Below are positions 1 through 46,943 of a DNA stretch of 46,943 nt, in pieces. The notes under the pieces are model-generated. The model ran no database searches. It saw nothing but the letters and a program-made list of their open reading frames with translations, and was not told the origin of the DNA. The number at the start of each line of letters is the position of its first letter. Position 1 is the stretch's first letter. The stretch is from an uncultured Clostridium sp. (GTDB lineage Bacteria; Bacillota; Clostridia; Lachnospirales; Lachnospiraceae), in contig UPYT01000026.1 of NCBI GenBank assembly GCA_900538475.1, positions 1 to 46,943 of the forward strand, in the 5' to 3' direction. Made by a program: the position numbers and the translations under genes.

Positions 1-89
1 CGCTTCTGCGACAAAATTCTCTTCCGACGCATGGCGATCCTCGCGGAGCGTTTTTATGTCATAGGACACACTTTCCTATGACATAAAAA
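1..89. repeat. Palindromic extragenic element at left edge
   Basis: Positions 51-66 and 74-89 form a perfect 16 bp inverted repeat around a 7-base loop (core TCATAGGA ... TCCTATGA). Both arms have their T-run outside the 5' side and A-run outside the 3' side, so it lacks the 3' U-tract of a terminator on either strand. A shorter, imperfect relative (ATAGGACAACTATCCT, 721-736) overlaps the bcp promoter. On the + strand bases 1-81 stay open and end in TGA, so the edge might also be the tail of an ORF that begins outside the window; I cannot confirm one. Confidence 0.5.
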
Positions 90-116
90 AGGACAACGTA
101 AATAAATACGATGTCC
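85..116 (-). terminator. Rho-independent terminator after bcp
   Basis: Read on the minus strand, GGACATCG and CGTTGTCC arms (91-98 and 109-116) pair around an AT-rich loop, with one mismatch, and are followed by a run of six T (85-90). It lies about 80 bases past the bcp stop codon and would end that transcript. Confidence 0.65.
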
Positions 117-198
117 CCCTTGACTAATGGCTCGCTCAGCCATGTCTGAAATTCTAGCACAGAAATACATGCAAGTCAAGCAGTTGTTGTTATCACAA

Positions 199-678
199 CT
201 AAAAAGTTGTGATCGTTTTCTGCTCTTCCAAATAAGCCAGAATATCTGCAGCATTCGTATCTGGCTTTACCTTTTCCATTGCCTTTTCAATGATTCCGTT
301 TTCATCAATAAGATAGGTACTGCGCACAACTCCCATAGATACCTTTCCATACAGCTTTTTTTCTTTCCAGACACCATAAGCCTGAATTGCCGTAAGCTCC
401 GGATCTGATAAAAGAAGAAAGGGAAGCTGATACTTGGCCGCAAAGTTGCTGTGAGATTTTACGCTGTCTTTGCTGATTCCTATTACAGCGACTCCCAGTT
501 CTCTGAATTTGTCATAAGCGTCTGCAAAAGCGCATGCCTGTCTGGTACATCCCGGAGTACTGTCCTTCGGATAAAAATACACGACGGTCTTTCTGCCTGC
601 AAAATCAGACAGACTTACCTGATTTCCATCCTTGTCAGACAGCGTAAACTCCGGCGCTTTGGTTCCCGGTGCCAACAT
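199..678 (-). CDS. bcp: Thiol peroxidase, BCP/PrxQ-type peroxiredoxin
   Basis: A 159-residue cytoplasmic peroxiredoxin of the AhpC/TSA fold that reduces hydrogen peroxide and organic hydroperoxides with thioredoxin-type reductants. The signature DSTPGCTRQAC is present: Cys44 is the expected peroxidatic cysteine and Cys49, five residues later in the same helix, the resolving cysteine, the atypical 2-Cys arrangement of E. coli BCP. Length matches the family. I place the start at the ATG at 678 and not at an in-frame TTG six bases upstream, because AGGAGG sits at the right distance before the ATG. It has its own promoter just downstream of the malY-like gene and a terminator after it, so it is probably monocistronic. 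A role in oxygen tolerance is inferred. Confidence 0.93.
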   Translation of the reverse strand: MLAPGTKAPEFTLSDKDGNQVSLSDFAGRKTVVYFYPKDSTPGCTRQACAFADAYDKFRELGVAVIGISKDSVKSHSNFAAKYQLPFLLLSDPELTAIQAYGVWKEKKLYGKVSMGVVRSTYLIDENGIIEKAMEKVKPDTNAADILAYLEEQKTITTF

Positions 679-717
679 AAGCAATTCCTCCTTGCTCTAA
701 CATAAACTTTTATGAAA

Positions 718-746
718 ATCATAGGACAACTATCCTCGTTTGTCAA
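718..746 (-). promoter_or_regulatory. Sigma-A promoter of bcp
   Basis: On the minus strand TTGACA (741-746), a 17 bp spacer and TATGAT (718-723) lie about 40 bases upstream of the bcp start. An imperfect palindrome, ATAGGACAACTATCCT, fills the spacer and edge of the -10 and could be an operator. Confidence 0.8.
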
Positions 747-752
747 TAGACT

Positions 753-1937
753 TTACGCGGTCTGGCGTTCCAGCCCCTTCACCGCCTTTTCCAGCTGCCT
801 CATTGCCTTTTCCAATACCGAACGGGGACATGCTGCATTTAACCGCATATAGCCGCTTAAGCTTCTCCCAAAGGTATCTCCCTCGTTAAGACCAAGTCCT
901 GCCTTTTCAATCATAAACTTCCGAAGTTCCTCATTATTAAGCCCCAGCTTTCTGCAGTCCAGCCACACCAAATAGGTAGCATCTGGAATATTAGGTTTGA
1001 TCTGCGGAATATGCTCCTGACAGTAATTGCGGATAAATTCAAAGTTTCCATCCAGATACACCAGCAGCTGTTCTAACCACTCCTCTCCTTCTTGAAAAGC
1101 TACCTCCATCGCCACAGAACTGAAGGCATTATTGCGATGAATGTCCATAGCAGCCCAGAACTGATCAAACGCTTGTTTCATTTCCAGATCTGGAAACACG
1201 GTTGTAGATGCCTGAAGGCCAGCCAGATTAAAAGTTTTCGTTCCAGAAATGCAGCTGATTACCTTTTTTCCGATTTCCTCTGAAACAATGGCTGTAGGCG
1301 TATGCTTTTTTCCGTGAAAAATCAAATCAGAATGGATCTCATCGGACACCAGAAGTACATCATTGGCAATACAGATATCTGCCATTTTCTTCAGCTGTTC
1401 CCTGGTCCATACAATTCCCAAGGGATTATGCGGACTGCACAGAAGGAACACCTTTGCCTCTTCTGCCTTTTTCTCAAAGTCTTCAAAGTCAATGGACCAT
1501 ACTCCATCCTGCTCCACCAGCTGATTTTCCAAAACCTGACGTCCCAAAGCCTCAGTAATATCGTAAAATTCTGAATACACTGGAGTCTGAATTAAAATCT
1601 TGTCTCCGGGCTTGGTGAACACCTGCATAATTCCTGCAAGAGCAGGAACCACGCCCAAGCTCCAGCTTGCAAGCTTCGGATCAATCGTCCATCCATTCCG
1701 CCGCTCCTGCCAAGAGCAGATTGCCTTAAAATAACTGTCTGGACGGGAGGTATAGCCCCAGATGCCTTCTTCTGCCTTTTTCTTCAAAGCATCAATAATA
1801 GGCTGTGCCGTTTTAAAATCCATATCCGCTACCCAAAGAGGAATTACATCCATGGTTCCGAATTTTTTCATTCGTTCATCGTATTTAGATGAACGATTGG
1901 TACTGCGGTCAATCACCTGATCAAAATCATACTTCAT
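753..1937 (-). CDS. MalY/PatB-family PLP-dependent C-S beta-lyase / aminotransferase
   Basis: A fold-type I PLP enzyme. The MalY/PatB group cleaves cystathionine and other cysteine conjugates to pyruvate, ammonia and a thiol, and some members act as aminotransferases. Seen in the sequence, numbered from the upstream in-frame ATG at 1955: SPHNPLG at 174-180, DEIHSD at 205-210 (PLP phenol-binding Asp) and SGTKTFNLAG with the Schiff-base Lys240. The preferred start is the ATG at 1937, which has AAGGTGG in good position; the ATG at 1955 has no ribosome site. That gives 394 residues, normal for the family. It follows the terminator of the upstream gene and is read in the same direction as bcp. Substrate cannot be told from sequence; a methionine/cysteine metabolism role is the usual inference. 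Confidence 0.88.
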   Translation of the reverse strand: MKYDFDQVIDRSTNRSSKYDERMKKFGTMDVIPLWVADMDFKTAQPIIDALKKKAEEGIWGYTSRPDSYFKAICSWQERRNGWTIDPKLASWSLGVVPALAGIMQVFTKPGDKILIQTPVYSEFYDITEALGRQVLENQLVEQDGVWSIDFEDFEKKAEEAKVFLLCSPHNPLGIVWTREQLKKMADICIANDVLLVSDEIHSDLIFHGKKHTPTAIVSEEIGKKVISCISGTKTFNLAGLQASTTVFPDLEMKQAFDQFWAAMDIHRNNAFSSVAMEVAFQEGEEWLEQLLVYLDGNFEFIRNYCQEHIPQIKPNIPDATYLVWLDCRKLGLNNEELRKFMIEKAGLGLNEGDTFGRSLSGYMRLNAACPRSVLEKAMRQLEKAVKGLERQTA

Positions 1938-1981
1938 TTTTGCCACCTTCCCCATTCTACTTCAAAATTCTATGCTGGATC

Positions 1982-2008
1982 ACAAAAGCCGGGGGCATAT
2001 CCCCCGGC
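1982..2008 (-). terminator. Rho-independent terminator of the wall-binding-repeat gene
   Basis: A perfect 8 bp GC-rich stem (GCCGGGGG 1988-1995 with CCCCCGGC 2001-2008) and five-base loop are followed on the minus strand by TTTT-GTG. It lies just past the stop of the gene at 2031. Confidence 0.8.
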
Positions 2009-2030
2009 CCGTGTTTATTCATCTGCCTGT

Positions 2031-2528
2031 TTAGGACGGAATCCATGCGCCGTCTGCGCCTACCTGATATCCATCCGGTGTTGTGGTATTTGTAAGCAAA
2101 TGACCTCTGGTTCCGTCAGAAACCTCATGGAAATAGTACCATTTCCCTTCAATCTGATGCCATCCCGTATACATATGGCCTCTGGTTCCATCTGCTGCGG
2201 AATGCAGATAAAATACCTGATCATCCAGCTGCAGCCAACCGCTCGCCATATTGCTGTTCGCATCAAAATAGTACCAGGAATCTACCCCTCCCCAGTGCAC
2301 CAGCTGCCAGCAGGAGGTTGCAAGATTTCCGTCAAAATAAGTAAAGGTCCAGTTCCCGTCTGGGCGCTGCAGCCAGTATCCGTCAGCTGCATCTGAAATA
2401 GTTCCAACCGGCGGTGCAGACTCTGCATAAGCACAAAGCGGTGCTGCCACAGTCATCGCTGCTGCTGCCAGCAGGGCTGTGATCATTCTGCGGCCTGCCT
2501 TGCTGCGTGTGAAAAGACTTTTTCTCAT
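2031..2528 (-). CDS. Small secreted protein with cell-wall/choline-binding-type repeats
   Basis: A 165-residue exported protein. Residues 1-35 are a signal peptide: basic start, alanine-rich core and AYA|ES cleavage site. The mature part is made of aromatic repeats of the choline-binding / glucan-binding type: units such as GNWTFTYFDG, DSWYYFDANS, QVFYLHSAADGTRGH and GKWYYFHEVSDGTRGH, each followed by a GW or SCW turn. The repeats normally bind wall teichoic-acid choline or polysaccharide. No catalytic domain is attached, so the protein is a repeat module alone, perhaps a wall-bound adaptor or a leftover of a larger protein. AAGGAGA precedes the ATG, and an extended -10 (TGCTATAAT, 2579-2584) lies upstream. 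Function beyond binding is unknown. Confidence 0.8.
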   Translation of the reverse strand: MRKSLFTRSKAGRRMITALLAAAAMTVAAPLCAYAESAPPVGTISDAADGYWLQRPDGNWTFTYFDGNLATSCWQLVHWGGVDSWYYFDANSNMASGWLQLDDQVFYLHSAADGTRGHMYTGWHQIEGKWYYFHEVSDGTRGHLLTNTTTPDGYQVGADGAWIPS

Positions 2529-2578
2529 AAAATCTCCTTTCCTTTGCAGTTTTCCGTCAACTGCATCTCTTGTTCTGA

Positions 2579-2584
2579 ATTATA
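2579..2584 (-). promoter_or_regulatory. Extended -10 element of the wall-binding-repeat gene
   Basis: TATAAT preceded by TGC on the minus strand, about 50 bases before the ATG at 2528. The expected -35 position is only T-rich (TTTTTC), so recognition would rely on the extended -10. Confidence 0.45.
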
Positions 2585-2713
2585 GCACAAAACTGCAAAA
2601 GGAAAAATATCCTCTTTTGCGGAAATTTAAGAAGAAATGTATACACTTTTCACAAAAATAACATCCATTTTATGAAACCAGAGCATTTTTATATTATAGA
2701 ATGCGCTTTTAAA

Positions 2714-3076
2714 TTAGTGATGTCCACCGCACTCATCTGCATGCTCATGGTTATGGCAGATAGAGCCAGTAGAAATCAGCTCACCCTTTAAATAAGTCTC
2801 TACAGCTGCTCTTGCATCTCCCTGAACACCTACAATTACTTCTACGCCGCGTTCATTGAAAATATCCACTGCGCCGCCGCCCATACCGCCGGAAATAATC
2901 ACCTGAGCCCCATTGTCTGCCAGGAAATTCGGCAAAAAGCCTGGACGATGACCAGGATTGGGGACAGAATTTTCAGAAATAATCTTTCCATCCTCTGTGT
3001 CAAAAAAGATAAAGTTCTCACAATGTCCAAAATGTCCTGCTACACTGTTTCCCATAGCTGCTACTGCAATTTTCAT
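2714..3076 (-). CDS. NifX/NifB-C-terminal-family cluster-binding protein with His/Cys tail
   Basis: A 120-residue member of the dinitrogenase iron-molybdenum cofactor family (the fold shared by NifX, NafY, the NifB C-terminal domain and the orange protein ORP), which binds metal-sulfur clusters. The start MKIAVAAMG at 3076 has AAGGAG upstream; the open frame upstream of it is not coding. Typical features are AGHFGHCENF near residue 20 and the glycine-rich SGGMGGGA. The last 14 residues, CHNHEHADECGGHH, are rich in Cys and His and look like a metal-binding tail. It is the last gene of an operon with two ferredoxin-ATPases and a DUF134 regulator, the composition of ORP-type clusters in anaerobes. 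The actual cluster bound is unknown. Confidence 0.85.
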   Translation of the reverse strand: MKIAVAAMGNSVAGHFGHCENFIFFDTEDGKIISENSVPNPGHRPGFLPNFLADNGAQVIISGGMGGGAVDIFNERGVEVIVGVQGDARAAVETYLKGELISTGSICHNHEHADECGGHH

Positions 3077-3143
3077 ATTCCTTACTCCTTTATATTTAAT
3101 AAATTTGCTGTAACGATTCCAGTGGATACTCCGTCCTGAACAG

Positions 3144-3998
3144 TTACAGTTTGATAACATTTTGATAGATCTCCTGCAGCGCATTTCTGGCTGGACAGTC
3201 GATATCTGCAAGGGTTTTTCCCATATTGATCGCCTCAGAAGCAGACTTATCATATGGGATCTGTCCGACAAACGGAATCTGCTCTTCCTGACAGAACTGC
3301 CTGATCTCCTCTGTATGCTCTGGGCTTACATCCCACTTATTGACACAGACTGCCAGCTTTGCCTGCAAATTTTCGGCTGTTTTTACCAGCCTCTTTAAAT
3401 CACTGATTCCAGAAAAACTTGGTTCTGCCACTACCAGAACCAGATCCATACCGCTGATAGAGGCAATGACTGGGCATCCAATTCCTGGAGAGCCGTCTAT
3501 CACAGCAAGCTCTGTTTCCGGAGCATGCTTCAGCATCGCCATTTTCACCTCAGTAACCAGCTTCCCCGAATTTCCACGCCCCATTTTCAAAGCGGCTGTG
3601 GAAAACACACCATCCTCCAGATACAGCTCTTTTCTTCCCGCCACATCCTTTTCCAGAGTTACTGCCCCTGAAGGACATACATAAGAACAGACGCCGCAGC
3701 CTTCACAGGCATATTCATTTACCCGAAACCTGCCTTCACAGGGAATCAGGGCAGAAAAACGGCAGTGGGACTGGCAGGTTCCGCAGCCTGTGCATTTTTC
3801 CGGATCAATCACTGCTTTATCTCCTCCCAGAAAGGGAGTCACCTCAGGCTTTCCTCTCCGCTCTGCTACCAGGTGAAGGTTGGGGGCATCCACATCACAG
3901 TCCGCAATTGCCCTCGTCTGAGAAAAACGAATCAGAGCTGCCGCTGTCGTAGTTTTTCCTGTACCGCCCTTTCCGCTTAATATCAAAAGCCGCTTCAT
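3144..3998 (-). CDS. MinD/Mrp-type P-loop ATPase with inserted 2x[4Fe-4S] ferredoxin domain (second copy)
   Basis: A 284-residue ATPase of the COG1149 type. The deviant Walker A motif GKGGTGKTT is at residues 9-17 and DCDVDAPN follows. The ferredoxin insert carries two cluster sites: Cys69, 72, 75 with 79 and Cys98, 101, 104 with 108. A MinD-like C-terminal half contains the DGSPG motif. Family members occur in pairs beside NifX/ORP-like proteins and are thought to assemble or transfer metal-sulfur clusters using ATP; no reaction is proven. Its start overlaps the stop of the upstream paralogue (ATGA, 3995-3998), so the two are translationally coupled and probably form a heterodimer. The NifX-like gene follows 67 bases downstream. 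Confidence 0.9.
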   Translation of the reverse strand: MKRLLILSGKGGTGKTTTAAALIRFSQTRAIADCDVDAPNLHLVAERRGKPEVTPFLGGDKAVIDPEKCTGCGTCQSHCRFSALIPCEGRFRVNEYACEGCGVCSYVCPSGAVTLEKDVAGRKELYLEDGVFSTAALKMGRGNSGKLVTEVKMAMLKHAPETELAVIDGSPGIGCPVIASISGMDLVLVVAEPSFSGISDLKRLVKTAENLQAKLAVCVNKWDVSPEHTEEIRQFCQEEQIPFVGQIPYDKSASEAINMGKTLADIDCPARNALQEIYQNVIKL

Positions 3999-4828
3999 GA
4001 TACACCTCCCATCTGCTGAATCTGCTCAAGAAGCTCAGAAAACAAATGGTTCATCTCCAGACTGTGGCTAGAAACAATTTGTCCTGTCGCTGCCAGAGCT
4101 GCAAGATGGGAATCGTAAGGGATTCTGGCAAGAATCGGAAGTCCCTGCTCCCGACAGAACTGTTCCAGCGGTTCATAAGGAGCATCCTGTTTGTTAATCA
4201 CAACGCCGCAGGGCTTTCCAAGAAGAGAAACCAGCTCATAAACCATCTGGAAATTATGAAATCCAAAAGCGGTTGGCTCTGCCACAAGAACACAAAAATC
4301 CGCATCCATGACACATTCCATCACACTGCAGGCGCTGCCTGGAGGACAGTCTAAAACGGTAAATCCGTCCGCCTGCTTCAGCGCCTCTCGAATAATCGGA
4401 ATTCCCGAGGCTTCCCCCGGATTTAAAATTCCGGTTACTACCCGAACATTTTTTGCTGTTCCGATTTCCAGAATACCAACTGGCTTTTCTCTTTCTGTAA
4501 TGGCATTTTCCGGACAAACCAGACTGCAGCCGCCGCAGCTGTGACAGACCTCGGAAAAAACCATCGGTTTTTCTTTGATATACATCAGAGCGTGAAACCG
4601 ACAGAACTGTACGCACTTTTTACATCCAGTACATCTTTCGGCATCAAAAACAGGAAGAAGCGTGCTTACCTGTGAGGAGGTCACCTGGCCGGGCTGAAAA
4701 AACAGACGCCCATTGGGCTCCTCCACATCACAGTCAATATAAACTGCTCGCTCTGCCACTGCTGCAAGATTCACTGCAGTCAGAGTTTTCCCTGCTCCGC
4801 CCTTTCCGCTTAAACAGGCAATCTTCAC
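3995..4828 (-). CDS. MinD/Mrp-type P-loop ATPase with inserted 2x[4Fe-4S] ferredoxin domain (first copy)
   Basis: A 277-residue paralogue of the following gene. It has the deviant Walker A GKGGAGKT at 8-15, DCDVEEPNG at 32-40, and two [4Fe-4S] sites: Cys66, 69, 72, 76 and Cys95, 98, 101, 105. The switch-like motif DCPPGSACS follows. The paired arrangement of two diverged ferredoxin-ATPases beside DUF134 and NifX genes is a conserved anaerobe-specific cassette. Its ATG overlaps the stop of the DUF134-NifX gene (4825-4828) and its own stop overlaps the start of the next ATPase, so the three genes are coupled. Cluster-assembly or cluster-insertion ATPase is an inference from family and context. 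Confidence 0.9.
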   Translation of the reverse strand: MKIACLSGKGGAGKTLTAVNLAAVAERAVYIDCDVEEPNGRLFFQPGQVTSSQVSTLLPVFDAERCTGCKKCVQFCRFHALMYIKEKPMVFSEVCHSCGGCSLVCPENAITEREKPVGILEIGTAKNVRVVTGILNPGEASGIPIIREALKQADGFTVLDCPPGSACSVMECVMDADFCVLVAEPTAFGFHNFQMVYELVSLLGKPCGVVINKQDAPYEPLEQFCREQGLPILARIPYDSHLAALAATGQIVSSHSLEMNHLFSELLEQIQQMGGVS

Positions 4829-5550
4829 TGTACACCGTGGAAGCCGCCATGAAACTGAGTCAGCTCCTCAAGCCTTCCCTCCTCCAGCGCAGCCAAATCC
4901 TCCGCAGCGGCCTTGTTTGCGGATTTATAAATTTTCATACCTGCTTCGTGAAAAACATCAGCAGCATTCTGTCCACAGCGGACGGTAATCAGATCGGTCA
5001 CCTGATTGTCTACCAGAAACTGGGCAGCCTGAATCCCTGCCCCTCCCTGCGCCTGAGCTGCCGGATTTTCTTCAATAACATCTATTCCATTTTCCCGAAA
5101 CAAAAAATACGGCGCGCGAGCTAAAACAACGCACACATCCTGTTGATTCTCATCCAGGGGAACTGCTATTTTCATTCCTTCAACCTCCTTAAACAACCTT
5201 TGTTCACAGCAGCTGCGGTGTCTCCTGCAGCCTCCGCAGCCGCAGAAATCTTCTTTTCCGTCACAAAGCTGATAATCACCGCCTTCAATTTTCAGCGGCC
5301 GCCCGTCTACCAGCGCCTCTGCCAGCTTCTGTCTGGCAGAATTGTAGATCATCTGAACGGTAGTCCTTGCAACCTGCATATAGCTGCTGCACTCCTCCTG
5401 AGAAAATCCCTGCCGGTCAATCAGACGGATCGCCTCGTATTCGTCCACCGTAAGAATTACGGCAAAATCACAGGAACTGCTGCCTGCCGGAAAAAACTCC
5501 CGAATCTGAGGCATCTGACATACTTTTCTGCATTTCTTTGGTCTTGGCAT
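4825..5550 (-). CDS. Fusion of DUF134 HTH protein and NifX-family domain
   Basis: A 241-residue two-domain protein. Residues 1-90 are a DUF134 domain (COG1342): MPRPKKCRKV start, LTVDEYEAIRLID and a helix-turn-helix around QEECSSYMQVARTTVQMIYNSARQ. Residues 96-116 hold eight cysteines (CDGKEDFCGCGGCRRHRSCC), a likely metal site. Residues 126-241 are a complete NifX-type domain beginning MKIAVPLDENQ. In many genomes these are two genes. Here the frame is continuous, yet an AAGGAGG lies 8 bases before Met126 (5175), so the NifX domain may also be made on its own. First gene of the operon, with GGGAGG before the ATG. The HTH probably senses metal or cluster status and controls its own promoter at 5625-5653. 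Confidence 0.88.
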   Translation of the reverse strand: MPRPKKCRKVCQMPQIREFFPAGSSSCDFAVILTVDEYEAIRLIDRQGFSQEECSSYMQVARTTVQMIYNSARQKLAEALVDGRPLKIEGGDYQLCDGKEDFCGCGGCRRHRSCCEQRLFKEVEGMKIAVPLDENQQDVCVVLARAPYFLFRENGIDVIEENPAAQAQGGAGIQAAQFLVDNQVTDLITVRCGQNAADVFHEAGMKIYKSANKAAAEDLAALEEGRLEELTQFHGGFHGVQ

Positions 5551-5657
5551 ATGAGCCTCCCTGTATTCCCTGTCGCTGTTCTGTTATATAAATTTATTTA
5601 TGGCATATGTCATTAACTATTTGGAGTATACCTCTATTTCCGGCATATGTCAATAAC
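5546..5657 (-). promoter_or_regulatory. Promoter of the Fe-S operon with three GGCATATG boxes
   Basis: On the minus strand TTGACA (5648-5653), a 17 bp spacer and TATACT (5625-5630) form a near-consensus promoter. The 16-base segments 5602-5617 and 5642-5657 are direct repeats differing at one base (GGCATATGTCATTAAC and GGCATATGTCAATAAC on the + strand), exactly 40 bp apart. One overlaps the -35 and the other lies just past the start site. A third GGCATATG covers the start codon at 5546-5553. The placement is that of an operator for an autoregulating protein, plausibly the DUF134 HTH. Confidence 0.65.
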
Positions 5658-5820
5658 TTTCTCTTTTCAGCTGGTGCAAAAGCCGAAGAGGCAGCTCCAT
5701 CACACATCCTTTCAAAGGATTCACAATCTGGCTGATATGAAGATTTCCCTGCAGGGATAAAAGCATCGCCGCCTGAGCATCCGTCAGTTCAAATCTATAA
5801 TAGAAAAATGCCGGAAGCAC
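5650..5820 (-). CDS. Possible small ORF or C-terminal gene remnant
   Basis: An open frame of about 56 codons from a GTG at 5820 to a TGA at 5650. The encoded text (FFYYRFELTDAQ, AAMLLSLQGNLHISQ, VMELPLRLLHQLKRES) has natural composition and codon use like its neighbours, unlike a random intergenic frame. The family is not recognised. The GTG has GGAGG only four bases before it and lies inside the hairpin that ends the pgeF transcript, so translation as a separate gene is doubtful. The stop codon overlaps the -35 box of the DUF134 operon. It may be the remaining tail of a gene whose 5' part was lost. Confidence 0.3.
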   Translation of the reverse strand: MLPAFFYYRFELTDAQAAMLLSLQGNLHISQIVNPLKGCVMELPLRLLHQLKRESY

Positions 5821-5833
5821 TCTGCCTCCGGCA
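5804..5833 (-). terminator. Rho-independent terminator after pgeF
   Basis: A 10 bp stem (5809-5818 with 5824-5833, one G-U pair) with a five-base loop is followed on the minus strand by TTTTT. It begins 14 bases past the pgeF stop and ends the ylxM-to-pgeF block. Confidence 0.85.
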
Positions 5834-5846
5834 TAACCATATTTTC

Positions 5847-6704
5847 TTATTTTTCTTCCTTCAGCCCCAAAAACGCCGCCAGATTGCCTCGTTCATTTCC
5901 CGTTGTCCGGTGAGAGAACAAAAGCTCCGGATTACAGTGGGTGCAGATATCCGTTGTATGAATATTCTCCTGTTTCACACCTGCCTCCGCAAAAATAATC
6001 TCATTGGCCAGCCACAAATCCAGCTGATACTTTTCATTGTCTTTCTGATAGAAAAGCCTGTCATGCCAGGACTCGTCAAATGCCTTCCGGAATTCCTCCA
6101 CAACCTCACCGCCTACTTCAAAGCAGTCCTGGCAAATGCTTGGGCCAATACAGGCAATTACATCCTCTGGATTGGTGCCATAGCTCTCTCTCATAGCATC
6201 CAGAGTTTTCTTTCCCATTCTGTTTACCGTTCCTCTCCATCCGGAATGAGACAAGCCAATAGCCCGGTGAACCGGATCCAGCAGATACAGAGGAACACAG
6301 TCTGCATAAAAGGTAACCAGAGTAATTCCCAGAACATTAGTGATAAGGCCGTCTACATCCTGATAATCCCGCGGCCGGACAATCCCTTTTCCCTCGTCCT
6401 CTTCCGTCACCTTTCTCACATGAGTAGTATGGGTCTGATAGGACAGAACCATTTTTTCCGGCGCCGTCCCAAGAATTTCTGCCATGCGGCGGTAATTCTC
6501 CATCACATGCTCCGGCTCGTCTCCTCTGGTAAAAGAAAAGTTCATAGAAGAAAAAACACCTTTGCTGACACCGCCTATACGGGTAGAAAAGCTATGGCTT
6601 ACCAGACCGCTTTCCTCTAAAGCAGGAAAAGACAGCCAGACAACACCATTTTTTTCTTTTATATTTAATTGTTCTTTCGCCTGCTTCCGTTTCCATGACA
6701 CCAT
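5847..6704 (-). CDS. pgeF: Peptidoglycan editing factor, laccase-domain protein (YfiH family)
   Basis: A 285-residue Cu-oxidase_4/YfiH-fold protein. E. coli YfiH removes misincorporated L-Ser from UDP-MurNAc-dipeptide; other members have been reported as purine nucleoside phosphorylases/deaminases or polyphenol oxidases. The metal triad is present: His92 in SYQTHTTH, Cys136 in ADCVPL and His153 in LSHSGWRG, numbered from the ATG at 6704. That ATG is chosen because GGAGG precedes it; the longer upstream frame would run into yraN. The CTHCNPELLFSHR motif near the C-terminus is also typical. Last gene of the conserved block, followed by a strong terminator. Preference among the reported activities cannot be judged from sequence. 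Confidence 0.9.
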   Translation of the reverse strand: MVSWKRKQAKEQLNIKEKNGVVWLSFPALEESGLVSHSFSTRIGGVSKGVFSSMNFSFTRGDEPEHVMENYRRMAEILGTAPEKMVLSYQTHTTHVRKVTEEDEGKGIVRPRDYQDVDGLITNVLGITLVTFYADCVPLYLLDPVHRAIGLSHSGWRGTVNRMGKKTLDAMRESYGTNPEDVIACIGPSICQDCFEVGGEVVEEFRKAFDESWHDRLFYQKDNEKYQLDLWLANEIIFAEAGVKQENIHTTDICTHCNPELLFSHRTTGNERGNLAAFLGLKEEK

Positions 6705-6732
6705 AGCAGTAAACCTCCGTCTCCCGATTTTA

Positions 6733-7083
6733 TTAAAACGCATCCCGAATCCAGGATATCTGATCTCCAAGAATACAGATCACATCAAATCTGCACCTTG
6801 TCTCCTCTCCATATCCGCAGCTGTACAGATAATATTGAGCAGTGCTGCGGATACGACGCTGTTTGGACGGTGTCACTGCCTCAGCCGGATCTCCCATTGT
6901 CCGGCTGGAACGGTATTTTACCTCCACGAAAACAAGCATCGGACCATCCCTTAAAATCAGATCAATTTCTCCCTGACGGCAGTAAAAATTCTGTTTGAGC
7001 AGCTTTAGTCCTGCCTTCTGCAGGTAGTCTGCGGCCATCTTCTCATAATGCTGTCCGGTATGGCGCTTATTTTCTGTATTCAT
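6733..7083 (-). CDS. yraN: YraN family (UPF0102) nuclease-fold protein
   Basis: About 116 residues with the restriction-endonuclease-like core GEIDLILRD ... VFVEVKYRS, including the D and E-x-K residues of a PD-(D/E)xK site. Family members travel with rnhB in Firmicutes, and their biological role is not established; a DNA processing role is assumed. Two starts are possible: the ATG at 7083, and an in-frame TTG at 7098 that overlaps the rnhB stop. Neither has an excellent ribosome site, and I list the ATG. It ends 28 bases before pgeF. Confidence 0.88.
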   Translation of the reverse strand: MNTENKRHTGQHYEKMAADYLQKAGLKLLKQNFYCRQGEIDLILRDGPMLVFVEVKYRSSRTMGDPAEAVTPSKQRRIRSTAQYYLYSCGYGEETRCRFDVICILGDQISWIRDAF

Positions 7084-7094
7084 CCCAGGCCCTG

Positions 7095-7745
7095 TCAATC
7101 TTCCTGCTTCAGAAGCTTCTTTAAAAAGCTCCTTCTGTGAATGGGACTGGGGCCATATTCCAGAATTGCCGCTCTGTGTGCCGCAGTTCCATATCCTTTA
7201 TGCTTTTTAAAGCCATATTCCGGAAACAGCGCATCATACTCATCCATCATATGATCCCTGGTTACCTTTGCCATAATACTGGCTGCTGCTATGGACACAC
7301 TTTTTGCGTCCCCTTTAACAATCGGGATCTGCTGAATTTCCACACCTGGAATCGTCACAGCATCATTCAGCAAAAGCTCTGGCTGTACAGAAAGACCGGC
7401 TATAGCCTGACGCATAGCTTCGTAGGTTGCCTGAAGAATATTGATTTCATCAATCACATCCGGCCCTACAATGCCTACATTCCAGGCAATAGCCTTTTCC
7501 TGAATTTCAACAAACAGCTCCTCCCGTTTTTTCTCTGACAGCTTTTTTGAGTCATTTAAAAACAGAATTTCACAGTCTTTCGGAAGGATTACTGCTCCGG
7601 CCACCACCGGCCCCGCAAGAGGACCGCGTCCGGCCTCATCGATACCGCAGATCCCACTGCAGGCTGCATAGGTATCTTCATATTCCCTCATAGCTGCCAG
7701 ACGTTCCCGTTCCGCCTGGAGTTTTTCTTCCGTCAGTTTTCGCAT
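7095..7745 (-). CDS. rnhB: Ribonuclease HII
   Basis: A 216-residue enzyme that cuts the RNA strand of RNA-DNA hybrids and starts ribonucleotide excision from DNA. Motif I, GIDEAGRGPLAGP, provides Asp36 and Glu37; Asp128 in LLNDAV and Asp164 in VTRDHMM complete the expected metal-binding set. The C-terminal KHKGYGTAAH motif is conserved. An N-terminal helical extension of about 30 residues precedes the core, common in Firmicutes. Its start overlaps the end of rbgA (7733-7745) and its stop lies at the start of yraN, so translation is probably coupled through the block. Confidence 0.95.
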   Translation of the reverse strand: MRKLTEEKLQAERERLAAMREYEDTYAACSGICGIDEAGRGPLAGPVVAGAVILPKDCEILFLNDSKKLSEKKREELFVEIQEKAIAWNVGIVGPDVIDEINILQATYEAMRQAIAGLSVQPELLLNDAVTIPGVEIQQIPIVKGDAKSVSIAAASIMAKVTRDHMMDEYDALFPEYGFKKHKGYGTAAHRAAILEYGPSPIHRRSFLKKLLKQED

Positions 7746-8623
7746 GACTCCTCCATTTCCTCTGGGGGAAATTCCAGCGTAATCCTTCCCAGCCGTCCGC
7801 TCCTAAAATCGTCAATTACAATCGCTGCTGCCTTTCCGTAATCCGGTTCTCCGCCCTTTAACAGACAGCCTCTCACCTTTGCAATCTGAGAAAGCCATTC
7901 CAGCTCTGTCCGGCTTCCAGAAGAAACCTCCTTATCCTCATCCGGCAAATACCGCTGAGGTAAAATCTGCGGATAATAGGTTTCCAAAAAACGAATCAGT
8001 TCCATAGCCAGCTCGTCCTTATTTAAAATCTCATCATTAATCGAGCCGATAAAGGCAAGCAAAAGCCCTACTCTCTGATCCTCAAACCGGGGCCAGAGAA
8101 TTCCTGGAGTATCCAAAAGCTCCAGGGTCTTATTTAAACGAATCCACTGGTTTCCCTTGGTTACACCAGGCTTATTTCCCGTTTTCGTGCAGGCCTTTCC
8201 TGCAAAGGAATTAATAAAGGTAGATTTTCCCACATTCGGGATTCCCACAACCATAGCCCGCACAGGACGATTCAGAATTCCCCTGCGGCGATCCCGCTCA
8301 ATTTTTTCTTTACAGGCCTCCTGAACAACTCCGGTGATCTGCTTTAATCCTGCTCCGCTTCTGGCATTTACCTTTACCACAAAAAATCCTTTTTTCTTAA
8401 ACCAGGCTGTCCATGCCTCATTCTGCTTTTCACTGGCAAGATCGGATTTATTCAGCAAAATCAGCCGGGCTTTTCCCTTGCCCAGCTCATCAATATCCGG
8501 ATTCCGGCTTGCCAGAGGTACTCTGGCATCCACCAGCTCAATAATCAGATCAATCAGTTTTATATCTTCCTTCATGGCACGCTTCGCTTTTGTCATGTGC
8601 CCAGGATACCACTGTATATTCAA
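7733..8623 (-). CDS. rbgA: Ribosome biogenesis GTPase RbgA (YlqF)
   Basis: A 296-residue circularly permuted GTPase needed for a late step of 50S subunit assembly. The motif order shows the permutation: G4 NKSD (58-61) comes before G1 GIPNVGKST (127-135) and G3 DTPG (171-174). The N-terminal NIQWYPGHM is the YlqF signature. A C-terminal helical domain follows. GGAGG lies upstream of the ATG. It overlaps rnhB by 13 bases and follows lepB by about 107 bases, the usual order in Clostridia. Confidence 0.96.
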   Translation of the reverse strand: MNIQWYPGHMTKAKRAMKEDIKLIDLIIELVDARVPLASRNPDIDELGKGKARLILLNKSDLASEKQNEAWTAWFKKKGFFVVKVNARSGAGLKQITGVVQEACKEKIERDRRRGILNRPVRAMVVGIPNVGKSTFINSFAGKACTKTGNKPGVTKGNQWIRLNKTLELLDTPGILWPRFEDQRVGLLLAFIGSINDEILNKDELAMELIRFLETYYPQILPQRYLPDEDKEVSSGSRTELEWLSQIAKVRGCLLKGGEPDYGKAAAIVIDDFRSGRLGRITLEFPPEEMEESCEN

Positions 8624-8730
8624 ATAAATACCTCCTCTTCCTCGATTTTTATTATTTTTGTCTATCGTTCTTTTTCTCAGTTCTGTTCTGCCGTTTTCTC
8701 TTTTCCAAAAAATTTTTTATCCGCAATTTT

Positions 8731-9288
8731 CTAAGGCGAAGGAATCAGATTCATATCAATCAAAGGAAACAGTCTAAGCCAGACCTTTCCAAGAATCTGC
8801 TCCTCTTTCACATTGCCTACATTGGCAAAACGGCTGTCTTCGCTGCTGTCGCGATTATCACCAAGAAGAAAATATTCGCCGTCCCCCAGCTCTATCGGCT
8901 TTTCTGCCAGACCAGCCAGAGAAACATGCCCCAGCCCTTCTTCCTGAATCGGCTGTTCATTTACATAGACCGTACCGTCCTGAATCTGAACAACATCACC
9001 GGGAACTCCAATCACCCGCTTGACATACAGTTTTTTGTCCTCCCGCTCAAATACTACTACATCCATCCGATCCGGCTTGCCAAAATCATAAACCAGACTG
9101 TTTACCAGAACAACATCATCTGAATTCAGCAGCGGCTGCATCGATTGTCCAATTACCGTAACCCGCGTTCCAAAACAGTTCAGGCAAAACCAGGCAAAGG
9201 CCAGGGCCACTGCAATATCCACAACCCAGGACGACAGTCTCCGCACCAGGTTCCGTTCATCTCCCTGATAAAATTCCACGCGTAACAT
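8731..9288 (-). CDS. lepB: Signal peptidase I
   Basis: A 185-residue membrane serine protease that removes signal peptides from exported proteins. One transmembrane segment lies at about residues 22-41, after a basic cytoplasmic start. The catalytic dyad is Ser49 in GQSMQPLL and Lys90 in YVKRVIGVPGD. The box GDNRDSSEDSR near the C-terminus is diagnostic of type I enzymes. Single-span gram-positive (SipS-like) architecture. It sits downstream of the rplS terminator, in its usual clostridial place before rbgA. Confidence 0.95.
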   Translation of the reverse strand: MLRVEFYQGDERNLVRRLSSWVVDIAVALAFAWFCLNCFGTRVTVIGQSMQPLLNSDDVVLVNSLVYDFGKPDRMDVVVFEREDKKLYVKRVIGVPGDVVQIQDGTVYVNEQPIQEEGLGHVSLAGLAEKPIELGDGEYFLLGDNRDSSEDSRFANVGNVKEEQILGKVWLRLFPLIDMNLIPSP

Positions 9289-9351
9289 CCTTCCTGCTTT
9301 TTATCATTTATCGTAACTATTCAGTCCTGACAGTTACCCTTTATCCAGAAA

Positions 9352-9380
9352 CAAAACAAAGGGACAATTTTCATTGTCCC
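9352..9380 (-). terminator. Rho-independent terminator after rplS
   Basis: GGGACAAT and ATTGTCCC (9361-9368, 9373-9380) form a perfect 8 bp stem with a four-base loop. On the minus strand a T-rich tail (TTTGTTTTG) follows. It separates rplS from lepB. Confidence 0.88.
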
Positions 9381-9393
9381 CTCATTCACGCAA

Positions 9394-9741
9394 TTATTTT
9401 ACTAACTCTTTAACCTTAGCAGCCTTACCTACTCTGTCTCTTAAGTAGTTCAGTTTTGCACGTCTTACTTTACCTCTTCTTACAACCTCGATGTTGTCTA
9501 CAAACGGGGAATGTACAGGCCAGGTCTTCTCAACGCCGATACCGTTGGAGTTCTTACGAACGGTGAAGGTCTCTCTTGCGCCGCCGTTCTGTCTCTTAAT
9601 AACGGTTCCCTCAAATACCTGAATTCTCTCGCGGTTACCCTCTTTGATCTTGTTGTAGACCTTAACGGTATCACCTACTGCAAACTCCGGTACGGAAGCC
9701 TTTAACTGTGCTGCTTCAATGTTCTTAATAATTTCGTTCAT
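9394..9741 (-). CDS. rplS: 50S ribosomal protein L19
   Basis: A 115-residue L19 protein located at the 30S-50S interface. The sequence contains the family core [23 protein letters not shown] and the C-terminal [21 protein letters not shown] precedes the ATG. Unlike the upstream trmD block it has its own promoter (9831-9859), a leader of about 80 nt and a terminator, so it can be expressed independently. Confidence 0.97.
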
Positions 9742-9825
9742 TTGTGTGAACCTCCTTCAATATGTTTGATGTTCTATAATGCTTTCAAGGCAACAGAGGA
9801 CCATCTCTTTTTATTCGTCACAACT
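9742..9825 (-). promoter_or_regulatory. 5' leader of rplS, possible L19 autoregulatory RNA
   Basis: Between the predicted start site and the rplS ATG lie about 80 nt with short pairing segments (AGAGATGGTCCTCT; CCTTGAAAGCATTATAGAAC). Firmicute rplS genes often carry an L19 leader that mediates feedback. Match to that RNA family is only suspected from position; a covariance-model search would decide. Confidence 0.3.
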
Positions 9826-9830
9826 TCCTA

Positions 9831-9859
9831 ATCATATCATAGGATTTTATAAAATGCAA
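9831..9859 (-). promoter_or_regulatory. Sigma-A promoter of rplS
   Basis: TTGCAT (9854-9859), 17 bp, TATGAT (9831-9836) on the minus strand, about 90 bases from the start codon. It lies in the space between the decayed phosphoesterase gene and rplS. Confidence 0.75.
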
Positions 9860-9899
9860 GCATAAATTTAACGGTTTTCTGCGGTTTCCGGCAGTTTTT

Positions 9900-10314
9900 T
9901 CAGGCTTTCTCTCCTCTTTTGCTCCACCTGGAGCCTTCTCCTTCCAAGACAAGCTCCACCAGCTGGGGCGGATTGCAGATACGCTTTAAAAAACGGTTTC
10001 CCAACCCACTGCTTACAATCAGTTGCTGTCCCTGCTCAATAAAATGTCCTCTGGAATACGGCGGAAACAGACGCAAATCTGGAGAAAGGACAGCTTTCCA
10101 TTCCCTCTCTGCCGCTGTCAGCCATATCCCCTGTCATAAGCACCATATCTGGCTGGAAGCCTTCTATAGCCTTTATCATCACATTGTGGTTCTTTCCGAA
10201 CCAGGCTCCGTGAAGATCGGATAAATGTACCATACGGACACCATAAAATTCCGGTGGAATTTTCTCTGAACAGATACTGTAGTGAACCCTTTCAAATAAT
10301 GGCCTCATTTCCAT
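9900..10314 (-). pseudogene. Metallophosphoesterase (YaeI-like) with internal deletion and frameshift
   Basis: The 5' part, from ATG 10314, encodes MVHLSDLHGAWFG ... PDMVLMTGDMADSG, the D-x-H and GD metal-binding motifs of calcineurin-type phosphoesterases. The frame then breaks near 10100. A second frame on the same strand continues as LRLFPPYSRGHFIEQG, QLIVSSGLGNRFLKR and NPPQLVELVLE up to a TGA at 9900-9902, a typical C-terminus of the same family. The middle part, with the GNH and GHxH motifs (on the order of 130 residues), is missing. The product cannot be active. A ribosome site (GAGGA) still precedes the ATG, and the gene follows the coiled-coil gene by 15 bases. Confidence 0.8.
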
Positions 10315-10329
10315 TCCTCGTCTTTCTGC

Positions 10330-11322
10330 TTACGATACAGGCGCCTGAAAAACCTTCTCCTCTATCTCAGCTTTTTTTCTTTCCATATCTGTTTCCAGAT
10401 TTTCCTGGCGACACTTTAACTGCTGGAGTATATTCTGGAGTCTCATTTTAATCGCTGTCATCTGATTTTGTGCCCGGTTAATCTGATCCTGCACCGCCCA
10501 GTCAATAAAAATTCCATCAAAAAACAAATCGGCAAACTTTAAAAATCCGTCCGAGCTTACCTCCAGATGTTCCTGAGGAATCTGAACATCTGAAAGCTCC
10601 GTCTGAAATCTTCGCAATTCTACCTGAAAACGTTCAATTCCCTCCTGCGCCCGATCCATATGCTCGTGCTTAGCCAAGGTTGTCAGCATTCCTCCTCCAA
10701 GCATATCCCAGGTACCCCAGTTTCCCGCACTGGATAAGCTGTCCAGAATTCTGCCTGCTGTAAAAAGAGCTGTATTTCCTGCTGTTACAGCTTCCTGAAG
10801 TTCCCGCTGTTGCTGTCTCATCGCAGCCAGCTCCTCTTCCATTTGAAGAATCTGTTCCCCATCCGCTGTTCCGGAAATCCTCATTTCTTCCTGCTTTTCT
10901 TTTAAAAGGTGCTTAAACCGCTCTTCACACCGCGAAAGACGACTAACCTCCTGTCTGGCCGTGCACAGATCCCGCTCCACCGCCTCTAGCTCCTGTCTAG
11001 CCGCATCATACTTCACTGCCGCCGTATATGCCTCTGCTTTTTCCCGTTCCAACCGCTCCTCCAGGCTCCCCGATACCCGGTAAAACAGATGATACAAACT
11101 GCGGCCCTGAAGCTTATCTACGTCATTACTCTCCTTAACCCGCAAAGCATCCAACTGTCTGGCTTTTTCCCGAAGCTCCTGCTGCTGGAATACCAGCTGA
11201 TCCAGCCTGTTTCTTGCATGCTCCAGCATAGCTGCCTGCTCTCGAAGATGAAACAGCTCCTGATTTCTCTGCATGGCTTTTTCCCGATAAGAAAAATCCC
11301 TCATTCCTGTATCCTCTTTCAT
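10330..11322 (-). CDS. Coiled-coil protein of unknown function
   Basis: About 330 residues, almost wholly helical and rich in Glu, Gln, Arg and Leu. Long heptad-like stretches occur at about residues 15-170 and 280-325. They are broken by a glycine-containing segment near residues 195-225 (SLSSAGNWGTWDMLGGGML) that could insert in or lie on a membrane, or form the hinge of a hairpin. No signal peptide and no catalytic motif are visible. The ATG at 11322 is chosen because GGGGG lies at the proper distance; an ATG 39 bases upstream has none. The family is not recognised. It sits alone between trmD and the broken phosphoesterase. Confidence 0.75.
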   Translation of the reverse strand: MKEDTGMRDFSYREKAMQRNQELFHLREQAAMLEHARNRLDQLVFQQQELREKARQLDALRVKESNDVDKLQGRSLYHLFYRVSGSLEERLEREKAEAYTAAVKYDAARQELEAVERDLCTARQEVSRLSRCEERFKHLLKEKQEEMRISGTADGEQILQMEEELAAMRQQQRELQEAVTAGNTALFTAGRILDSLSSAGNWGTWDMLGGGMLTTLAKHEHMDRAQEGIERFQVELRRFQTELSDVQIPQEHLEVSSDGFLKFADLFFDGIFIDWAVQDQINRAQNQMTAIKMRLQNILQQLKCRQENLETDMERKKAEIEEKVFQAPVS

Positions 11323-11477
11323 CGAAGTTCCCCCTTTTCTAAATTTACAGAACGTTCCCATGTAATAAACTATATTTTATCATAGCCGTTTTGGTCTGAC
11401 TTTGATCTTTCCATAACATTTTTTTAAATTTTCATTACCGTTTTTTCTGCTTTTTGCAGGATATGAAATTTTGTAAA

Positions 11478-11520
11478 TAATAAAAGAACCTCTATTCTGC
11501 CTTAGCTCAATAGAAGTTCT
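11478..11520 (-). terminator. Rho-independent terminator after trmD
   Basis: AGAACTTCTATT and AATAGAGGTTCT (11509-11520, 11485-11496) pair on the minus strand, with one G-U and a 12-base loop, and TTTTATT follows. It closes the ylxM-ffh-rpsP-khpA-rimM-trmD transcript. Confidence 0.8.
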
Positions 11521-11536
11521 CTAATACTGTTTCCTA

Positions 11537-12292
11537 TTATTCTTCTTCCTTTGACTGCCGAATTTCTTCCAATAACTCTTCCAAATACAGCTTCTCCTTT
11601 TTGGAAAGATTGGCTCCCTCCAGCAGATCCGGCCGCCGCTCCAGAGTTCTCTTAATGGACTGCTGGCGGCGCCATGTCTCAATATTTTTATGATGCCCGG
11701 AAAGAAGCACCTCTGGCACCCGCATTCCCTCATAAATCTCCGGCCGGGTATATTGAGGATACTCTAAGAGATTATCATGAAAGGATTCAATCTCAGCAGA
11801 AGCATCATTATTCAACACTCCCGGAACCAGACGGGAAATGCAGTCAATCATCACCATAGCTGGAAGTTCGCCTCCCGTCAGCACATAATCGCCTACCGAA
11901 AGATAATCTGTCACAATCAGCTCCAAAGCCCGTTCATCAATTCCCTCATAATGCCCGCAAAGAAAGACCAGATCATCCTCCTTCGCCAGTTCTTCTGCAA
12001 TGGACTGATTAAATACTCTTCCCTGAGGAGTCATATAAAGCACCCGGGGGCGCTTCCCCAGCTTTTCGCAAAGTGCCTGATATGCATCACACACAGGAGC
12101 CGCCTGCATCACCATACCTGCTCCGCCGCCGTAGGGAGCATCATCTACATGTCCATGTTTTTCTTTTGTATAATCCCGGATATTCACGGCCTCAATAGAC
12201 AAAAGGCCCTTGTCCACTGCCCGCCCGATAATGCTGGTATTCAGTCCGTCCAGCACCATATCGGGAAATAAGGTCATGATATGATAATTCAT
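11537..12292 (-). CDS. trmD: tRNA (guanine37-N1)-methyltransferase
   Basis: A 251-residue SPOUT-class enzyme that methylates G37 of tRNAs reading CNN codons, preventing +1 frameshifting. The start MNYHIMTLFPDM, the PYGGGAGMVMQ loop and the trefoil-knot segment CGHYEGIDERAL ... VGDYVLTGGELPAM are all present. AGGAGG precedes the ATG. It follows rimM by 19 bases, the universal rimM-trmD order. Confidence 0.97.
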   Translation of the reverse strand: MNYHIMTLFPDMVLDGLNTSIIGRAVDKGLLSIEAVNIRDYTKEKHGHVDDAPYGGGAGMVMQAAPVCDAYQALCEKLGKRPRVLYMTPQGRVFNQSIAEELAKEDDLVFLCGHYEGIDERALELIVTDYLSVGDYVLTGGELPAMVMIDCISRLVPGVLNNDASAEIESFHDNLLEYPQYTRPEIYEGMRVPEVLLSGHHKNIETWRRQQSIKRTLERRPDLLEGANLSKKEKLYLEELLEEIRQSKEEE

Positions 12293-12311
12293 GGTTATCC
12301 TCCTGTTTTTC

Positions 12312-12827
12312 TTACAGATCCAAAAGACCGTCCATAATATGCACCGTCATCTCTCCGGCCTCCAGATCCACCTTTAAAATGCACTGCTTAATCGCCGGGA
12401 ACAGGTACTCTTTTCCATCGTTTCCTTCGATCACATATACATCGTTGGCTCCTGTCTGAAGCACATCCTTCATTACACCAAAGTTCTCACCTTCATCAGT
12501 GATAACCTTCAGGCCAATCAGATCCACAATAAAATTCTCATCCGGTCCCAGCTTCACAGCCTGTTCCCGTTTGATCAGCAGATCTTTGCCCTTGTATTTT
12601 TCAATCTCATTTATATTATTAAATTCTTTAAATTTTAAAATGACCATATTTTTGAAGAACTTTACACTTTCAATATTCAAAGTTATCTGTTCTCCGCGGC
12701 CTAAATCAAGAATTACTGTTTTCAGTTTTTTAAAACGGTTTGCATCATCTGTTGTCGGATATACCTTTACCTCTCCCCGCACTCCGTGAGTGGAAGAAAT
12801 GACACCGACCCGAAGCATATCATCCAT
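12312..12827 (-). CDS. rimM: 16S rRNA processing protein RimM
   Basis: A 171-residue assembly factor for the 30S head domain that binds protein S19. The N-terminal RimM domain begins [18 protein letters not shown]; the C-terminal PRC-barrel domain contains [13 protein letters not shown] and the end [10 protein letters not shown]. It lies between khpA and trmD. A hairpin with a U-tract (12916-12948) lies upstream between khpA and rimM and may reduce read-through. Confidence 0.96.
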
Positions 12828-12915
12828 GCTTTTACCTCTTTCACCTCTGATTTTTTTAACAGCCTGTACCTATTGCCGAAGAGAGGCTGTATCAACAGCA
12901 ATTTCCTATGAACTG

Positions 12916-12948
12916 AAAAAAGCTGCCGCTGGAAACTCCGACGACAGC
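12916..12948 (-). terminator. Internal terminator/attenuator between khpA and rimM
   Basis: GCTGTCG and CGGCAGC (12942-12948, 12922-12928; one G-U) pair on the minus strand around a 13-base loop and are followed by TTTTTT. In the middle of an operon it would act as a partial terminator that lowers rimM-trmD relative to rpsP. Confidence 0.6.
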
Positions 12949-12957
12949 CCTTACCGG

Positions 12958-13185
12958 CTATTGAATATCAACAACAACCTTTTTTTCTTCTTTGGAAGCA
13001 GCTGCCTTGACAACAGAACGAATTGCTTTTGCAATACGTCCCTGTTTGCCAATCACCTTGCCCATATCAGAAGGTGCTACCTTCAATTCAATGAAGGTGC
13101 CTCCCTCTTTTTCAGTCTCGGTAACAACCACCTCATCCGGATTGTCAACCAATGCCCGCGCAATTACCTCAACTAATTCCTTCAT
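12958..13185 (-). CDS. khpA: KH-domain RNA-binding protein KhpA
   Basis: A 75-residue single KH domain protein (YlqC family) with GKVIGKQGRIAKAIRS, the GxxG RNA-binding loop being GKQG. In streptococci KhpA partners with KhpB (Jag/EloR) and binds RNA in connection with cell elongation and division. GAGGTG precedes the ATG. It stands between rpsP and rimM, its conserved position. Confidence 0.95.
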   Translation of the reverse strand: MKELVEVIARALVDNPDEVVVTETEKEGGTFIELKVAPSDMGKVIGKQGRIAKAIRSVVKAAASKEEKKVVVDIQ

Positions 13186-13204
13186 AGCTTATTCACCTCG
13201 TCGA

Positions 13205-13447
13205 TTACTGAATACCAGCGGTCTTCAAGAGCTTTGCTACTCTGTCAGTGGGCTGTGCGCCGTTTGCCAGCCATTTCTTGGCTACTTCCTCGTTGAACTT
13301 GATGCCGCTCGGCTCCAGGTTCGGATCGTAAGTACCAACCTCCTCGATGAATCTGCCATCTCTCGGAGATCTGGAATCTGCAACAACGATTCTATAGAAA
13401 GGTTTCTTCTTAGCACCCATTCTCTTTAATCTCATCTTTACTGCCAT
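13205..13447 (-). CDS. rpsP: 30S ribosomal protein S16
   Basis: An 80-residue S16 protein that binds the 16S rRNA 5' domain early in assembly. The start [30 protein letters not shown] is the family signature. GGAGG lies upstream. It is placed between ffh and khpA, as in most Firmicutes. Confidence 0.97.
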
Positions 13448-13554
13448 GTCATTTCACCTCCTTAAATTGAACTGATATATCAACAAATACAGAATGTCTG
13501 CATTGTTACCAAATAATACCCGGACAGTCTTTCTGCTGCCCTCGTCGACTCGCA

Positions 13555-14916
13555 TCAGAATGGCATCTTAAACTTTCCGAGCATTCCACCCAGTCCGCCG
13601 CGGCTCTTTTTTCCGCCCATCATACCGGGAAGCTGTTTCATCATCTTTTTCATCTGATCAAACTGCTTAACAAGCCGGTTCACCTCACTGATGTCTACAC
13701 CAGCGCCTCGGGCAATCCGCTGTTTTCTGGAAGGATTCATAATCCCCGGATTCGTCCGCTCTTCCTTGGTCATGGAAAGAATAATGGCTTCCACCCGATC
13801 CATGGCCTTTTCGTCCACTTCCGGCATTCCGCCTTTTATCTGTCCCACACCCGGCATCATACTCATAATACTTCCGATACCGCCCATTTTTTTAATCTGA
13901 TGCATCTGATCCAGAAAGTCATTGTAGTCAAACTCTGCTTTTCTCAGCTTCTGACCCATCTCTCTGGCCTTTTCTTCATCCAGCTCCATCTCCGCCTTCT
14001 CAATCAGGGTCAGAATGTCGCCCATTCCGAGAATACGGGAAGCCATACGGTCGGGATAAAACTGCTCTAAGTCAGAAAGCTTTTCTCCCATACCAATATA
14101 TAAAATCGGTTTTCCGGTAATCGCCCGAATAGAAAGGGCTGCACCGCCTCTGGTGTCACCATCAAGCTTTGTCAGAATCACACCGTCAATGCCGACTTTA
14201 TCCTGGAAATTGGAAGCTACATTTACTGCATCCTGACCAGTCATGGCGTCTACCACCAGAATTGTCTGATCCACGGATACTGCGGCTTTGATATTTACCA
14301 GCTCCTCCATCATGCTTTCATCTACATGAAGACGGCCGGCAGTATCAAGAATCACCACATTGTAGCCATTTTTTGCCGCATGCTCAACTGCGGCCTTTGC
14401 AATATTAACCGGATTCTGGTTTTCACCCATGGCAAATACCGGAACCCCCTGTTTTTCACCGTTGATCTGAAGCTGCTGAATTGCTGCCGGACGATATACG
14501 TCACAGGCTGCCAGCAAGGGCTTTCTTCCCTTTGCCTTCAGCTTTCCGGCAATCTTTGCGGTCGTGGTGGTTTTACCTGCACCCTGCAGGCCTGCCATCA
14601 TAATCACCGAAATCTCATTGCCCGGCTTCAGCGCAATCTCTGTTGTTTCAGAGCCCATCAGACGAATCATCTCTTCATTTACAATCTTGATAACCATCTG
14701 TCCCGGCTGAAGAGAACCTAATACCTCTTCTCCTACCGCCCGCTCCTGAACAGAGCTGATAAACTGCTTTACTACCTTAAAACTAACATCCGCTTCCAGA
14801 AGCGCCATCTTCACTTCCTTCAAAGCGGTCTTTACATCCGCTTCGCTGAGACGGCCCTTGCCCCGCAGATTTTTAAATACGTTCTGCAGCTTTTCAGATA
14901 AGCTTTCAAAAGCCAT
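13555..14916 (-). CDS. ffh: Signal recognition particle GTPase Ffh
   Basis: A 453-residue protein subunit of SRP, which delivers nascent membrane proteins to the Sec translocon with FtsY. Residues 1-90 are the N domain. The G domain has GLQGAGKTT (109-117), DTAGR and TKLDGD. The C-terminal M domain is methionine-rich (QFDQMKKMMKQLPGMMGG) and binds 4.5S RNA and signal sequences. AGGAGG precedes the ATG. It is cotranscribed with ylxM upstream. Confidence 0.97.
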   Translation of the reverse strand: MAFESLSEKLQNVFKNLRGKGRLSEADVKTALKEVKMALLEADVSFKVVKQFISSVQERAVGEEVLGSLQPGQMVIKIVNEEMIRLMGSETTEIALKPGNEISVIMMAGLQGAGKTTTTAKIAGKLKAKGRKPLLAACDVYRPAAIQQLQINGEKQGVPVFAMGENQNPVNIAKAAVEHAAKNGYNVVILDTAGRLHVDESMMEELVNIKAAVSVDQTILVVDAMTGQDAVNVASNFQDKVGIDGVILTKLDGDTRGGAALSIRAITGKPILYIGMGEKLSDLEQFYPDRMASRILGMGDILTLIEKAEMELDEEKAREMGQKLRKAEFDYNDFLDQMHQIKKMGGIGSIMSMMPGVGQIKGGMPEVDEKAMDRVEAIILSMTKEERTNPGIMNPSRKQRIARGAGVDISEVNRLVKQFDQMKKMMKQLPGMMGGKKSRGGLGGMLGKFKMPF

Positions 14917-14973
14917 AAATCATCCTCCTGTGGAAAATCTGCACAGACACTGCAGCATCACTGCATCCATGCC

Positions 14974-15315
14974 CTACAGTTCCAGGATGTTGCTGGAAAT
15001 CTGTTCGATCTGCGCAATCAGAGACTCATCTTTCGTCTCATGAAACGCTCTGGTTCTTTCCTGGATATCCTCTACCATCTGTCTCGTCTGCTGAAACTTC
15101 TGCACCAGATGAAGCTTTTCCTCATATCCGCTTAAAATCTTATCGCATCTCTTGATTAAATCATGAACTCCCTGACGGCTAATTCCCTGCTCCTCGGCAA
15201 TCTCTCCGAGAGACATATCGTTAAACACTGCATCCTCGTAAACAGTCCGCTGGTGTTCCGTCAGAAGCTCTCCATAAAAATCATACAAGAGACTCTGTTT
15301 TATAATGCTTTCCAT
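14974..15315 (-). CDS. ylxM: YlxM/p13-family HTH protein
   Basis: A 113-residue helix-turn-helix protein (UPF0122) that occurs almost always just before ffh. In streptococci and mycoplasmas it associates with or modulates the SRP. The HTH lies at about residues 30-55 ([26 protein letters not shown]) and is followed by a helical C-terminus. The ATG at 15315 has AAGGTG upstream; an earlier in-frame ATG at 15339 lacks a site and would lie within the promoter. First gene of the SRP/ribosome block. Confidence 0.93.
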
Positions 15316-15330
15316 AACATCACCTTGGTT

Positions 15331-15359
15331 ATCATACATGAAAGTTCAGCAGGTGTCAA
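15331..15359 (-). promoter_or_regulatory. Sigma-A promoter of the ylxM-ffh operon
   Basis: TTGACA (15354-15359), 17 bp, TATGAT (15331-15336) on the minus strand, close to the ylxM start, so the leader is very short. Confidence 0.85.
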
Positions 15360-15401
15360 GTATTTTTTCTTTACAGCATTGTTTTTCTTTTTAAACATCC
15401 C

Positions 15402-17261
15402 TTACACTCTGATTTTAATGTCATATTCCCGCAGCCAGCAGTCCACCTGAAGCATATATGCCATCATCTGGGGAGCTGCCATCAGCTGTCCGTACCAGGG
15501 TCTTCCATAATCAGAAGGCTTTCGCAGAAAACGCATGGTTTTTTCCCGATCCAAAAGCTCTGCCCCCGGACGTTTTGAATCCTCAAGCATTTCCCTCATC
15601 CACTCAGCCAGAATTTCTTCATAATACGGCACATAGGTTTTAGGGTAAGGAGACTTTTTTCTTGTGCGAACCTCCTCCGGCAGGATTCCCTTTGCAATTT
15701 CCCTCAAAAGATGTTTTACCTCCCCATTTTTTGCCTTCATTTCCCACGGCACATTCCAGAGATATTCCACAATCCGGTAATCTGCAAAAGGAACCCGGGC
15801 TCTAAGCCCTGCCGAGCTGCTGGTTCGGTCCATGCGGTTAAGCAGGGTCTGCATAAACCACTTTAAATTCAGCCATGCCATCTGCCGCTGCCTGAGCTTT
15901 TCCGGACTCTCCTCCGGACATTGCGGAACACGTTCCAGGGTTTCTCGGTACCGTTTTTCTACATACTGCTCCATTCCCAGCTCCTGCAGAAAATCCTCTT
16001 TCAGAAGAACCTTTCTTGCATCCAGATCTCTAGTCCAGGGGAATGTATCTGCATTCAACATCTCCTTTTTATGAAACCAGGGATACCCCCCAAAGATCTC
16101 ATCGGCACACTCCCCTGTCATCGCGATCCCGCAATACCTGGCAGTCTGACGGCAGAAATATAATAAAGAAGAATCAATGTCTCCCATCACAGGCAAATCT
16201 GCTGCCCTTACAGAATCTTCCAGCAAATCTGCCAGCTGACGGCTGCTGCACTCCAGACAGTGGTGTTGGGAATTCAAAAAATCTGCCATCTGCTCTACAT
16301 AAGGATGATCCTGGGAGGGCTGAAAAGCATTGGCCTTAAAATATTTCCCATTATCTGTAAAATCAAAAGAGAAGGTATCCAGACGCTGTCCTTTTTCTTC
16401 GGCAAGGGAAACGCAGACCGCAGATACCAGGCTGCTGTCCAGTCCTCCGGAAAGAAAAGCGCACAGAGGCTCCTTCGCAGCTGCCTGACGTGTGACTGCA
16501 TCTATCACCAGTTCCCTCACCTTTTCCACGGTTGTATCATAGCTGTCTTCATGAGGACGGCTTTCCAGCCCCCACCATTCCATTTGCCTGCATCCATCCG
16601 GCGCAGCAATCATCATTCGTGCCGGCTCCAATTCAAAAATCCCTTTCAGCACACCATTTCCCGGCGTCCGTGCCGGACCAATACTGAAAATCTCGTTAAG
16701 GCCCTCCCGATCCACCTCTGGCCGAATTCCCGGGCAGGCAAGAAGTCCTTTCAGCCGGGAAGCAAAATACAGCCGGTCTTTCCAGAAGGTATAAAACAAA
16801 GGCTTTACTCCAATCCGATCCCGATACAGAAAAACCATTTTTTTGTTAAAATCCACAACAGCCATGGCAAATACCCCATTCAGCTGTTTTACAAATTCCG
16901 GGCCATAATGGAGATACATCCGCCCCGCCAGCTCCGCATCCCCATCTGTTTCCAGATCTTCTCCCAGTTCCTTCAGCTCAGTACGCAGTTCCCTGGAATT
17001 ATAAAATTCCCCGTCCAAAAAAACTGCTGCTCTCCGTTCCAGACTCCGCCATTCCCAGAAGCATTCGTTTGCTTCCGGCTCTTTCCTGGCAGATAAATGG
17101 TTTTGTGCCATTCCTCCTGCTGCCACCCCCGTCTGGTTTCCCCGTGCTTTTCCTGATAATACAGCACCCCGATCCTGCTGTGCCTGAAATATCTGCCCCA
17201 GCACTGCCTCCTGCTCTCCCGTATCCCAGAATCCTCCGTAAAATCCGCCAATCGCTGCCAT
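15402..17261 (-). CDS. Asparagine-synthetase-like protein with inactive glutaminase domain
   Basis: A 619-residue protein of AsnB layout: class II glutamine amidotransferase domain (1-190), then a synthetase domain with the PP-loop SGGLDSS (271-277) and TGECADEIFGGY. AsnB makes asparagine from aspartate, ATP and glutamine or ammonia. The catalytic N-terminal cysteine is missing: the protein begins MAAIGGF where active enzymes have MCGI/MCSI. The ERLSI arginine motif is also lost, and the oxyanion NGEIYN reads DGEFYN (83-88). The start is secure, with AAGGAG upstream. So the ATP-dependent half looks intact and the glutaminase half dead, suggesting free ammonia or another amine as donor. It is read just after the permease gene at 17349, on the same strand, and may form an operon with it. 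Confidence 0.85.
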   Translation of the reverse strand: MAAIGGFYGGFWDTGEQEAVLGQIFQAQQDRGAVLSGKARGNQTGVAAGGMAQNHLSARKEPEANECFWEWRSLERRAAVFLDGEFYNSRELRTELKELGEDLETDGDAELAGRMYLHYGPEFVKQLNGVFAMAVVDFNKKMVFLYRDRIGVKPLFYTFWKDRLYFASRLKGLLACPGIRPEVDREGLNEIFSIGPARTPGNGVLKGIFELEPARMMIAAPDGCRQMEWWGLESRPHEDSYDTTVEKVRELVIDAVTRQAAAKEPLCAFLSGGLDSSLVSAVCVSLAEEKGQRLDTFSFDFTDNGKYFKANAFQPSQDHPYVEQMADFLNSQHHCLECSSRQLADLLEDSVRAADLPVMGDIDSSLLYFCRQTARYCGIAMTGECADEIFGGYPWFHKKEMLNADTFPWTRDLDARKVLLKEDFLQELGMEQYVEKRYRETLERVPQCPEESPEKLRQRQMAWLNLKWFMQTLLNRMDRTSSSAGLRARVPFADYRIVEYLWNVPWEMKAKNGEVKHLLREIAKGILPEEVRTRKKSPYPKTYVPYYEEILAEWMREMLEDSKRPGAELLDREKTMRFLRKPSDYGRPWYGQLMAAPQMMAYMLQVDCWLREYDIKIRV

Positions 17262-17348
17262 ATGCCCTCTGTCTCCTTTTTTCTGAATTTATAACCATTG
17301 TCTTTTTTCCTGTGTTCCCTTCCAAAAGCTTCTGCTTCTTTGGTCATA

Positions 17349-18806
17349 CTACAAAAGTACACATCCCACCAAAAAAACTGCAGCAAATCCAATCAATACC
17401 GGCTTGAGATTTTTTCCTGCCAGTTTCAGAGGATCTACATTGCAGATCGCTGCAACCGGGATGAGTCCCCAGGGAATGATGGTTCCGCCTCCTGTAAAAA
17501 CTGCTGTAATCTGTCCGGCAGCTGCAAGCACTGGAATCGACGTCCCGGAAGCTGTGCCAAAGGTTCTGGCCAGAGCTCCTGTCAGTGGCAGTCCGGAAAA
17601 TCCCGAGCCATCCAGCCCGGTCAGTCCTCCTGCCAGCATCTGGATCAAAAGAGAGCCATAACGATTCACAGGCGCATGTTCTGCCAGCCAGAGCGCCCAG
17701 TCATTCATAAGACCGCTGCTGATCTCCTTTCCCAGCACTGTATTCAGTCCCCCTCCCCCCAGAAAGAAAAAGGCGCCAATCACAATCACTGGTGCAAAAA
17801 TCTGAATTGCAAAAAGAAAACCATCTGTTACATATCCAGTAATTTTCCCAAAAGAATTTCGACCATAGGCTGCTGCTGAACTAATGCACATGACAAGAAG
17901 CGCCGTCCCGGAAACCAAACTGGTTGCATCTGACCCCTTTACATCACAGACTGTCAAAAACACAATATCCGCAAGAAATGCCAATGGTGTGAGAAAAGCC
18001 GCTGCTAATGCCGCTCGTCTCTTTTCCTGTTCTATTCCATGAAAATAGCTGCATCTGATTGTTTTTTTCTCTCCAGACTCCGTTTTTCTTTTGATCAGGA
18101 CGCCCGGATCTGCCATTTCTTCATCACAGTAAATCTGGCCCGATTTTCCTTCTGTAATCTCCTTTTTATACAGAAAAAAAGCTGCCATTGCTGTTACCGC
18201 TCCCATAACGAGAAACAGCGGGCCGCCTTCCTGCAGAATGTCCTGCGCAGAAATTCCCGCTGCCTTTGCAGACACAGAAGGGGCCCCCTGTACCACCAGA
18301 TCATAGCTAAGCGCCATTCCATGCCCAAAAAGATTCATTGCCATAGCCGCCATGAGCGGAGAAAGCCCGACCTTCCCTGCAAAGGGCAGCAGGATTGCCC
18401 CTACCAGCGCCACAGACGGCGAAGGCCATAAAAACAAAGAAAACAGAAACATAGAAAGTCCCAGAACCCACCAGGCCATTGTTGGTGTCTTCATAATCCC
18501 GGCCATAGGCGCCATCAAAAGTCTGCTGCTTCCCAAATCCGTCAGACATTTGGACAAAGCAGCGACCAGGGCAATCGTTGCAATTACCTCCATAAACTCT
18601 CTGGCTGCATAAATAATCGCTGAAAAAACAGTCTGTATTCCTCCGCTTACGGTCCCCAATCCCAAAAATCCCATCAAGAAAAGAAACAGGACACATACCG
18701 GCGGAGTCTCAATCCGCAGGATCATTACTGACAAAATCGCAATAACTCCCACAAGATAAACGAAATGAATCGGTGTCAGCAAAACTGCTGTCTCCGGCAT
18801 TTCCAT
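17349..18806 (-). CDS. Multi-spanning permease, ion-transporter-superfamily type
   Basis: About 485 residues with 11-12 hydrophobic spans. Typical re-entrant or binding segments are FLWPSPSVALVGAILLPFAG near residue 130 and GGGTIIPWG near the C-terminus, with LTGLDGSGFSGLPLTG between. This resembles gluconate/citrate/NhaC-like secondary carriers of the ion transporter superfamily. The exact family and substrate are not recognised. A soluble charged loop lies in the middle (about residues 215-265). The start is uncertain between GTG 18809, ATG 18806 and ATG 18800; GGGAG lies just upstream. It is followed within 90 bases by the asparagine-synthetase-like gene, so amino acid or dicarboxylate transport is a reasonable guess. 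Confidence 0.7.
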   Translation of the reverse strand: MEMPETAVLLTPIHFVYLVGVIAILSVMILRIETPPVCVLFLFLMGFLGLGTVSGGIQTVFSAIIYAAREFMEVIATIALVAALSKCLTDLGSSRLLMAPMAGIMKTPTMAWWVLGLSMFLFSLFLWPSPSVALVGAILLPFAGKVGLSPLMAAMAMNLFGHGMALSYDLVVQGAPSVSAKAAGISAQDILQEGGPLFLVMGAVTAMAAFFLYKKEITEGKSGQIYCDEEMADPGVLIKRKTESGEKKTIRCSYFHGIEQEKRRAALAAAFLTPLAFLADIVFLTVCDVKGSDATSLVSGTALLVMCISSAAAYGRNSFGKITGYVTDGFLFAIQIFAPVIVIGAFFFLGGGGLNTVLGKEISSGLMNDWALWLAEHAPVNRYGSLLIQMLAGGLTGLDGSGFSGLPLTGALARTFGTASGTSIPVLAAAGQITAVFTGGGTIIPWGLIPVAAICNVDPLKLAGKNLKPVLIGFAAVFLVGCVLL

Positions 18807-18865
18807 CACTCTCCCACATCATTCATATCCTATCCTATGCGGCTTTTCCCTGAAATGAGCATGAT

Positions 18866-18881
18866 TTGGCAAACGCTTTCT
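18866..18881. promoter_or_regulatory. Possible CcpA-type cre box
   Basis: TTGGCAAACGCTTTCT resembles the palindromic catabolite-response element core (AAACGCTTT-like), with mismatches at the ends. It lies between the divergent permease and NSS transporter genes and could affect either. Judged by eye only. Confidence 0.3.
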
Positions 18882-18937
18882 TTTTCTATCAGAAAACGTG
18901 CAAAAACATGGCAAAAATGCGCCAGGGGAAAAATACC

Positions 18938-18966
18938 TTGAATAAAATGTCGGAAAATGGTATCCT
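18938..18966 (+). promoter_or_regulatory. Promoter of the NSS transporter
   Basis: TTGAAT (18938-18943), 17 bp, TATCCT (18961-18966), about 30 bases before the start codon at 18996. Confidence 0.6.
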
Positions 18967-18995
18967 GTTATCATATGACTGAATGGGAGGTTAAC

Positions 18996-20384
18996 ATGAA
19001 TAACAACGAAACTGAAAAAAAACATCATCATGCCCGCGGCAGATTTTCCGGGCGCATCGGTTATGTACTGGCTGTTGCAGGCTCTGCCGTAGGTCTTGGC
19101 AATATCTGGCGGTTCCCTTACCTGGCAGCCAAATATGGCGGCGGAATGTTCCTGCTGGTATATTTGCTCTTAATCCTTACCTTCGGCTATGTGCTGATTG
19201 TTTCTGAGACTGCCCTGGGACGTATGACCCGCAAAAGCCCTGTAGGCGCTTTTGCCAAATTTGGAAAAAGCTTTTCCTTTCGCTTCGGCGGATGGATCAA
19301 CGCAGTCATTCCAATGATTATCGTTCCCTATTATTCTGTAATCGGCGGATGGGTTATCAAATACCTGTTTGAATATTTAAAAGGAAATTCTGCAGCTCTG
19401 GCAGCAGATGATTATTTTTCCAATTTTATTGCATCCTCCGGCACGGCAGAATTATGGTTCCTTATCTTTTCTGCCCTGGTATTTATCGTTATTCTGGCAG
19501 GTGTAAAAAATGGCGTTGAGCTGGTATCCAAAATCATGATGCCTGTTCTGGTTCTTCTGGCAATTTTTGTAGCTGCCTACTCCGTTACCAGACCGGGGGC
19601 AATGGAAGGTGTCAAATACTTCCTGATTCCCAACTTTGAGAACTTCTCGCCTATGACAGTTGTAGCAGCCATGGGACAGATGTTCTACTCTCTTTCCATT
19701 GCTATGGGTATCCTTTATACCTATGGTTCTTATCTGGGAAAAGATGTGGATATTGAAGCATCCACCAAGCAGGTAGAGATTTTTGATACAGCGATTGCTC
19801 TGCTGGCAGGCCTGATGATCATTCCTGCGGTATTTGCCTTCTCCGGCGGTGCTCCGGAGACCCTGCAGGCTGGTCCGTCTCTGATGTTTATCACTCTGCC
19901 AAAGGTGTTTGCAAGTATGGGCTTTGGAGGAATCGCAGGCTTCACCTTCTTCCTCCTGGTACTGCTTGCAGCCCTTACCAGCGCCATTTCTCTGATGGAA
20001 ACCAGCGTTTCTACTATTTCAGATGAGCTGGGATGGAACCGAAAGAAAAGCTGTATTATTATGGCCGTGGTTATGCTGTCCATCGGAAGCGCCTCTGCTT
20101 TTGGATATGGTATCTGGGATTTCGTAACGATTTTTGGAATGCAGATTCTGGATTTTGTTGACTTTTTAACCAACTCCGTTATGATGCCGATTGCTGCTCT
20201 TGCAACCTGCTTCCTGATTCTGAAAGTTGTTGGTCTTCAGACTATCAGCGAGGAAATCGAGCGCTCCTCTAAATTTAAAAGAAAGAAGCTTTATAGCTTC
20301 TTTATGAAGTATCTTGCACCGCTTTGCATTACCATTATTCTTTTAAGCTCCATTGCCAATGTACTTGGATGGATTCATATGTAA
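18996..20384 (+). CDS. Sodium-dependent neurotransmitter-symporter-family (SLC6-like) transporter
   Basis: A 462-residue secondary transporter of the NSS family (LeuT/TnaT type), which moves amino acids, tryptophan or amines with sodium. The signature GSAVGLGNIWRFPYLAAKYGGG lies in the first membrane span, right after a His- and charge-rich N-terminus. Eleven to twelve spans follow, including PYYSVIGGW and the Gly-rich span 6 region. The start ATG 18996 has GGGAGG six bases upstream; an ATG 39 bases earlier has no site. It has its own promoter and a terminator shared with the converging xdhC operon. Substrate is not predictable by eye. Confidence 0.92.
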   Translation: MNNNETEKKHHHARGRFSGRIGYVLAVAGSAVGLGNIWRFPYLAAKYGGGMFLLVYLLLILTFGYVLIVSETALGRMTRKSPVGAFAKFGKSFSFRFGGWINAVIPMIIVPYYSVIGGWVIKYLFEYLKGNSAALAADDYFSNFIASSGTAELWFLIFSALVFIVILAGVKNGVELVSKIMMPVLVLLAIFVAAYSVTRPGAMEGVKYFLIPNFENFSPMTVVAAMGQMFYSLSIAMGILYTYGSYLGKDVDIEASTKQVEIFDTAIALLAGLMIIPAVFAFSGGAPETLQAGPSLMFITLPKVFASMGFGGIAGFTFFLLVLLAALTSAISLMETSVSTISDELGWNRKKSCIIMAVVMLSIGSASAFGYGIWDFVTIFGMQILDFVDFLTNSVMMPIAALATCFLILKVVGLQTISEEIERSSKFKRKKLYSFFMKYLAPLCITIILLSSIANVLGWIHM

Positions 20385-20419
20385 GCTTTTGCTGTGCTTT
20401 CCCCTAACGGGAAAGTCTC

Positions 20420-20470
20420 AAAAAACGGTCGGTACACCGGTTATTGTAACTGATGTATCGACCGTTTTTT
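20420..20470. terminator. Bidirectional terminator between NSS transporter and xdhC
   Basis: AAAAAACGGTCGGTACA (20420-20436) pairs with TGTATCGACCGTTTTTT (20454-20470), a 17 bp stem with one G-U. T-runs lie on the 3' side on both strands, so it ends the + strand transporter and the minus-strand XdhC operon. Confidence 0.88.
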
Positions 20471-20500
20471 CTGTCAAATATTTCTAAGCTCTGTCTCCAC

Positions 20501-21511
20501 TTACGACATAGGGCATCCATGATGGCCGCCCTTTTCTCCTTCCCGCATCCGGGCCCGTTCTAAGATCATTTCTCCGGCTATGCTGATCGCAATCTCTTCC
20601 GGTGTAACAGCCCGAATGGCTGTTCCTATGGGACAATGTACCTGCTGAATTACCGATTCTGCAATTCCAGCTTCACGCAACTTTCCGTTTACAAATTCTT
20701 TTTTATGCTGAGAACCAATCGCCCCCACATAACAGGGCGGATTCTGAAGAACCTGGCGCTCTACCTCATAGTCAAAGCTGTGTCCGTTTGTCATAATCAC
20801 AACATAATCGGATTCTGACAAAACAAGATGCTCAGAAAGCTTGCGAAAATCACCGCAGATCACTGCCTCTGCTCCTGGGAAAAGCTCCCTGGAGGCATAT
20901 TCCGAACGATTATCCATAACTGTTACCCGGAATCCCACCGTATTCAGTATGGGAACCAGGGCCTGAGAACAATGACCTCCACCAAAAATCACTGCACGCT
21001 CTCCAATAGGAATCGGAAGGAATACCTGACCTTCTCTGCGGCCAAAATCACCGATTCCAGGAAGCTCTTTCTCTCCTTCCACACCGGCCTCTGCAAAGGA
21101 AGGCAGTCCGCCTTCCTGATGAAGAACCAGCCAGCCAGGAATCCGCTCCTCCATCTTCGTTAAAAGAAGCTCGGAAAACTCTCCCCAGAAAGAAAGAGAG
21201 GAATCAATGTACTGAAACCATACGGTTACATCTCCGCCGCAGACCATGCCGATATTTTCTTTTGCCTTGGGCGTCAGGGAGAAAAATTTCTCACAGGACT
21301 GCTTTTCCTCTAGAACCTTTTGTCCAAAGCGGATACACTGAAGCTCCACAGCTCCGCCGCCTACAGTACCGCAAAGCCGTCCTTCTGCCCCCACCAGCAT
21401 CTGCGCTCCCAGTCCCCTGGGAGAAGAGCCTTCCTGGGAAATAATACTTGCCAAAACCAGATCATGACCTGCAGCTGTCTCCTGACGGATATACTCAAAT
21501 ATTTTTTTCAC
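20501..21511 (-). CDS. XdhC/CoxI-family molybdoenzyme maturation factor
   Basis: A 336-residue protein that in other organisms binds molybdenum cofactor and inserts it, after sulfuration, into xanthine-dehydrogenase-type hydroxylases. N-terminal XdhC_CoxI domain: EGSSPRGLGAQMLV ... GTVGGGAVE (27-54) and GMVCGGDVTVW (88-98). C-terminal Rossmann domain: VIFGGGHCSQALV (175-187), VTVMDNR and YVGAIGS. The GTG start overlaps the stop of the preceding gene (GTGA at 21508-21511), so the two are coupled. No molybdoenzyme gene is in this window, so its client lies elsewhere. The C-terminal Cys/His bits (GGHHGCPMS) might bind metal. Confidence 0.88.
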   Translation of the reverse strand: MKKIFEYIRQETAAGHDLVLASIISQEGSSPRGLGAQMLVGAEGRLCGTVGGGAVELQCIRFGQKVLEEKQSCEKFFSLTPKAKENIGMVCGGDVTVWFQYIDSSLSFWGEFSELLLTKMEERIPGWLVLHQEGGLPSFAEAGVEGEKELPGIGDFGRREGQVFLPIPIGERAVIFGGGHCSQALVPILNTVGFRVTVMDNRSEYASRELFPGAEAVICGDFRKLSEHLVLSESDYVVIMTNGHSFDYEVERQVLQNPPCYVGAIGSQHKKEFVNGKLREAGIAESVIQQVHCPIGTAIRAVTPEEIAISIAGEMILERARMREGEKGGHHGCPMS

Positions 21512-22449
21512 GATAGTTTTCTCTCCTCTTCCAATTCGTCTGATATTTTCTGAAAATGCTTCTCAAACAGCCTTTGGACAGCTTCCTCTGCCTCTTCCTG
21601 AAATGCACTGTAAGAATCCATTATCTGCCTTGCTGCTTCTGTCAGGCGAGAATAACCGCCATGCTTCCCTCCCTGCCCTGTTGCCAAAACCGTTTTTCCT
21701 ATCTGTTCCTCCATCGTAGATATGAGCCGGCGTCCTTTTGTATAAGATATTCCCATACGCTGACATGCATTCGCCAGAGAACCTTCTGTTTCTGTCAGCT
21801 GCAGAAGCTGATGAATACCCGGACCATAAAATACTTTTTCCCGGCGGATTCGCACCTGAACAGATGTCTTCATTTTCCTGACATCATGGCTTTCTGAGAG
21901 AGCTTCATAAGATGTCCCTGTGTTTTTGTCAGATAAGATCCCCTTATCCTCTGTTTCTATAATATTGGGACGAATTCCGGAAGCCTCAACCGCTCCCCGT
22001 AAGCCTTTTTCTCCCTGATAGGCAAGAAGCCGGGAGAAGCAGCTTTTTCTCAAAAGAATCGGATGCCCGCACCGGCCATGGCAGCTGGGAATACAGACCT
22101 CTCCTTCTGCATCCAAAAGCATCCGAACCGTTTTTTCCGAAAACATGGGTACATTTCCATGGGCAACCAGAATTTCTGTACATTGATCCTGCAAATAGCA
22201 AACTCCCTGCTGGATACTGTCCAGCATCTCTCCCTCCGATGATGCGGTAAGAAATACTAAATTCATGGACGGCACCAGTTTTTTGGGCCATTCTCTTTCA
22301 TCTCCCACAACCGCAATCCGCCGAATCCCTGTCATTTGAAGCAGCAGCACCATCCGTTCCAGAGCAGAGATTCTTCCAATCTGCCGCTCTGGAGCAAAAG
22401 CGCTTTGATGATCCGTTTTTCCGGTTGCTATAATCAACGCCCCTGTCAT
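21508..22449 (-). CDS. MocA-like nucleotidyltransferase fused to a ModE/LysR-type HTH
   Basis: A 313-residue fusion. Residues 1-190 resemble the MobA/MocA nucleotidyltransferase fold (CTP or GTP transfer to molybdopterin), but the glycine-rich nucleotide loop LAGGxSxRMG is replaced by IIATGKTDHQ, so catalysis is doubtful. Residues 205-290 form a ModE N-terminal winged helix: SLANACQRMGISYTKGRRLISTMEEQIG, then the wing GGKHGGYSRLTEAAR. The fusion suggests a regulator that senses cofactor or molybdate. Its ATG overlaps the stop of the upstream binding-protein gene (22446-22449). Likely target: the divergent promoters at 23669-23767. Confidence 0.8.
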   Translation of the reverse strand: MTGALIIATGKTDHQSAFAPERQIGRISALERMVLLLQMTGIRRIAVVGDEREWPKKLVPSMNLVFLTASSEGEMLDSIQQGVCYLQDQCTEILVAHGNVPMFSEKTVRMLLDAEGEVCIPSCHGRCGHPILLRKSCFSRLLAYQGEKGLRGAVEASGIRPNIIETEDKGILSDKNTGTSYEALSESHDVRKMKTSVQVRIRREKVFYGPGIHQLLQLTETEGSLANACQRMGISYTKGRRLISTMEEQIGKTVLATGQGGKHGGYSRLTEAARQIMDSYSAFQEEAEEAVQRLFEKHFQKISDELEEERKLS

Positions 22450-23615
22450 GATGGATCATCCTTTTGCATACCCTGGTAAATTCGATTCAGTTCTTCTTCT
22501 GTCAAATCTACGTGATAAAACAGCTGGAAGAATTCCTTCACCTCTTCATCAACATTAAAATTCAGATATTCCGGATAAATCAGGCCGGAAAGCCAGCGAA
22601 TCCCTACAATACGATTTGGTCCATTGGGACGGTCGATCCAGCTGAAGGGAGCATTGGGGGTTCCGTACACTGCTTCTTCCTTCACTGCCTTTAAGGATGC
22701 ATAATCCGGATTTTCCAGAATGGATTCTGCTGCAGAAGCTCCTGTAATGTCTGCTTTTGGTTCTCCATTTACGATAATCACATCCGGATCCCATGCAAGA
22801 AGCTGTTCCGCTGAAATCTGAATCCGTCCGCCTTCTCCCATTTCCAGCTCTGCCACATTGATTCCCTTGACCATTTCAATAATCTGGGCATGAGGAGAGC
22901 CTGCCGGTGCGGTTTCCAGAGAATCTTCGCCATTTCCATAGTAAATCCGAACCTTTTCCTCCTCCGGAATGTTCATATTTTCAATATCCTGGAATGTTTT
23001 TTCTGCATAAGCTGCCAGCTTTTCAGCCGCTTCCTCTTCACCAAACAGTTCTCCCATAAACCGGTATGCCTCTGGAGCTGCCATCAGATCCCCATCTACC
23101 GCCACAACAGGAATTCCTAAGCTTTTCGCCAAAGCGTCACAGTCAGATACCATCTTTTCATTTATAGTTCCTACATTCAGAGCTATGGTTGGCCCTGCTG
23201 CTATGACAGCCTCATAATTCACTGCATCTCCCATGCCAAAATTGGGAATGTTATGATACTGTTCCAGAATTACACTCTTTTCTACCTCATTTAACTCATA
23301 GTTCCATCCAAGAAGCCGGTCCGGAACCAGGGTATATAAATAAATTGCAGCAGCCGGTCCGGCAGAAAAAACAGATTTGATTTCCGCAGGAACCGTCATC
23401 GTTCTCCCTGCCATATCTGTAATCTCACGCTCTTTGGAAGTCTCCGCCAGAGTCTCCTCCTTTGTCTCTTCCTTCGCTGTGGTCTCCTCCTGAGACTGAA
23501 CTGTAGCTTCCTGCTGCGTCTGTGCAGGCTTTTCTGCCTTTCCACATCCGGTAAGCATACCGGCTGTCATGATTGCTGCAAGAGACAGGGCTAATAACTG
23601 TTTTGACTTTTTCAT
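22446..23615 (-). CDS. Metal/cofactor ABC transporter solute-binding lipoprotein (FecB/BtuF/MolA-like)
   Basis: A 389-residue lipoprotein: signal MKKSKQLLALSLAAIMTAG, lipobox LTGC with lipid-bearing Cys24, then a Glu/Thr-rich linker (about 25-65). The rest is a helical-backbone (cluster A-II) periplasmic-binding fold: EITDMAGRTMTVPAEIKSV, NYELNEVEKS, and AEQLLAWDPDVIIVNG. Such proteins bind ferric siderophores, cobalamin, heme, or, in MolA, molybdate/tungstate. The coupled genes for XdhC and a MocA-like protein favour molybdate or tungstate. It is divergent from its permease and ATPase at 23796-25641. Confidence 0.82.
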   Translation of the reverse strand: MKKSKQLLALSLAAIMTAGMLTGCGKAEKPAQTQQEATVQSQEETTAKEETKEETLAETSKEREITDMAGRTMTVPAEIKSVFSAGPAAAIYLYTLVPDRLLGWNYELNEVEKSVILEQYHNIPNFGMGDAVNYEAVIAAGPTIALNVGTINEKMVSDCDALAKSLGIPVVAVDGDLMAAPEAYRFMGELFGEEEAAEKLAAYAEKTFQDIENMNIPEEEKVRIYYGNGEDSLETAPAGSPHAQIIEMVKGINVAELEMGEGGRIQISAEQLLAWDPDVIIVNGEPKADITGASAAESILENPDYASLKAVKEEAVYGTPNAPFSWIDRPNGPNRIVGIRWLSGLIYPEYLNFNVDEEVKEFFQLFYHVDLTEEELNRIYQGMQKDDPS

Positions 23616-23668
23616 AAGTACCTCCTCTGAACTGATACCTCATTTTTTATTATGCAGGCAAGATGGAA

Positions 23669-23697
23669 TTGACATTCTCCTCCACCTGCGATATACT
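23669..23697 (+). promoter_or_regulatory. Promoter of the permease-ATPase-methyltransferase operon
   Basis: TTGACA (23669-23674), 17 bp, TATACT (23692-23697) on the + strand. The start site would be near 23704, leaving an untranslated leader of about 90 nt. It faces the minus-strand promoter at 23739-23767. Confidence 0.75.
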
Positions 23698-23738
23698 TTT
23701 AAAAGCGAATGGTTTTAAAAAACATATCGGATATATGA

Positions 23739-23767
23739 AGTATAGCACCTGTATATATATTCGTCAA
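23739..23767 (-). promoter_or_regulatory. Promoter of the binding protein-MocA-XdhC operon
   Basis: TTGACG (23762-23767), 17 bp, TATACT (23739-23744) on the minus strand. The start site would be near 23732. The two promoters are face to face and the first about 30 nt of their transcripts overlap. Confidence 0.7.
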
Positions 23768-23795
23768 GACTAAAGAACTGTAAGGAGCAGCTGTT

Positions 23796-24854
23796 ATGAA
23801 TCTATCTCATCATGAAGTACAGAAAGACACCAGAAAGCGGCGCCATTACCGCCTTCTCCTTCTGGGAATGTTCGGAATTCTGACTGCAATTGTATTTTTT
23901 TCCTTCTGGATTGGCTACTATCCCCTTTCTCCCTCCCAGGTTATGACAGCATTTCTGTCACGTTTTGGTTATCAGGGTGAACTTCTGCCCCAGGCAGTTA
24001 CCATCTTCTGGAACATCCGGCTTCCCAGAATTCTCTCCGCCCTGTTTATCGGCGCATCCCTGTCCGTTGCCGGCTCTGCCTATCAGGGAATGTTCCGCAA
24101 TCCCCTGGTTTCTCCAGATATTCTGGGCGTCTCCTCTGGCGCCAGTCTGGGAGCCGCTTTTGCTATTTTATGCGGATCTCCCGACTGGCTCATCCAATTG
24201 GCTGCCTTTTTGGGAGGTATTGCAGCTGTTGCGGCATCTTATCTGATCAGCCGAAAATCCATGTATTCCCATACGCTGATCCTGGTTCTTACCGGCTCTA
24301 TGATCATGTCTCTCTGCAACGCCGGAGTGACCATGATCAAATATATTGCAGATCCCAATGATGTGCTTCAGCAAATCACCTTCTGGCTGATGGGAAGCCT
24401 TACAAAAACCAACATGAAAGCCTTCCAATGGAGCTTTCTCCCCATGCTGGCCGGACTGTGCTTTATTTTTCTGTTCCGCTGGAGAATCAACCTGCTGACT
24501 CTGGACGAGGAAGAGGCCAAAAGCCTGGGCATTAATATCCGGCGTTACCGACTTTTGTTCATTACCGCATCTACCCTTTTAAGCGCTGCGGCAGTCTGCC
24601 TGGGCGGTCTGATTGGTTGGGTCGGTCTGATGATTCCCCACCTGGCCCGGGCTTTGGTCGGTGCTGATTATGAGCGACTGATTCCCGCCAGCGCCATACT
24701 GGGTGCCGGATATCTGGTGCTTATGGACGATATCGCCCGTTCGATTCTGTCCATGGAGCTTCCTTTGGGTGTTGTAACCAGCATCATGGGAGCGCCGTTT
24801 TTTATTTATCTCATCATTCAACGAGGGAGGCATTCACATGCTGCTGGAAATTAA
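23796..24854 (+). CDS. FecCD-family ABC transporter permease
   Basis: A 352-residue inner-membrane permease with about ten helices of the FecCD/BtuC type that also includes MolB. Family marks: RLPRILSALFIGASLSVAG (about 71-90), NPLVSPDILGVSSGASLGA and GLIGWVGLMIPHLARALVG near the C-terminus (the coupling-helix region). AAGGAG precedes the ATG. It overlaps the ATPase gene by 17 bases. It pairs with the divergent lipoprotein at 22446-23615. Confidence 0.92.
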   Translation: MNLSHHEVQKDTRKRRHYRLLLLGMFGILTAIVFFSFWIGYYPLSPSQVMTAFLSRFGYQGELLPQAVTIFWNIRLPRILSALFIGASLSVAGSAYQGMFRNPLVSPDILGVSSGASLGAAFAILCGSPDWLIQLAAFLGGIAAVAASYLISRKSMYSHTLILVLTGSMIMSLCNAGVTMIKYIADPNDVLQQITFWLMGSLTKTNMKAFQWSFLPMLAGLCFIFLFRWRINLLTLDEEEAKSLGINIRRYRLLFITASTLLSAAAVCLGGLIGWVGLMIPHLARALVGADYERLIPASAILGAGYLVLMDDIARSILSMELPLGVVTSIMGAPFFIYLIIQRGRHSHAAGN

Positions 24855-25641
24855 CGAGCTTTATGGAGGATACGGACATGGAGACATTGTAAAGGGGGTC
24901 ACCTTCCATGCAGATCAGGGAGAAATTCTTTGTCTCATAGGCCCTAACGGATGTGGAAAAACCACTTTGTTCCGACTGCTTTTAGGCTCCATCCCCCACT
25001 CCTCCGGAACAATCAAAATCAACGGACGCAGTACCCAAGACATGTCCCAGAAGGAGCTGGCCAACCAGATTGCATATATTCCCCAGTATCACTCACCAAT
25101 CTTTGATTATTCCGTTCTAGATATTGTGATTATGGGACGCGCCTCCCATTTTTCTTCCTTTGATAAGCCCAAAGCGATTGATCGGGAGGCCGCCTTCGAT
25201 GCTCTGGAAAAGGTTCACGCTATCTCTCTTGCCAACCGAAACTATGCCTCCCTCAGCGGAGGCCAGAGACAGCTGATTTTGATTGCCAGAGCCATCTGCC
25301 AGTCCGCCAGTATTTTTATTATGGATGAGCCGGCAGCCAATCTGGATTATGCCAATCACCAGGTTCTTACCGATGTGATTTTTGACCTTGCACAAAAAGG
25401 CTATTGTATCATCATGTCAACTCACAGCCCGGAATACCCGTCCTCTGTAAACAGCAGAGTCCTTTTAATGAAAGATGGCCGGGTTGCAGGATTTGGACGC
25501 CCGAGAGAAATCATCACACCAGAAAATCTGGAGGCTGCTTATGGGATTGAAATGGATGTTGTCACCATACAGGATCGGTACGGCGTAGAACGGACCGTCT
25601 GCCTTCCTGTCAAAAATATTGCGCGGGAGGTTTCGCTATGA
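24838..25641 (+). CDS. ABC transporter ATP-binding protein (FecE/MolC-like)
   Basis: A 267-residue ATPase: Walker A GPNGCGKTT (35-43), ABC signature LSGGQRQ (139-145), Walker B IFIMDEP (159-165), and a switch histidine in MSTHSPEY. It drives the FecCD permease encoded just upstream, with which it overlaps by 17 bases. Its stop overlaps the start of the methyltransferase-NTPase gene (ATGA), so the three proteins are produced together. Confidence 0.94.
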   Translation: MLLEINELYGGYGHGDIVKGVTFHADQGEILCLIGPNGCGKTTLFRLLLGSIPHSSGTIKINGRSTQDMSQKELANQIAYIPQYHSPIFDYSVLDIVIMGRASHFSSFDKPKAIDREAAFDALEKVHAISLANRNYASLSGGQRQLILIARAICQSASIFIMDEPAANLDYANHQVLTDVIFDLAQKGYCIIMSTHSPEYPSSVNSRVLLMKDGRVAGFGRPREIITPENLEAAYGIEMDVVTIQDRYGVERTVCLPVKNIAREVSL

Positions 25642-27065
25642 CCAAAAAAAACAAGGCAAATAAAAATGCGCTTTCTTATTTTATCTCCCTTCATGAACCT
25701 CGCCCTACAGACAGCCAGGAGTTTTCTCCTCAAAGATGGGATCAGAGAGCAGAATTCTGGAAAAAGGAGAGGATAAAAAAACGAAAGGGAGATGAAAGGG
25801 TCATCAGCGATGTTTCTTATCTGGAGGAAAAGGGGCTTCTCCAAAAGCATTTTGACGTTGCAGATATTGGCTGTGGTCCAGGCCGTTTTGTCGCTGCCTT
25901 TGCCCGTCGGGTTCACCGGGCTGTAGGCCTTGATATTTCAGAAAAAATGATCGCTCACGGCATGGAATATTTGAAAGAGGAACAGCTGACCAACGCCAGT
26001 CTTCATACCTGTGATTTCCAAAGCCTTGACCTTGATAAAGAGGGCTACCGCAAGGCCTTTGATCTTGTTTTCAGTTCCATGACTCCGGCCCTCCGAGGCA
26101 TGGATAATCTGAAAAAATCCATGGAAATGAGCCGCGGCTGGTGCTGCCACGTCACACACCTTTCTGGAAGAAACTATCTTAGGGAACAGATTCTCTGGGA
26201 ACTGTTTGGAAAAAAACCGGTAAGTCCGTGGAATGGGCAAAGTTTTTATGCTCTTTTTAATATTCTTTTCCTGTCTGGCTACAATCCAGAAACTACCTAT
26301 GAAAGCCGCCGACAGGAAATCTGGGTAACACCGGATGAGGAATACGTGGATTTTCTCATGGAACACATGCTTCCGCAGGAGGAAATCACCAAGGCTCATG
26401 CTAAGCAGATAAGAAGCTGGCTTCAAAGGCATCAAAATCAGGAAGGGCAGCTTTTAGAAATCAGCGAAACCACCTATGGAAGACTTTTGTGGGATGTCCG
26501 CAATCCGATGGAACGTCCAGATTATCACCCTGTTTCATCTGCATCTTCCTTTCGCCATGTGTTTCTTACCGGGCCAAAGCAGATTGGAAAATCAACGGTG
26601 ATTCGACAGATATTAAGCAAATTCTCCGGCTCTGTAGGCGGATTTTACACGGTAAAAATGAGCGGATATCTGGATTCTGGCTTCTCTGTCCATCTGTTTT
26701 CCCCAAAAGATCCCGTTGTTCCCACAGAAGAGAATTTCCTGTTTGCCTGCGGAAAACCTGACAAAAACTCTGATTTGCGCTTTAATCAGATGGGAAGCAG
26801 GATTCTCCGACACAGCGCAGACTGCTCTCTCATTCTCATGGATGAGTTGGGGCCCCATGAAGCCGAGGCAAAAGAATTCCGTCAGGCCGTTTTCGATACC
26901 CTTGACGGTCCTGTGCCTGTTCTCGGTGTACTTCAGGCTCCTGCAGATACCTTTTGGCCGGACATTGTCTCCCGCCCTGATGTTCTGATTCTGGAAGTTT
27001 CTGAGAAAAACCGCTCGCAGGAAGCTTTGATTCGCAGAATCGAGGCTGAACTGTTACGAAAATAA
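25638..27065 (+). CDS. Fusion of class I SAM methyltransferase and THEP1-type NTPase
   Basis: A 475-residue two-domain protein. Residues about 30-235 are a class I methyltransferase: SAM motif I DIGCGPG (76-82) and GLDISEKM (97-104). Residues about 235-300 form a linker. Residues 305-475 form a nucleotide-binding domain with P-loop TGPKQIGKST (311-320) and Walker B LILMDELGP (398-406), like NTPase_1/THEP1 nucleoside triphosphatases. It is translationally coupled to a metal-type ABC importer, which points to processing of the imported ligand, such as methylation of a metallophore or cofactor. The role is unknown; the fusion itself is clear because both domains lie in one uninterrupted frame. 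Confidence 0.85.
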   Translation: MTKKNKANKNALSYFISLHEPRPTDSQEFSPQRWDQRAEFWKKERIKKRKGDERVISDVSYLEEKGLLQKHFDVADIGCGPGRFVAAFARRVHRAVGLDISEKMIAHGMEYLKEEQLTNASLHTCDFQSLDLDKEGYRKAFDLVFSSMTPALRGMDNLKKSMEMSRGWCCHVTHLSGRNYLREQILWELFGKKPVSPWNGQSFYALFNILFLSGYNPETTYESRRQEIWVTPDEEYVDFLMEHMLPQEEITKAHAKQIRSWLQRHQNQEGQLLEISETTYGRLLWDVRNPMERPDYHPVSSASSFRHVFLTGPKQIGKSTVIRQILSKFSGSVGGFYTVKMSGYLDSGFSVHLFSPKDPVVPTEENFLFACGKPDKNSDLRFNQMGSRILRHSADCSLILMDELGPHEAEAKEFRQAVFDTLDGPVPVLGVLQAPADTFWPDIVSRPDVLILEVSEKNRSQEALIRRIEAELLRK

Positions 27066-27135
27066 AGCAGAGGCCCCCCGTTGCCATTACCATCAGAAGC
27101 CGAAGAAACAACACGAACAGATACTTCGTAGTATG

Positions 27136-27162
27136 AAAAAAGAAGCTCCCCCGCGAGCTTCT
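27136..27162 (-). terminator. Second terminator hairpin after the discoidin gene
   Basis: AGAAGCTC and GAGCTTCT (27141-27148, 27155-27162) form an 8 bp stem. Read on the minus strand it is followed by TTTTTT (27136-27141). It is tandem to the hairpin at 27172-27221. Confidence 0.65.
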
Positions 27163-27171
27163 CCGCTGGTA

Positions 27172-27221
27172 TAAGAAAAGCTGCCGCTTCACGATTCCAC
27201 GAATCTCGAAAGCGACAGCTT
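27172..27221 (-). terminator. Terminator after the discoidin gene
   Basis: AAGCTGTCGCTT and AAGCGGCAGCTT (27210-27221, 27178-27189) pair on the minus strand (12 bp with a G-U), with an inner GATTC/GAATC stem, and are followed by TTCTTAT. It begins nine bases past the stop of the gene at 27230. Confidence 0.65.
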
Positions 27222-27229
27222 CGTTTGTT

Positions 27230-28042
27230 TTATTTGCAATAGGTTCCGTACACTTCAATCTGTGTCAGCGCCGGGAACGGTGACGGATCATCAGCCTTAA
27301 TCAGCTTTCCGAATTTCAGCCAGGTAATGCCGCTCTTCTTCATGGGAATGATATGGGGCTTTACACTCTTTTCCAGGCTTACTGTCTCTTCAGAACCATC
27401 TGAGAAGGTAAAAGTTACCTGCTCCCACCAGTTATCATGAGGGAAGTCTGCTCTTGTATACAGAACAATCTCATCAAAATCTACCGGACGTCCAAATTCC
27501 AGAGTCAGCTCTGCATCATCCTGCTGGTTGATTCCCCAGGACTCATAAGGCCAGTATCCATGAGACTCGTTTGCCAGCACACCATCAATGGCGTTGCGTG
27601 CTGCAAATACAGCCTCGCCTCTCGTCTCTACATTGGCAGATGCGTGAGGATAACAGCCGGGATCTCCGTGCTGATCCATACTGTTTTTCGCCAGATTTCT
27701 ATATGCATAAATCTCCCGTTCCAAAGCCGGACGCATGGTCAGATAATGACGCTCTCCTGTAAAAGCCTTGGGATTGTAGGAGGTTTTCTTCTCCTCAAAG
27801 GGAATAACAAACTCAACCTGGGACTTGGTCAGATATACCAGATCCTCATCCATGGTGTCGTCCAGACGGATTACATAATACTTATCAGTCTCTGCTGCCT
27901 CCCATACAATCTTATCGCCCTCTTCATACTGGCCGATCCATGCCAGAATGACTGCTCCCTCAGAAGAAGCAGATGCCTTCTCATTGCCCTCCTGATCCAG
28001 CACGCGAATTGTGTTTTTCAGAACTACCTTCTCATCACTCAT
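27230..28042 (-). CDS. Cytoplasmic protein with C-terminal discoidin (F5/8 type C)-like domain
   Basis: 270 residues. The last about 150 residues look like a galactose-binding/F5-8C beta-sandwich: NAIDGVLANESHGYWPYESWG, AELTLEFGRPVDFDEIVLYTRADF, TFTFSDGSEETVSL and ITWLKFGKL ... QIEVYG. The first about 115 residues are a separate, unrecognised part. There is no signal peptide or membrane span. Such domains usually bind carbohydrates outside the cell; here it should act in the cytoplasm beside a beta-glucuronidase. Possible roles are oligosaccharide binding, an accessory subunit or an enzyme of unknown type. It has its own promoter (28072-28100) inside the tail of the upstream gene and two terminators. 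Confidence 0.75.
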   Translation of the reverse strand: MSDEKVVLKNTIRVLDQEGNEKASASSEGAVILAWIGQYEEGDKIVWEAAETDKYYVIRLDDTMDEDLVYLTKSQVEFVIPFEEKKTSYNPKAFTGERHYLTMRPALEREIYAYRNLAKNSMDQHGDPGCYPHASANVETRGEAVFAARNAIDGVLANESHGYWPYESWGINQQDDAELTLEFGRPVDFDEIVLYTRADFPHDNWWEQVTFTFSDGSEETVSLEKSVKPHIIPMKKSGITWLKFGKLIKADDPSPFPALTQIEVYGTYCK

Positions 28043-28071
28043 AGTTACTCCTATCCTTTCCGTTTTTTCCT

Positions 28072-28100
28072 ATTATACCATCAGAAAGGCTTATAGTCAA
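28072..28100 (-). promoter_or_regulatory. Promoter of the discoidin-domain gene
   Basis: TTGACT (28095-28100), 17 bp, TATAAT (28072-28077) on the minus strand. It overlaps the last codons of the GH2 gene, so the discoidin gene can be expressed alone. Confidence 0.7.
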
Positions 28101-29907
28101 AGTCTGGAATTGCATTCCATCGTTTTTTTAAATAATGGGCTGCCATTTTCGGCCGTCTGTCCCTGGTAAACAGTCCCTTTTTGTTGCCGTCTGCCCGCAT
28201 ACAGCCCTGAACTGTTGCAAAATCAGCAAATCCCCACACATGCTCTCCAATAAAAAAGCTTCTCTTATCAAATTCTGCATTCTGACGGCGGTAAAACTCC
28301 ATCTGATACTCTTCACTGAACATTTCTGGAACAGTTTCGTGAATTCCGGCAATCGCATCTGCCCCGTATTCTGTCACCATAACCGGCTTTCCCTGCTTTT
28401 CCCAGAAATCCAGCTCCTGATTCCAGGCATAGCAGGCTGCATCCAGATTTCCCGAAAGATTGTACCATCCGTAATACCGGTTAATGCATACCACATCCAT
28501 AGTCCGTGTTACCAGATCCCGTTCATAATTGTTCTGGCAGCAAACAAAGGTCACCGGACGGTTTTGAGGATCCAGACTGTGTGTATATTCATACAGGGAA
28601 TGCCAGTATTCGTAAGCTGACTCTGGAAAATGCTCCGTATCCGGCTCATTTCCCATGGACCACATAACCACAGACGGGTGATTTTTATCCCGGCCAACCA
28701 TTTCCCGAAGTACCTGCTCGTGGTGCTCGCGAATAGGAAAGGTTTCATATGGATTCTGAGCCTCTCCTGCACCAATTCCAACAGCCGGCGTCTCATCAAT
28801 AATAACAATTCCCTCTCTGTCGCAGAGATCATACATCTCCTCTGCATAGGGATAATGACTGGTTCGGAAAGAATTGGCGTGTAGCCAGTGAATCAGATTA
28901 ACATCCTTTACATCCAGGCACAGATCCAGTCCTCTTCCATGAAAGGCGGAATCCTCATGCTTGCCAAAGCCCTTAAAATAAAACGGTTTTTCATTAATCA
29001 GAAATTTCGTGCCCTCTACTCTGACGGTACGGATACCAAAGGGCTGTTCATAAACATCTTCTCCACAGGAAATCCGGGCCGTATACAGATATGGAATCCC
29101 CGGCCACGGCCACCATAGCTTTGCCTGGGGAATTCGAAGCTTGCCTGCACATCCGCATCCCCGGGCCACACAGCTTCTGTTTTCATCAAGAATCTCTATC
29201 GCAGTCATTTCAGAAAGCACAGCTTTCTGTTCTCCAGCTCTTCCTTTTACAGAAATATCATATTCCACAATTCCGTCTGCTCCGTCAATAGACGGAACCA
29301 GAGTAATATCATCTACATACATTTCCGGTGTTGTATACAAACGAACCGGACGATTGATGCCTGCATAATTAAAAAAGTCAAAATTGGGAATATTCTGCGG
29401 CTTTGCCCACAGCTTTGCCGCCTCTACACTGGGAACTCCTGGATTGTCAGAACCGAAAAAAGCAATAGCTCCCTCATTTCCCACAGGAAGGGTTCCATGA
29501 TGAATCCGGTTGTCCGCAGCCACTGTAAGAACTCCTCTGGTCCCTGCCGGAATCAAATCTGTAATTTCTACCTCAAAGGGCAGAAATCCCCCCTTATGTT
29601 CTGCTGCAAGTTTTCCATTGATATACACCTTTGCACGATGTGTCACTGCATCAAAACGCAGAACAAGGCGCTGTCCTTTCAAACTGGCCGGCACAGCAAT
29701 CGTTCTTTCATAATAAACCCAGCCATAATGATTTCTGTATGCGGGATCCTCCTTTTGATCGTTATAAGATGCAGGAACAGAAATCACCTCTGAATCCTTC
29801 AGGCTCTCACAGGCTTCTCCCGGATCCCTGGCATCTCCCAGCTGAAATTTCCAGATTCCTGACAAATCCAGTACAGCCCGCACTTCATTTTCTCTTGGAT
29901 ACAACAT
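28081..29907 (-). CDS. GH2 beta-glucuronidase
   Basis: A 608-residue GH2 enzyme that removes non-reducing-end beta-D-glucuronate. N-terminal jelly roll (about 1-190, with GLPF-type sugar-binding fold), Ig-like domain (about 195-295), TIM barrel (about 300-600). Acid/base Glu421 in WSMGNEP and nucleophile Glu513 in MVTEYGADA. The N-x-K pair that recognises the carboxylate of glucuronic acid is present at Asn575/Lys577 (DGNKKG), which separates it from beta-galactosidases. The segment after DETPAVG is short, so it is a mini-loop or no-loop gut GUS type that usually prefers oligosaccharides over small conjugates. No signal peptide, hence cytoplasmic. It works with the lyases and GH88 enzyme encoded nearby. 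Confidence 0.92.
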   Translation of the reverse strand: MLYPRENEVRAVLDLSGIWKFQLGDARDPGEACESLKDSEVISVPASYNDQKEDPAYRNHYGWVYYERTIAVPASLKGQRLVLRFDAVTHRAKVYINGKLAAEHKGGFLPFEVEITDLIPAGTRGVLTVAADNRIHHGTLPVGNEGAIAFFGSDNPGVPSVEAAKLWAKPQNIPNFDFFNYAGINRPVRLYTTPEMYVDDITLVPSIDGADGIVEYDISVKGRAGEQKAVLSEMTAIEILDENRSCVARGCGCAGKLRIPQAKLWWPWPGIPYLYTARISCGEDVYEQPFGIRTVRVEGTKFLINEKPFYFKGFGKHEDSAFHGRGLDLCLDVKDVNLIHWLHANSFRTSHYPYAEEMYDLCDREGIVIIDETPAVGIGAGEAQNPYETFPIREHHEQVLREMVGRDKNHPSVVMWSMGNEPDTEHFPESAYEYWHSLYEYTHSLDPQNRPVTFVCCQNNYERDLVTRTMDVVCINRYYGWYNLSGNLDAACYAWNQELDFWEKQGKPVMVTEYGADAIAGIHETVPEMFSEEYQMEFYRRQNAEFDKRSFFIGEHVWGFADFATVQGCMRADGNKKGLFTRDRRPKMAAHYLKKRWNAIPDFDYKPF

Positions 29908-29939
29908 AGTTCCACACTCTCCTTTTTCAGACTGCTTCT

Positions 29940-29945
29940 ATTATA
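29940..29945 (-). promoter_or_regulatory. -10 element of the beta-glucuronidase gene
   Basis: TATAAT on the minus strand, 33 bases before the start codon. No good -35 lies 16-18 bases upstream, which suits an activator-dependent promoter. Confidence 0.5.
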
Positions 29946-30008
29946 CCCAAGCCAGTCTGCAGGAAACATGGAAATTCCTATAAGAAATCTGCACTTTCTA
30001 TGACAGTT

Positions 30009-30647
30009 TTAAGATACTCCATTCTTCAGGCAGATATCTGACAGGCAGCATTTGTCACAAAAGGGCTTTGTCCGTGCTGTACATACATCTCTGCCATGAA
30101 ACACCAGCCTGTGACAAAAATCACTTCCCTCCTCCGGGGGAACCAGCTTCCAAAGGGCCATTTCCACCCGCTTCGGATCCTTGATATTGTCTACCAGCCC
30201 CATCCGATTGACCAGACGGATGCAGTGAGTATCTGTAACAATCGCCGGCTTCCCAAACACATCTCCCATAATCAGATTGGCGCTTTTCCGTCCAACTCCC
30301 GGCAGTCTGAGGAGGGCGTCAAAATCATCCGGCACCCGGCTGTGAAATTCATCCCTCAGCATTTTCATACATCCGCTGATGTCTCTGGCTTTGCTGCGCC
30401 CCAGACCGCAGGGCTTTACAATCTCCTCAATCTCTTCCACAGATGCCTCTGCCAGAGCATCAATATCCGGGAATTTTTCATAAAGCTTCGGTACCACTGT
30501 ATTTACTCTGGCATCTGTACACTGCGCAGCCAGACGCACGCTGACCAGAAGCTTCCATGCTTCCTCATAATCAAGAGTACATCCCGCATCCGGATACTCC
30601 TTTTTCAGGCGTTCAATAATTTCCATTGTCCGTTCTTCTTTTGTCAT
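30009..30647 (-). CDS. nth: Endonuclease III
   Basis: A 212-residue base-excision repair DNA glycosylase/AP lyase for oxidised pyrimidines. The helix-hairpin-helix LPGVGRKSAN holds the catalytic lysine, and TDTHCIRL holds the catalytic aspartate. The C-terminal cysteines bind a [4Fe-4S] cluster; spacing is C-x7-C-x2-C-x5-C, one residue longer in the first gap than the E. coli pattern C-x6-C. The start at 30647 is chosen because AAGGGA precedes it and the ATG overlaps the stop of the upstream kinase (ATGA). It interrupts the carbohydrate locus and is functionally unrelated to it. Confidence 0.94.
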   Translation of the reverse strand: MTKEERTMEIIERLKKEYPDAGCTLDYEEAWKLLVSVRLAAQCTDARVNTVVPKLYEKFPDIDALAEASVEEIEEIVKPCGLGRSKARDISGCMKMLRDEFHSRVPDDFDALLRLPGVGRKSANLIMGDVFGKPAIVTDTHCIRLVNRMGLVDNIKDPKRVEMALWKLVPPEEGSDFCHRLVFHGRDVCTARTKPFCDKCCLSDICLKNGVS

Positions 30648-31240
30648 CGCTTCCCTTGTTCCTCCACCCATTCTTTTACAGCATGACCCATTTCCTCTAC
30701 GGTCATCCCATCTGTTTTTAAAAAATCAACATCCGGCCTTCCTGAAAACCATTTTCGTTTCAACGGCATCAAATGCTTCACATAATATTCAAAAAATTCC
30801 CGGGAGCGAGTCTCATCTCCCTCTTTATTTTTGCGAAGCCACTCCTCAGATGCGTCCAGAAATAAAATTCTATGGGGCAGGCAGCCTTTCACCTGTTCCA
30901 GCTCCTTTTGTAAAGGAATCTCCACCTCCCAGTCCCACCCCATGGAACGGGGATAGTTCAGCGTGTAAAACACAATCTCCTCTGCCCCAAAATCCATGAC
31001 GGTACAGGGATAGTCTCTGCAGGCTTCCCACCTTCTCACCTCGTTCAGCAGCCACAGCTTTTGAATTTCCAGATAATCCTCATATTTATTTTTATTCAGT
31101 CCCCTTCTCCGAATCTCTTCGATCACGGACTGATTTTCTTCATAGCTTACATGAATCTCCGGAATACAGGCTTCCAGATATCTGGCAACAGTTGTCTTTC
31201 CAGCTGCCATGGAACCCTGAAGTGACAAAAATAATGACAT
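30644..31240 (-). CDS. P-loop kinase-like protein (AAA/deoxynucleoside-kinase type)
   Basis: A 198-residue small P-loop protein with Walker A GSMAAGKTT (9-17), a lid-like Arg/Lys region (LRKNKEGDETRSREFF) and a fold like nucleoside or shikimate-type kinases. Substrate unknown. Its stop codon overlaps the start of nth. GGGAGG precedes the ATG. Upstream are a TATACT box (31293-31298) and a GCGC palindrome. Confidence 0.7.
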   Translation of the reverse strand: MSLFLSLQGSMAAGKTTVARYLEACIPEIHVSYEENQSVIEEIRRRGLNKNKYEDYLEIQKLWLLNEVRRWEACRDYPCTVMDFGAEEIVFYTLNYPRSMGWDWEVEIPLQKELEQVKGCLPHRILFLDASEEWLRKNKEGDETRSREFFEYYVKHLMPLKRKWFSGRPDVDFLKTDGMTVEEMGHAVKEWVEEQGKR

Positions 31241-31292
31241 AGAATCCTCCCTGTATCCATATTCCTAAAAAATTTCTTTTGCCCGTGATGCA

Positions 31293-31322
31293 AGTATACC
31301 ATATTTAAGCGCTTTTGCGCTA
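31293..31322 (-). promoter_or_regulatory. -10 box with upstream GCGC palindrome (kinase-nth operon)
   Basis: TATACT (31293-31298) lies 53 bases before the kinase start. The palindrome TAGCGCAAAAGCGCTTA (31306-31322 on the minus strand) takes up the spacer/-35 area, where no -35 consensus is seen, and could be an operator. Confidence 0.4.
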
Positions 31323-31336
31323 GACATGTCCGCGCA

Positions 31337-31397
31337 AAAAGAAACAGGCATCTGTCTTTTTTGAACCTGTCCGTTCCGACAAATACCTGTTTCTTTT
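31337..31397 (-). terminator. Strong terminator after the lyase operon
   Basis: A 20 bp stem (31337-31356 with 31378-31397, two G-U pairs) whose 3' arm ends in TTTCTTTTT on the minus strand, with an inner hairpin in the loop (GAAC/GTTC). It starts 14 bases past the stop of the heparinase-like gene and closes the SBP-permease-GH88-lyase operon. Confidence 0.82.
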
Positions 31398-31410
31398 AAA
31401 CTCTGTCCCT

Positions 31411-33435
31411 TTAATATTGGAGCACTGTTCCTGCCAGTACATCCTTCTTTTTATCAAACACAATCACATTTCCATATCCCATACAGCCGTCTGCTTCTTC
31501 CAAATCTGTGGGGGAATTCACCTCCTGATGGCAGAAAATAACCACATATTCTGTTCCATGGCAGGAAATTTTTACAGCCTCAGCCATAGAATCCGGATAC
31601 TGAATTCCCTTCAGAGCGGAGTTGACAGGGATTTTTTCTACCAAAATCGATTCCGGTTTTCCATCCGGCGCAGCATGAATCACTGTCAGCAAAGATGCAA
31701 ACCCTTCTGCCTGATATTTCACACAAATTCCCTGACGTTTCTCGTACCGGTTATAGTGGCGGGCAATTTTTCCTTCATACAGCTCCGGCTCTGTTCCCGG
31801 TGTCAGGAAATAAAAATCGGCTCTTGCCTTGTTTCCCTGAAAAACTGCGCAGTTTTGATTCGATCCTTCCAGGTTCACCTGGCCCCGCTCACTGAAATTC
31901 CAGTACTGACGATAGGTATGAGCTCCTCCGGTATACATTTCGTCCATAATCAGATAAATATCCGGTTTTATATAAACAATCTTTCGATTAATAAATACTC
32001 CGTCCTCTGCATATCCCAGATGTCCGCCCTGTACATACTCATAAGAATCTGTAAACCGAAACTGTCCCTTTACCGGCTGGCACAGCTTGGAGCATTCCCA
32101 GGAATCCTTGCATACTGTAAAAAATTTATCATCGACCGTAATCGTATTATGAGCAGTCGGATCCTTAAACTCAAAACGTCCTGAATCTACCACGTAAGTA
32201 TAGCGGCCCGCATCCGTCAGCACATCCTCTCCGCCTACACAAAGATCCACATGAAGCTTATCAGAATGGCCGTGTCCTGCTCCCATGGTTCCGCAGTGAA
32301 AATGAAGCAGAGAACCGTCCTCTCCCCACTTGTCTCTCAGATAGTAATTTCCACTGTCAGAAAGCGCTCCTGACAGGAAATCCGGTTCCTGAATCTCTAT
32401 TTCCTGATAGAGTCTGGCGCTTTCGATTCCCAGATCCCATACGCTTTCAAAGTCCAGAACAGGGAAGCCGCCGAACTTCAGCATAGGATCCCGGAACAAA
32501 ACTGCTGCCGTACTGATATAATCCCGAATATCCATATCATCGCTGTCTCCCATCAGAAGCTGCTTATGATCCGGCTTTTTCCACATCAGATCCGCACAGG
32601 CCATTTTGTGAACCGCATTTAAAATGGTGTCGGGAACCTCAATATCATTGCGGGAGGCAAGAATCAGAACATCCTCGTAGCAGTGAAGCACCTCATTGTG
32701 ATACAGGGGAGACTGCTCCCACTGAACGCCGTCTCCCATAATCTGCATCCGCGCCTCTGCTTCCAGATGCTCCAGGGCAATAGAGGTATAACGCTTTCTT
32801 CTCTCCTCATCCGGCATGGCAATTCCGATTTCAAACAGACCGTGATTCTCGATTACTCCCCAGTTGCTCATATAGCGGTAAGGAGAATGCATCTGAATCA
32901 GAAATTCTGCGTGTTCCACCAGGCAGCTGTAAAATGCATCTACAACCTCATCTGTTACATAGGGGCTGTCCTTAAAATACCGCATGGCTTTTACCCAGAA
33001 CTCTCCGCGGATCCCCGTCTCCAAAATCCTCCAGGTTGTTTTTTCCGTTTCCTCCGTCCGTTTCACCCCAGTAATCCAGCTCATCAGAAGTCGGACAAAA
33101 TGGCGGGCATATTTATCCTCTCCAGTCAGCCAGTAGGCCTGCCCCAGGCAGATAAAAAAGCGGTGACGGTTAAACTGAAACGTAAATTCCGGATCATTTC
33201 CCGGCCGGTATTCCCAGTCAACATCTCCCTCTGGATCAAAGATTACCGGCTCCCAGGTTCGTTCCATATCATGTTCCAAATCAAATAAAAAATAATTCCG
33301 GCATACCTCATCTGCAACGCGAATAATATGTGCGCAGTCCTCCGGCCAGTATGTTTTGCAGTATTCTGCTACGGCCGCCGGATCGTCAAAGAAAAAATAC
33401 TCATTTCCCCTGGAAAAAAACTCCTGCTTGGTCAT
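31411..33435 (-). CDS. Heparinase II/III-family polysaccharide lyase (cytoplasmic)
   Basis: 674 residues with the two-domain lyase layout. An N-terminal alpha/alpha toroid (about 60-340) includes FQFNRHRFF, WRILETGIRGEFW and SNWGVIENHGLFE (Asn197, His198). A C-terminal beta-sandwich (about 360-650) includes GAGHGHSDKLHVDL (His388, His390, Asp392) and TAHNTITVD. In this family Asn/His neutralise the uronate and Tyr acts as base/acid; Tyr245 in SPLYHNE is a candidate. The family acts on heparin, heparan, hyaluronan, chondroitin, alginate or related polymers. No signal peptide, so it should cleave imported oligosaccharides. It is coupled in an operon with GH88 and the sugar importer. Precise PL family and substrate are unknown. 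Confidence 0.87.
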   Translation of the reverse strand: MTKQEFFSRGNEYFFFDDPAAVAEYCKTYWPEDCAHIIRVADEVCRNYFLFDLEHDMERTWEPVIFDPEGDVDWEYRPGNDPEFTFQFNRHRFFICLGQAYWLTGEDKYARHFVRLLMSWITGVKRTEETEKTTWRILETGIRGEFWVKAMRYFKDSPYVTDEVVDAFYSCLVEHAEFLIQMHSPYRYMSNWGVIENHGLFEIGIAMPDEERRKRYTSIALEHLEAEARMQIMGDGVQWEQSPLYHNEVLHCYEDVLILASRNDIEVPDTILNAVHKMACADLMWKKPDHKQLLMGDSDDMDIRDYISTAAVLFRDPMLKFGGFPVLDFESVWDLGIESARLYQEIEIQEPDFLSGALSDSGNYYLRDKWGEDGSLLHFHCGTMGAGHGHSDKLHVDLCVGGEDVLTDAGRYTYVVDSGRFEFKDPTAHNTITVDDKFFTVCKDSWECSKLCQPVKGQFRFTDSYEYVQGGHLGYAEDGVFINRKIVYIKPDIYLIMDEMYTGGAHTYRQYWNFSERGQVNLEGSNQNCAVFQGNKARADFYFLTPGTEPELYEGKIARHYNRYEKRQGICVKYQAEGFASLLTVIHAAPDGKPESILVEKIPVNSALKGIQYPDSMAEAVKISCHGTEYVVIFCHQEVNSPTDLEEADGCMGYGNVIVFDKKKDVLAGTVLQY

Positions 33436-33494
33436 TGTCTGTCTTCTCCTTCATTCTTTTCCTGAAAACGCCTGCTGCTGTCATCCGTCCTGTT

Positions 33495-34679
33495 TTACCA
33501 GTAAATGTTCCAGTCCTTGTGCAGCCTTGTCAAAGCTTCCATATAAAAATAATCTCCCCAGATATTACATTCATCCACCCCGTAATGATTGCAGGTATTG
33601 TAGGGGGAATGGTTAGAATAGGTACTGTGAAGCACCAGTCCGTTTGACTGTGACGGATCCTTTACTGCATAATGATCCACCACAGATTTCATCAGCCTTT
33701 TTGCAATGGAAATATAGTAAGCCGCCTCCTTAGATGGCAGGTATTTTGCCATTTCCAGCATGCCGCAGGCTGCAATCGATGCAGAAGAAGAGTCTCTGGG
33801 CTGATCCTCATTTCCATCGCCAAATTCCAGATCCCAGTAAGGAACCAGATCCTCTGGAAGATGACGGAGAAAATATTCTGTTACTCCTTTAAAAATCGGA
33901 ATATAGGACTCTCGTTTTGTATATTTATATCCTACCGCTGTTCCGTAAACACCCCAGGCCTGTCCTCTTGCCCAGGCAGAACCGTCGCGGTACCCCTGAC
34001 AGGTTGCACCGTGATCCGGCGCCCCTGTTTCGCGGTTAAAGAAAAAGGTGTGCCAGGTAGAAAAATCAGGACGGATCACGTTAGCCAGCGCCGTATGAAT
34101 ATGCTTTTCCGCTACCTGACGGTATTTTTCCTCTCCTGTTTCCTCTGTTGCCCAGTAAAGAAGAGGCAGGTTTAGCAGACAGTCAATAATCAGCCGGTAA
34201 TTATCCGGCGCATTTAAAGGTCCCCATGCCTGAATGAATTCTCCCTTTTCATGGAAACGGGTAATCAGCTCCTCTGCTGCTTTTAAGGCAGCCATTCTTC
34301 CCACCTGACTTCCTGTCAGCTTATATCCAGCCACACAGGAGGGAGAATATAAAAATCCCAAATCATGGGTTTCCACATCAATTTTTTCTTCAATCCGATT
34401 CAGAAAATCCTTCATCTGAATCTCTCCGGCCTCCTTCAGTGCCGGATTCTTTGTATGCTCATAGGCCAGCCAGATCTCTCCGGTCCAGAAGCCGGTTGTC
34501 CAGTCTCTGTTTTCTGTGGGCTGATAAAATCCATTTTCACTGTAAGCCTTCTGAAAGCAGTGAGTAAATTTCGGAAGATTCCGAATCACCTGGGCGGAGG
34601 CCGCATCCAGGGCAGCTTCCACCTCGCTGTCTGTTATTTCCGGCTTCTGCTCCAGTTTTTCAAGTGCAATCCAACTCAT
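33495..34679 (-). CDS. GH88 unsaturated glucuronyl hydrolase
   Basis: A 394-residue (alpha/alpha)6-barrel enzyme that hydrates the double bond of 4,5-unsaturated uronic acids made by lyases, freeing the keto-acid from the adjoining sugar. Two catalytic-region aspartates match the family: Asp106 in THDLGFLYSPS and Asp166 in LIIDCLLNLPLLYWA. The substrate-binding motifs GAPDHGATCQGYRDGSAWARGQAW (in two parts) and QPRDSSSASIAACG are typical of UGL rather than GH105. There is no signal peptide. It lies between the permease and lyase genes in one operon. Preference for chondroitin, hyaluronan or heparin disaccharides cannot be read off with certainty. Confidence 0.92.
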   Translation of the reverse strand: MSWIALEKLEQKPEITDSEVEAALDAASAQVIRNLPKFTHCFQKAYSENGFYQPTENRDWTTGFWTGEIWLAYEHTKNPALKEAGEIQMKDFLNRIEEKIDVETHDLGFLYSPSCVAGYKLTGSQVGRMAALKAAEELITRFHEKGEFIQAWGPLNAPDNYRLIIDCLLNLPLLYWATEETGEEKYRQVAEKHIHTALANVIRPDFSTWHTFFFNRETGAPDHGATCQGYRDGSAWARGQAWGVYGTAVGYKYTKRESYIPIFKGVTEYFLRHLPEDLVPYWDLEFGDGNEDQPRDSSSASIAACGMLEMAKYLPSKEAAYYISIAKRLMKSVVDHYAVKDPSQSNGLVLHSTYSNHSPYNTCNHYGVDECNIWGDYFYMEALTRLHKDWNIYW

Positions 34680-34697
34680 AATTTAATCTCCTTCTGT

Positions 34698-35534
34698 TTA
34701 ACCCTTTACGCCAGAGGCAGCTACACCTTCTACAAAGTATTTCTGCAAAGACAGGAACACAATCAATACAGGAATCAGACTGAGTACAGAAGCTGCCATA
34801 ATCAGACCATATTCAGAACCAAACTGGCTGATAAACATACGAAGTCCCAGCTGCAGAGTTTTCTTTGATTCTGTTGTCAGATAAATCAACGGCCCCAGGA
34901 AATCATTCCAGGTATTCACAAAGGTGAAAATAGTCAGGGTAGACAGGGCCGGCTTAGAAAGAGGCAGCATTACCCGGTACCAGATCTGGTATTCCGTCAT
35001 ACCGTCAATCCGGGCCGCCTCACAAAGCTCTGTAGGAATTCCCTCATAAAACTGCTTCATCATAAATACGCCGAAGGCAGAGAAGGCCTGCAGGCAGATA
35101 ATTGCCAGATGCGTATCAGCCAGTCCAAAGGAACGCATCATCATAAACTGCGGTACCATATATACCTGCCAGGGAACTGCAATGGTTGTAATATATGCTA
35201 AAAACAGGGTGTTTTTTCCTTTAAACTGCAGCTTGGCAAAAGCATAGGCCGCAAAGCTGCTGGTCAACAGCTGAAGGAAGGTTACAATCAAGGTCAGCTT
35301 TACGGTATTCAGCACAAATTTTGAGAGGGGGATTTTGTGCCAGATATCCACGTAATTCTGCCATCTGGGATTCTCCGGAATCCACTGTATGGGGAAAATA
35401 AATACATCCTTATCAAGCTTAAAGGATGCGGAAAGCATCCAGGCAAAGGGAACCAGCATTACCAGAGCAAGGGCAATCAAAACAACATAGAGGATTACCC
35501 GAAAGGCTCTTGTTTTTGTATTTTTGATTTTCAT
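34698..35534 (-). CDS. Carbohydrate ABC transporter permease, MalG type
   Basis: A 278-residue permease with six predicted helices and the cytoplasmic EAA loop EAARIDGMTEYQIWYRVMLP that docks on the ATPase. CUT1 family, which imports oligosaccharides. It lies 12 bases from the partner permease and 18 bases before GH88. No ATPase gene is present in the window, so a shared MsmX-like ATPase elsewhere is expected. Confidence 0.93.
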   Translation of the reverse strand: MKIKNTKTRAFRVILYVVLIALALVMLVPFAWMLSASFKLDKDVFIFPIQWIPENPRWQNYVDIWHKIPLSKFVLNTVKLTLIVTFLQLLTSSFAAYAFAKLQFKGKNTLFLAYITTIAVPWQVYMVPQFMMMRSFGLADTHLAIICLQAFSAFGVFMMKQFYEGIPTELCEAARIDGMTEYQIWYRVMLPLSKPALSTLTIFTFVNTWNDFLGPLIYLTTESKKTLQLGLRMFISQFGSEYGLIMAASVLSLIPVLIVFLSLQKYFVEGVAASGVKG

Positions 35535-35546
35535 GTTCGGATCCTC

Positions 35547-36620
35547 CTAGTTTGAATATTTCTTCTCCCCACGGAACTGTACCAGGGTAATGGCCAGAAC
35601 AATGAGGAACAGTACCATGGCTACTGCACTTGCATAGCCCAGATTCCAGTTACGGAAAGCTTCTTCGTAAATGTGATAAACCAGTACAATCGCTGACTCA
35701 TTCAGCACACCGGCATTTCCGCCTGCCAGCATGTATACAATATCGTATACCTTGAAACAGTTAATGGTCAGGATAATCGTAACAAAGAAGGTAGTCGGCT
35801 GCAGCTGAGGCCAGGTAATGTAGCGGAACCGCTGCCATGCATTGGCGCCGTCTAAGCTGCAGGCCTCATACAGTTCTCCATTGATTCCCTGAAGACCTGC
35901 CAGATAAATAACCATATAGTAGCCCATGTTTTTCCAGACAGAGAACATAACAACCGTAAACATAACCCAGTCCTTGTCAGCCGCCCATTTGGGAAGACTT
36001 TTTGCCGCCATACCCACATTATACAGAATCATATTGACTGGTCCGCTTTTTGCCGGAGAAAACAGCATATTCCACACTGCTGCAACTGCTACCAGAGAAG
36101 CCACATACGGGAAAAAGCTGACAGTACGGAAAAAATTCCGTCCTTTAATATGCTGATTCAGGAGAACTGCCAGACCCAAAGCAGCTGCCAGGGTAAATGG
36201 TACTGTTGCAACACAGTAAATAATCGTATTCTTTAAAGATGCCAGGAAACGGGTATTTCCAATCATCATAGCAAAATTATCCAGAGCTGCAAACTGCATC
36301 GGGTTATTTCCATCCCATTTAATAAATGCAAGGATAAATGCGAAAATAACTGGTCCAAGAGTAAATACTGCAAATCCGATAAAGTTTGGTGCAATAAAGC
36401 TGTAGGCTACCAGATCCCGTTTTGTCTGGCGGCTGAACCGCTCTCCGGTTTTGGCCTGACGAATCTTATCTCTTACCTGATCCACCTTTTTCCCCAGCTT
36501 CAGTTTCTTTTTTGGATCCTGCTCCGCCTCTGCCTGCTGCTGCAGCTTTTCAAGCTGCGGCTCTAAAACAGCCAGCCTGCGCTGAACCTCTGCCGGATCC
36601 ACTGACTTTTTCTGTCTCAT
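35547..36620 (-). CDS. Carbohydrate ABC transporter permease, MalF type, with N-terminal coiled coil
   Basis: A 357-residue permease. The membrane part starts near residue 72 and contains the EAA loop YEACSLDGANAWQRFRYITWP. In front is a hydrophilic, Lys/Glu/Gln-rich segment of about 65-70 residues (LEPQLEKLQQQAEAEQDPKKK) predicted to be a cytoplasmic coiled coil, not usual in MalF-type proteins of this size. The family lets oligosaccharides pass with MalG-type partner and binding protein. It is separated from the binding-protein gene by a stem-loop (36655-36691). Confidence 0.92.
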   Translation of the reverse strand: MRQKKSVDPAEVQRRLAVLEPQLEKLQQQAEAEQDPKKKLKLGKKVDQVRDKIRQAKTGERFSRQTKRDLVAYSFIAPNFIGFAVFTLGPVIFAFILAFIKWDGNNPMQFAALDNFAMMIGNTRFLASLKNTIIYCVATVPFTLAAALGLAVLLNQHIKGRNFFRTVSFFPYVASLVAVAAVWNMLFSPAKSGPVNMILYNVGMAAKSLPKWAADKDWVMFTVVMFSVWKNMGYYMVIYLAGLQGINGELYEACSLDGANAWQRFRYITWPQLQPTTFFVTIILTINCFKVYDIVYMLAGGNAGVLNESAIVLVYHIYEEAFRNWNLGYASAVAMVLFLIVLAITLVQFRGEKKYSN

Positions 36621-36654
36621 AACTATCTGCCTTTCTTTTCCTGCCTATGATTTA

Positions 36655-36691
36655 TATGAGGCAGACGATTTTGTTTATCGCCTGCCTCATA
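36655..36691 (-). promoter_or_regulatory. Stem-loop between binding-protein and permease genes
   Basis: A 15 bp stem (36655-36669 with 36677-36691, one G-U) and a 7-base loop lie between the binding-protein stop and the permease start. No U-tract follows on the minus strand. Such intercistronic hairpins usually protect the upstream mRNA and give more binding protein than permease. Confidence 0.7.
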
Positions 36692-36732
36692 TGGATTTTT
36701 CTCAAATAATTTTATCAAAAACGAAACCAGAA

Positions 36733-38085
36733 TTACTGCGCCAGAATTGCAGAAATTTTTTCATTCATATCAGCAATTCCTTCATCGATGGTACTGTTTC
36801 CGGTCATGATGTTGTCATGAGCCTCGTTTAATACTGTCTCCATCTCAGAGCTCTTGGTGCTTACCGGCATTTCCAGATACAGATTTGCAGTCTGAAGAGC
36901 CTCTTTGCTGCCTTCATCTGCCGGGAATCCCTCAATAGAAGCTACCATGTTGGCAATATCATCGGTCATGATTGCCGGAATGGTTCCTGTAGATGCCAGA
37001 ATATCAGCGCCCTCTTCTCCGCATACAAACTTTACAAAATCCCAGGACATATCTTTATCCTTTGCGGTAGTCGGAATAGCCAGAGAGGTAATCGTTGCCA
37101 GAGTAGAGCCCGGTTCTACGCCCTCTGCATGAGGATATTTTACCATACCCCAGTTGCCGCAGTCTGTGTATTCACCTGCTTTTACCTTATCAATCAAAGT
37201 AGAAATAAACCAGGTTCCCATGTTCATCATTGCTACATTTCCCTGAGAAAATGCACCGGAATAATGAAGATTAGAGGTCTTTAAGGTTGCATAGTCCTGA
37301 CATACACCGTCCTCCTGCTCTGCCAGAATCATCTCATAATACGGCTTCAGGAAATCATAGTTTCCATCAATAATGCTGTTCTTTCCATCCAGAATACCAA
37401 ACAACTGAACTGCACTTCTCCAGGTATGATAGTGAGCTCCGTACACCTCCTGACCAGGCATATCGTTGGTAACGCTTCTTGCCAGAGCGTCATACTGCTC
37501 AAAGGTCATATCATTGGTCGGATAATCCACTCCTGCTGCATCAAAAATATCTTTATTATAGAATACAACCCAGAAATCGCTTCTAAAAGGAAGCTCATAC
37601 AGCTTATCTTCTACTTTAATTTGGTCGGTCAGCCCCTTAAATGCGCTTAAATCTACGCCGTCTTTTGCAATATACTCATCCAGCGGCTCCAGAACGCCCT
37701 TGTTTACCAGAGTGGTATATCCGGGAACATCTTTTACAGTTACAACATCAAAATCAGAGCCAGATCCGGTCAGCTGTGTAGCAAGAACGGTCTGGTAATC
37801 AGAGCTTCCCAGGTCAACCAGTTCAACCTTTACATCCGGATGAGCGCTTTCATAGGCTTCAATTAAAGGCTGGTAATAAACGGTTAAATCCTTATCCCAC
37901 ATAGCCCATTTCAGAACCTTCTGTCCCTCTGCCGGAGCCTCTGTTTCAGCTGCTGCCTCAGTCTCAGCCTTTGTATCTGCTGCCGGTGCTGCCGTGGTTT
38001 CTCCTGTCTGAGAACCGCCGCATGCTACCAGACTTCCTGCCATAGCTGCTGCCAGAGAAAGGCTTAAAATACGTTTTTTCATCAT
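36733..38085 (-). CDS. Sugar ABC transporter solute-binding lipoprotein
   Basis: A 450-residue CUT1-type binding protein. The start is placed at the double ATG at 38085 (AGGAGG upstream), which gives a clean lipoprotein signal MMKKRILSLSLAAAMAG and lipobox LVAC (Cys22). An Ala/Glu/Thr-rich linker follows to about residue 60, then the MalE-like fold (KVLKWAMWDKDLTVYYQPLIEAY ... and SDFDVVTVKDVPGY). First gene of the operon SBP-MalF-MalG-GH88-lyase. It should capture uronic-acid oligosaccharides outside the cell. Divergent from the sensor kinase gene, whose product probably controls it. Confidence 0.93.
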   Translation of the reverse strand: MMKKRILSLSLAAAMAGSLVACGGSQTGETTAAPAADTKAETEAAAETEAPAEGQKVLKWAMWDKDLTVYYQPLIEAYESAHPDVKVELVDLGSSDYQTVLATQLTGSGSDFDVVTVKDVPGYTTLVNKGVLEPLDEYIAKDGVDLSAFKGLTDQIKVEDKLYELPFRSDFWVVFYNKDIFDAAGVDYPTNDMTFEQYDALARSVTNDMPGQEVYGAHYHTWRSAVQLFGILDGKNSIIDGNYDFLKPYYEMILAEQEDGVCQDYATLKTSNLHYSGAFSQGNVAMMNMGTWFISTLIDKVKAGEYTDCGNWGMVKYPHAEGVEPGSTLATITSLAIPTTAKDKDMSWDFVKFVCGEEGADILASTGTIPAIMTDDIANMVASIEGFPADEGSKEALQTANLYLEMPVSTKSSEMETVLNEAHDNIMTGNSTIDEGIADMNEKISAILAQ

Positions 38086-38143
38086 AACTTTTCCTCCTGA
38101 TTCTAATAGCGGCTGCCCTGTGCAGCTCGCATCTGATGATTCC

Positions 38144-38172
38144 ATTATAGTGAAATCCTCCTGGATTCTGAA
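38144..38172 (-). promoter_or_regulatory. Promoter of the importer-GH88-lyase operon
   Basis: TATAAT (38144-38149) with TTCAGA (38167-38172) 17 bp upstream on the minus strand. The -10 is perfect and the -35 poor, which suits activation by the AraC-type response regulator encoded next door. Confidence 0.6.
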
Positions 38173-38175
38173 TGG

Positions 38176-38252
38176 AATTTTCACCAGAAAAGCTTCATTT
38201 TTTACACATCATGTTATTTAATATTATCATATTTTCATGTAATTTTTCACCA
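38176..38252. promoter_or_regulatory. Candidate regulator-binding direct repeats
   Basis: TGGTGAAAAT (minus strand, 38176-38186) and TGGTGAAAAATT (38241-38252) are same-direction repeats about 66 bp apart, upstream of the weak -35 of the importer operon. AraC-family activators often bind such direct repeats. The 66 bp gap is close to three helical double-turns; binding is inferred. Confidence 0.4.
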
Positions 38253-38281
38253 TTCCTGTATTTTTTTACAATTGTATTCAT

Positions 38282-38310
38282 TTGACAAAGCTAAGACCTG
38301 ACGATAGAAT
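38282..38310 (+). promoter_or_regulatory. Promoter of the two-component/lyase operon
   Basis: TTGACA (38282-38287), 17 bp, TAGAAT (38305-38310), 29 bases before the sensor kinase ATG. A near-consensus promoter, so basal expression of the sensor system is expected. Confidence 0.75.
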
Positions 38311-38339
38311 AAGAGTAATTAACAGAAAGGAATCGTTTT

Positions 38340-40211
38340 ATGAAAAAGCACATATTTCCGCAAACGGTCCGAAACCAGATTATTATCAGTACAGCAGCTA
38401 TAACCCTTATTATCGCTGCCATTACTGTGACTATCTGCTTTTCTGTATTCCAGTCCTTTCTCCGCAAAGCGGAGATTCAGTCTGCGGAATTCAATATGCA
38501 GGTTATTTCCAACAACGTTTCGGCCGACATGGATCACATATTTTCCTTTGTAGACTGGTGCAGCAGCAATACAGACATCAATCATTTTCTGCGGGTCTTT
38601 CAGAATCAGGAAAAGATGCCTACTATCTCCTCGGAAGATTTTTCCCTCCGCACCGTAGCCTTAAATACCTACAGCCGGTTAAAGGAGCAGTACAATGATA
38701 CTCCCTCCTCAGAAAAATACATGTCCCGGGTTTTGATTTCTCCGGAAAATAGAAAAGTATACCTTCAGCTTTCCGATACAAGCGCTACCAATACCTCCTC
38801 TGCTGCAGATATTGTCTATGCCGATGAGCATTTTCAGAGGTTTCTCAATGCGCCGGAATACCTGTGGAACGGTTTGCATCCGGATCCTCTTCTGGAATCT
38901 GACAGCCCGAAATTCCTTCCCATTGTGCGTCCTATTTATAATCAGTACAATGCGGATCGAATTGGATGGCTCTATCTTACAATTCCGGAAAGACTGCTGA
39001 CGGATTATATTCATACCCTGCCTTTAGAAGAAGACTCTGCCCTCTATGTTACTATCGGAGAACATACCTACCGTTATAACTGCGGCCAGCTGACAGAGTG
39101 TGATTTTTCTTTTCAGATCTTAAAGGATGTCAGCAGTCAAACCTTCCATAAAAGCAATCGCGCTGCTCAGGTACAGTTTCCAGACGGAAGCCGGCGGTAC
39201 ACAGTATCCTGCCCTCTGGGAAATCAGGGATGGACCATTACTCAGGTGCTTTCTGATCAGAGCTATCTGGCCCAGAGAGACGTTTATAATACCATTATTG
39301 CGGGGATTGTCGTTGTTATCCTCATATCCGGAGGGCTTCTCTACCTGGTATTAAGCCATCTGATCAATCGTCCTGTTGCCTTGCTTCAGAGCAAAATCGA
39401 CGCTATTGCTCAGGGAGATTTTTCCAGAGACCCTTCGATTGAATGGAAAAATGAATTCGGAACCATCGGGAAAGGAATTAATCAGATGTCGGAAAATGTA
39501 GTTTCTCTGATGGACAAAAAAGTAGAAGATGAAAAGCAGAAAAAGGATCTGGAATATCAGATTCTTCAAAGTCAGATTAACCCGCATTTTCTCTACAATA
39601 CCTTGAATTCCATCAAATGGATGGCAACCATTCAGGGCGCCGGCGGTATTGCAGAAATGACTACAGCCCTGGCCCGACTGATGAAAAATGTCTCCAAAGG
39701 CACAGGCGCCCAGATTCCCTTAAAAGACGAGTTGGCGCTGGTTCAGGATTATTTTCTGATTCAGCAGTACCGATATGGAGGCAGTGTGTCCCTGGAATGC
39801 CGGATTCCAGATCCCAAGCTGTATCACTGCATGATTCACCGTTTTTCTCTTCAGCCTATTGTAGAGAATGCACTCTTCCACGGCATTGAGCCCAAGGGCT
39901 GTGCCGGAAAGATTGTCATTGAGGCATGGGAATCCTCTGCCTCTGACGGCCAGCCACTTCTGAAGGTTTCTGTTACTGACAACGGTATCGGTATGACAGA
40001 GGAGACCATGAAAAAAGTGCTGACTGGGGAAGCCGATTCCTCCGCTGAATTTTTCCGCCATGTGGGAATCAATAACGTAAATAAACGAATTCAATATGAT
40101 TTTGGGGAGGATTTCGGAATCACAATCCAAAGCGAAACCGGAGAAAATTCCTATACTGTCATGACCATAACACTCCCCTATATCACAGATGAAAGGACAA
40201 CGATATTATGA
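38340..40211 (+). CDS. Sensor histidine kinase, YesM/LytS-like
   Basis: 623 residues. Transmembrane helix 1 at about 13-36, an extracellular sensor domain (about 40-315, Cache-like), helix 2 at about 318-340, a HAMP linker (about 342-395), then the His_kinase domain with phosphoacceptor His416 in SQINPHFLYNTLNSIKW, and a GHKL ATPase domain (about 500-620: IVENALFHGIEPKG, VTDNGIGMT). Typical of sugar-sensing kinases paired with AraC-type regulators. It probably senses the polymer fragments directly or through the nearby binding protein. Its stop overlaps the start of the response regulator gene (ATGA at 40208-40211). Confidence 0.93.
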   Translation: MKKHIFPQTVRNQIIISTAAITLIIAAITVTICFSVFQSFLRKAEIQSAEFNMQVISNNVSADMDHIFSFVDWCSSNTDINHFLRVFQNQEKMPTISSEDFSLRTVALNTYSRLKEQYNDTPSSEKYMSRVLISPENRKVYLQLSDTSATNTSSAADIVYADEHFQRFLNAPEYLWNGLHPDPLLESDSPKFLPIVRPIYNQYNADRIGWLYLTIPERLLTDYIHTLPLEEDSALYVTIGEHTYRYNCGQLTECDFSFQILKDVSSQTFHKSNRAAQVQFPDGSRRYTVSCPLGNQGWTITQVLSDQSYLAQRDVYNTIIAGIVVVILISGGLLYLVLSHLINRPVALLQSKIDAIAQGDFSRDPSIEWKNEFGTIGKGINQMSENVVSLMDKKVEDEKQKKDLEYQILQSQINPHFLYNTLNSIKWMATIQGAGGIAEMTTALARLMKNVSKGTGAQIPLKDELALVQDYFLIQQYRYGGSVSLECRIPDPKLYHCMIHRFSLQPIVENALFHGIEPKGCAGKIVIEAWESSASDGQPLLKVSVTDNGIGMTEETMKKVLTGEADSSAEFFRHVGINNVNKRIQYDFGEDFGITIQSETGENSYTVMTITLPYITDERTTIL

Positions 40212-41827
40212 TAAAACTGCTGATTGTTGACGATGAACCTCTGGTACAGATCGGCATAAAATCTATGATAAACTGGGCAGAGCTTGGCATTGAAGTCTGC
40301 GGTACTGCCATGAACGGTCAGGCTGCCCTGGATATGATCCGGGAATACGCCCCGGAGCTGGTCATTACCGATATCAAGATGCCGATTATGAACGGCCTGG
40401 ATTTGGTGAAAGCCTGCAGAGACGAAATCGGCCCCATCCCCCTGTTTCTTGTTCTTACCAGCTATGAAGAATTTGAGCTGGTGAGGAAGGCTCTCTCCTA
40501 CCAGGTTGTTGATTATCTGGTTAAGCTTGAGCTGGATCCAGACAACCTCAGACAGGCTGTCGAACGGGCCCTGGAGCGATTAAACCAGCTAAAGGAAAGC
40601 GCTGCATACCGTCAGGCTGGCGGACGCCCCCTGCTGCAGAGTTATTCTGATAAATTTTTCATGCGTCTTCTCCACAATCTGTTTGACAGCCGGGAACAGT
40701 TTGCCATTCAGGTGCGGGATCTGCGCCTAGATTTTTCCCATCAGTGCTATCTGGCCTGCCACGGTGAAATTCACAGCGGAGTAGCCGCCCAGCTAAGCAG
40801 GGAAAAACAGATGAATCTGTATTCCAGCAGCCTGCAGATGATACGGGAAATATTTAATAAATATGCGCCCAGTTATGTTATTTCCCTTGATAAAATCCAT
40901 TTTGCCGCGGTTTTTCATTTTCCTACGATGGAAAAGGCCGATATTACCGCTGTACAAAACGGTATTTCCAACGCCTGCTCCATGGTACATAATTATTTTA
41001 ATGTATGGCTTTCCATAGGAATTGGAAGTGCTGTAGACGATCCCTTAAAAATAAGCGGATCCTATCAGGAAGCCCGACAGGCATTCAATCTGGCGGATCA
41101 GGAAAATCCTGTTGTTCCTTTTTCCCGGATTACCGATGACACCATGAAAAATGCCTTTAACATTACGGTTTTTAAAAACAGTCTGACACAGGCCTTTGAA
41201 GAGTTTGACACAGACGTACTCTACCGCACACTGACGGAAATTACAGAGCTTTTCATCTCCAATCCGCAGAAATATCTTCAGGCTGTAGATGCCGCCTGCA
41301 ATATTCTGTATCTTGCTCTTTCCCTTCTTCCCGGCAGTGAGGAAACCCTGGAAGAAATTTTTTCCGCCTATCCAGATGGATACCGTTCGATTTACAGGGC
41401 AGCCAGCATTATGGAGGTTACGCAATGGCTGAATACCCTTCGGGACGGGCTATGCAGCATTCTGAAAAACAAACGCAAAACCTACAAGGATCATGTTGTC
41501 TCTAATGTTCAAAAATATATTGATAATCACATCGAAGACCGGCTGACCCTAAACGATGTCGCGGCTGTATTTGGATTGACTCCCAATTATTTAAGCGCCC
41601 TTTTTAAGAAAAGCTGCAGCATCGGATTTACAGAATATATTACTCAGAAAAAAATAAGCCGGGCCAAGGCCCTTCTTCTGGAACAGGATTACAAGATCTA
41701 CGAGGTGGCAGACCGGCTGGGCTTTGAAAGCGCATTTTATTTCAGCAAAGTATTTAAAAAAGTAGAAGGCGTATCCCCCCGGGACTACATCCAATCCCAT
41801 ACCGCTGCGCCAAGCTACCGTGAATAA
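40208..41827 (+). CDS. AraC-family response regulator, YesN-like
   Basis: 539 residues. Receiver domain at 1-120 with acidic pocket Asp8/Asp9 and phosphoacceptor Asp55 in VITDIKMP. A long central domain of unknown fold (about 135-420) follows. The C-terminal pair of AraC helix-turn-helix motifs (about 435-530) includes DVAAVFGLTPNYLSALFKKS and YEVADRLGFESAFYFSKVFKKVEGVSPRDY (in parts). Partner of the upstream kinase. Likely activator of the divergent importer/lyase operon and perhaps of the glucuronidase gene. Confidence 0.94.
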   Translation: MIKLLIVDDEPLVQIGIKSMINWAELGIEVCGTAMNGQAALDMIREYAPELVITDIKMPIMNGLDLVKACRDEIGPIPLFLVLTSYEEFELVRKALSYQVVDYLVKLELDPDNLRQAVERALERLNQLKESAAYRQAGGRPLLQSYSDKFFMRLLHNLFDSREQFAIQVRDLRLDFSHQCYLACHGEIHSGVAAQLSREKQMNLYSSSLQMIREIFNKYAPSYVISLDKIHFAAVFHFPTMEKADITAVQNGISNACSMVHNYFNVWLSIGIGSAVDDPLKISGSYQEARQAFNLADQENPVVPFSRITDDTMKNAFNITVFKNSLTQAFEEFDTDVLYRTLTEITELFISNPQKYLQAVDAACNILYLALSLLPGSEETLEEIFSAYPDGYRSIYRAASIMEVTQWLNTLRDGLCSILKNKRKTYKDHVVSNVQKYIDNHIEDRLTLNDVAAVFGLTPNYLSALFKKSCSIGFTEYITQKKISRAKALLLEQDYKIYEVADRLGFESAFYFSKVFKKVEGVSPRDYIQSHTAAPSYRE

Positions 41828-41839
41828 AGGAGATTTCTT

Positions 41840-43777
41840 ATGTTTCAGGAACTTGCCAAGACCTATTGTACCACTTTTGTACCCTTTCATCCGGCTGCCC
41901 CTGCTGCAGTTCGAACTGCCTGGGAGCACCTGGATCCTTCCATTCTTTCCCTTCTTCTCAAAGATGGAGAACGCTGTTTGAAAGAGCCGTGGCCGACTCT
42001 TACTGCCACAGACTATCTTGATTTTACCAGAACCGGAAGAAGATCACTCTTTGAAGGCAAGCTGTTTGCCCGAAGAACCCTTCTCAATTCCATGCTTCTG
42101 GCAGAGTGTGCCGAGCATCAGGGACGCTTTCTGGATTCTGTTTTAAATGGAATCTGGTCTATCTGTGAGGAGACCTCCTGGTGTCTTCCTGCCCACAATT
42201 CCTATATCCGTGATACCCCTCAGCTTCCTCTTCCAGATGCACGGCGCCCGGTAATTGACTTATTCGCCGCGGAGACAGCTGCCATTCTTTCCACAGCCAG
42301 ATACCTGTTAAAGCAGGAGCTGGATGCAGTCAGTCCTGCTGTTTCTGTCCTTCTTGATAAGGCCCTGTCCGAACGTATCTTTGTTCCTTACCTGAACGAG
42401 CATTTCTGGTGGATGGGAGACGGCAAATCTCATATGAATAACTGGACTGTCTGGTGTACCCAGAATATTCTTCTGACTGCCGCACTGTCAGATATCAGTG
42501 AGGAAGTTCGCAGAGCTGTTTTTCTTAAGGCATGCGAAAGCCTTGACTATTTTCTTGCAGAATATGGGGAGGATGGCTGCTGTGATGAGGGCGCTCAGTA
42601 TTTTCACCACGCTGGCCTTTGTCTTTTTGGCTGTATGGAAATCCTCAATGCCATAACAGACGGACATTTCCACGCTTTATATGAGGAGCCGAAGATTAAA
42701 AATATTGCCTCCTACATTGTTCAGGTACATGCGGCAGGTCCCTATTACATCAATTTTGCAGACTGCTCTCCGATTGCCGGACAGTGCGGCGCACGAGAAT
42801 ATCTCTTTGGAAAACGCACCGCAAATCCCCGTCTTATGGGACTTGCTGCCGGAGATTTCCGCCAGTCACAGGACCCTCTGCTTAGAGAAGAACACAATCT
42901 TTTTTACCGCCTGCAGACGATTTTTTCCGCTCAGGAAATGACGGATTATGTGACAGCTGCTCCAACCACAGGAGATGATATTTATTATCCCAGCACCGGG
43001 CTTTTTATCGTCCGTGACAGTCGGTTTTGTCTGGCCGTAAAAGCCGGTGATAATGATGACAGCCATAATCACAATGACACCGGCAGCTTTACTATTTACA
43101 GAAACGGGCAGCCTCTCTTTGCTGATATTGGAGTGGAAACCTATCAGAAAAAAACATTTTCGGAAGAGCGTTATTCCATCTGGACCATGCAGTCTCAGTA
43201 TCACAATCTGCTTTCCTTTGCTGGATGTGACGAATCGGCTGCCATTTCACTTCCTTATGGATATGCAGTGAATTTTGGTTCTGCCAATTCAGAATCCGGC
43301 GCTCCCGCCATTGCCGCCATGCAGCACAACGGTCCCCAATATCGGGCAAACGATGTCCGCTGGCAGCTGACCGATACCTTTGGAGAAATTTCCATGGAAC
43401 TGGCAGACGCTTATCCAGAACAAAGGGTTTCATCTTATGTACGAACCGTTCGCCTGGATAAAGAAGAAGGAATTACCGTTACCGATGTGGTCAGCTGCGG
43501 CTCCCTTCAGCCAGTACTTTCTCTGATTACCTGTGAAGAGCCTTTCTGGAACGAAGAAACCTTGGAGCTTTTAATTCCTTTTTCAGAAACTTATGCTGTT
43601 CTGCTTGACAGCCAGACTGAGGCTTCCTCCTCTGTCTGCAAAATCCAGGGCGCCGCAAAGGTAATAAAAGAGCGGCTGCCCATTACGGACAACCGCCTCA
43701 AAACCGCCTGGAAGCAGGATATGTGGAGAACTCTTATTTACCTTCAATCCAACCAATGCTCCTTAAGTATCCAATAG
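41840..43777 (+). CDS. Second heparinase II/III-family protein, divergent subfamily
   Basis: 645 residues with no signal peptide. N-terminal toroid-like helical region (about 1-360) includes SHMNNWTVWCTQN (His198, Asn200, Asn201) and DEGAQYFHHAGLC (Tyr254, His256, His257). The C-terminal heparinase_II_III beta domain includes GDNDDSHNHNDTGSF (His409, His411, Asp413) and PLFADIGVETY. Overall it has little similarity to the other lyase at 31411, so the two should differ in substrate or cleavage mode, for example endo against exo. It is encoded with the regulatory pair, 12 bases after the regulator's stop, with AAAGGAG upstream, so it is expressed with the sensor at basal level. It could form the inducer from first imported oligomers. 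Confidence 0.85.
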   Translation: MFQELAKTYCTTFVPFHPAAPAAVRTAWEHLDPSILSLLLKDGERCLKEPWPTLTATDYLDFTRTGRRSLFEGKLFARRTLLNSMLLAECAEHQGRFLDSVLNGIWSICEETSWCLPAHNSYIRDTPQLPLPDARRPVIDLFAAETAAILSTARYLLKQELDAVSPAVSVLLDKALSERIFVPYLNEHFWWMGDGKSHMNNWTVWCTQNILLTAALSDISEEVRRAVFLKACESLDYFLAEYGEDGCCDEGAQYFHHAGLCLFGCMEILNAITDGHFHALYEEPKIKNIASYIVQVHAAGPYYINFADCSPIAGQCGAREYLFGKRTANPRLMGLAAGDFRQSQDPLLREEHNLFYRLQTIFSAQEMTDYVTAAPTTGDDIYYPSTGLFIVRDSRFCLAVKAGDNDDSHNHNDTGSFTIYRNGQPLFADIGVETYQKKTFSEERYSIWTMQSQYHNLLSFAGCDESAAISLPYGYAVNFGSANSESGAPAIAAMQHNGPQYRANDVRWQLTDTFGEISMELADAYPEQRVSSYVRTVRLDKEEGITVTDVVSCGSLQPVLSLITCEEPFWNEETLELLIPFSETYAVLLDSQTEASSSVCKIQGAAKVIKERLPITDNRLKTAWKQDMWRTLIYLQSNQCSLSIQ

Positions 43778-43783
43778 CAGCGA

Positions 43784-44428
43784 TTAAATATCATATCCAA
43801 CCATACGGATGTATGCTTTGATCAGTTCTATAATCTGATCATATTCCAGCTTACTGGCATTGATGGGCAGGTCGTAGTTGCTTACGTCCTCCCATTCTCT
43901 GCCAGTAAAATATCTGTGGTATTCTCTTCTCTGTCTGGTAATCTTTGTCAGCTTATCCAAGGCTTCCTTAGTATCTGCAAGACCGTCTGCTTCCATGGTT
44001 CTGCGAATGCAGGTAGCAGTATCTGCATAAACAAAAATTTTAATCAAATCCTCTTTTCCTGCTGTTTCCAGAATATAATCGGCACATCTGCCAATAATCA
44101 CGCAGGATTCATTTTCTGCCAGTTCCCGAATCACCTCTGACTGAAAACGGAACAGATTATCCGGAGATGTAACATCACCTTCAATTTTGGGATTTCCCGG
44201 CAGTGTATGGCGAATTCCTCCTACAATTCGACGCAGAAGATTGTTTCCCGCCTTCTCATCTGCCAATCTGAAATACTGCTCTCCTACTGCACTTTTTTCT
44301 GCTGTCAGACTCAAAATTTCATCATCATAAGCCGGAATTCCCAGCTCCTCTGCCAGCTTCTTTCCTACAATTTTTCCGCCGCTTCCATACTGACGTTCAA
44401 TGGTAATCACCAGCTTTTTTTTATCCAT
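43784..44428 (-). CDS. Cytidylate-kinase-like family protein
   Basis: A 214-residue P-loop protein of the cytidylate kinase-like 2 type: VITIERQYGSGGKIVGKKLAEELGIP (in parts, about 6-31), YDDEIL, and IIGRCADYIL. Similar proteins are common in Lachnospiraceae; the substrate is not established. The start at 44428 has AGGAGG; an upstream frame start does not. Converges on the lyase gene with only 6 bases between the stops. Own promoter at 44514-44541. Confidence 0.82.
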   Translation of the reverse strand: MDKKKLVITIERQYGSGGKIVGKKLAEELGIPAYDDEILSLTAEKSAVGEQYFRLADEKAGNNLLRRIVGGIRHTLPGNPKIEGDVTSPDNLFRFQSEVIRELAENESCVIIGRCADYILETAGKEDLIKIFVYADTATCIRRTMEADGLADTKEALDKLTKITRQRREYHRYFTGREWEDVSNYDLPINASKLEYDQIIELIKAYIRMVGYDI

Positions 44429-44513
44429 AAAGCACCTCCTGAATCCGCTTACAAGTAAGCTTAACACAGCTTTTTCTTTCAAATTTCCCGCCGTCCTGAA
44501 TAGTTACGTTTTT

Positions 44514-44541
44514 ATTATAACACAAATCAGGAAGGCTGCAA
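44514..44541 (-). promoter_or_regulatory. Promoter of the cytidylate-kinase-like gene
   Basis: TTGCAG (44536-44541), 16 bp, TATAAT (44514-44519) on the minus strand. It overlaps the 3' arm of the terminator of the preceding pseudogene. Confidence 0.65.
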
Positions 44542-44563
44542 AATTTTTTTACAGTCTTCCTGA
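44526..44563 (-). terminator. Terminator after the flavoprotein pseudogene
   Basis: ATCAGGAAGACTG pairs with CAGCCTTCCTGAT (44551-44563 with 44526-44538; one mismatch) on the minus strand, followed by TTGTGTT. It lies about 45 bases past the stop at 44608. Confidence 0.65.
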
Positions 44564-44607
44564 TATTTTCTGACTATTATCCTGCTCTTGTCAGAATCTT
44601 TTTCTGC

Positions 44608-46110
44608 TTATCTTTCATAAGCAGCAGCATTGGCGCCTGCAGTTCTTCCAAATACAACTGTATCAGTTAAGGCATTTCCACCGAGATGATTGCTTCCATA
44701 AATACCGCCGGTTACCTCGCCAGCTGCATACAGTCCCGGGATTACATTGCCTTCTGTATCAATCACCTCTGTGTTAAGGTTGATCTTTACACCGCCCATC
44801 GTGTGATGAACCGTAGGAACACGAGCTGCCGCATAGAAAGGAGCATCGTCAATGCCGTTGTTCTTCTGAGCATTATCGGTAAACAGAGTACGTCCAAACT
44901 CGTCCTCCTGACCTTCCAGATCACCGCCCAGACGATGACGGTTATATTCCTCTACACTTGCTTTGAGGTTTTCAGCCGGAACACCAATCTGTTCTGCCAG
45001 TTCTTCCAGTGTATCTGCCTTGTAAGCACGTCCGGCTGCTACCAGAGAATTTACGCTTTCATTAAAGTTGTTTACCTCATCGCCGGTAGGATAGCAGTCA
45101 CTGTTCATTACAATATACATTGTAGTATCCGGCTGCTCAAATAAAGCAAGCGTCATCTCATCACGGCGTCCGCCTTCGTTTACAAAACGATTGCCTTCTT
45201 TATTGACAAAGATACGGCTCTCTACAGAATGCTCAATATTTCCTGACAGGCTTCCTGTCTGGGGATCACCCAGAGGAAGCAGCTGGATATTGCCCATCTG
45301 AACCAGTTCTGCGCCGATTTCCTCTGCCATAACAATACCATCTCCGGTAATCGCTGTCGTATTGGTAGATGGAATGGTCTCGTCCAGTGTCGGCCACAGC
45401 TTTGTTTCCTCATTGTATTTCTCTCGCATCTCAATATTTCTTCCAAAGCCTCCGGTAGCCAGAACCACACCATTGTTAGCCTTAACGGTCACTTTGTTTC
45501 CGGTTTTCCCTTCGCACTCAACACCCACAACAGCGCCATCCTCAACAATCAGGTGTTTTGCTGTCGTTTCGTATTTCATAGTAATTCCTTCATTCTTATC
45601 CATATAAGCCTGATAGGTCTTGAAAAATCCGGATCCCTCCGGTTTTACCGGCTTATGCGCGGCTCCCACATATCACCGGTTACAGTAAAGAGTCCTGGCT
45701 GGAATTCCATTCCCAGATCCATCAGCCACTCTACACCATCATAGGCTTCATCAACCAGCTTACGAACCAGTTCCGGATCTCCCTGCTTGTCTCCGCCTTC
45801 ATAGGTCTGCTGATAATGGAAGTCCACGCTGTCTTCTCTGGCAAGATCCTCCTCACTGCCTTCATCTACAGCATTGAGAGCACCGCCGGCACCAATTACA
45901 ACTACATCTGCTGTCAGCTCCTCATCCTCTGCTGCCGTAACCTCCGGCTTCACAGCCTTAAGTGCTTCCACGTCTCCTCCTGCCTGCTTCACACAGTCTG
46001 CCACACCATCTAAAATGGCATTGCTCGTAAGCGTTGCACCAGAAACAGCATCAATACCAAGCCCCTGAAGTTCAACAATCTGATTTTCTGTGTTGCTTTG
46101 TTGCCTTATT
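44608..46110 (-). pseudogene. Flavocytochrome c / fumarate- or urocanate-reductase-like protein, three lesions
   Basis: Remnant of a secreted FMN- and FAD-binding reductase. The 3' end of the FMN-binding domain (GIDAVSGATLTSNAI, the ApbE flavinylation site) is followed by the FAD domain start DVVVIGAGG. That joins directly to ALNAVDEGSEEDL, so most of the Rossmann segment is deleted. The frame then breaks near 45660: one frame ends DMWEPRISR, and the next resumes AAHKPVKPEGSGFFKTY and runs to 44608 with HHTMGGVKINL and GLYAAGEVTGGIYGSNHLGGNAL. The 5' end (signal peptide and most of the FMN domain) is missing and joined to the end of the Rpn gene. Family members reduce fumarate, urocanate or related enoates at the membrane. 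Confidence 0.85.
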
Positions 46111-46116
46111 TCTTCC

Positions 46117-46888
46117 TTACCCCAGCAATTTCCGCACCACAGTTTCATGAATTCCTGTCAGATATGCTATTTCATCCATTGTCTTCCCTTTTCGTTTTAA
46201 TGAAGTTACTATTCTTCTTTGTTCACTTTTTACACCTTGTTTTTTACCTATTTTCTCACCTCGTTCTCTGCCAATCTTTTCTCCCCGCTTCTGGCCGATT
46301 TTTTCGCCTCGCTCCTGGCCTATCTTTTCGCCTCGTTCCTGACCTATCTTCTGACCTATCTTCTGACCGTTCCTCTCCCCATCCCTGTAAATCTTATCCA
46401 TCTCTCTGCACATAAACGTCACTCCTTCCTTAGTATTTTTAAATCGATAAACCTGTTGGCGCAGCACGGGATTATACATCTCTTCCGGCGCTTTGCAGTG
46501 AAAATCATGCATCAGCCGTCCCAGCGCGGTATCCTCCTGATTTTTGGAATCCACATAAATAATGTGGGCGCAGTCTGGAAAATCCCTGCCGTTTTCCTGG
46601 ATCTTTCTGCTGATGTGATAAATCGGAAGATGATACCCCAATGCATCTGTTTCCGTAATAAATATGACATAGCTATTGGGAAGTTTTTGATACGCTTCCC
46701 TTGGCTCCAGAAGATTCATATCCAGTAAACCGCTGTGATATCTGGCTCGCTTCGGGGATGCCCCTTCCCGCTTTTGCTGAATCTCCACATTGTAAAGATT
46801 GTGTTCCCTGTCCACAGCCACACAGTCCAGGATTGCCGATCTTCCCTGCAAATTTTTATAATCTGCCTGTAGTGTCTGAGAAATGACC
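46117..46888 (-). pseudogene. Rpn-family recombination-promoting nuclease, 5' truncated
   Basis: Reading frame of the Rpn/PD-(D/E)xK transposase-like family (PF12784). Residues ILDCVAVDREHNLYNVEIQQ contain the D and E-x-Q of the nuclease core. Rpn proteins promote RecA-independent DNA transfer in E. coli. The frame is open up to about 46888 (VISQTLQADYKNLQGRSA), where homologous coding text stops abruptly at the end of an IS-like sequence and a TAG follows, so the natural N-terminus is gone. A 244-residue product could still begin at TTG 46851. The C-terminal half carries 8-residue repeats (GQERGEKI type). Stop at 46117 abuts the flavoprotein remnant. Confidence 0.7.
46247..46366 (-). repeat. 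24-bp tandem repeat in the Rpn gene
   Basis: Four 24 bp units (46247-46270, 46271-46294, 46295-46318, 46319-46342) and two 12 bp half-units (46343-46354, 46355-46366), diverged by a few bases each. In the Rpn frame they encode GQERGEKI-type octads and GQKI half-octads, likely a charged helical stalk. Copy number probably varies between strains. Confidence 0.85.
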
Positions 46889-46943
46889 GTGAACTACCCA
46901 TTGTCTAAAGCCAATGGGCTTCCTGCTTCCCAGACCTCGTAAC
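46889..46943 (-). mobile_element. Right end of an IS200/IS605-type element with tnpB tail (partial)
   Basis: On the minus strand the hairpin CCCATTG-8 nt-CAATGGG (46897-46903 with 46912-46918) is followed by TAGTTCAC (46889-46896). This is the layout of IS200/IS605-family right ends, where a subterminal hairpin lies just before the cleavage site. Twelve codons (VTRSGKQEAHWL) and a TAG at 46905-46907 run in from the window edge and would be the C-terminus of a TnpB-like protein. The element appears to be inserted in the Rpn gene. Only about 55 bases are visible, so the family is inferred. Confidence 0.5.

Follow-up and report, generated by a model that had tools for sequence, protein, structure and literature searches.

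How would a bacterium degrade a glucuronic acid polymer with enzymes that carry no classical signal peptide, and which polymer would it be? The question is raised by a locus at positions 27230-43777 of the window, the whole 46,943-nucleotide stretch analysed here (contig UPYT01000026.1), which comes from an uncultured Clostridium sp. that is probably a gut bacterium.

Gene content and known counterparts

The locus encodes an ABC importer, a GH88 enzyme, a GH2 beta-glucuronidase (GUS), two heparinase-fold lyases, a discoidin-like protein (disc) and a YesM/YesN-type pair. All of the genes named in the initial annotation are present where it had placed them, but its inventory was incomplete, since the interval also contains two functionally unrelated genes. 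On the minus strand lie disc (27230-28042; DUF7402; PF24135 at 26.2 bits, slightly under the cut-off of 27) and GUS (28081-29907; best PDB match 6u7i, E 1e-267), which passes the NCBIfam beta-glucuronidase equivalog cut-off (NF007538, 700.6 bits against 544). The two additional genes, also on the minus strand, encode an endonuclease III-like protein, nth (30009-30671; PF00730; TIGR01083 at 201.5 bits, slightly under 211.7), and an AAA_28-like small ATPase (30644-31240; PF13521 at 24.8 bits, under 27). Functionally unrelated to the locus, nth is yet syntenic in close relatives, where its orthologs (87-89% identical) occupy the same place (L001 and L002). The ATPase had no match in any of 57 related loci and is probably an unrelated passenger.

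The minus strand continues with a PL12-type lyase gene (31411-33435), a GH88 unsaturated glucuronyl hydrolase gene (33495-34679; PF07470) and three importer genes. Among solved structures, GH88 is closest to 2zzr/3anj (gbs1889; E 2.4e-115), named as chondroitin-disaccharide enzymes rather than heparosan enzymes; 3anj is presumably from S. agalactiae. In a hand-read alignment, D106 and D166 of GH88 align with D115 and D175 of 3anj, which we take to be the catalytic Asp pair, so that family match and presumed catalytic residues agree. The importer comprises permease 2 (permG, 34698-35534; PF00528; 72% identical to R. etli PC0515), permease 1 (permF, 35547-36620; PF00528; 64% to R. etli PC0514 over 82%) and a substrate-binding lipoprotein (SBP, 36733-38085; PF01547) that has an LVAC lipobox. 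SBP shares 53.6% identity with the ortholog on R. etli pC, across 87% of its length, and its best PDB match is 4rk2 (E 1.4e-142), which we take to come from Rhizobium etli; GH88 is likewise 57% identical to its R. etli counterpart. Divergent from the importer, on the plus strand, are a YesM-type sensor histidine kinase gene (38340-40211; PF06580, HAMP and HATPase_c), a YesN-type AraC-family response regulator gene (40208-41827; PF00072 and PF12833) that overlaps it by 4 bases, and a PL33 lyase gene (41840-43777) that starts 12 bases past the regulator gene.

We scanned 40 window ORFs with Pfam, out of 89 listed at at least 100 aa, many of the 89 being overlapping frames, and found no Pfam sulfatase and no kdu/dhu uronate gene among the 40; the locus itself holds no hexosaminidase or amino-sugar gene. 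A degrading enzyme that includes a PL, a glycan transporter and a regulator thus stand in a single locus, as in the gpPUL definition that we used (PMC9067506).

The type of locus is as the initial annotation described it, but it is not new. It matches a heparin/heparan sulfate gpPUL (PL12, dGH, ABC, TCS) predicted in 2016 in Roseburia hominis A2-183, so this kind of locus was already known (PMC5320581; PMC9067506). Like the window, that gpPUL has a PL12, an unsaturated-glycoside hydrolase, three ABC components and a two-component system. When we compared the window with a locus in an R. hominis MAG (L040), identities were 55% for PL12, 66% for GH88, 75 and 60% for the permeases, 57% for SBP and 39 and 50% for the regulators. 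The window goes beyond the R. hominis gpPUL in having PL33 beside the regulator and GUS and disc downstream; the 21 kb of L040 examined contain no match to PL33 or disc, but do encode a GUS-like protein (63%). We found no description of the PL33/GUS version in the literature searched, and gut Firmicutes had no characterised GAG cluster as of 2022 according to the available part of PMC9067506. The GAG clusters of streptococci, Streptobacillus and lactobacilli likewise combine a lyase, GH88 and an importer, and that of Streptobacillus pairs an ABC importer with PL12 as the window does (PMC5430744; PMC6045597). However, as far as these sources were available, those clusters carry kdu/dhu genes together with PL8, a sulfatase and/or a PTS, none of which occurs among the window proteins scanned; kdu or dhu genes inside the cluster, by which the streptococcal and Streptobacillus clusters are recognised, are thus missing here.

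Two lyase families without classical signal peptides

Both proteins that the initial annotation had called heparinase II/III-fold are confirmed as such, but they belong to different families. The product of 31411-33435 contains PF16889 and PF07940 and matches 4mmh (E 3.7e-28; profile E 1.4e-46). By hand mapping, its N191, Y245, H388 and H429 align with N240, Y294, H424 and H469 of PL12; Y294 is named in the literature as a site, and the other three we take to be catalytic. Domains and aligned Asn, Tyr and His residues place it in PL12. Since the two NCBIfam HepC equivalogs score it at 132.9 and 102.9 bits, far under their cut-offs of 700 and 600, it is distant from the named HepC and we call it PL12-type. 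GAG-active PL12 enzymes are reported to act on heparin/heparan sulfate only (PMC11848413, in the part available).

The product of 41840-43777 matches 8r73 (E 3.3e-88; 161 of 436 aligned residues identical). It retains the catalytic N238, Y291 and H444 (published numbering) as well as R103, H154, L174, W224, W239, W242, Y470 and F475, or 11 of 11 active-site and platform residues. Position 242 is Trp (W205 here), as in PL33_1, whereas PL33_2 has Val, which we found in copies from Haloterrigena and two other genomes (G017_C150 and G008_C55); it is from this residue that we tentatively assign the protein to PL33_1. Position 301 (His in BtPL33), which covaries, was dropped as a marker because it could not be mapped with a constant offset. 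The ten best PDB folds for the predicted model are all PL33, with a TM-score of about 0.8. Its pLDDT falls below 50 at residues 117-126, 190-196, 199-201 and 433-450, and since these regions include active-site residues the shape of the tunnel cannot be read from the model. In residues and fold the protein resembles BtPL33HA and BcPL33HA of Bacteroides (PMC11848413). Active PL33_1 enzymes take hyaluronan and/or heparosan, but Trp 242 is a weak marker of specificity, since Bacillota sequences fall mainly in PL33_2 (chondroitin sulfate, gellan), W242A and W242V have little catalytic effect in BtPL33, and the hyaluronan-type PL33_1 enzymes show some activity on chondroitin sulfate (PMC11848413).

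Signal peptides were assessed by a hydropathy window and visual reading instead of SignalP, so that the results below concern the classical type. As the initial annotation had claimed, disc, GUS, the PL12-type lyase, GH88 and PL33 have none, and SBP scored positive. Signal peptides were also found in 0 of 38 GH88, 0 of 12 GUS, 0 of 41 PL12 and 0 of 6 PL33 locus copies, against 25 of 27 for the SBP control; one counted PL33 copy is short and perhaps truncated (G018:C169), and in two others (G008:C24 and G017:C66) a score of 1.65 arises at an alternative start inside the gene, but since translation from their first start yields the usual PL33 N-terminus we counted them as signal-less. Among the best 120 of 2858 PL33 relatives no protein has a signal peptide, and among the best 120 of 1317 PL12 relatives a single one does, which resembles a chimera. 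In 18 related genomes, which were chosen for carrying a PL12 locus and include several incomplete MAGs, 61 of 63 evaluable heparinase-fold proteins lack a signal peptide and 2 have one (70 matches, 66 read, 3 of these missing the N-terminus; the four left out are the locus PL12 of G005 and of G018, seen elsewhere, and one match each in G002 and G004). The degradative enzymes therefore look cytoplasmic, as had been proposed, but this does not set the locus apart, signal-less heparinase-fold proteins being the rule in its relatives. By contrast, the PL33 of Bacteroides finegoldii (L135) keeps a signal peptide, and the DUF4627 protein that comes after it has no detectable similarity to disc.

Recurrence in Lachnospiraceae and on Rhizobiaceae plasmids

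The importer, GH88 and PL12, with or without the two-component pair, recur in Lachnospiraceae. The PL12 profile was used to fetch 57 loci; in 24 of them GH88, the two permeases and SBP are encoded as well, all with at least 53% identity, an association that exceeds chance. PL33 adjoins the regulator in 8 of the 57, and both lyases are present in cultured Clostridium sp. AT4 and Enterocloster alcoholdehydrogenati.

A second setting was found on plasmids of Rhizobium etli, R. anhuiense and Agrobacterium vitis, where three loci (L088, L089 and L090) encode orthologs of SBP, the two permeases, GH88 and PL33, with disc adjoining PL33; two were compared protein by protein and L090 by annotation, position and its PL33. 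No PL12 occurs in the plasmid stretches read. These loci differ from the window in having their own ATPase and a DUF624/YesL-type protein, and in place of GUS they encode a DUF2264 protein of the glucuronate-dehydratase type (9o4u, E 8.6e-26). Among Rhizobium plasmid records, 110 have a match to PL33, 112 to disc and 110 to GH88. We found no description of the plasmid set of importer, GH88, PL33 and disc in the literature searched.

Orthologs of disc also occur in an E. faecalis PL8/GH88 cluster, and two relatives carry a fusion of disc with phosphomannose isomerase. A structural model of disc, with a mean pLDDT of 75 and values under 50 at residues 139-173, matched no more than generic discoidin-type and allantoicase structures, from which we read no function. 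We also rejected disc as a GAG-only gene (4618 relatives; away from the locus in 10 of the 14 genomes having it) and as kin to the Bacteroides PL33 neighbour (DUF4627, BT4411 type), to which profile comparison showed no relation. We tentatively suggest, with the odds rather against it, that importer, GH88, signal-less PL33_1-type lyase and disc form a cassette common to gut Lachnospiraceae and plant-associated Rhizobiaceae, that its route is all-cytoplasmic and directed at a glucuronic acid polymer new to the list of PL33 substrates, and that disc, recurrent beside PL33, GUS or the dehydratase, is an undescribed working part and not a passenger.

Candidate route and substrate

Judged by sequence, lyases, GH88 and GUS form the logically complete set that had been proposed, and import would precede cleavage. 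The lipoprotein-dependent importer would take up short oligosaccharides of a 1,4-linked glucuronic acid polymer, borrowing a MalK/MsmX-type ATPase encoded elsewhere. PL33 and the PL12-type lyase would depolymerise them in the cytoplasm by beta-elimination; GH88 would take off the unsaturated uronate, to be processed by KduI-type enzymes encoded elsewhere in the genome, and GUS would remove glucuronic acid from the original, saturated ends. This last argument gains support from the rhizobial loci, where a dehydratase-type protein replaces GUS, since an enzyme of this family described in the literature primes glucuronic acid at saturated ends for GH88 (PMC12269599). Encoded divergently from the importer and with PL33 directly after it, the YesM/YesN pair may sense an outside ligand and turn the locus on.

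Genes outside the locus were observed in relatives rather than in the window's own genome. The KduI family occurs in 17 of the 18 relatives (6 of 14 control genomes also match), and the three copies that we read (L110, L152 and L153) score above the cut-off for kduI. OB_MalK ATPases occur in 18 of 18, but given that 10 of 14 controls match too, their presence is unspecific. In 9 of the 18 genomes kduI and ATPase genes lie within 10 kb of each other; two annotated stretches have thioesterase, CvfB and methyltransferase genes between them, and we read the pairing as synteny rather than as a functional link.

We consider it rather probable that the locus serves import and cytoplasmic depolymerisation of such oligosaccharides, most likely of a non-sulfated heparosan- or hyaluronan-type polymer; heparosan is favoured because it agrees with what has been published on the specificity of each lyase family. 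It is unlikely, though worth weighing, that the locus instead belongs to a heparan/chondroitin sulfate system spread over the genome, in which it finishes desulfated oligomers while sulfatases and any outer lyase are encoded elsewhere. The locus is sulfatase-free, as initially annotated, but the relatives' genomes may not be: 17 of 18 contain PF00884 proteins, two of them 48-51. This family also covers other enzymes, such as LtaS, and 10 of 14 control genomes match it. In two relatives (G005:C9 and G015:C4) a stretch of about 16 kb holds a signal-peptide heparinase together with other heparinases and a PF00884 protein. PL8 occurs in 5 of 18; of six PL8 proteins, four have their N-terminus beyond the stretch examined, one lies near a contig end and one is without apparent signal peptide. 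However, 11 of the 18, including the complete [Clostridium] asparagiforme genome (G006), show neither PL8 nor a signal-peptide heparinase, which makes cross-feeding on partners' oligomers plausible.

A purely animal-GAG substrate is weakened by the rhizobial plasmids, since plant-associated bacteria that are unlikely GAG feeders hold importer, GH88, PL33 and disc together. A non-animal polymer is thus possible, and the same chemistry could serve dietary or microbial food in gut and soil, namely a non-GAG polymer with 4-linked glucuronic acid such as plant glucuronomannan, bacterial exopolysaccharide or glucuronan. The phosphomannose isomerase fusion is a faint hint of mannose, but is confined to two genomes. 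Some activity on glucuronan is known from a PL33_2 enzyme (PMC11848413), but the reported specificities of GAG-active PL12 and active PL33_1 enzymes count against this explanation, and we regard it as improbable. It seems very improbable that the lyases leave the cell by a route that needs no classical signal peptide and work at its surface. Earlier work depicted PL12 HepC as extracellular (PMC6045597), many hydrolases of Roseburia/E. rectale that lack a signal peptide were considered likely to use alternative secretion signals (PMC5320581), and our test sees classical signals only; yet N-termini without a signal are shared by PL33, GH88, GUS and almost every heparinase-fold protein read, and the B. 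finegoldii PL33 keeps its signal.

The favoured reading, cytoplasmic depolymerisation of imported heparosan- or hyaluronan-type oligosaccharides, concerns a locus core that recurs in many Lachnospiraceae, and it makes concrete predictions for them: cytoplasmic lyases, oligosaccharide import and dependence on the outer lyases of others. The rhizobial counterpart would offer a genetically tractable system for the true substrate and for the role of disc.

Layout of the locus and of its relatives

Open reading frames of the window and Pfam and NCBIfam family checks bear out the gene positions given for this locus (27230-43777) in the initial annotation. The minus strand encodes, in order, the lipoprotein solute-binding protein (SBP) of an ABC importer, two permeases (permF and permG), GH88 (nearest solved structure, gbs1889), a PL12-type lyase, an AAA_28-like gene, nth, a GH2 beta-glucuronidase (GUS) that scores above the NCBIfam beta-glucuronidase cut-off, and a discoidin-like DUF7402 protein (disc). 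The plus strand encodes a sensor kinase, a response regulator, and a PL33 lyase. The genes from SBP through PL12 are tightly packed, with gaps of 12-112 bases; the kinase and regulator genes have a 4-base overlap, and the PL33 start is 12 bases past the end of the regulator gene. SBP and the kinase are divergent, and the 254 bases between them contain promoter-like sites, for which the regional count of 38 is a mild excess over shuffled sequences (27.2, sd 4.9). As had been claimed for the locus, no sulfatase was found among the 40 window proteins scanned with Pfam, nor was a KduI-family protein, a hexosaminidase-family protein, or an importer ATPase for the locus.

Left of the locus, positions 22446-27065 encode a protein combining methyltransferase and NTPase_1 domains, besides a metal ABC importer of the FecCD type that comes with an ATPase. 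At 44608-46148, an FMN_bind/FAD_binding_2 (fumarate-reductase-like) protein is divided between two frames that overlap, which suggests a broken gene or a sequence error. The right end of the window (46117-46851) weakly matches a PD-(D/E)XK family transposase, with a score under the cut-off.

The window PL12 shares 99% identity with a protein cluster of 398 members; the nearest genome fetched is an uncultured Eubacteriales MAG (L013; PL12 87%). One genome-contig scan with a PL12 alignment yielded 57 loci. GH88, both permeases, and SBP accompany PL12 in 24 of these, each at no less than 53% identity, and a kinase match is present in 21 of the 24. PL33 adjoins the regulator in 8 loci that were cut at the locus edge and read from extended stretches. 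Of the 18 relatives' genomes carrying the PL12 locus, 9 have a PL33 that is at least 53% identical (one further match, in G002, was not retrieved), so this lyase is an optional part of the locus. GUS and disc adjoin PL12 in L001 and L002, lie past PL33 in L093, and lie about 9 kb past the regulator in L095. Between PL33 and GUS of G005 is a 2411-aa protein (L094:2416-9651) with GH59, laminin-G, FIVAR, and choline-binding domains, which is probably secreted, given its hydrophobic N-terminus.

Two lyases and their location

The PL12-type lyase, P0001 (31411-33435, minus strand), has 4mmh as its best PDB match (E 3.7e-28, or 1.4e-46 with a profile built from 30 relatives), and its matches to the NCBIfam HepC models lie far under their cut-offs. 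The PL33 lyase, P0002 (41840-43777, plus strand), best matches 8r73 (E 3.3e-88; 161 of 436 aligned residues identical) and keeps all 11 of the catalytic and platform residues published for PL33, among them Trp at position 242. The ten best structure matches of its AlphaFold model (pLDDT 83) are all PL33, and the low-confidence loops of the model include active-site residues. According to the available part of one study, Trp at 242 marks PL33_1 and Val marks PL33_2 (PMC11848413). An assignment of P0002 to PL33_1 calls for caution, because the same source places Bacillota sequences mainly in PL33_2 and reports W242A and W242V to be nearly neutral for catalysis. Rhizobial, Bacteroides, and Martelella copies also have Trp; Val is found in one haloarchaeal copy and in two shorter ones from Bacillota.

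Signal peptides were judged by a hydropathy scan in which SBP, the positive control, scored positive in 25 of 27 copies. No signal peptide was detected in the locus copies of GH88 (0/38), GUS (0/12), PL12 (0/41), or PL33 (0/6), or in the 120 best PL33 relatives; among the 120 best PL12 relatives, the one high-scoring protein is chimera-like. The 18 locus-carrying genomes contain 70 heparinase-fold matches (2 of 14 control genomes also have a match). Of the 66 that were read, 63 have their N-terminus, and only two of these (G015:C4 and G005:C9) have a signal peptide. Signal-less heparinase-fold proteins are therefore the norm in these Lachnospiraceae and no special trait of the window locus.

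A rhizobial counterpart and the disc protein

The best solved relative of the window SBP is 4rk2, from Rhizobium etli, which pointed to rhizobial plasmids. A single stretch of R. etli CIAT 652 plasmid pC encodes orthologs of disc (47%), PL33 (40%), permF (64%), permG (72%), GH88 (57%), and SBP (54%); an ATPase, DUF2264, and a DUF624 protein are encoded there as well. The same set recurs in Agrobacterium vitis, and R. anhuiense has, by annotation, the same gene order. Spacing was compared between 53 Rhizobiaceae rows among the 60 PL33 matches listed (of 141 records) and 30 of 130 disc records (28 from the 60 disc matches listed, two from another listing); in all 29 records common to these sets, the disc rows having been picked largely for presence in both lists, the two genes are at most 414 bases apart. 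No annotated disc neighbour was seen beside the non-rhizobial PL33 records read (Bacteroides, Haloterrigena, and Martelella). The DUF2264 protein of the rhizobia has a match to a beta-D-glucuronic acid dehydratase of solved structure (9o4u, E 8.6e-26). Because a dehydratase of this type primes saturated GlcA ends for GH88, as described in the available part of PMC12269599, the DUF2264 protein appears to fill the slot held by a different protein, GUS, in the window.

Although disc might be taken for a gene specific to glycosaminoglycan (GAG) use, its distribution counts against this. It is present in 14 of the 18 relatives and lies away from the locus in 10 of those 14, adjoining DUF2264 in one and near a GH88-family gene in another; in Clostridium sp. 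AT4 and Enterocloster alcoholdehydrogenati (L148:4557-6320 and L147:4697-6517) it forms a fusion with a type I phosphomannose isomerase; and a Paenibacillus copy is near sulfatases, with no lyase annotated there. An Enterococcus faecalis plasmid cluster (L138:8207-12323) has DUF2264, a disc ortholog (48%, labelled hypothetical), and GH88 (42%) in one row, and further along a PL8 whose N-terminus resembles a signal peptide.

Substrate, supply, and standing of the locus

PL33_1 enzymes are reported to act on hyaluronan and heparosan, with some chondroitin sulfate activity in hyaluronan-type enzymes, and GAG-active PL12 enzymes on heparin/heparan sulfate only (PMC11848413, available part). The lyases that accompany the importer and GH88 vary: some loci have only PL12, others have both PL12 and PL33, and the rhizobial ones have only PL33. 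Both lyases may therefore meet one and the same class of imported oligosaccharide. Heparosan-type material would be the overlap of their reported substrates, with hyaluronan ranking next; given the rhizobial hosts, GlcA polymers of plants or microbes stay among the candidates.

PL8 is present in 5 of the 18 relatives and in none of the 14 controls; two other relatives have a heparinase with a signal peptide. Neither was found in 11 of 18, including the complete [Clostridium] asparagiforme genome (G006), a count that leaves one heparinase-fold match each of G002 and G004 unread. This absence fits a reliance on the outer lyases of others, with MAG gaps and other enzyme families as alternatives. 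KduI-family proteins occur in 17 of 18 relatives (6 of 14 controls; three copies read, all above the kduI cut-off), OB_MalK ATPases in 18 of 18 (10 of 14; the two read are UgpC subfamily by score), and the sulfatase family PF00884 in 17 of 18 (10 of 14). The kduI gene lies at most 10 kb from a MalK/MsmX-type ATPase gene in 9 of 18 relatives; in L152 and L153, the stretches that were annotated, the intervening genes are unrelated. An 815-aa PL8 frame in L108 (G018:C163) has no apparent signal peptide. Four separate stretches (L119, L122, L128, and L130) have multiple heparinase-fold proteins near PF00884 proteins and are possibly heparan-sulfate-type loci; the two signal-peptide heparinases already mentioned sit in L128 and L130.

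In the available parts of earlier reports, a heparin-sulphate gpPUL holding the sole PL of the Roseburia/E. rectale group is predicted in R. hominis (PMC5320581), with PL12, dGH, TCS, and three ABC genes as its parts (PMC9067506); related GAG clusters are described with lyases drawn as extracellular (PMC6045597, PMC5430744), and a haloarchaeal GAG cluster also adding GH2 is mentioned (PMC13260240). Among the matches listed in the open-licence literature, we found no description of the PL33/GUS version or of the rhizobial cassette. The locus is real and conserved, a variant of an already predicted kind, and its interest lies in the rule of signal-less lyases, the cross-phylum cassette, and the unexplained disc protein.
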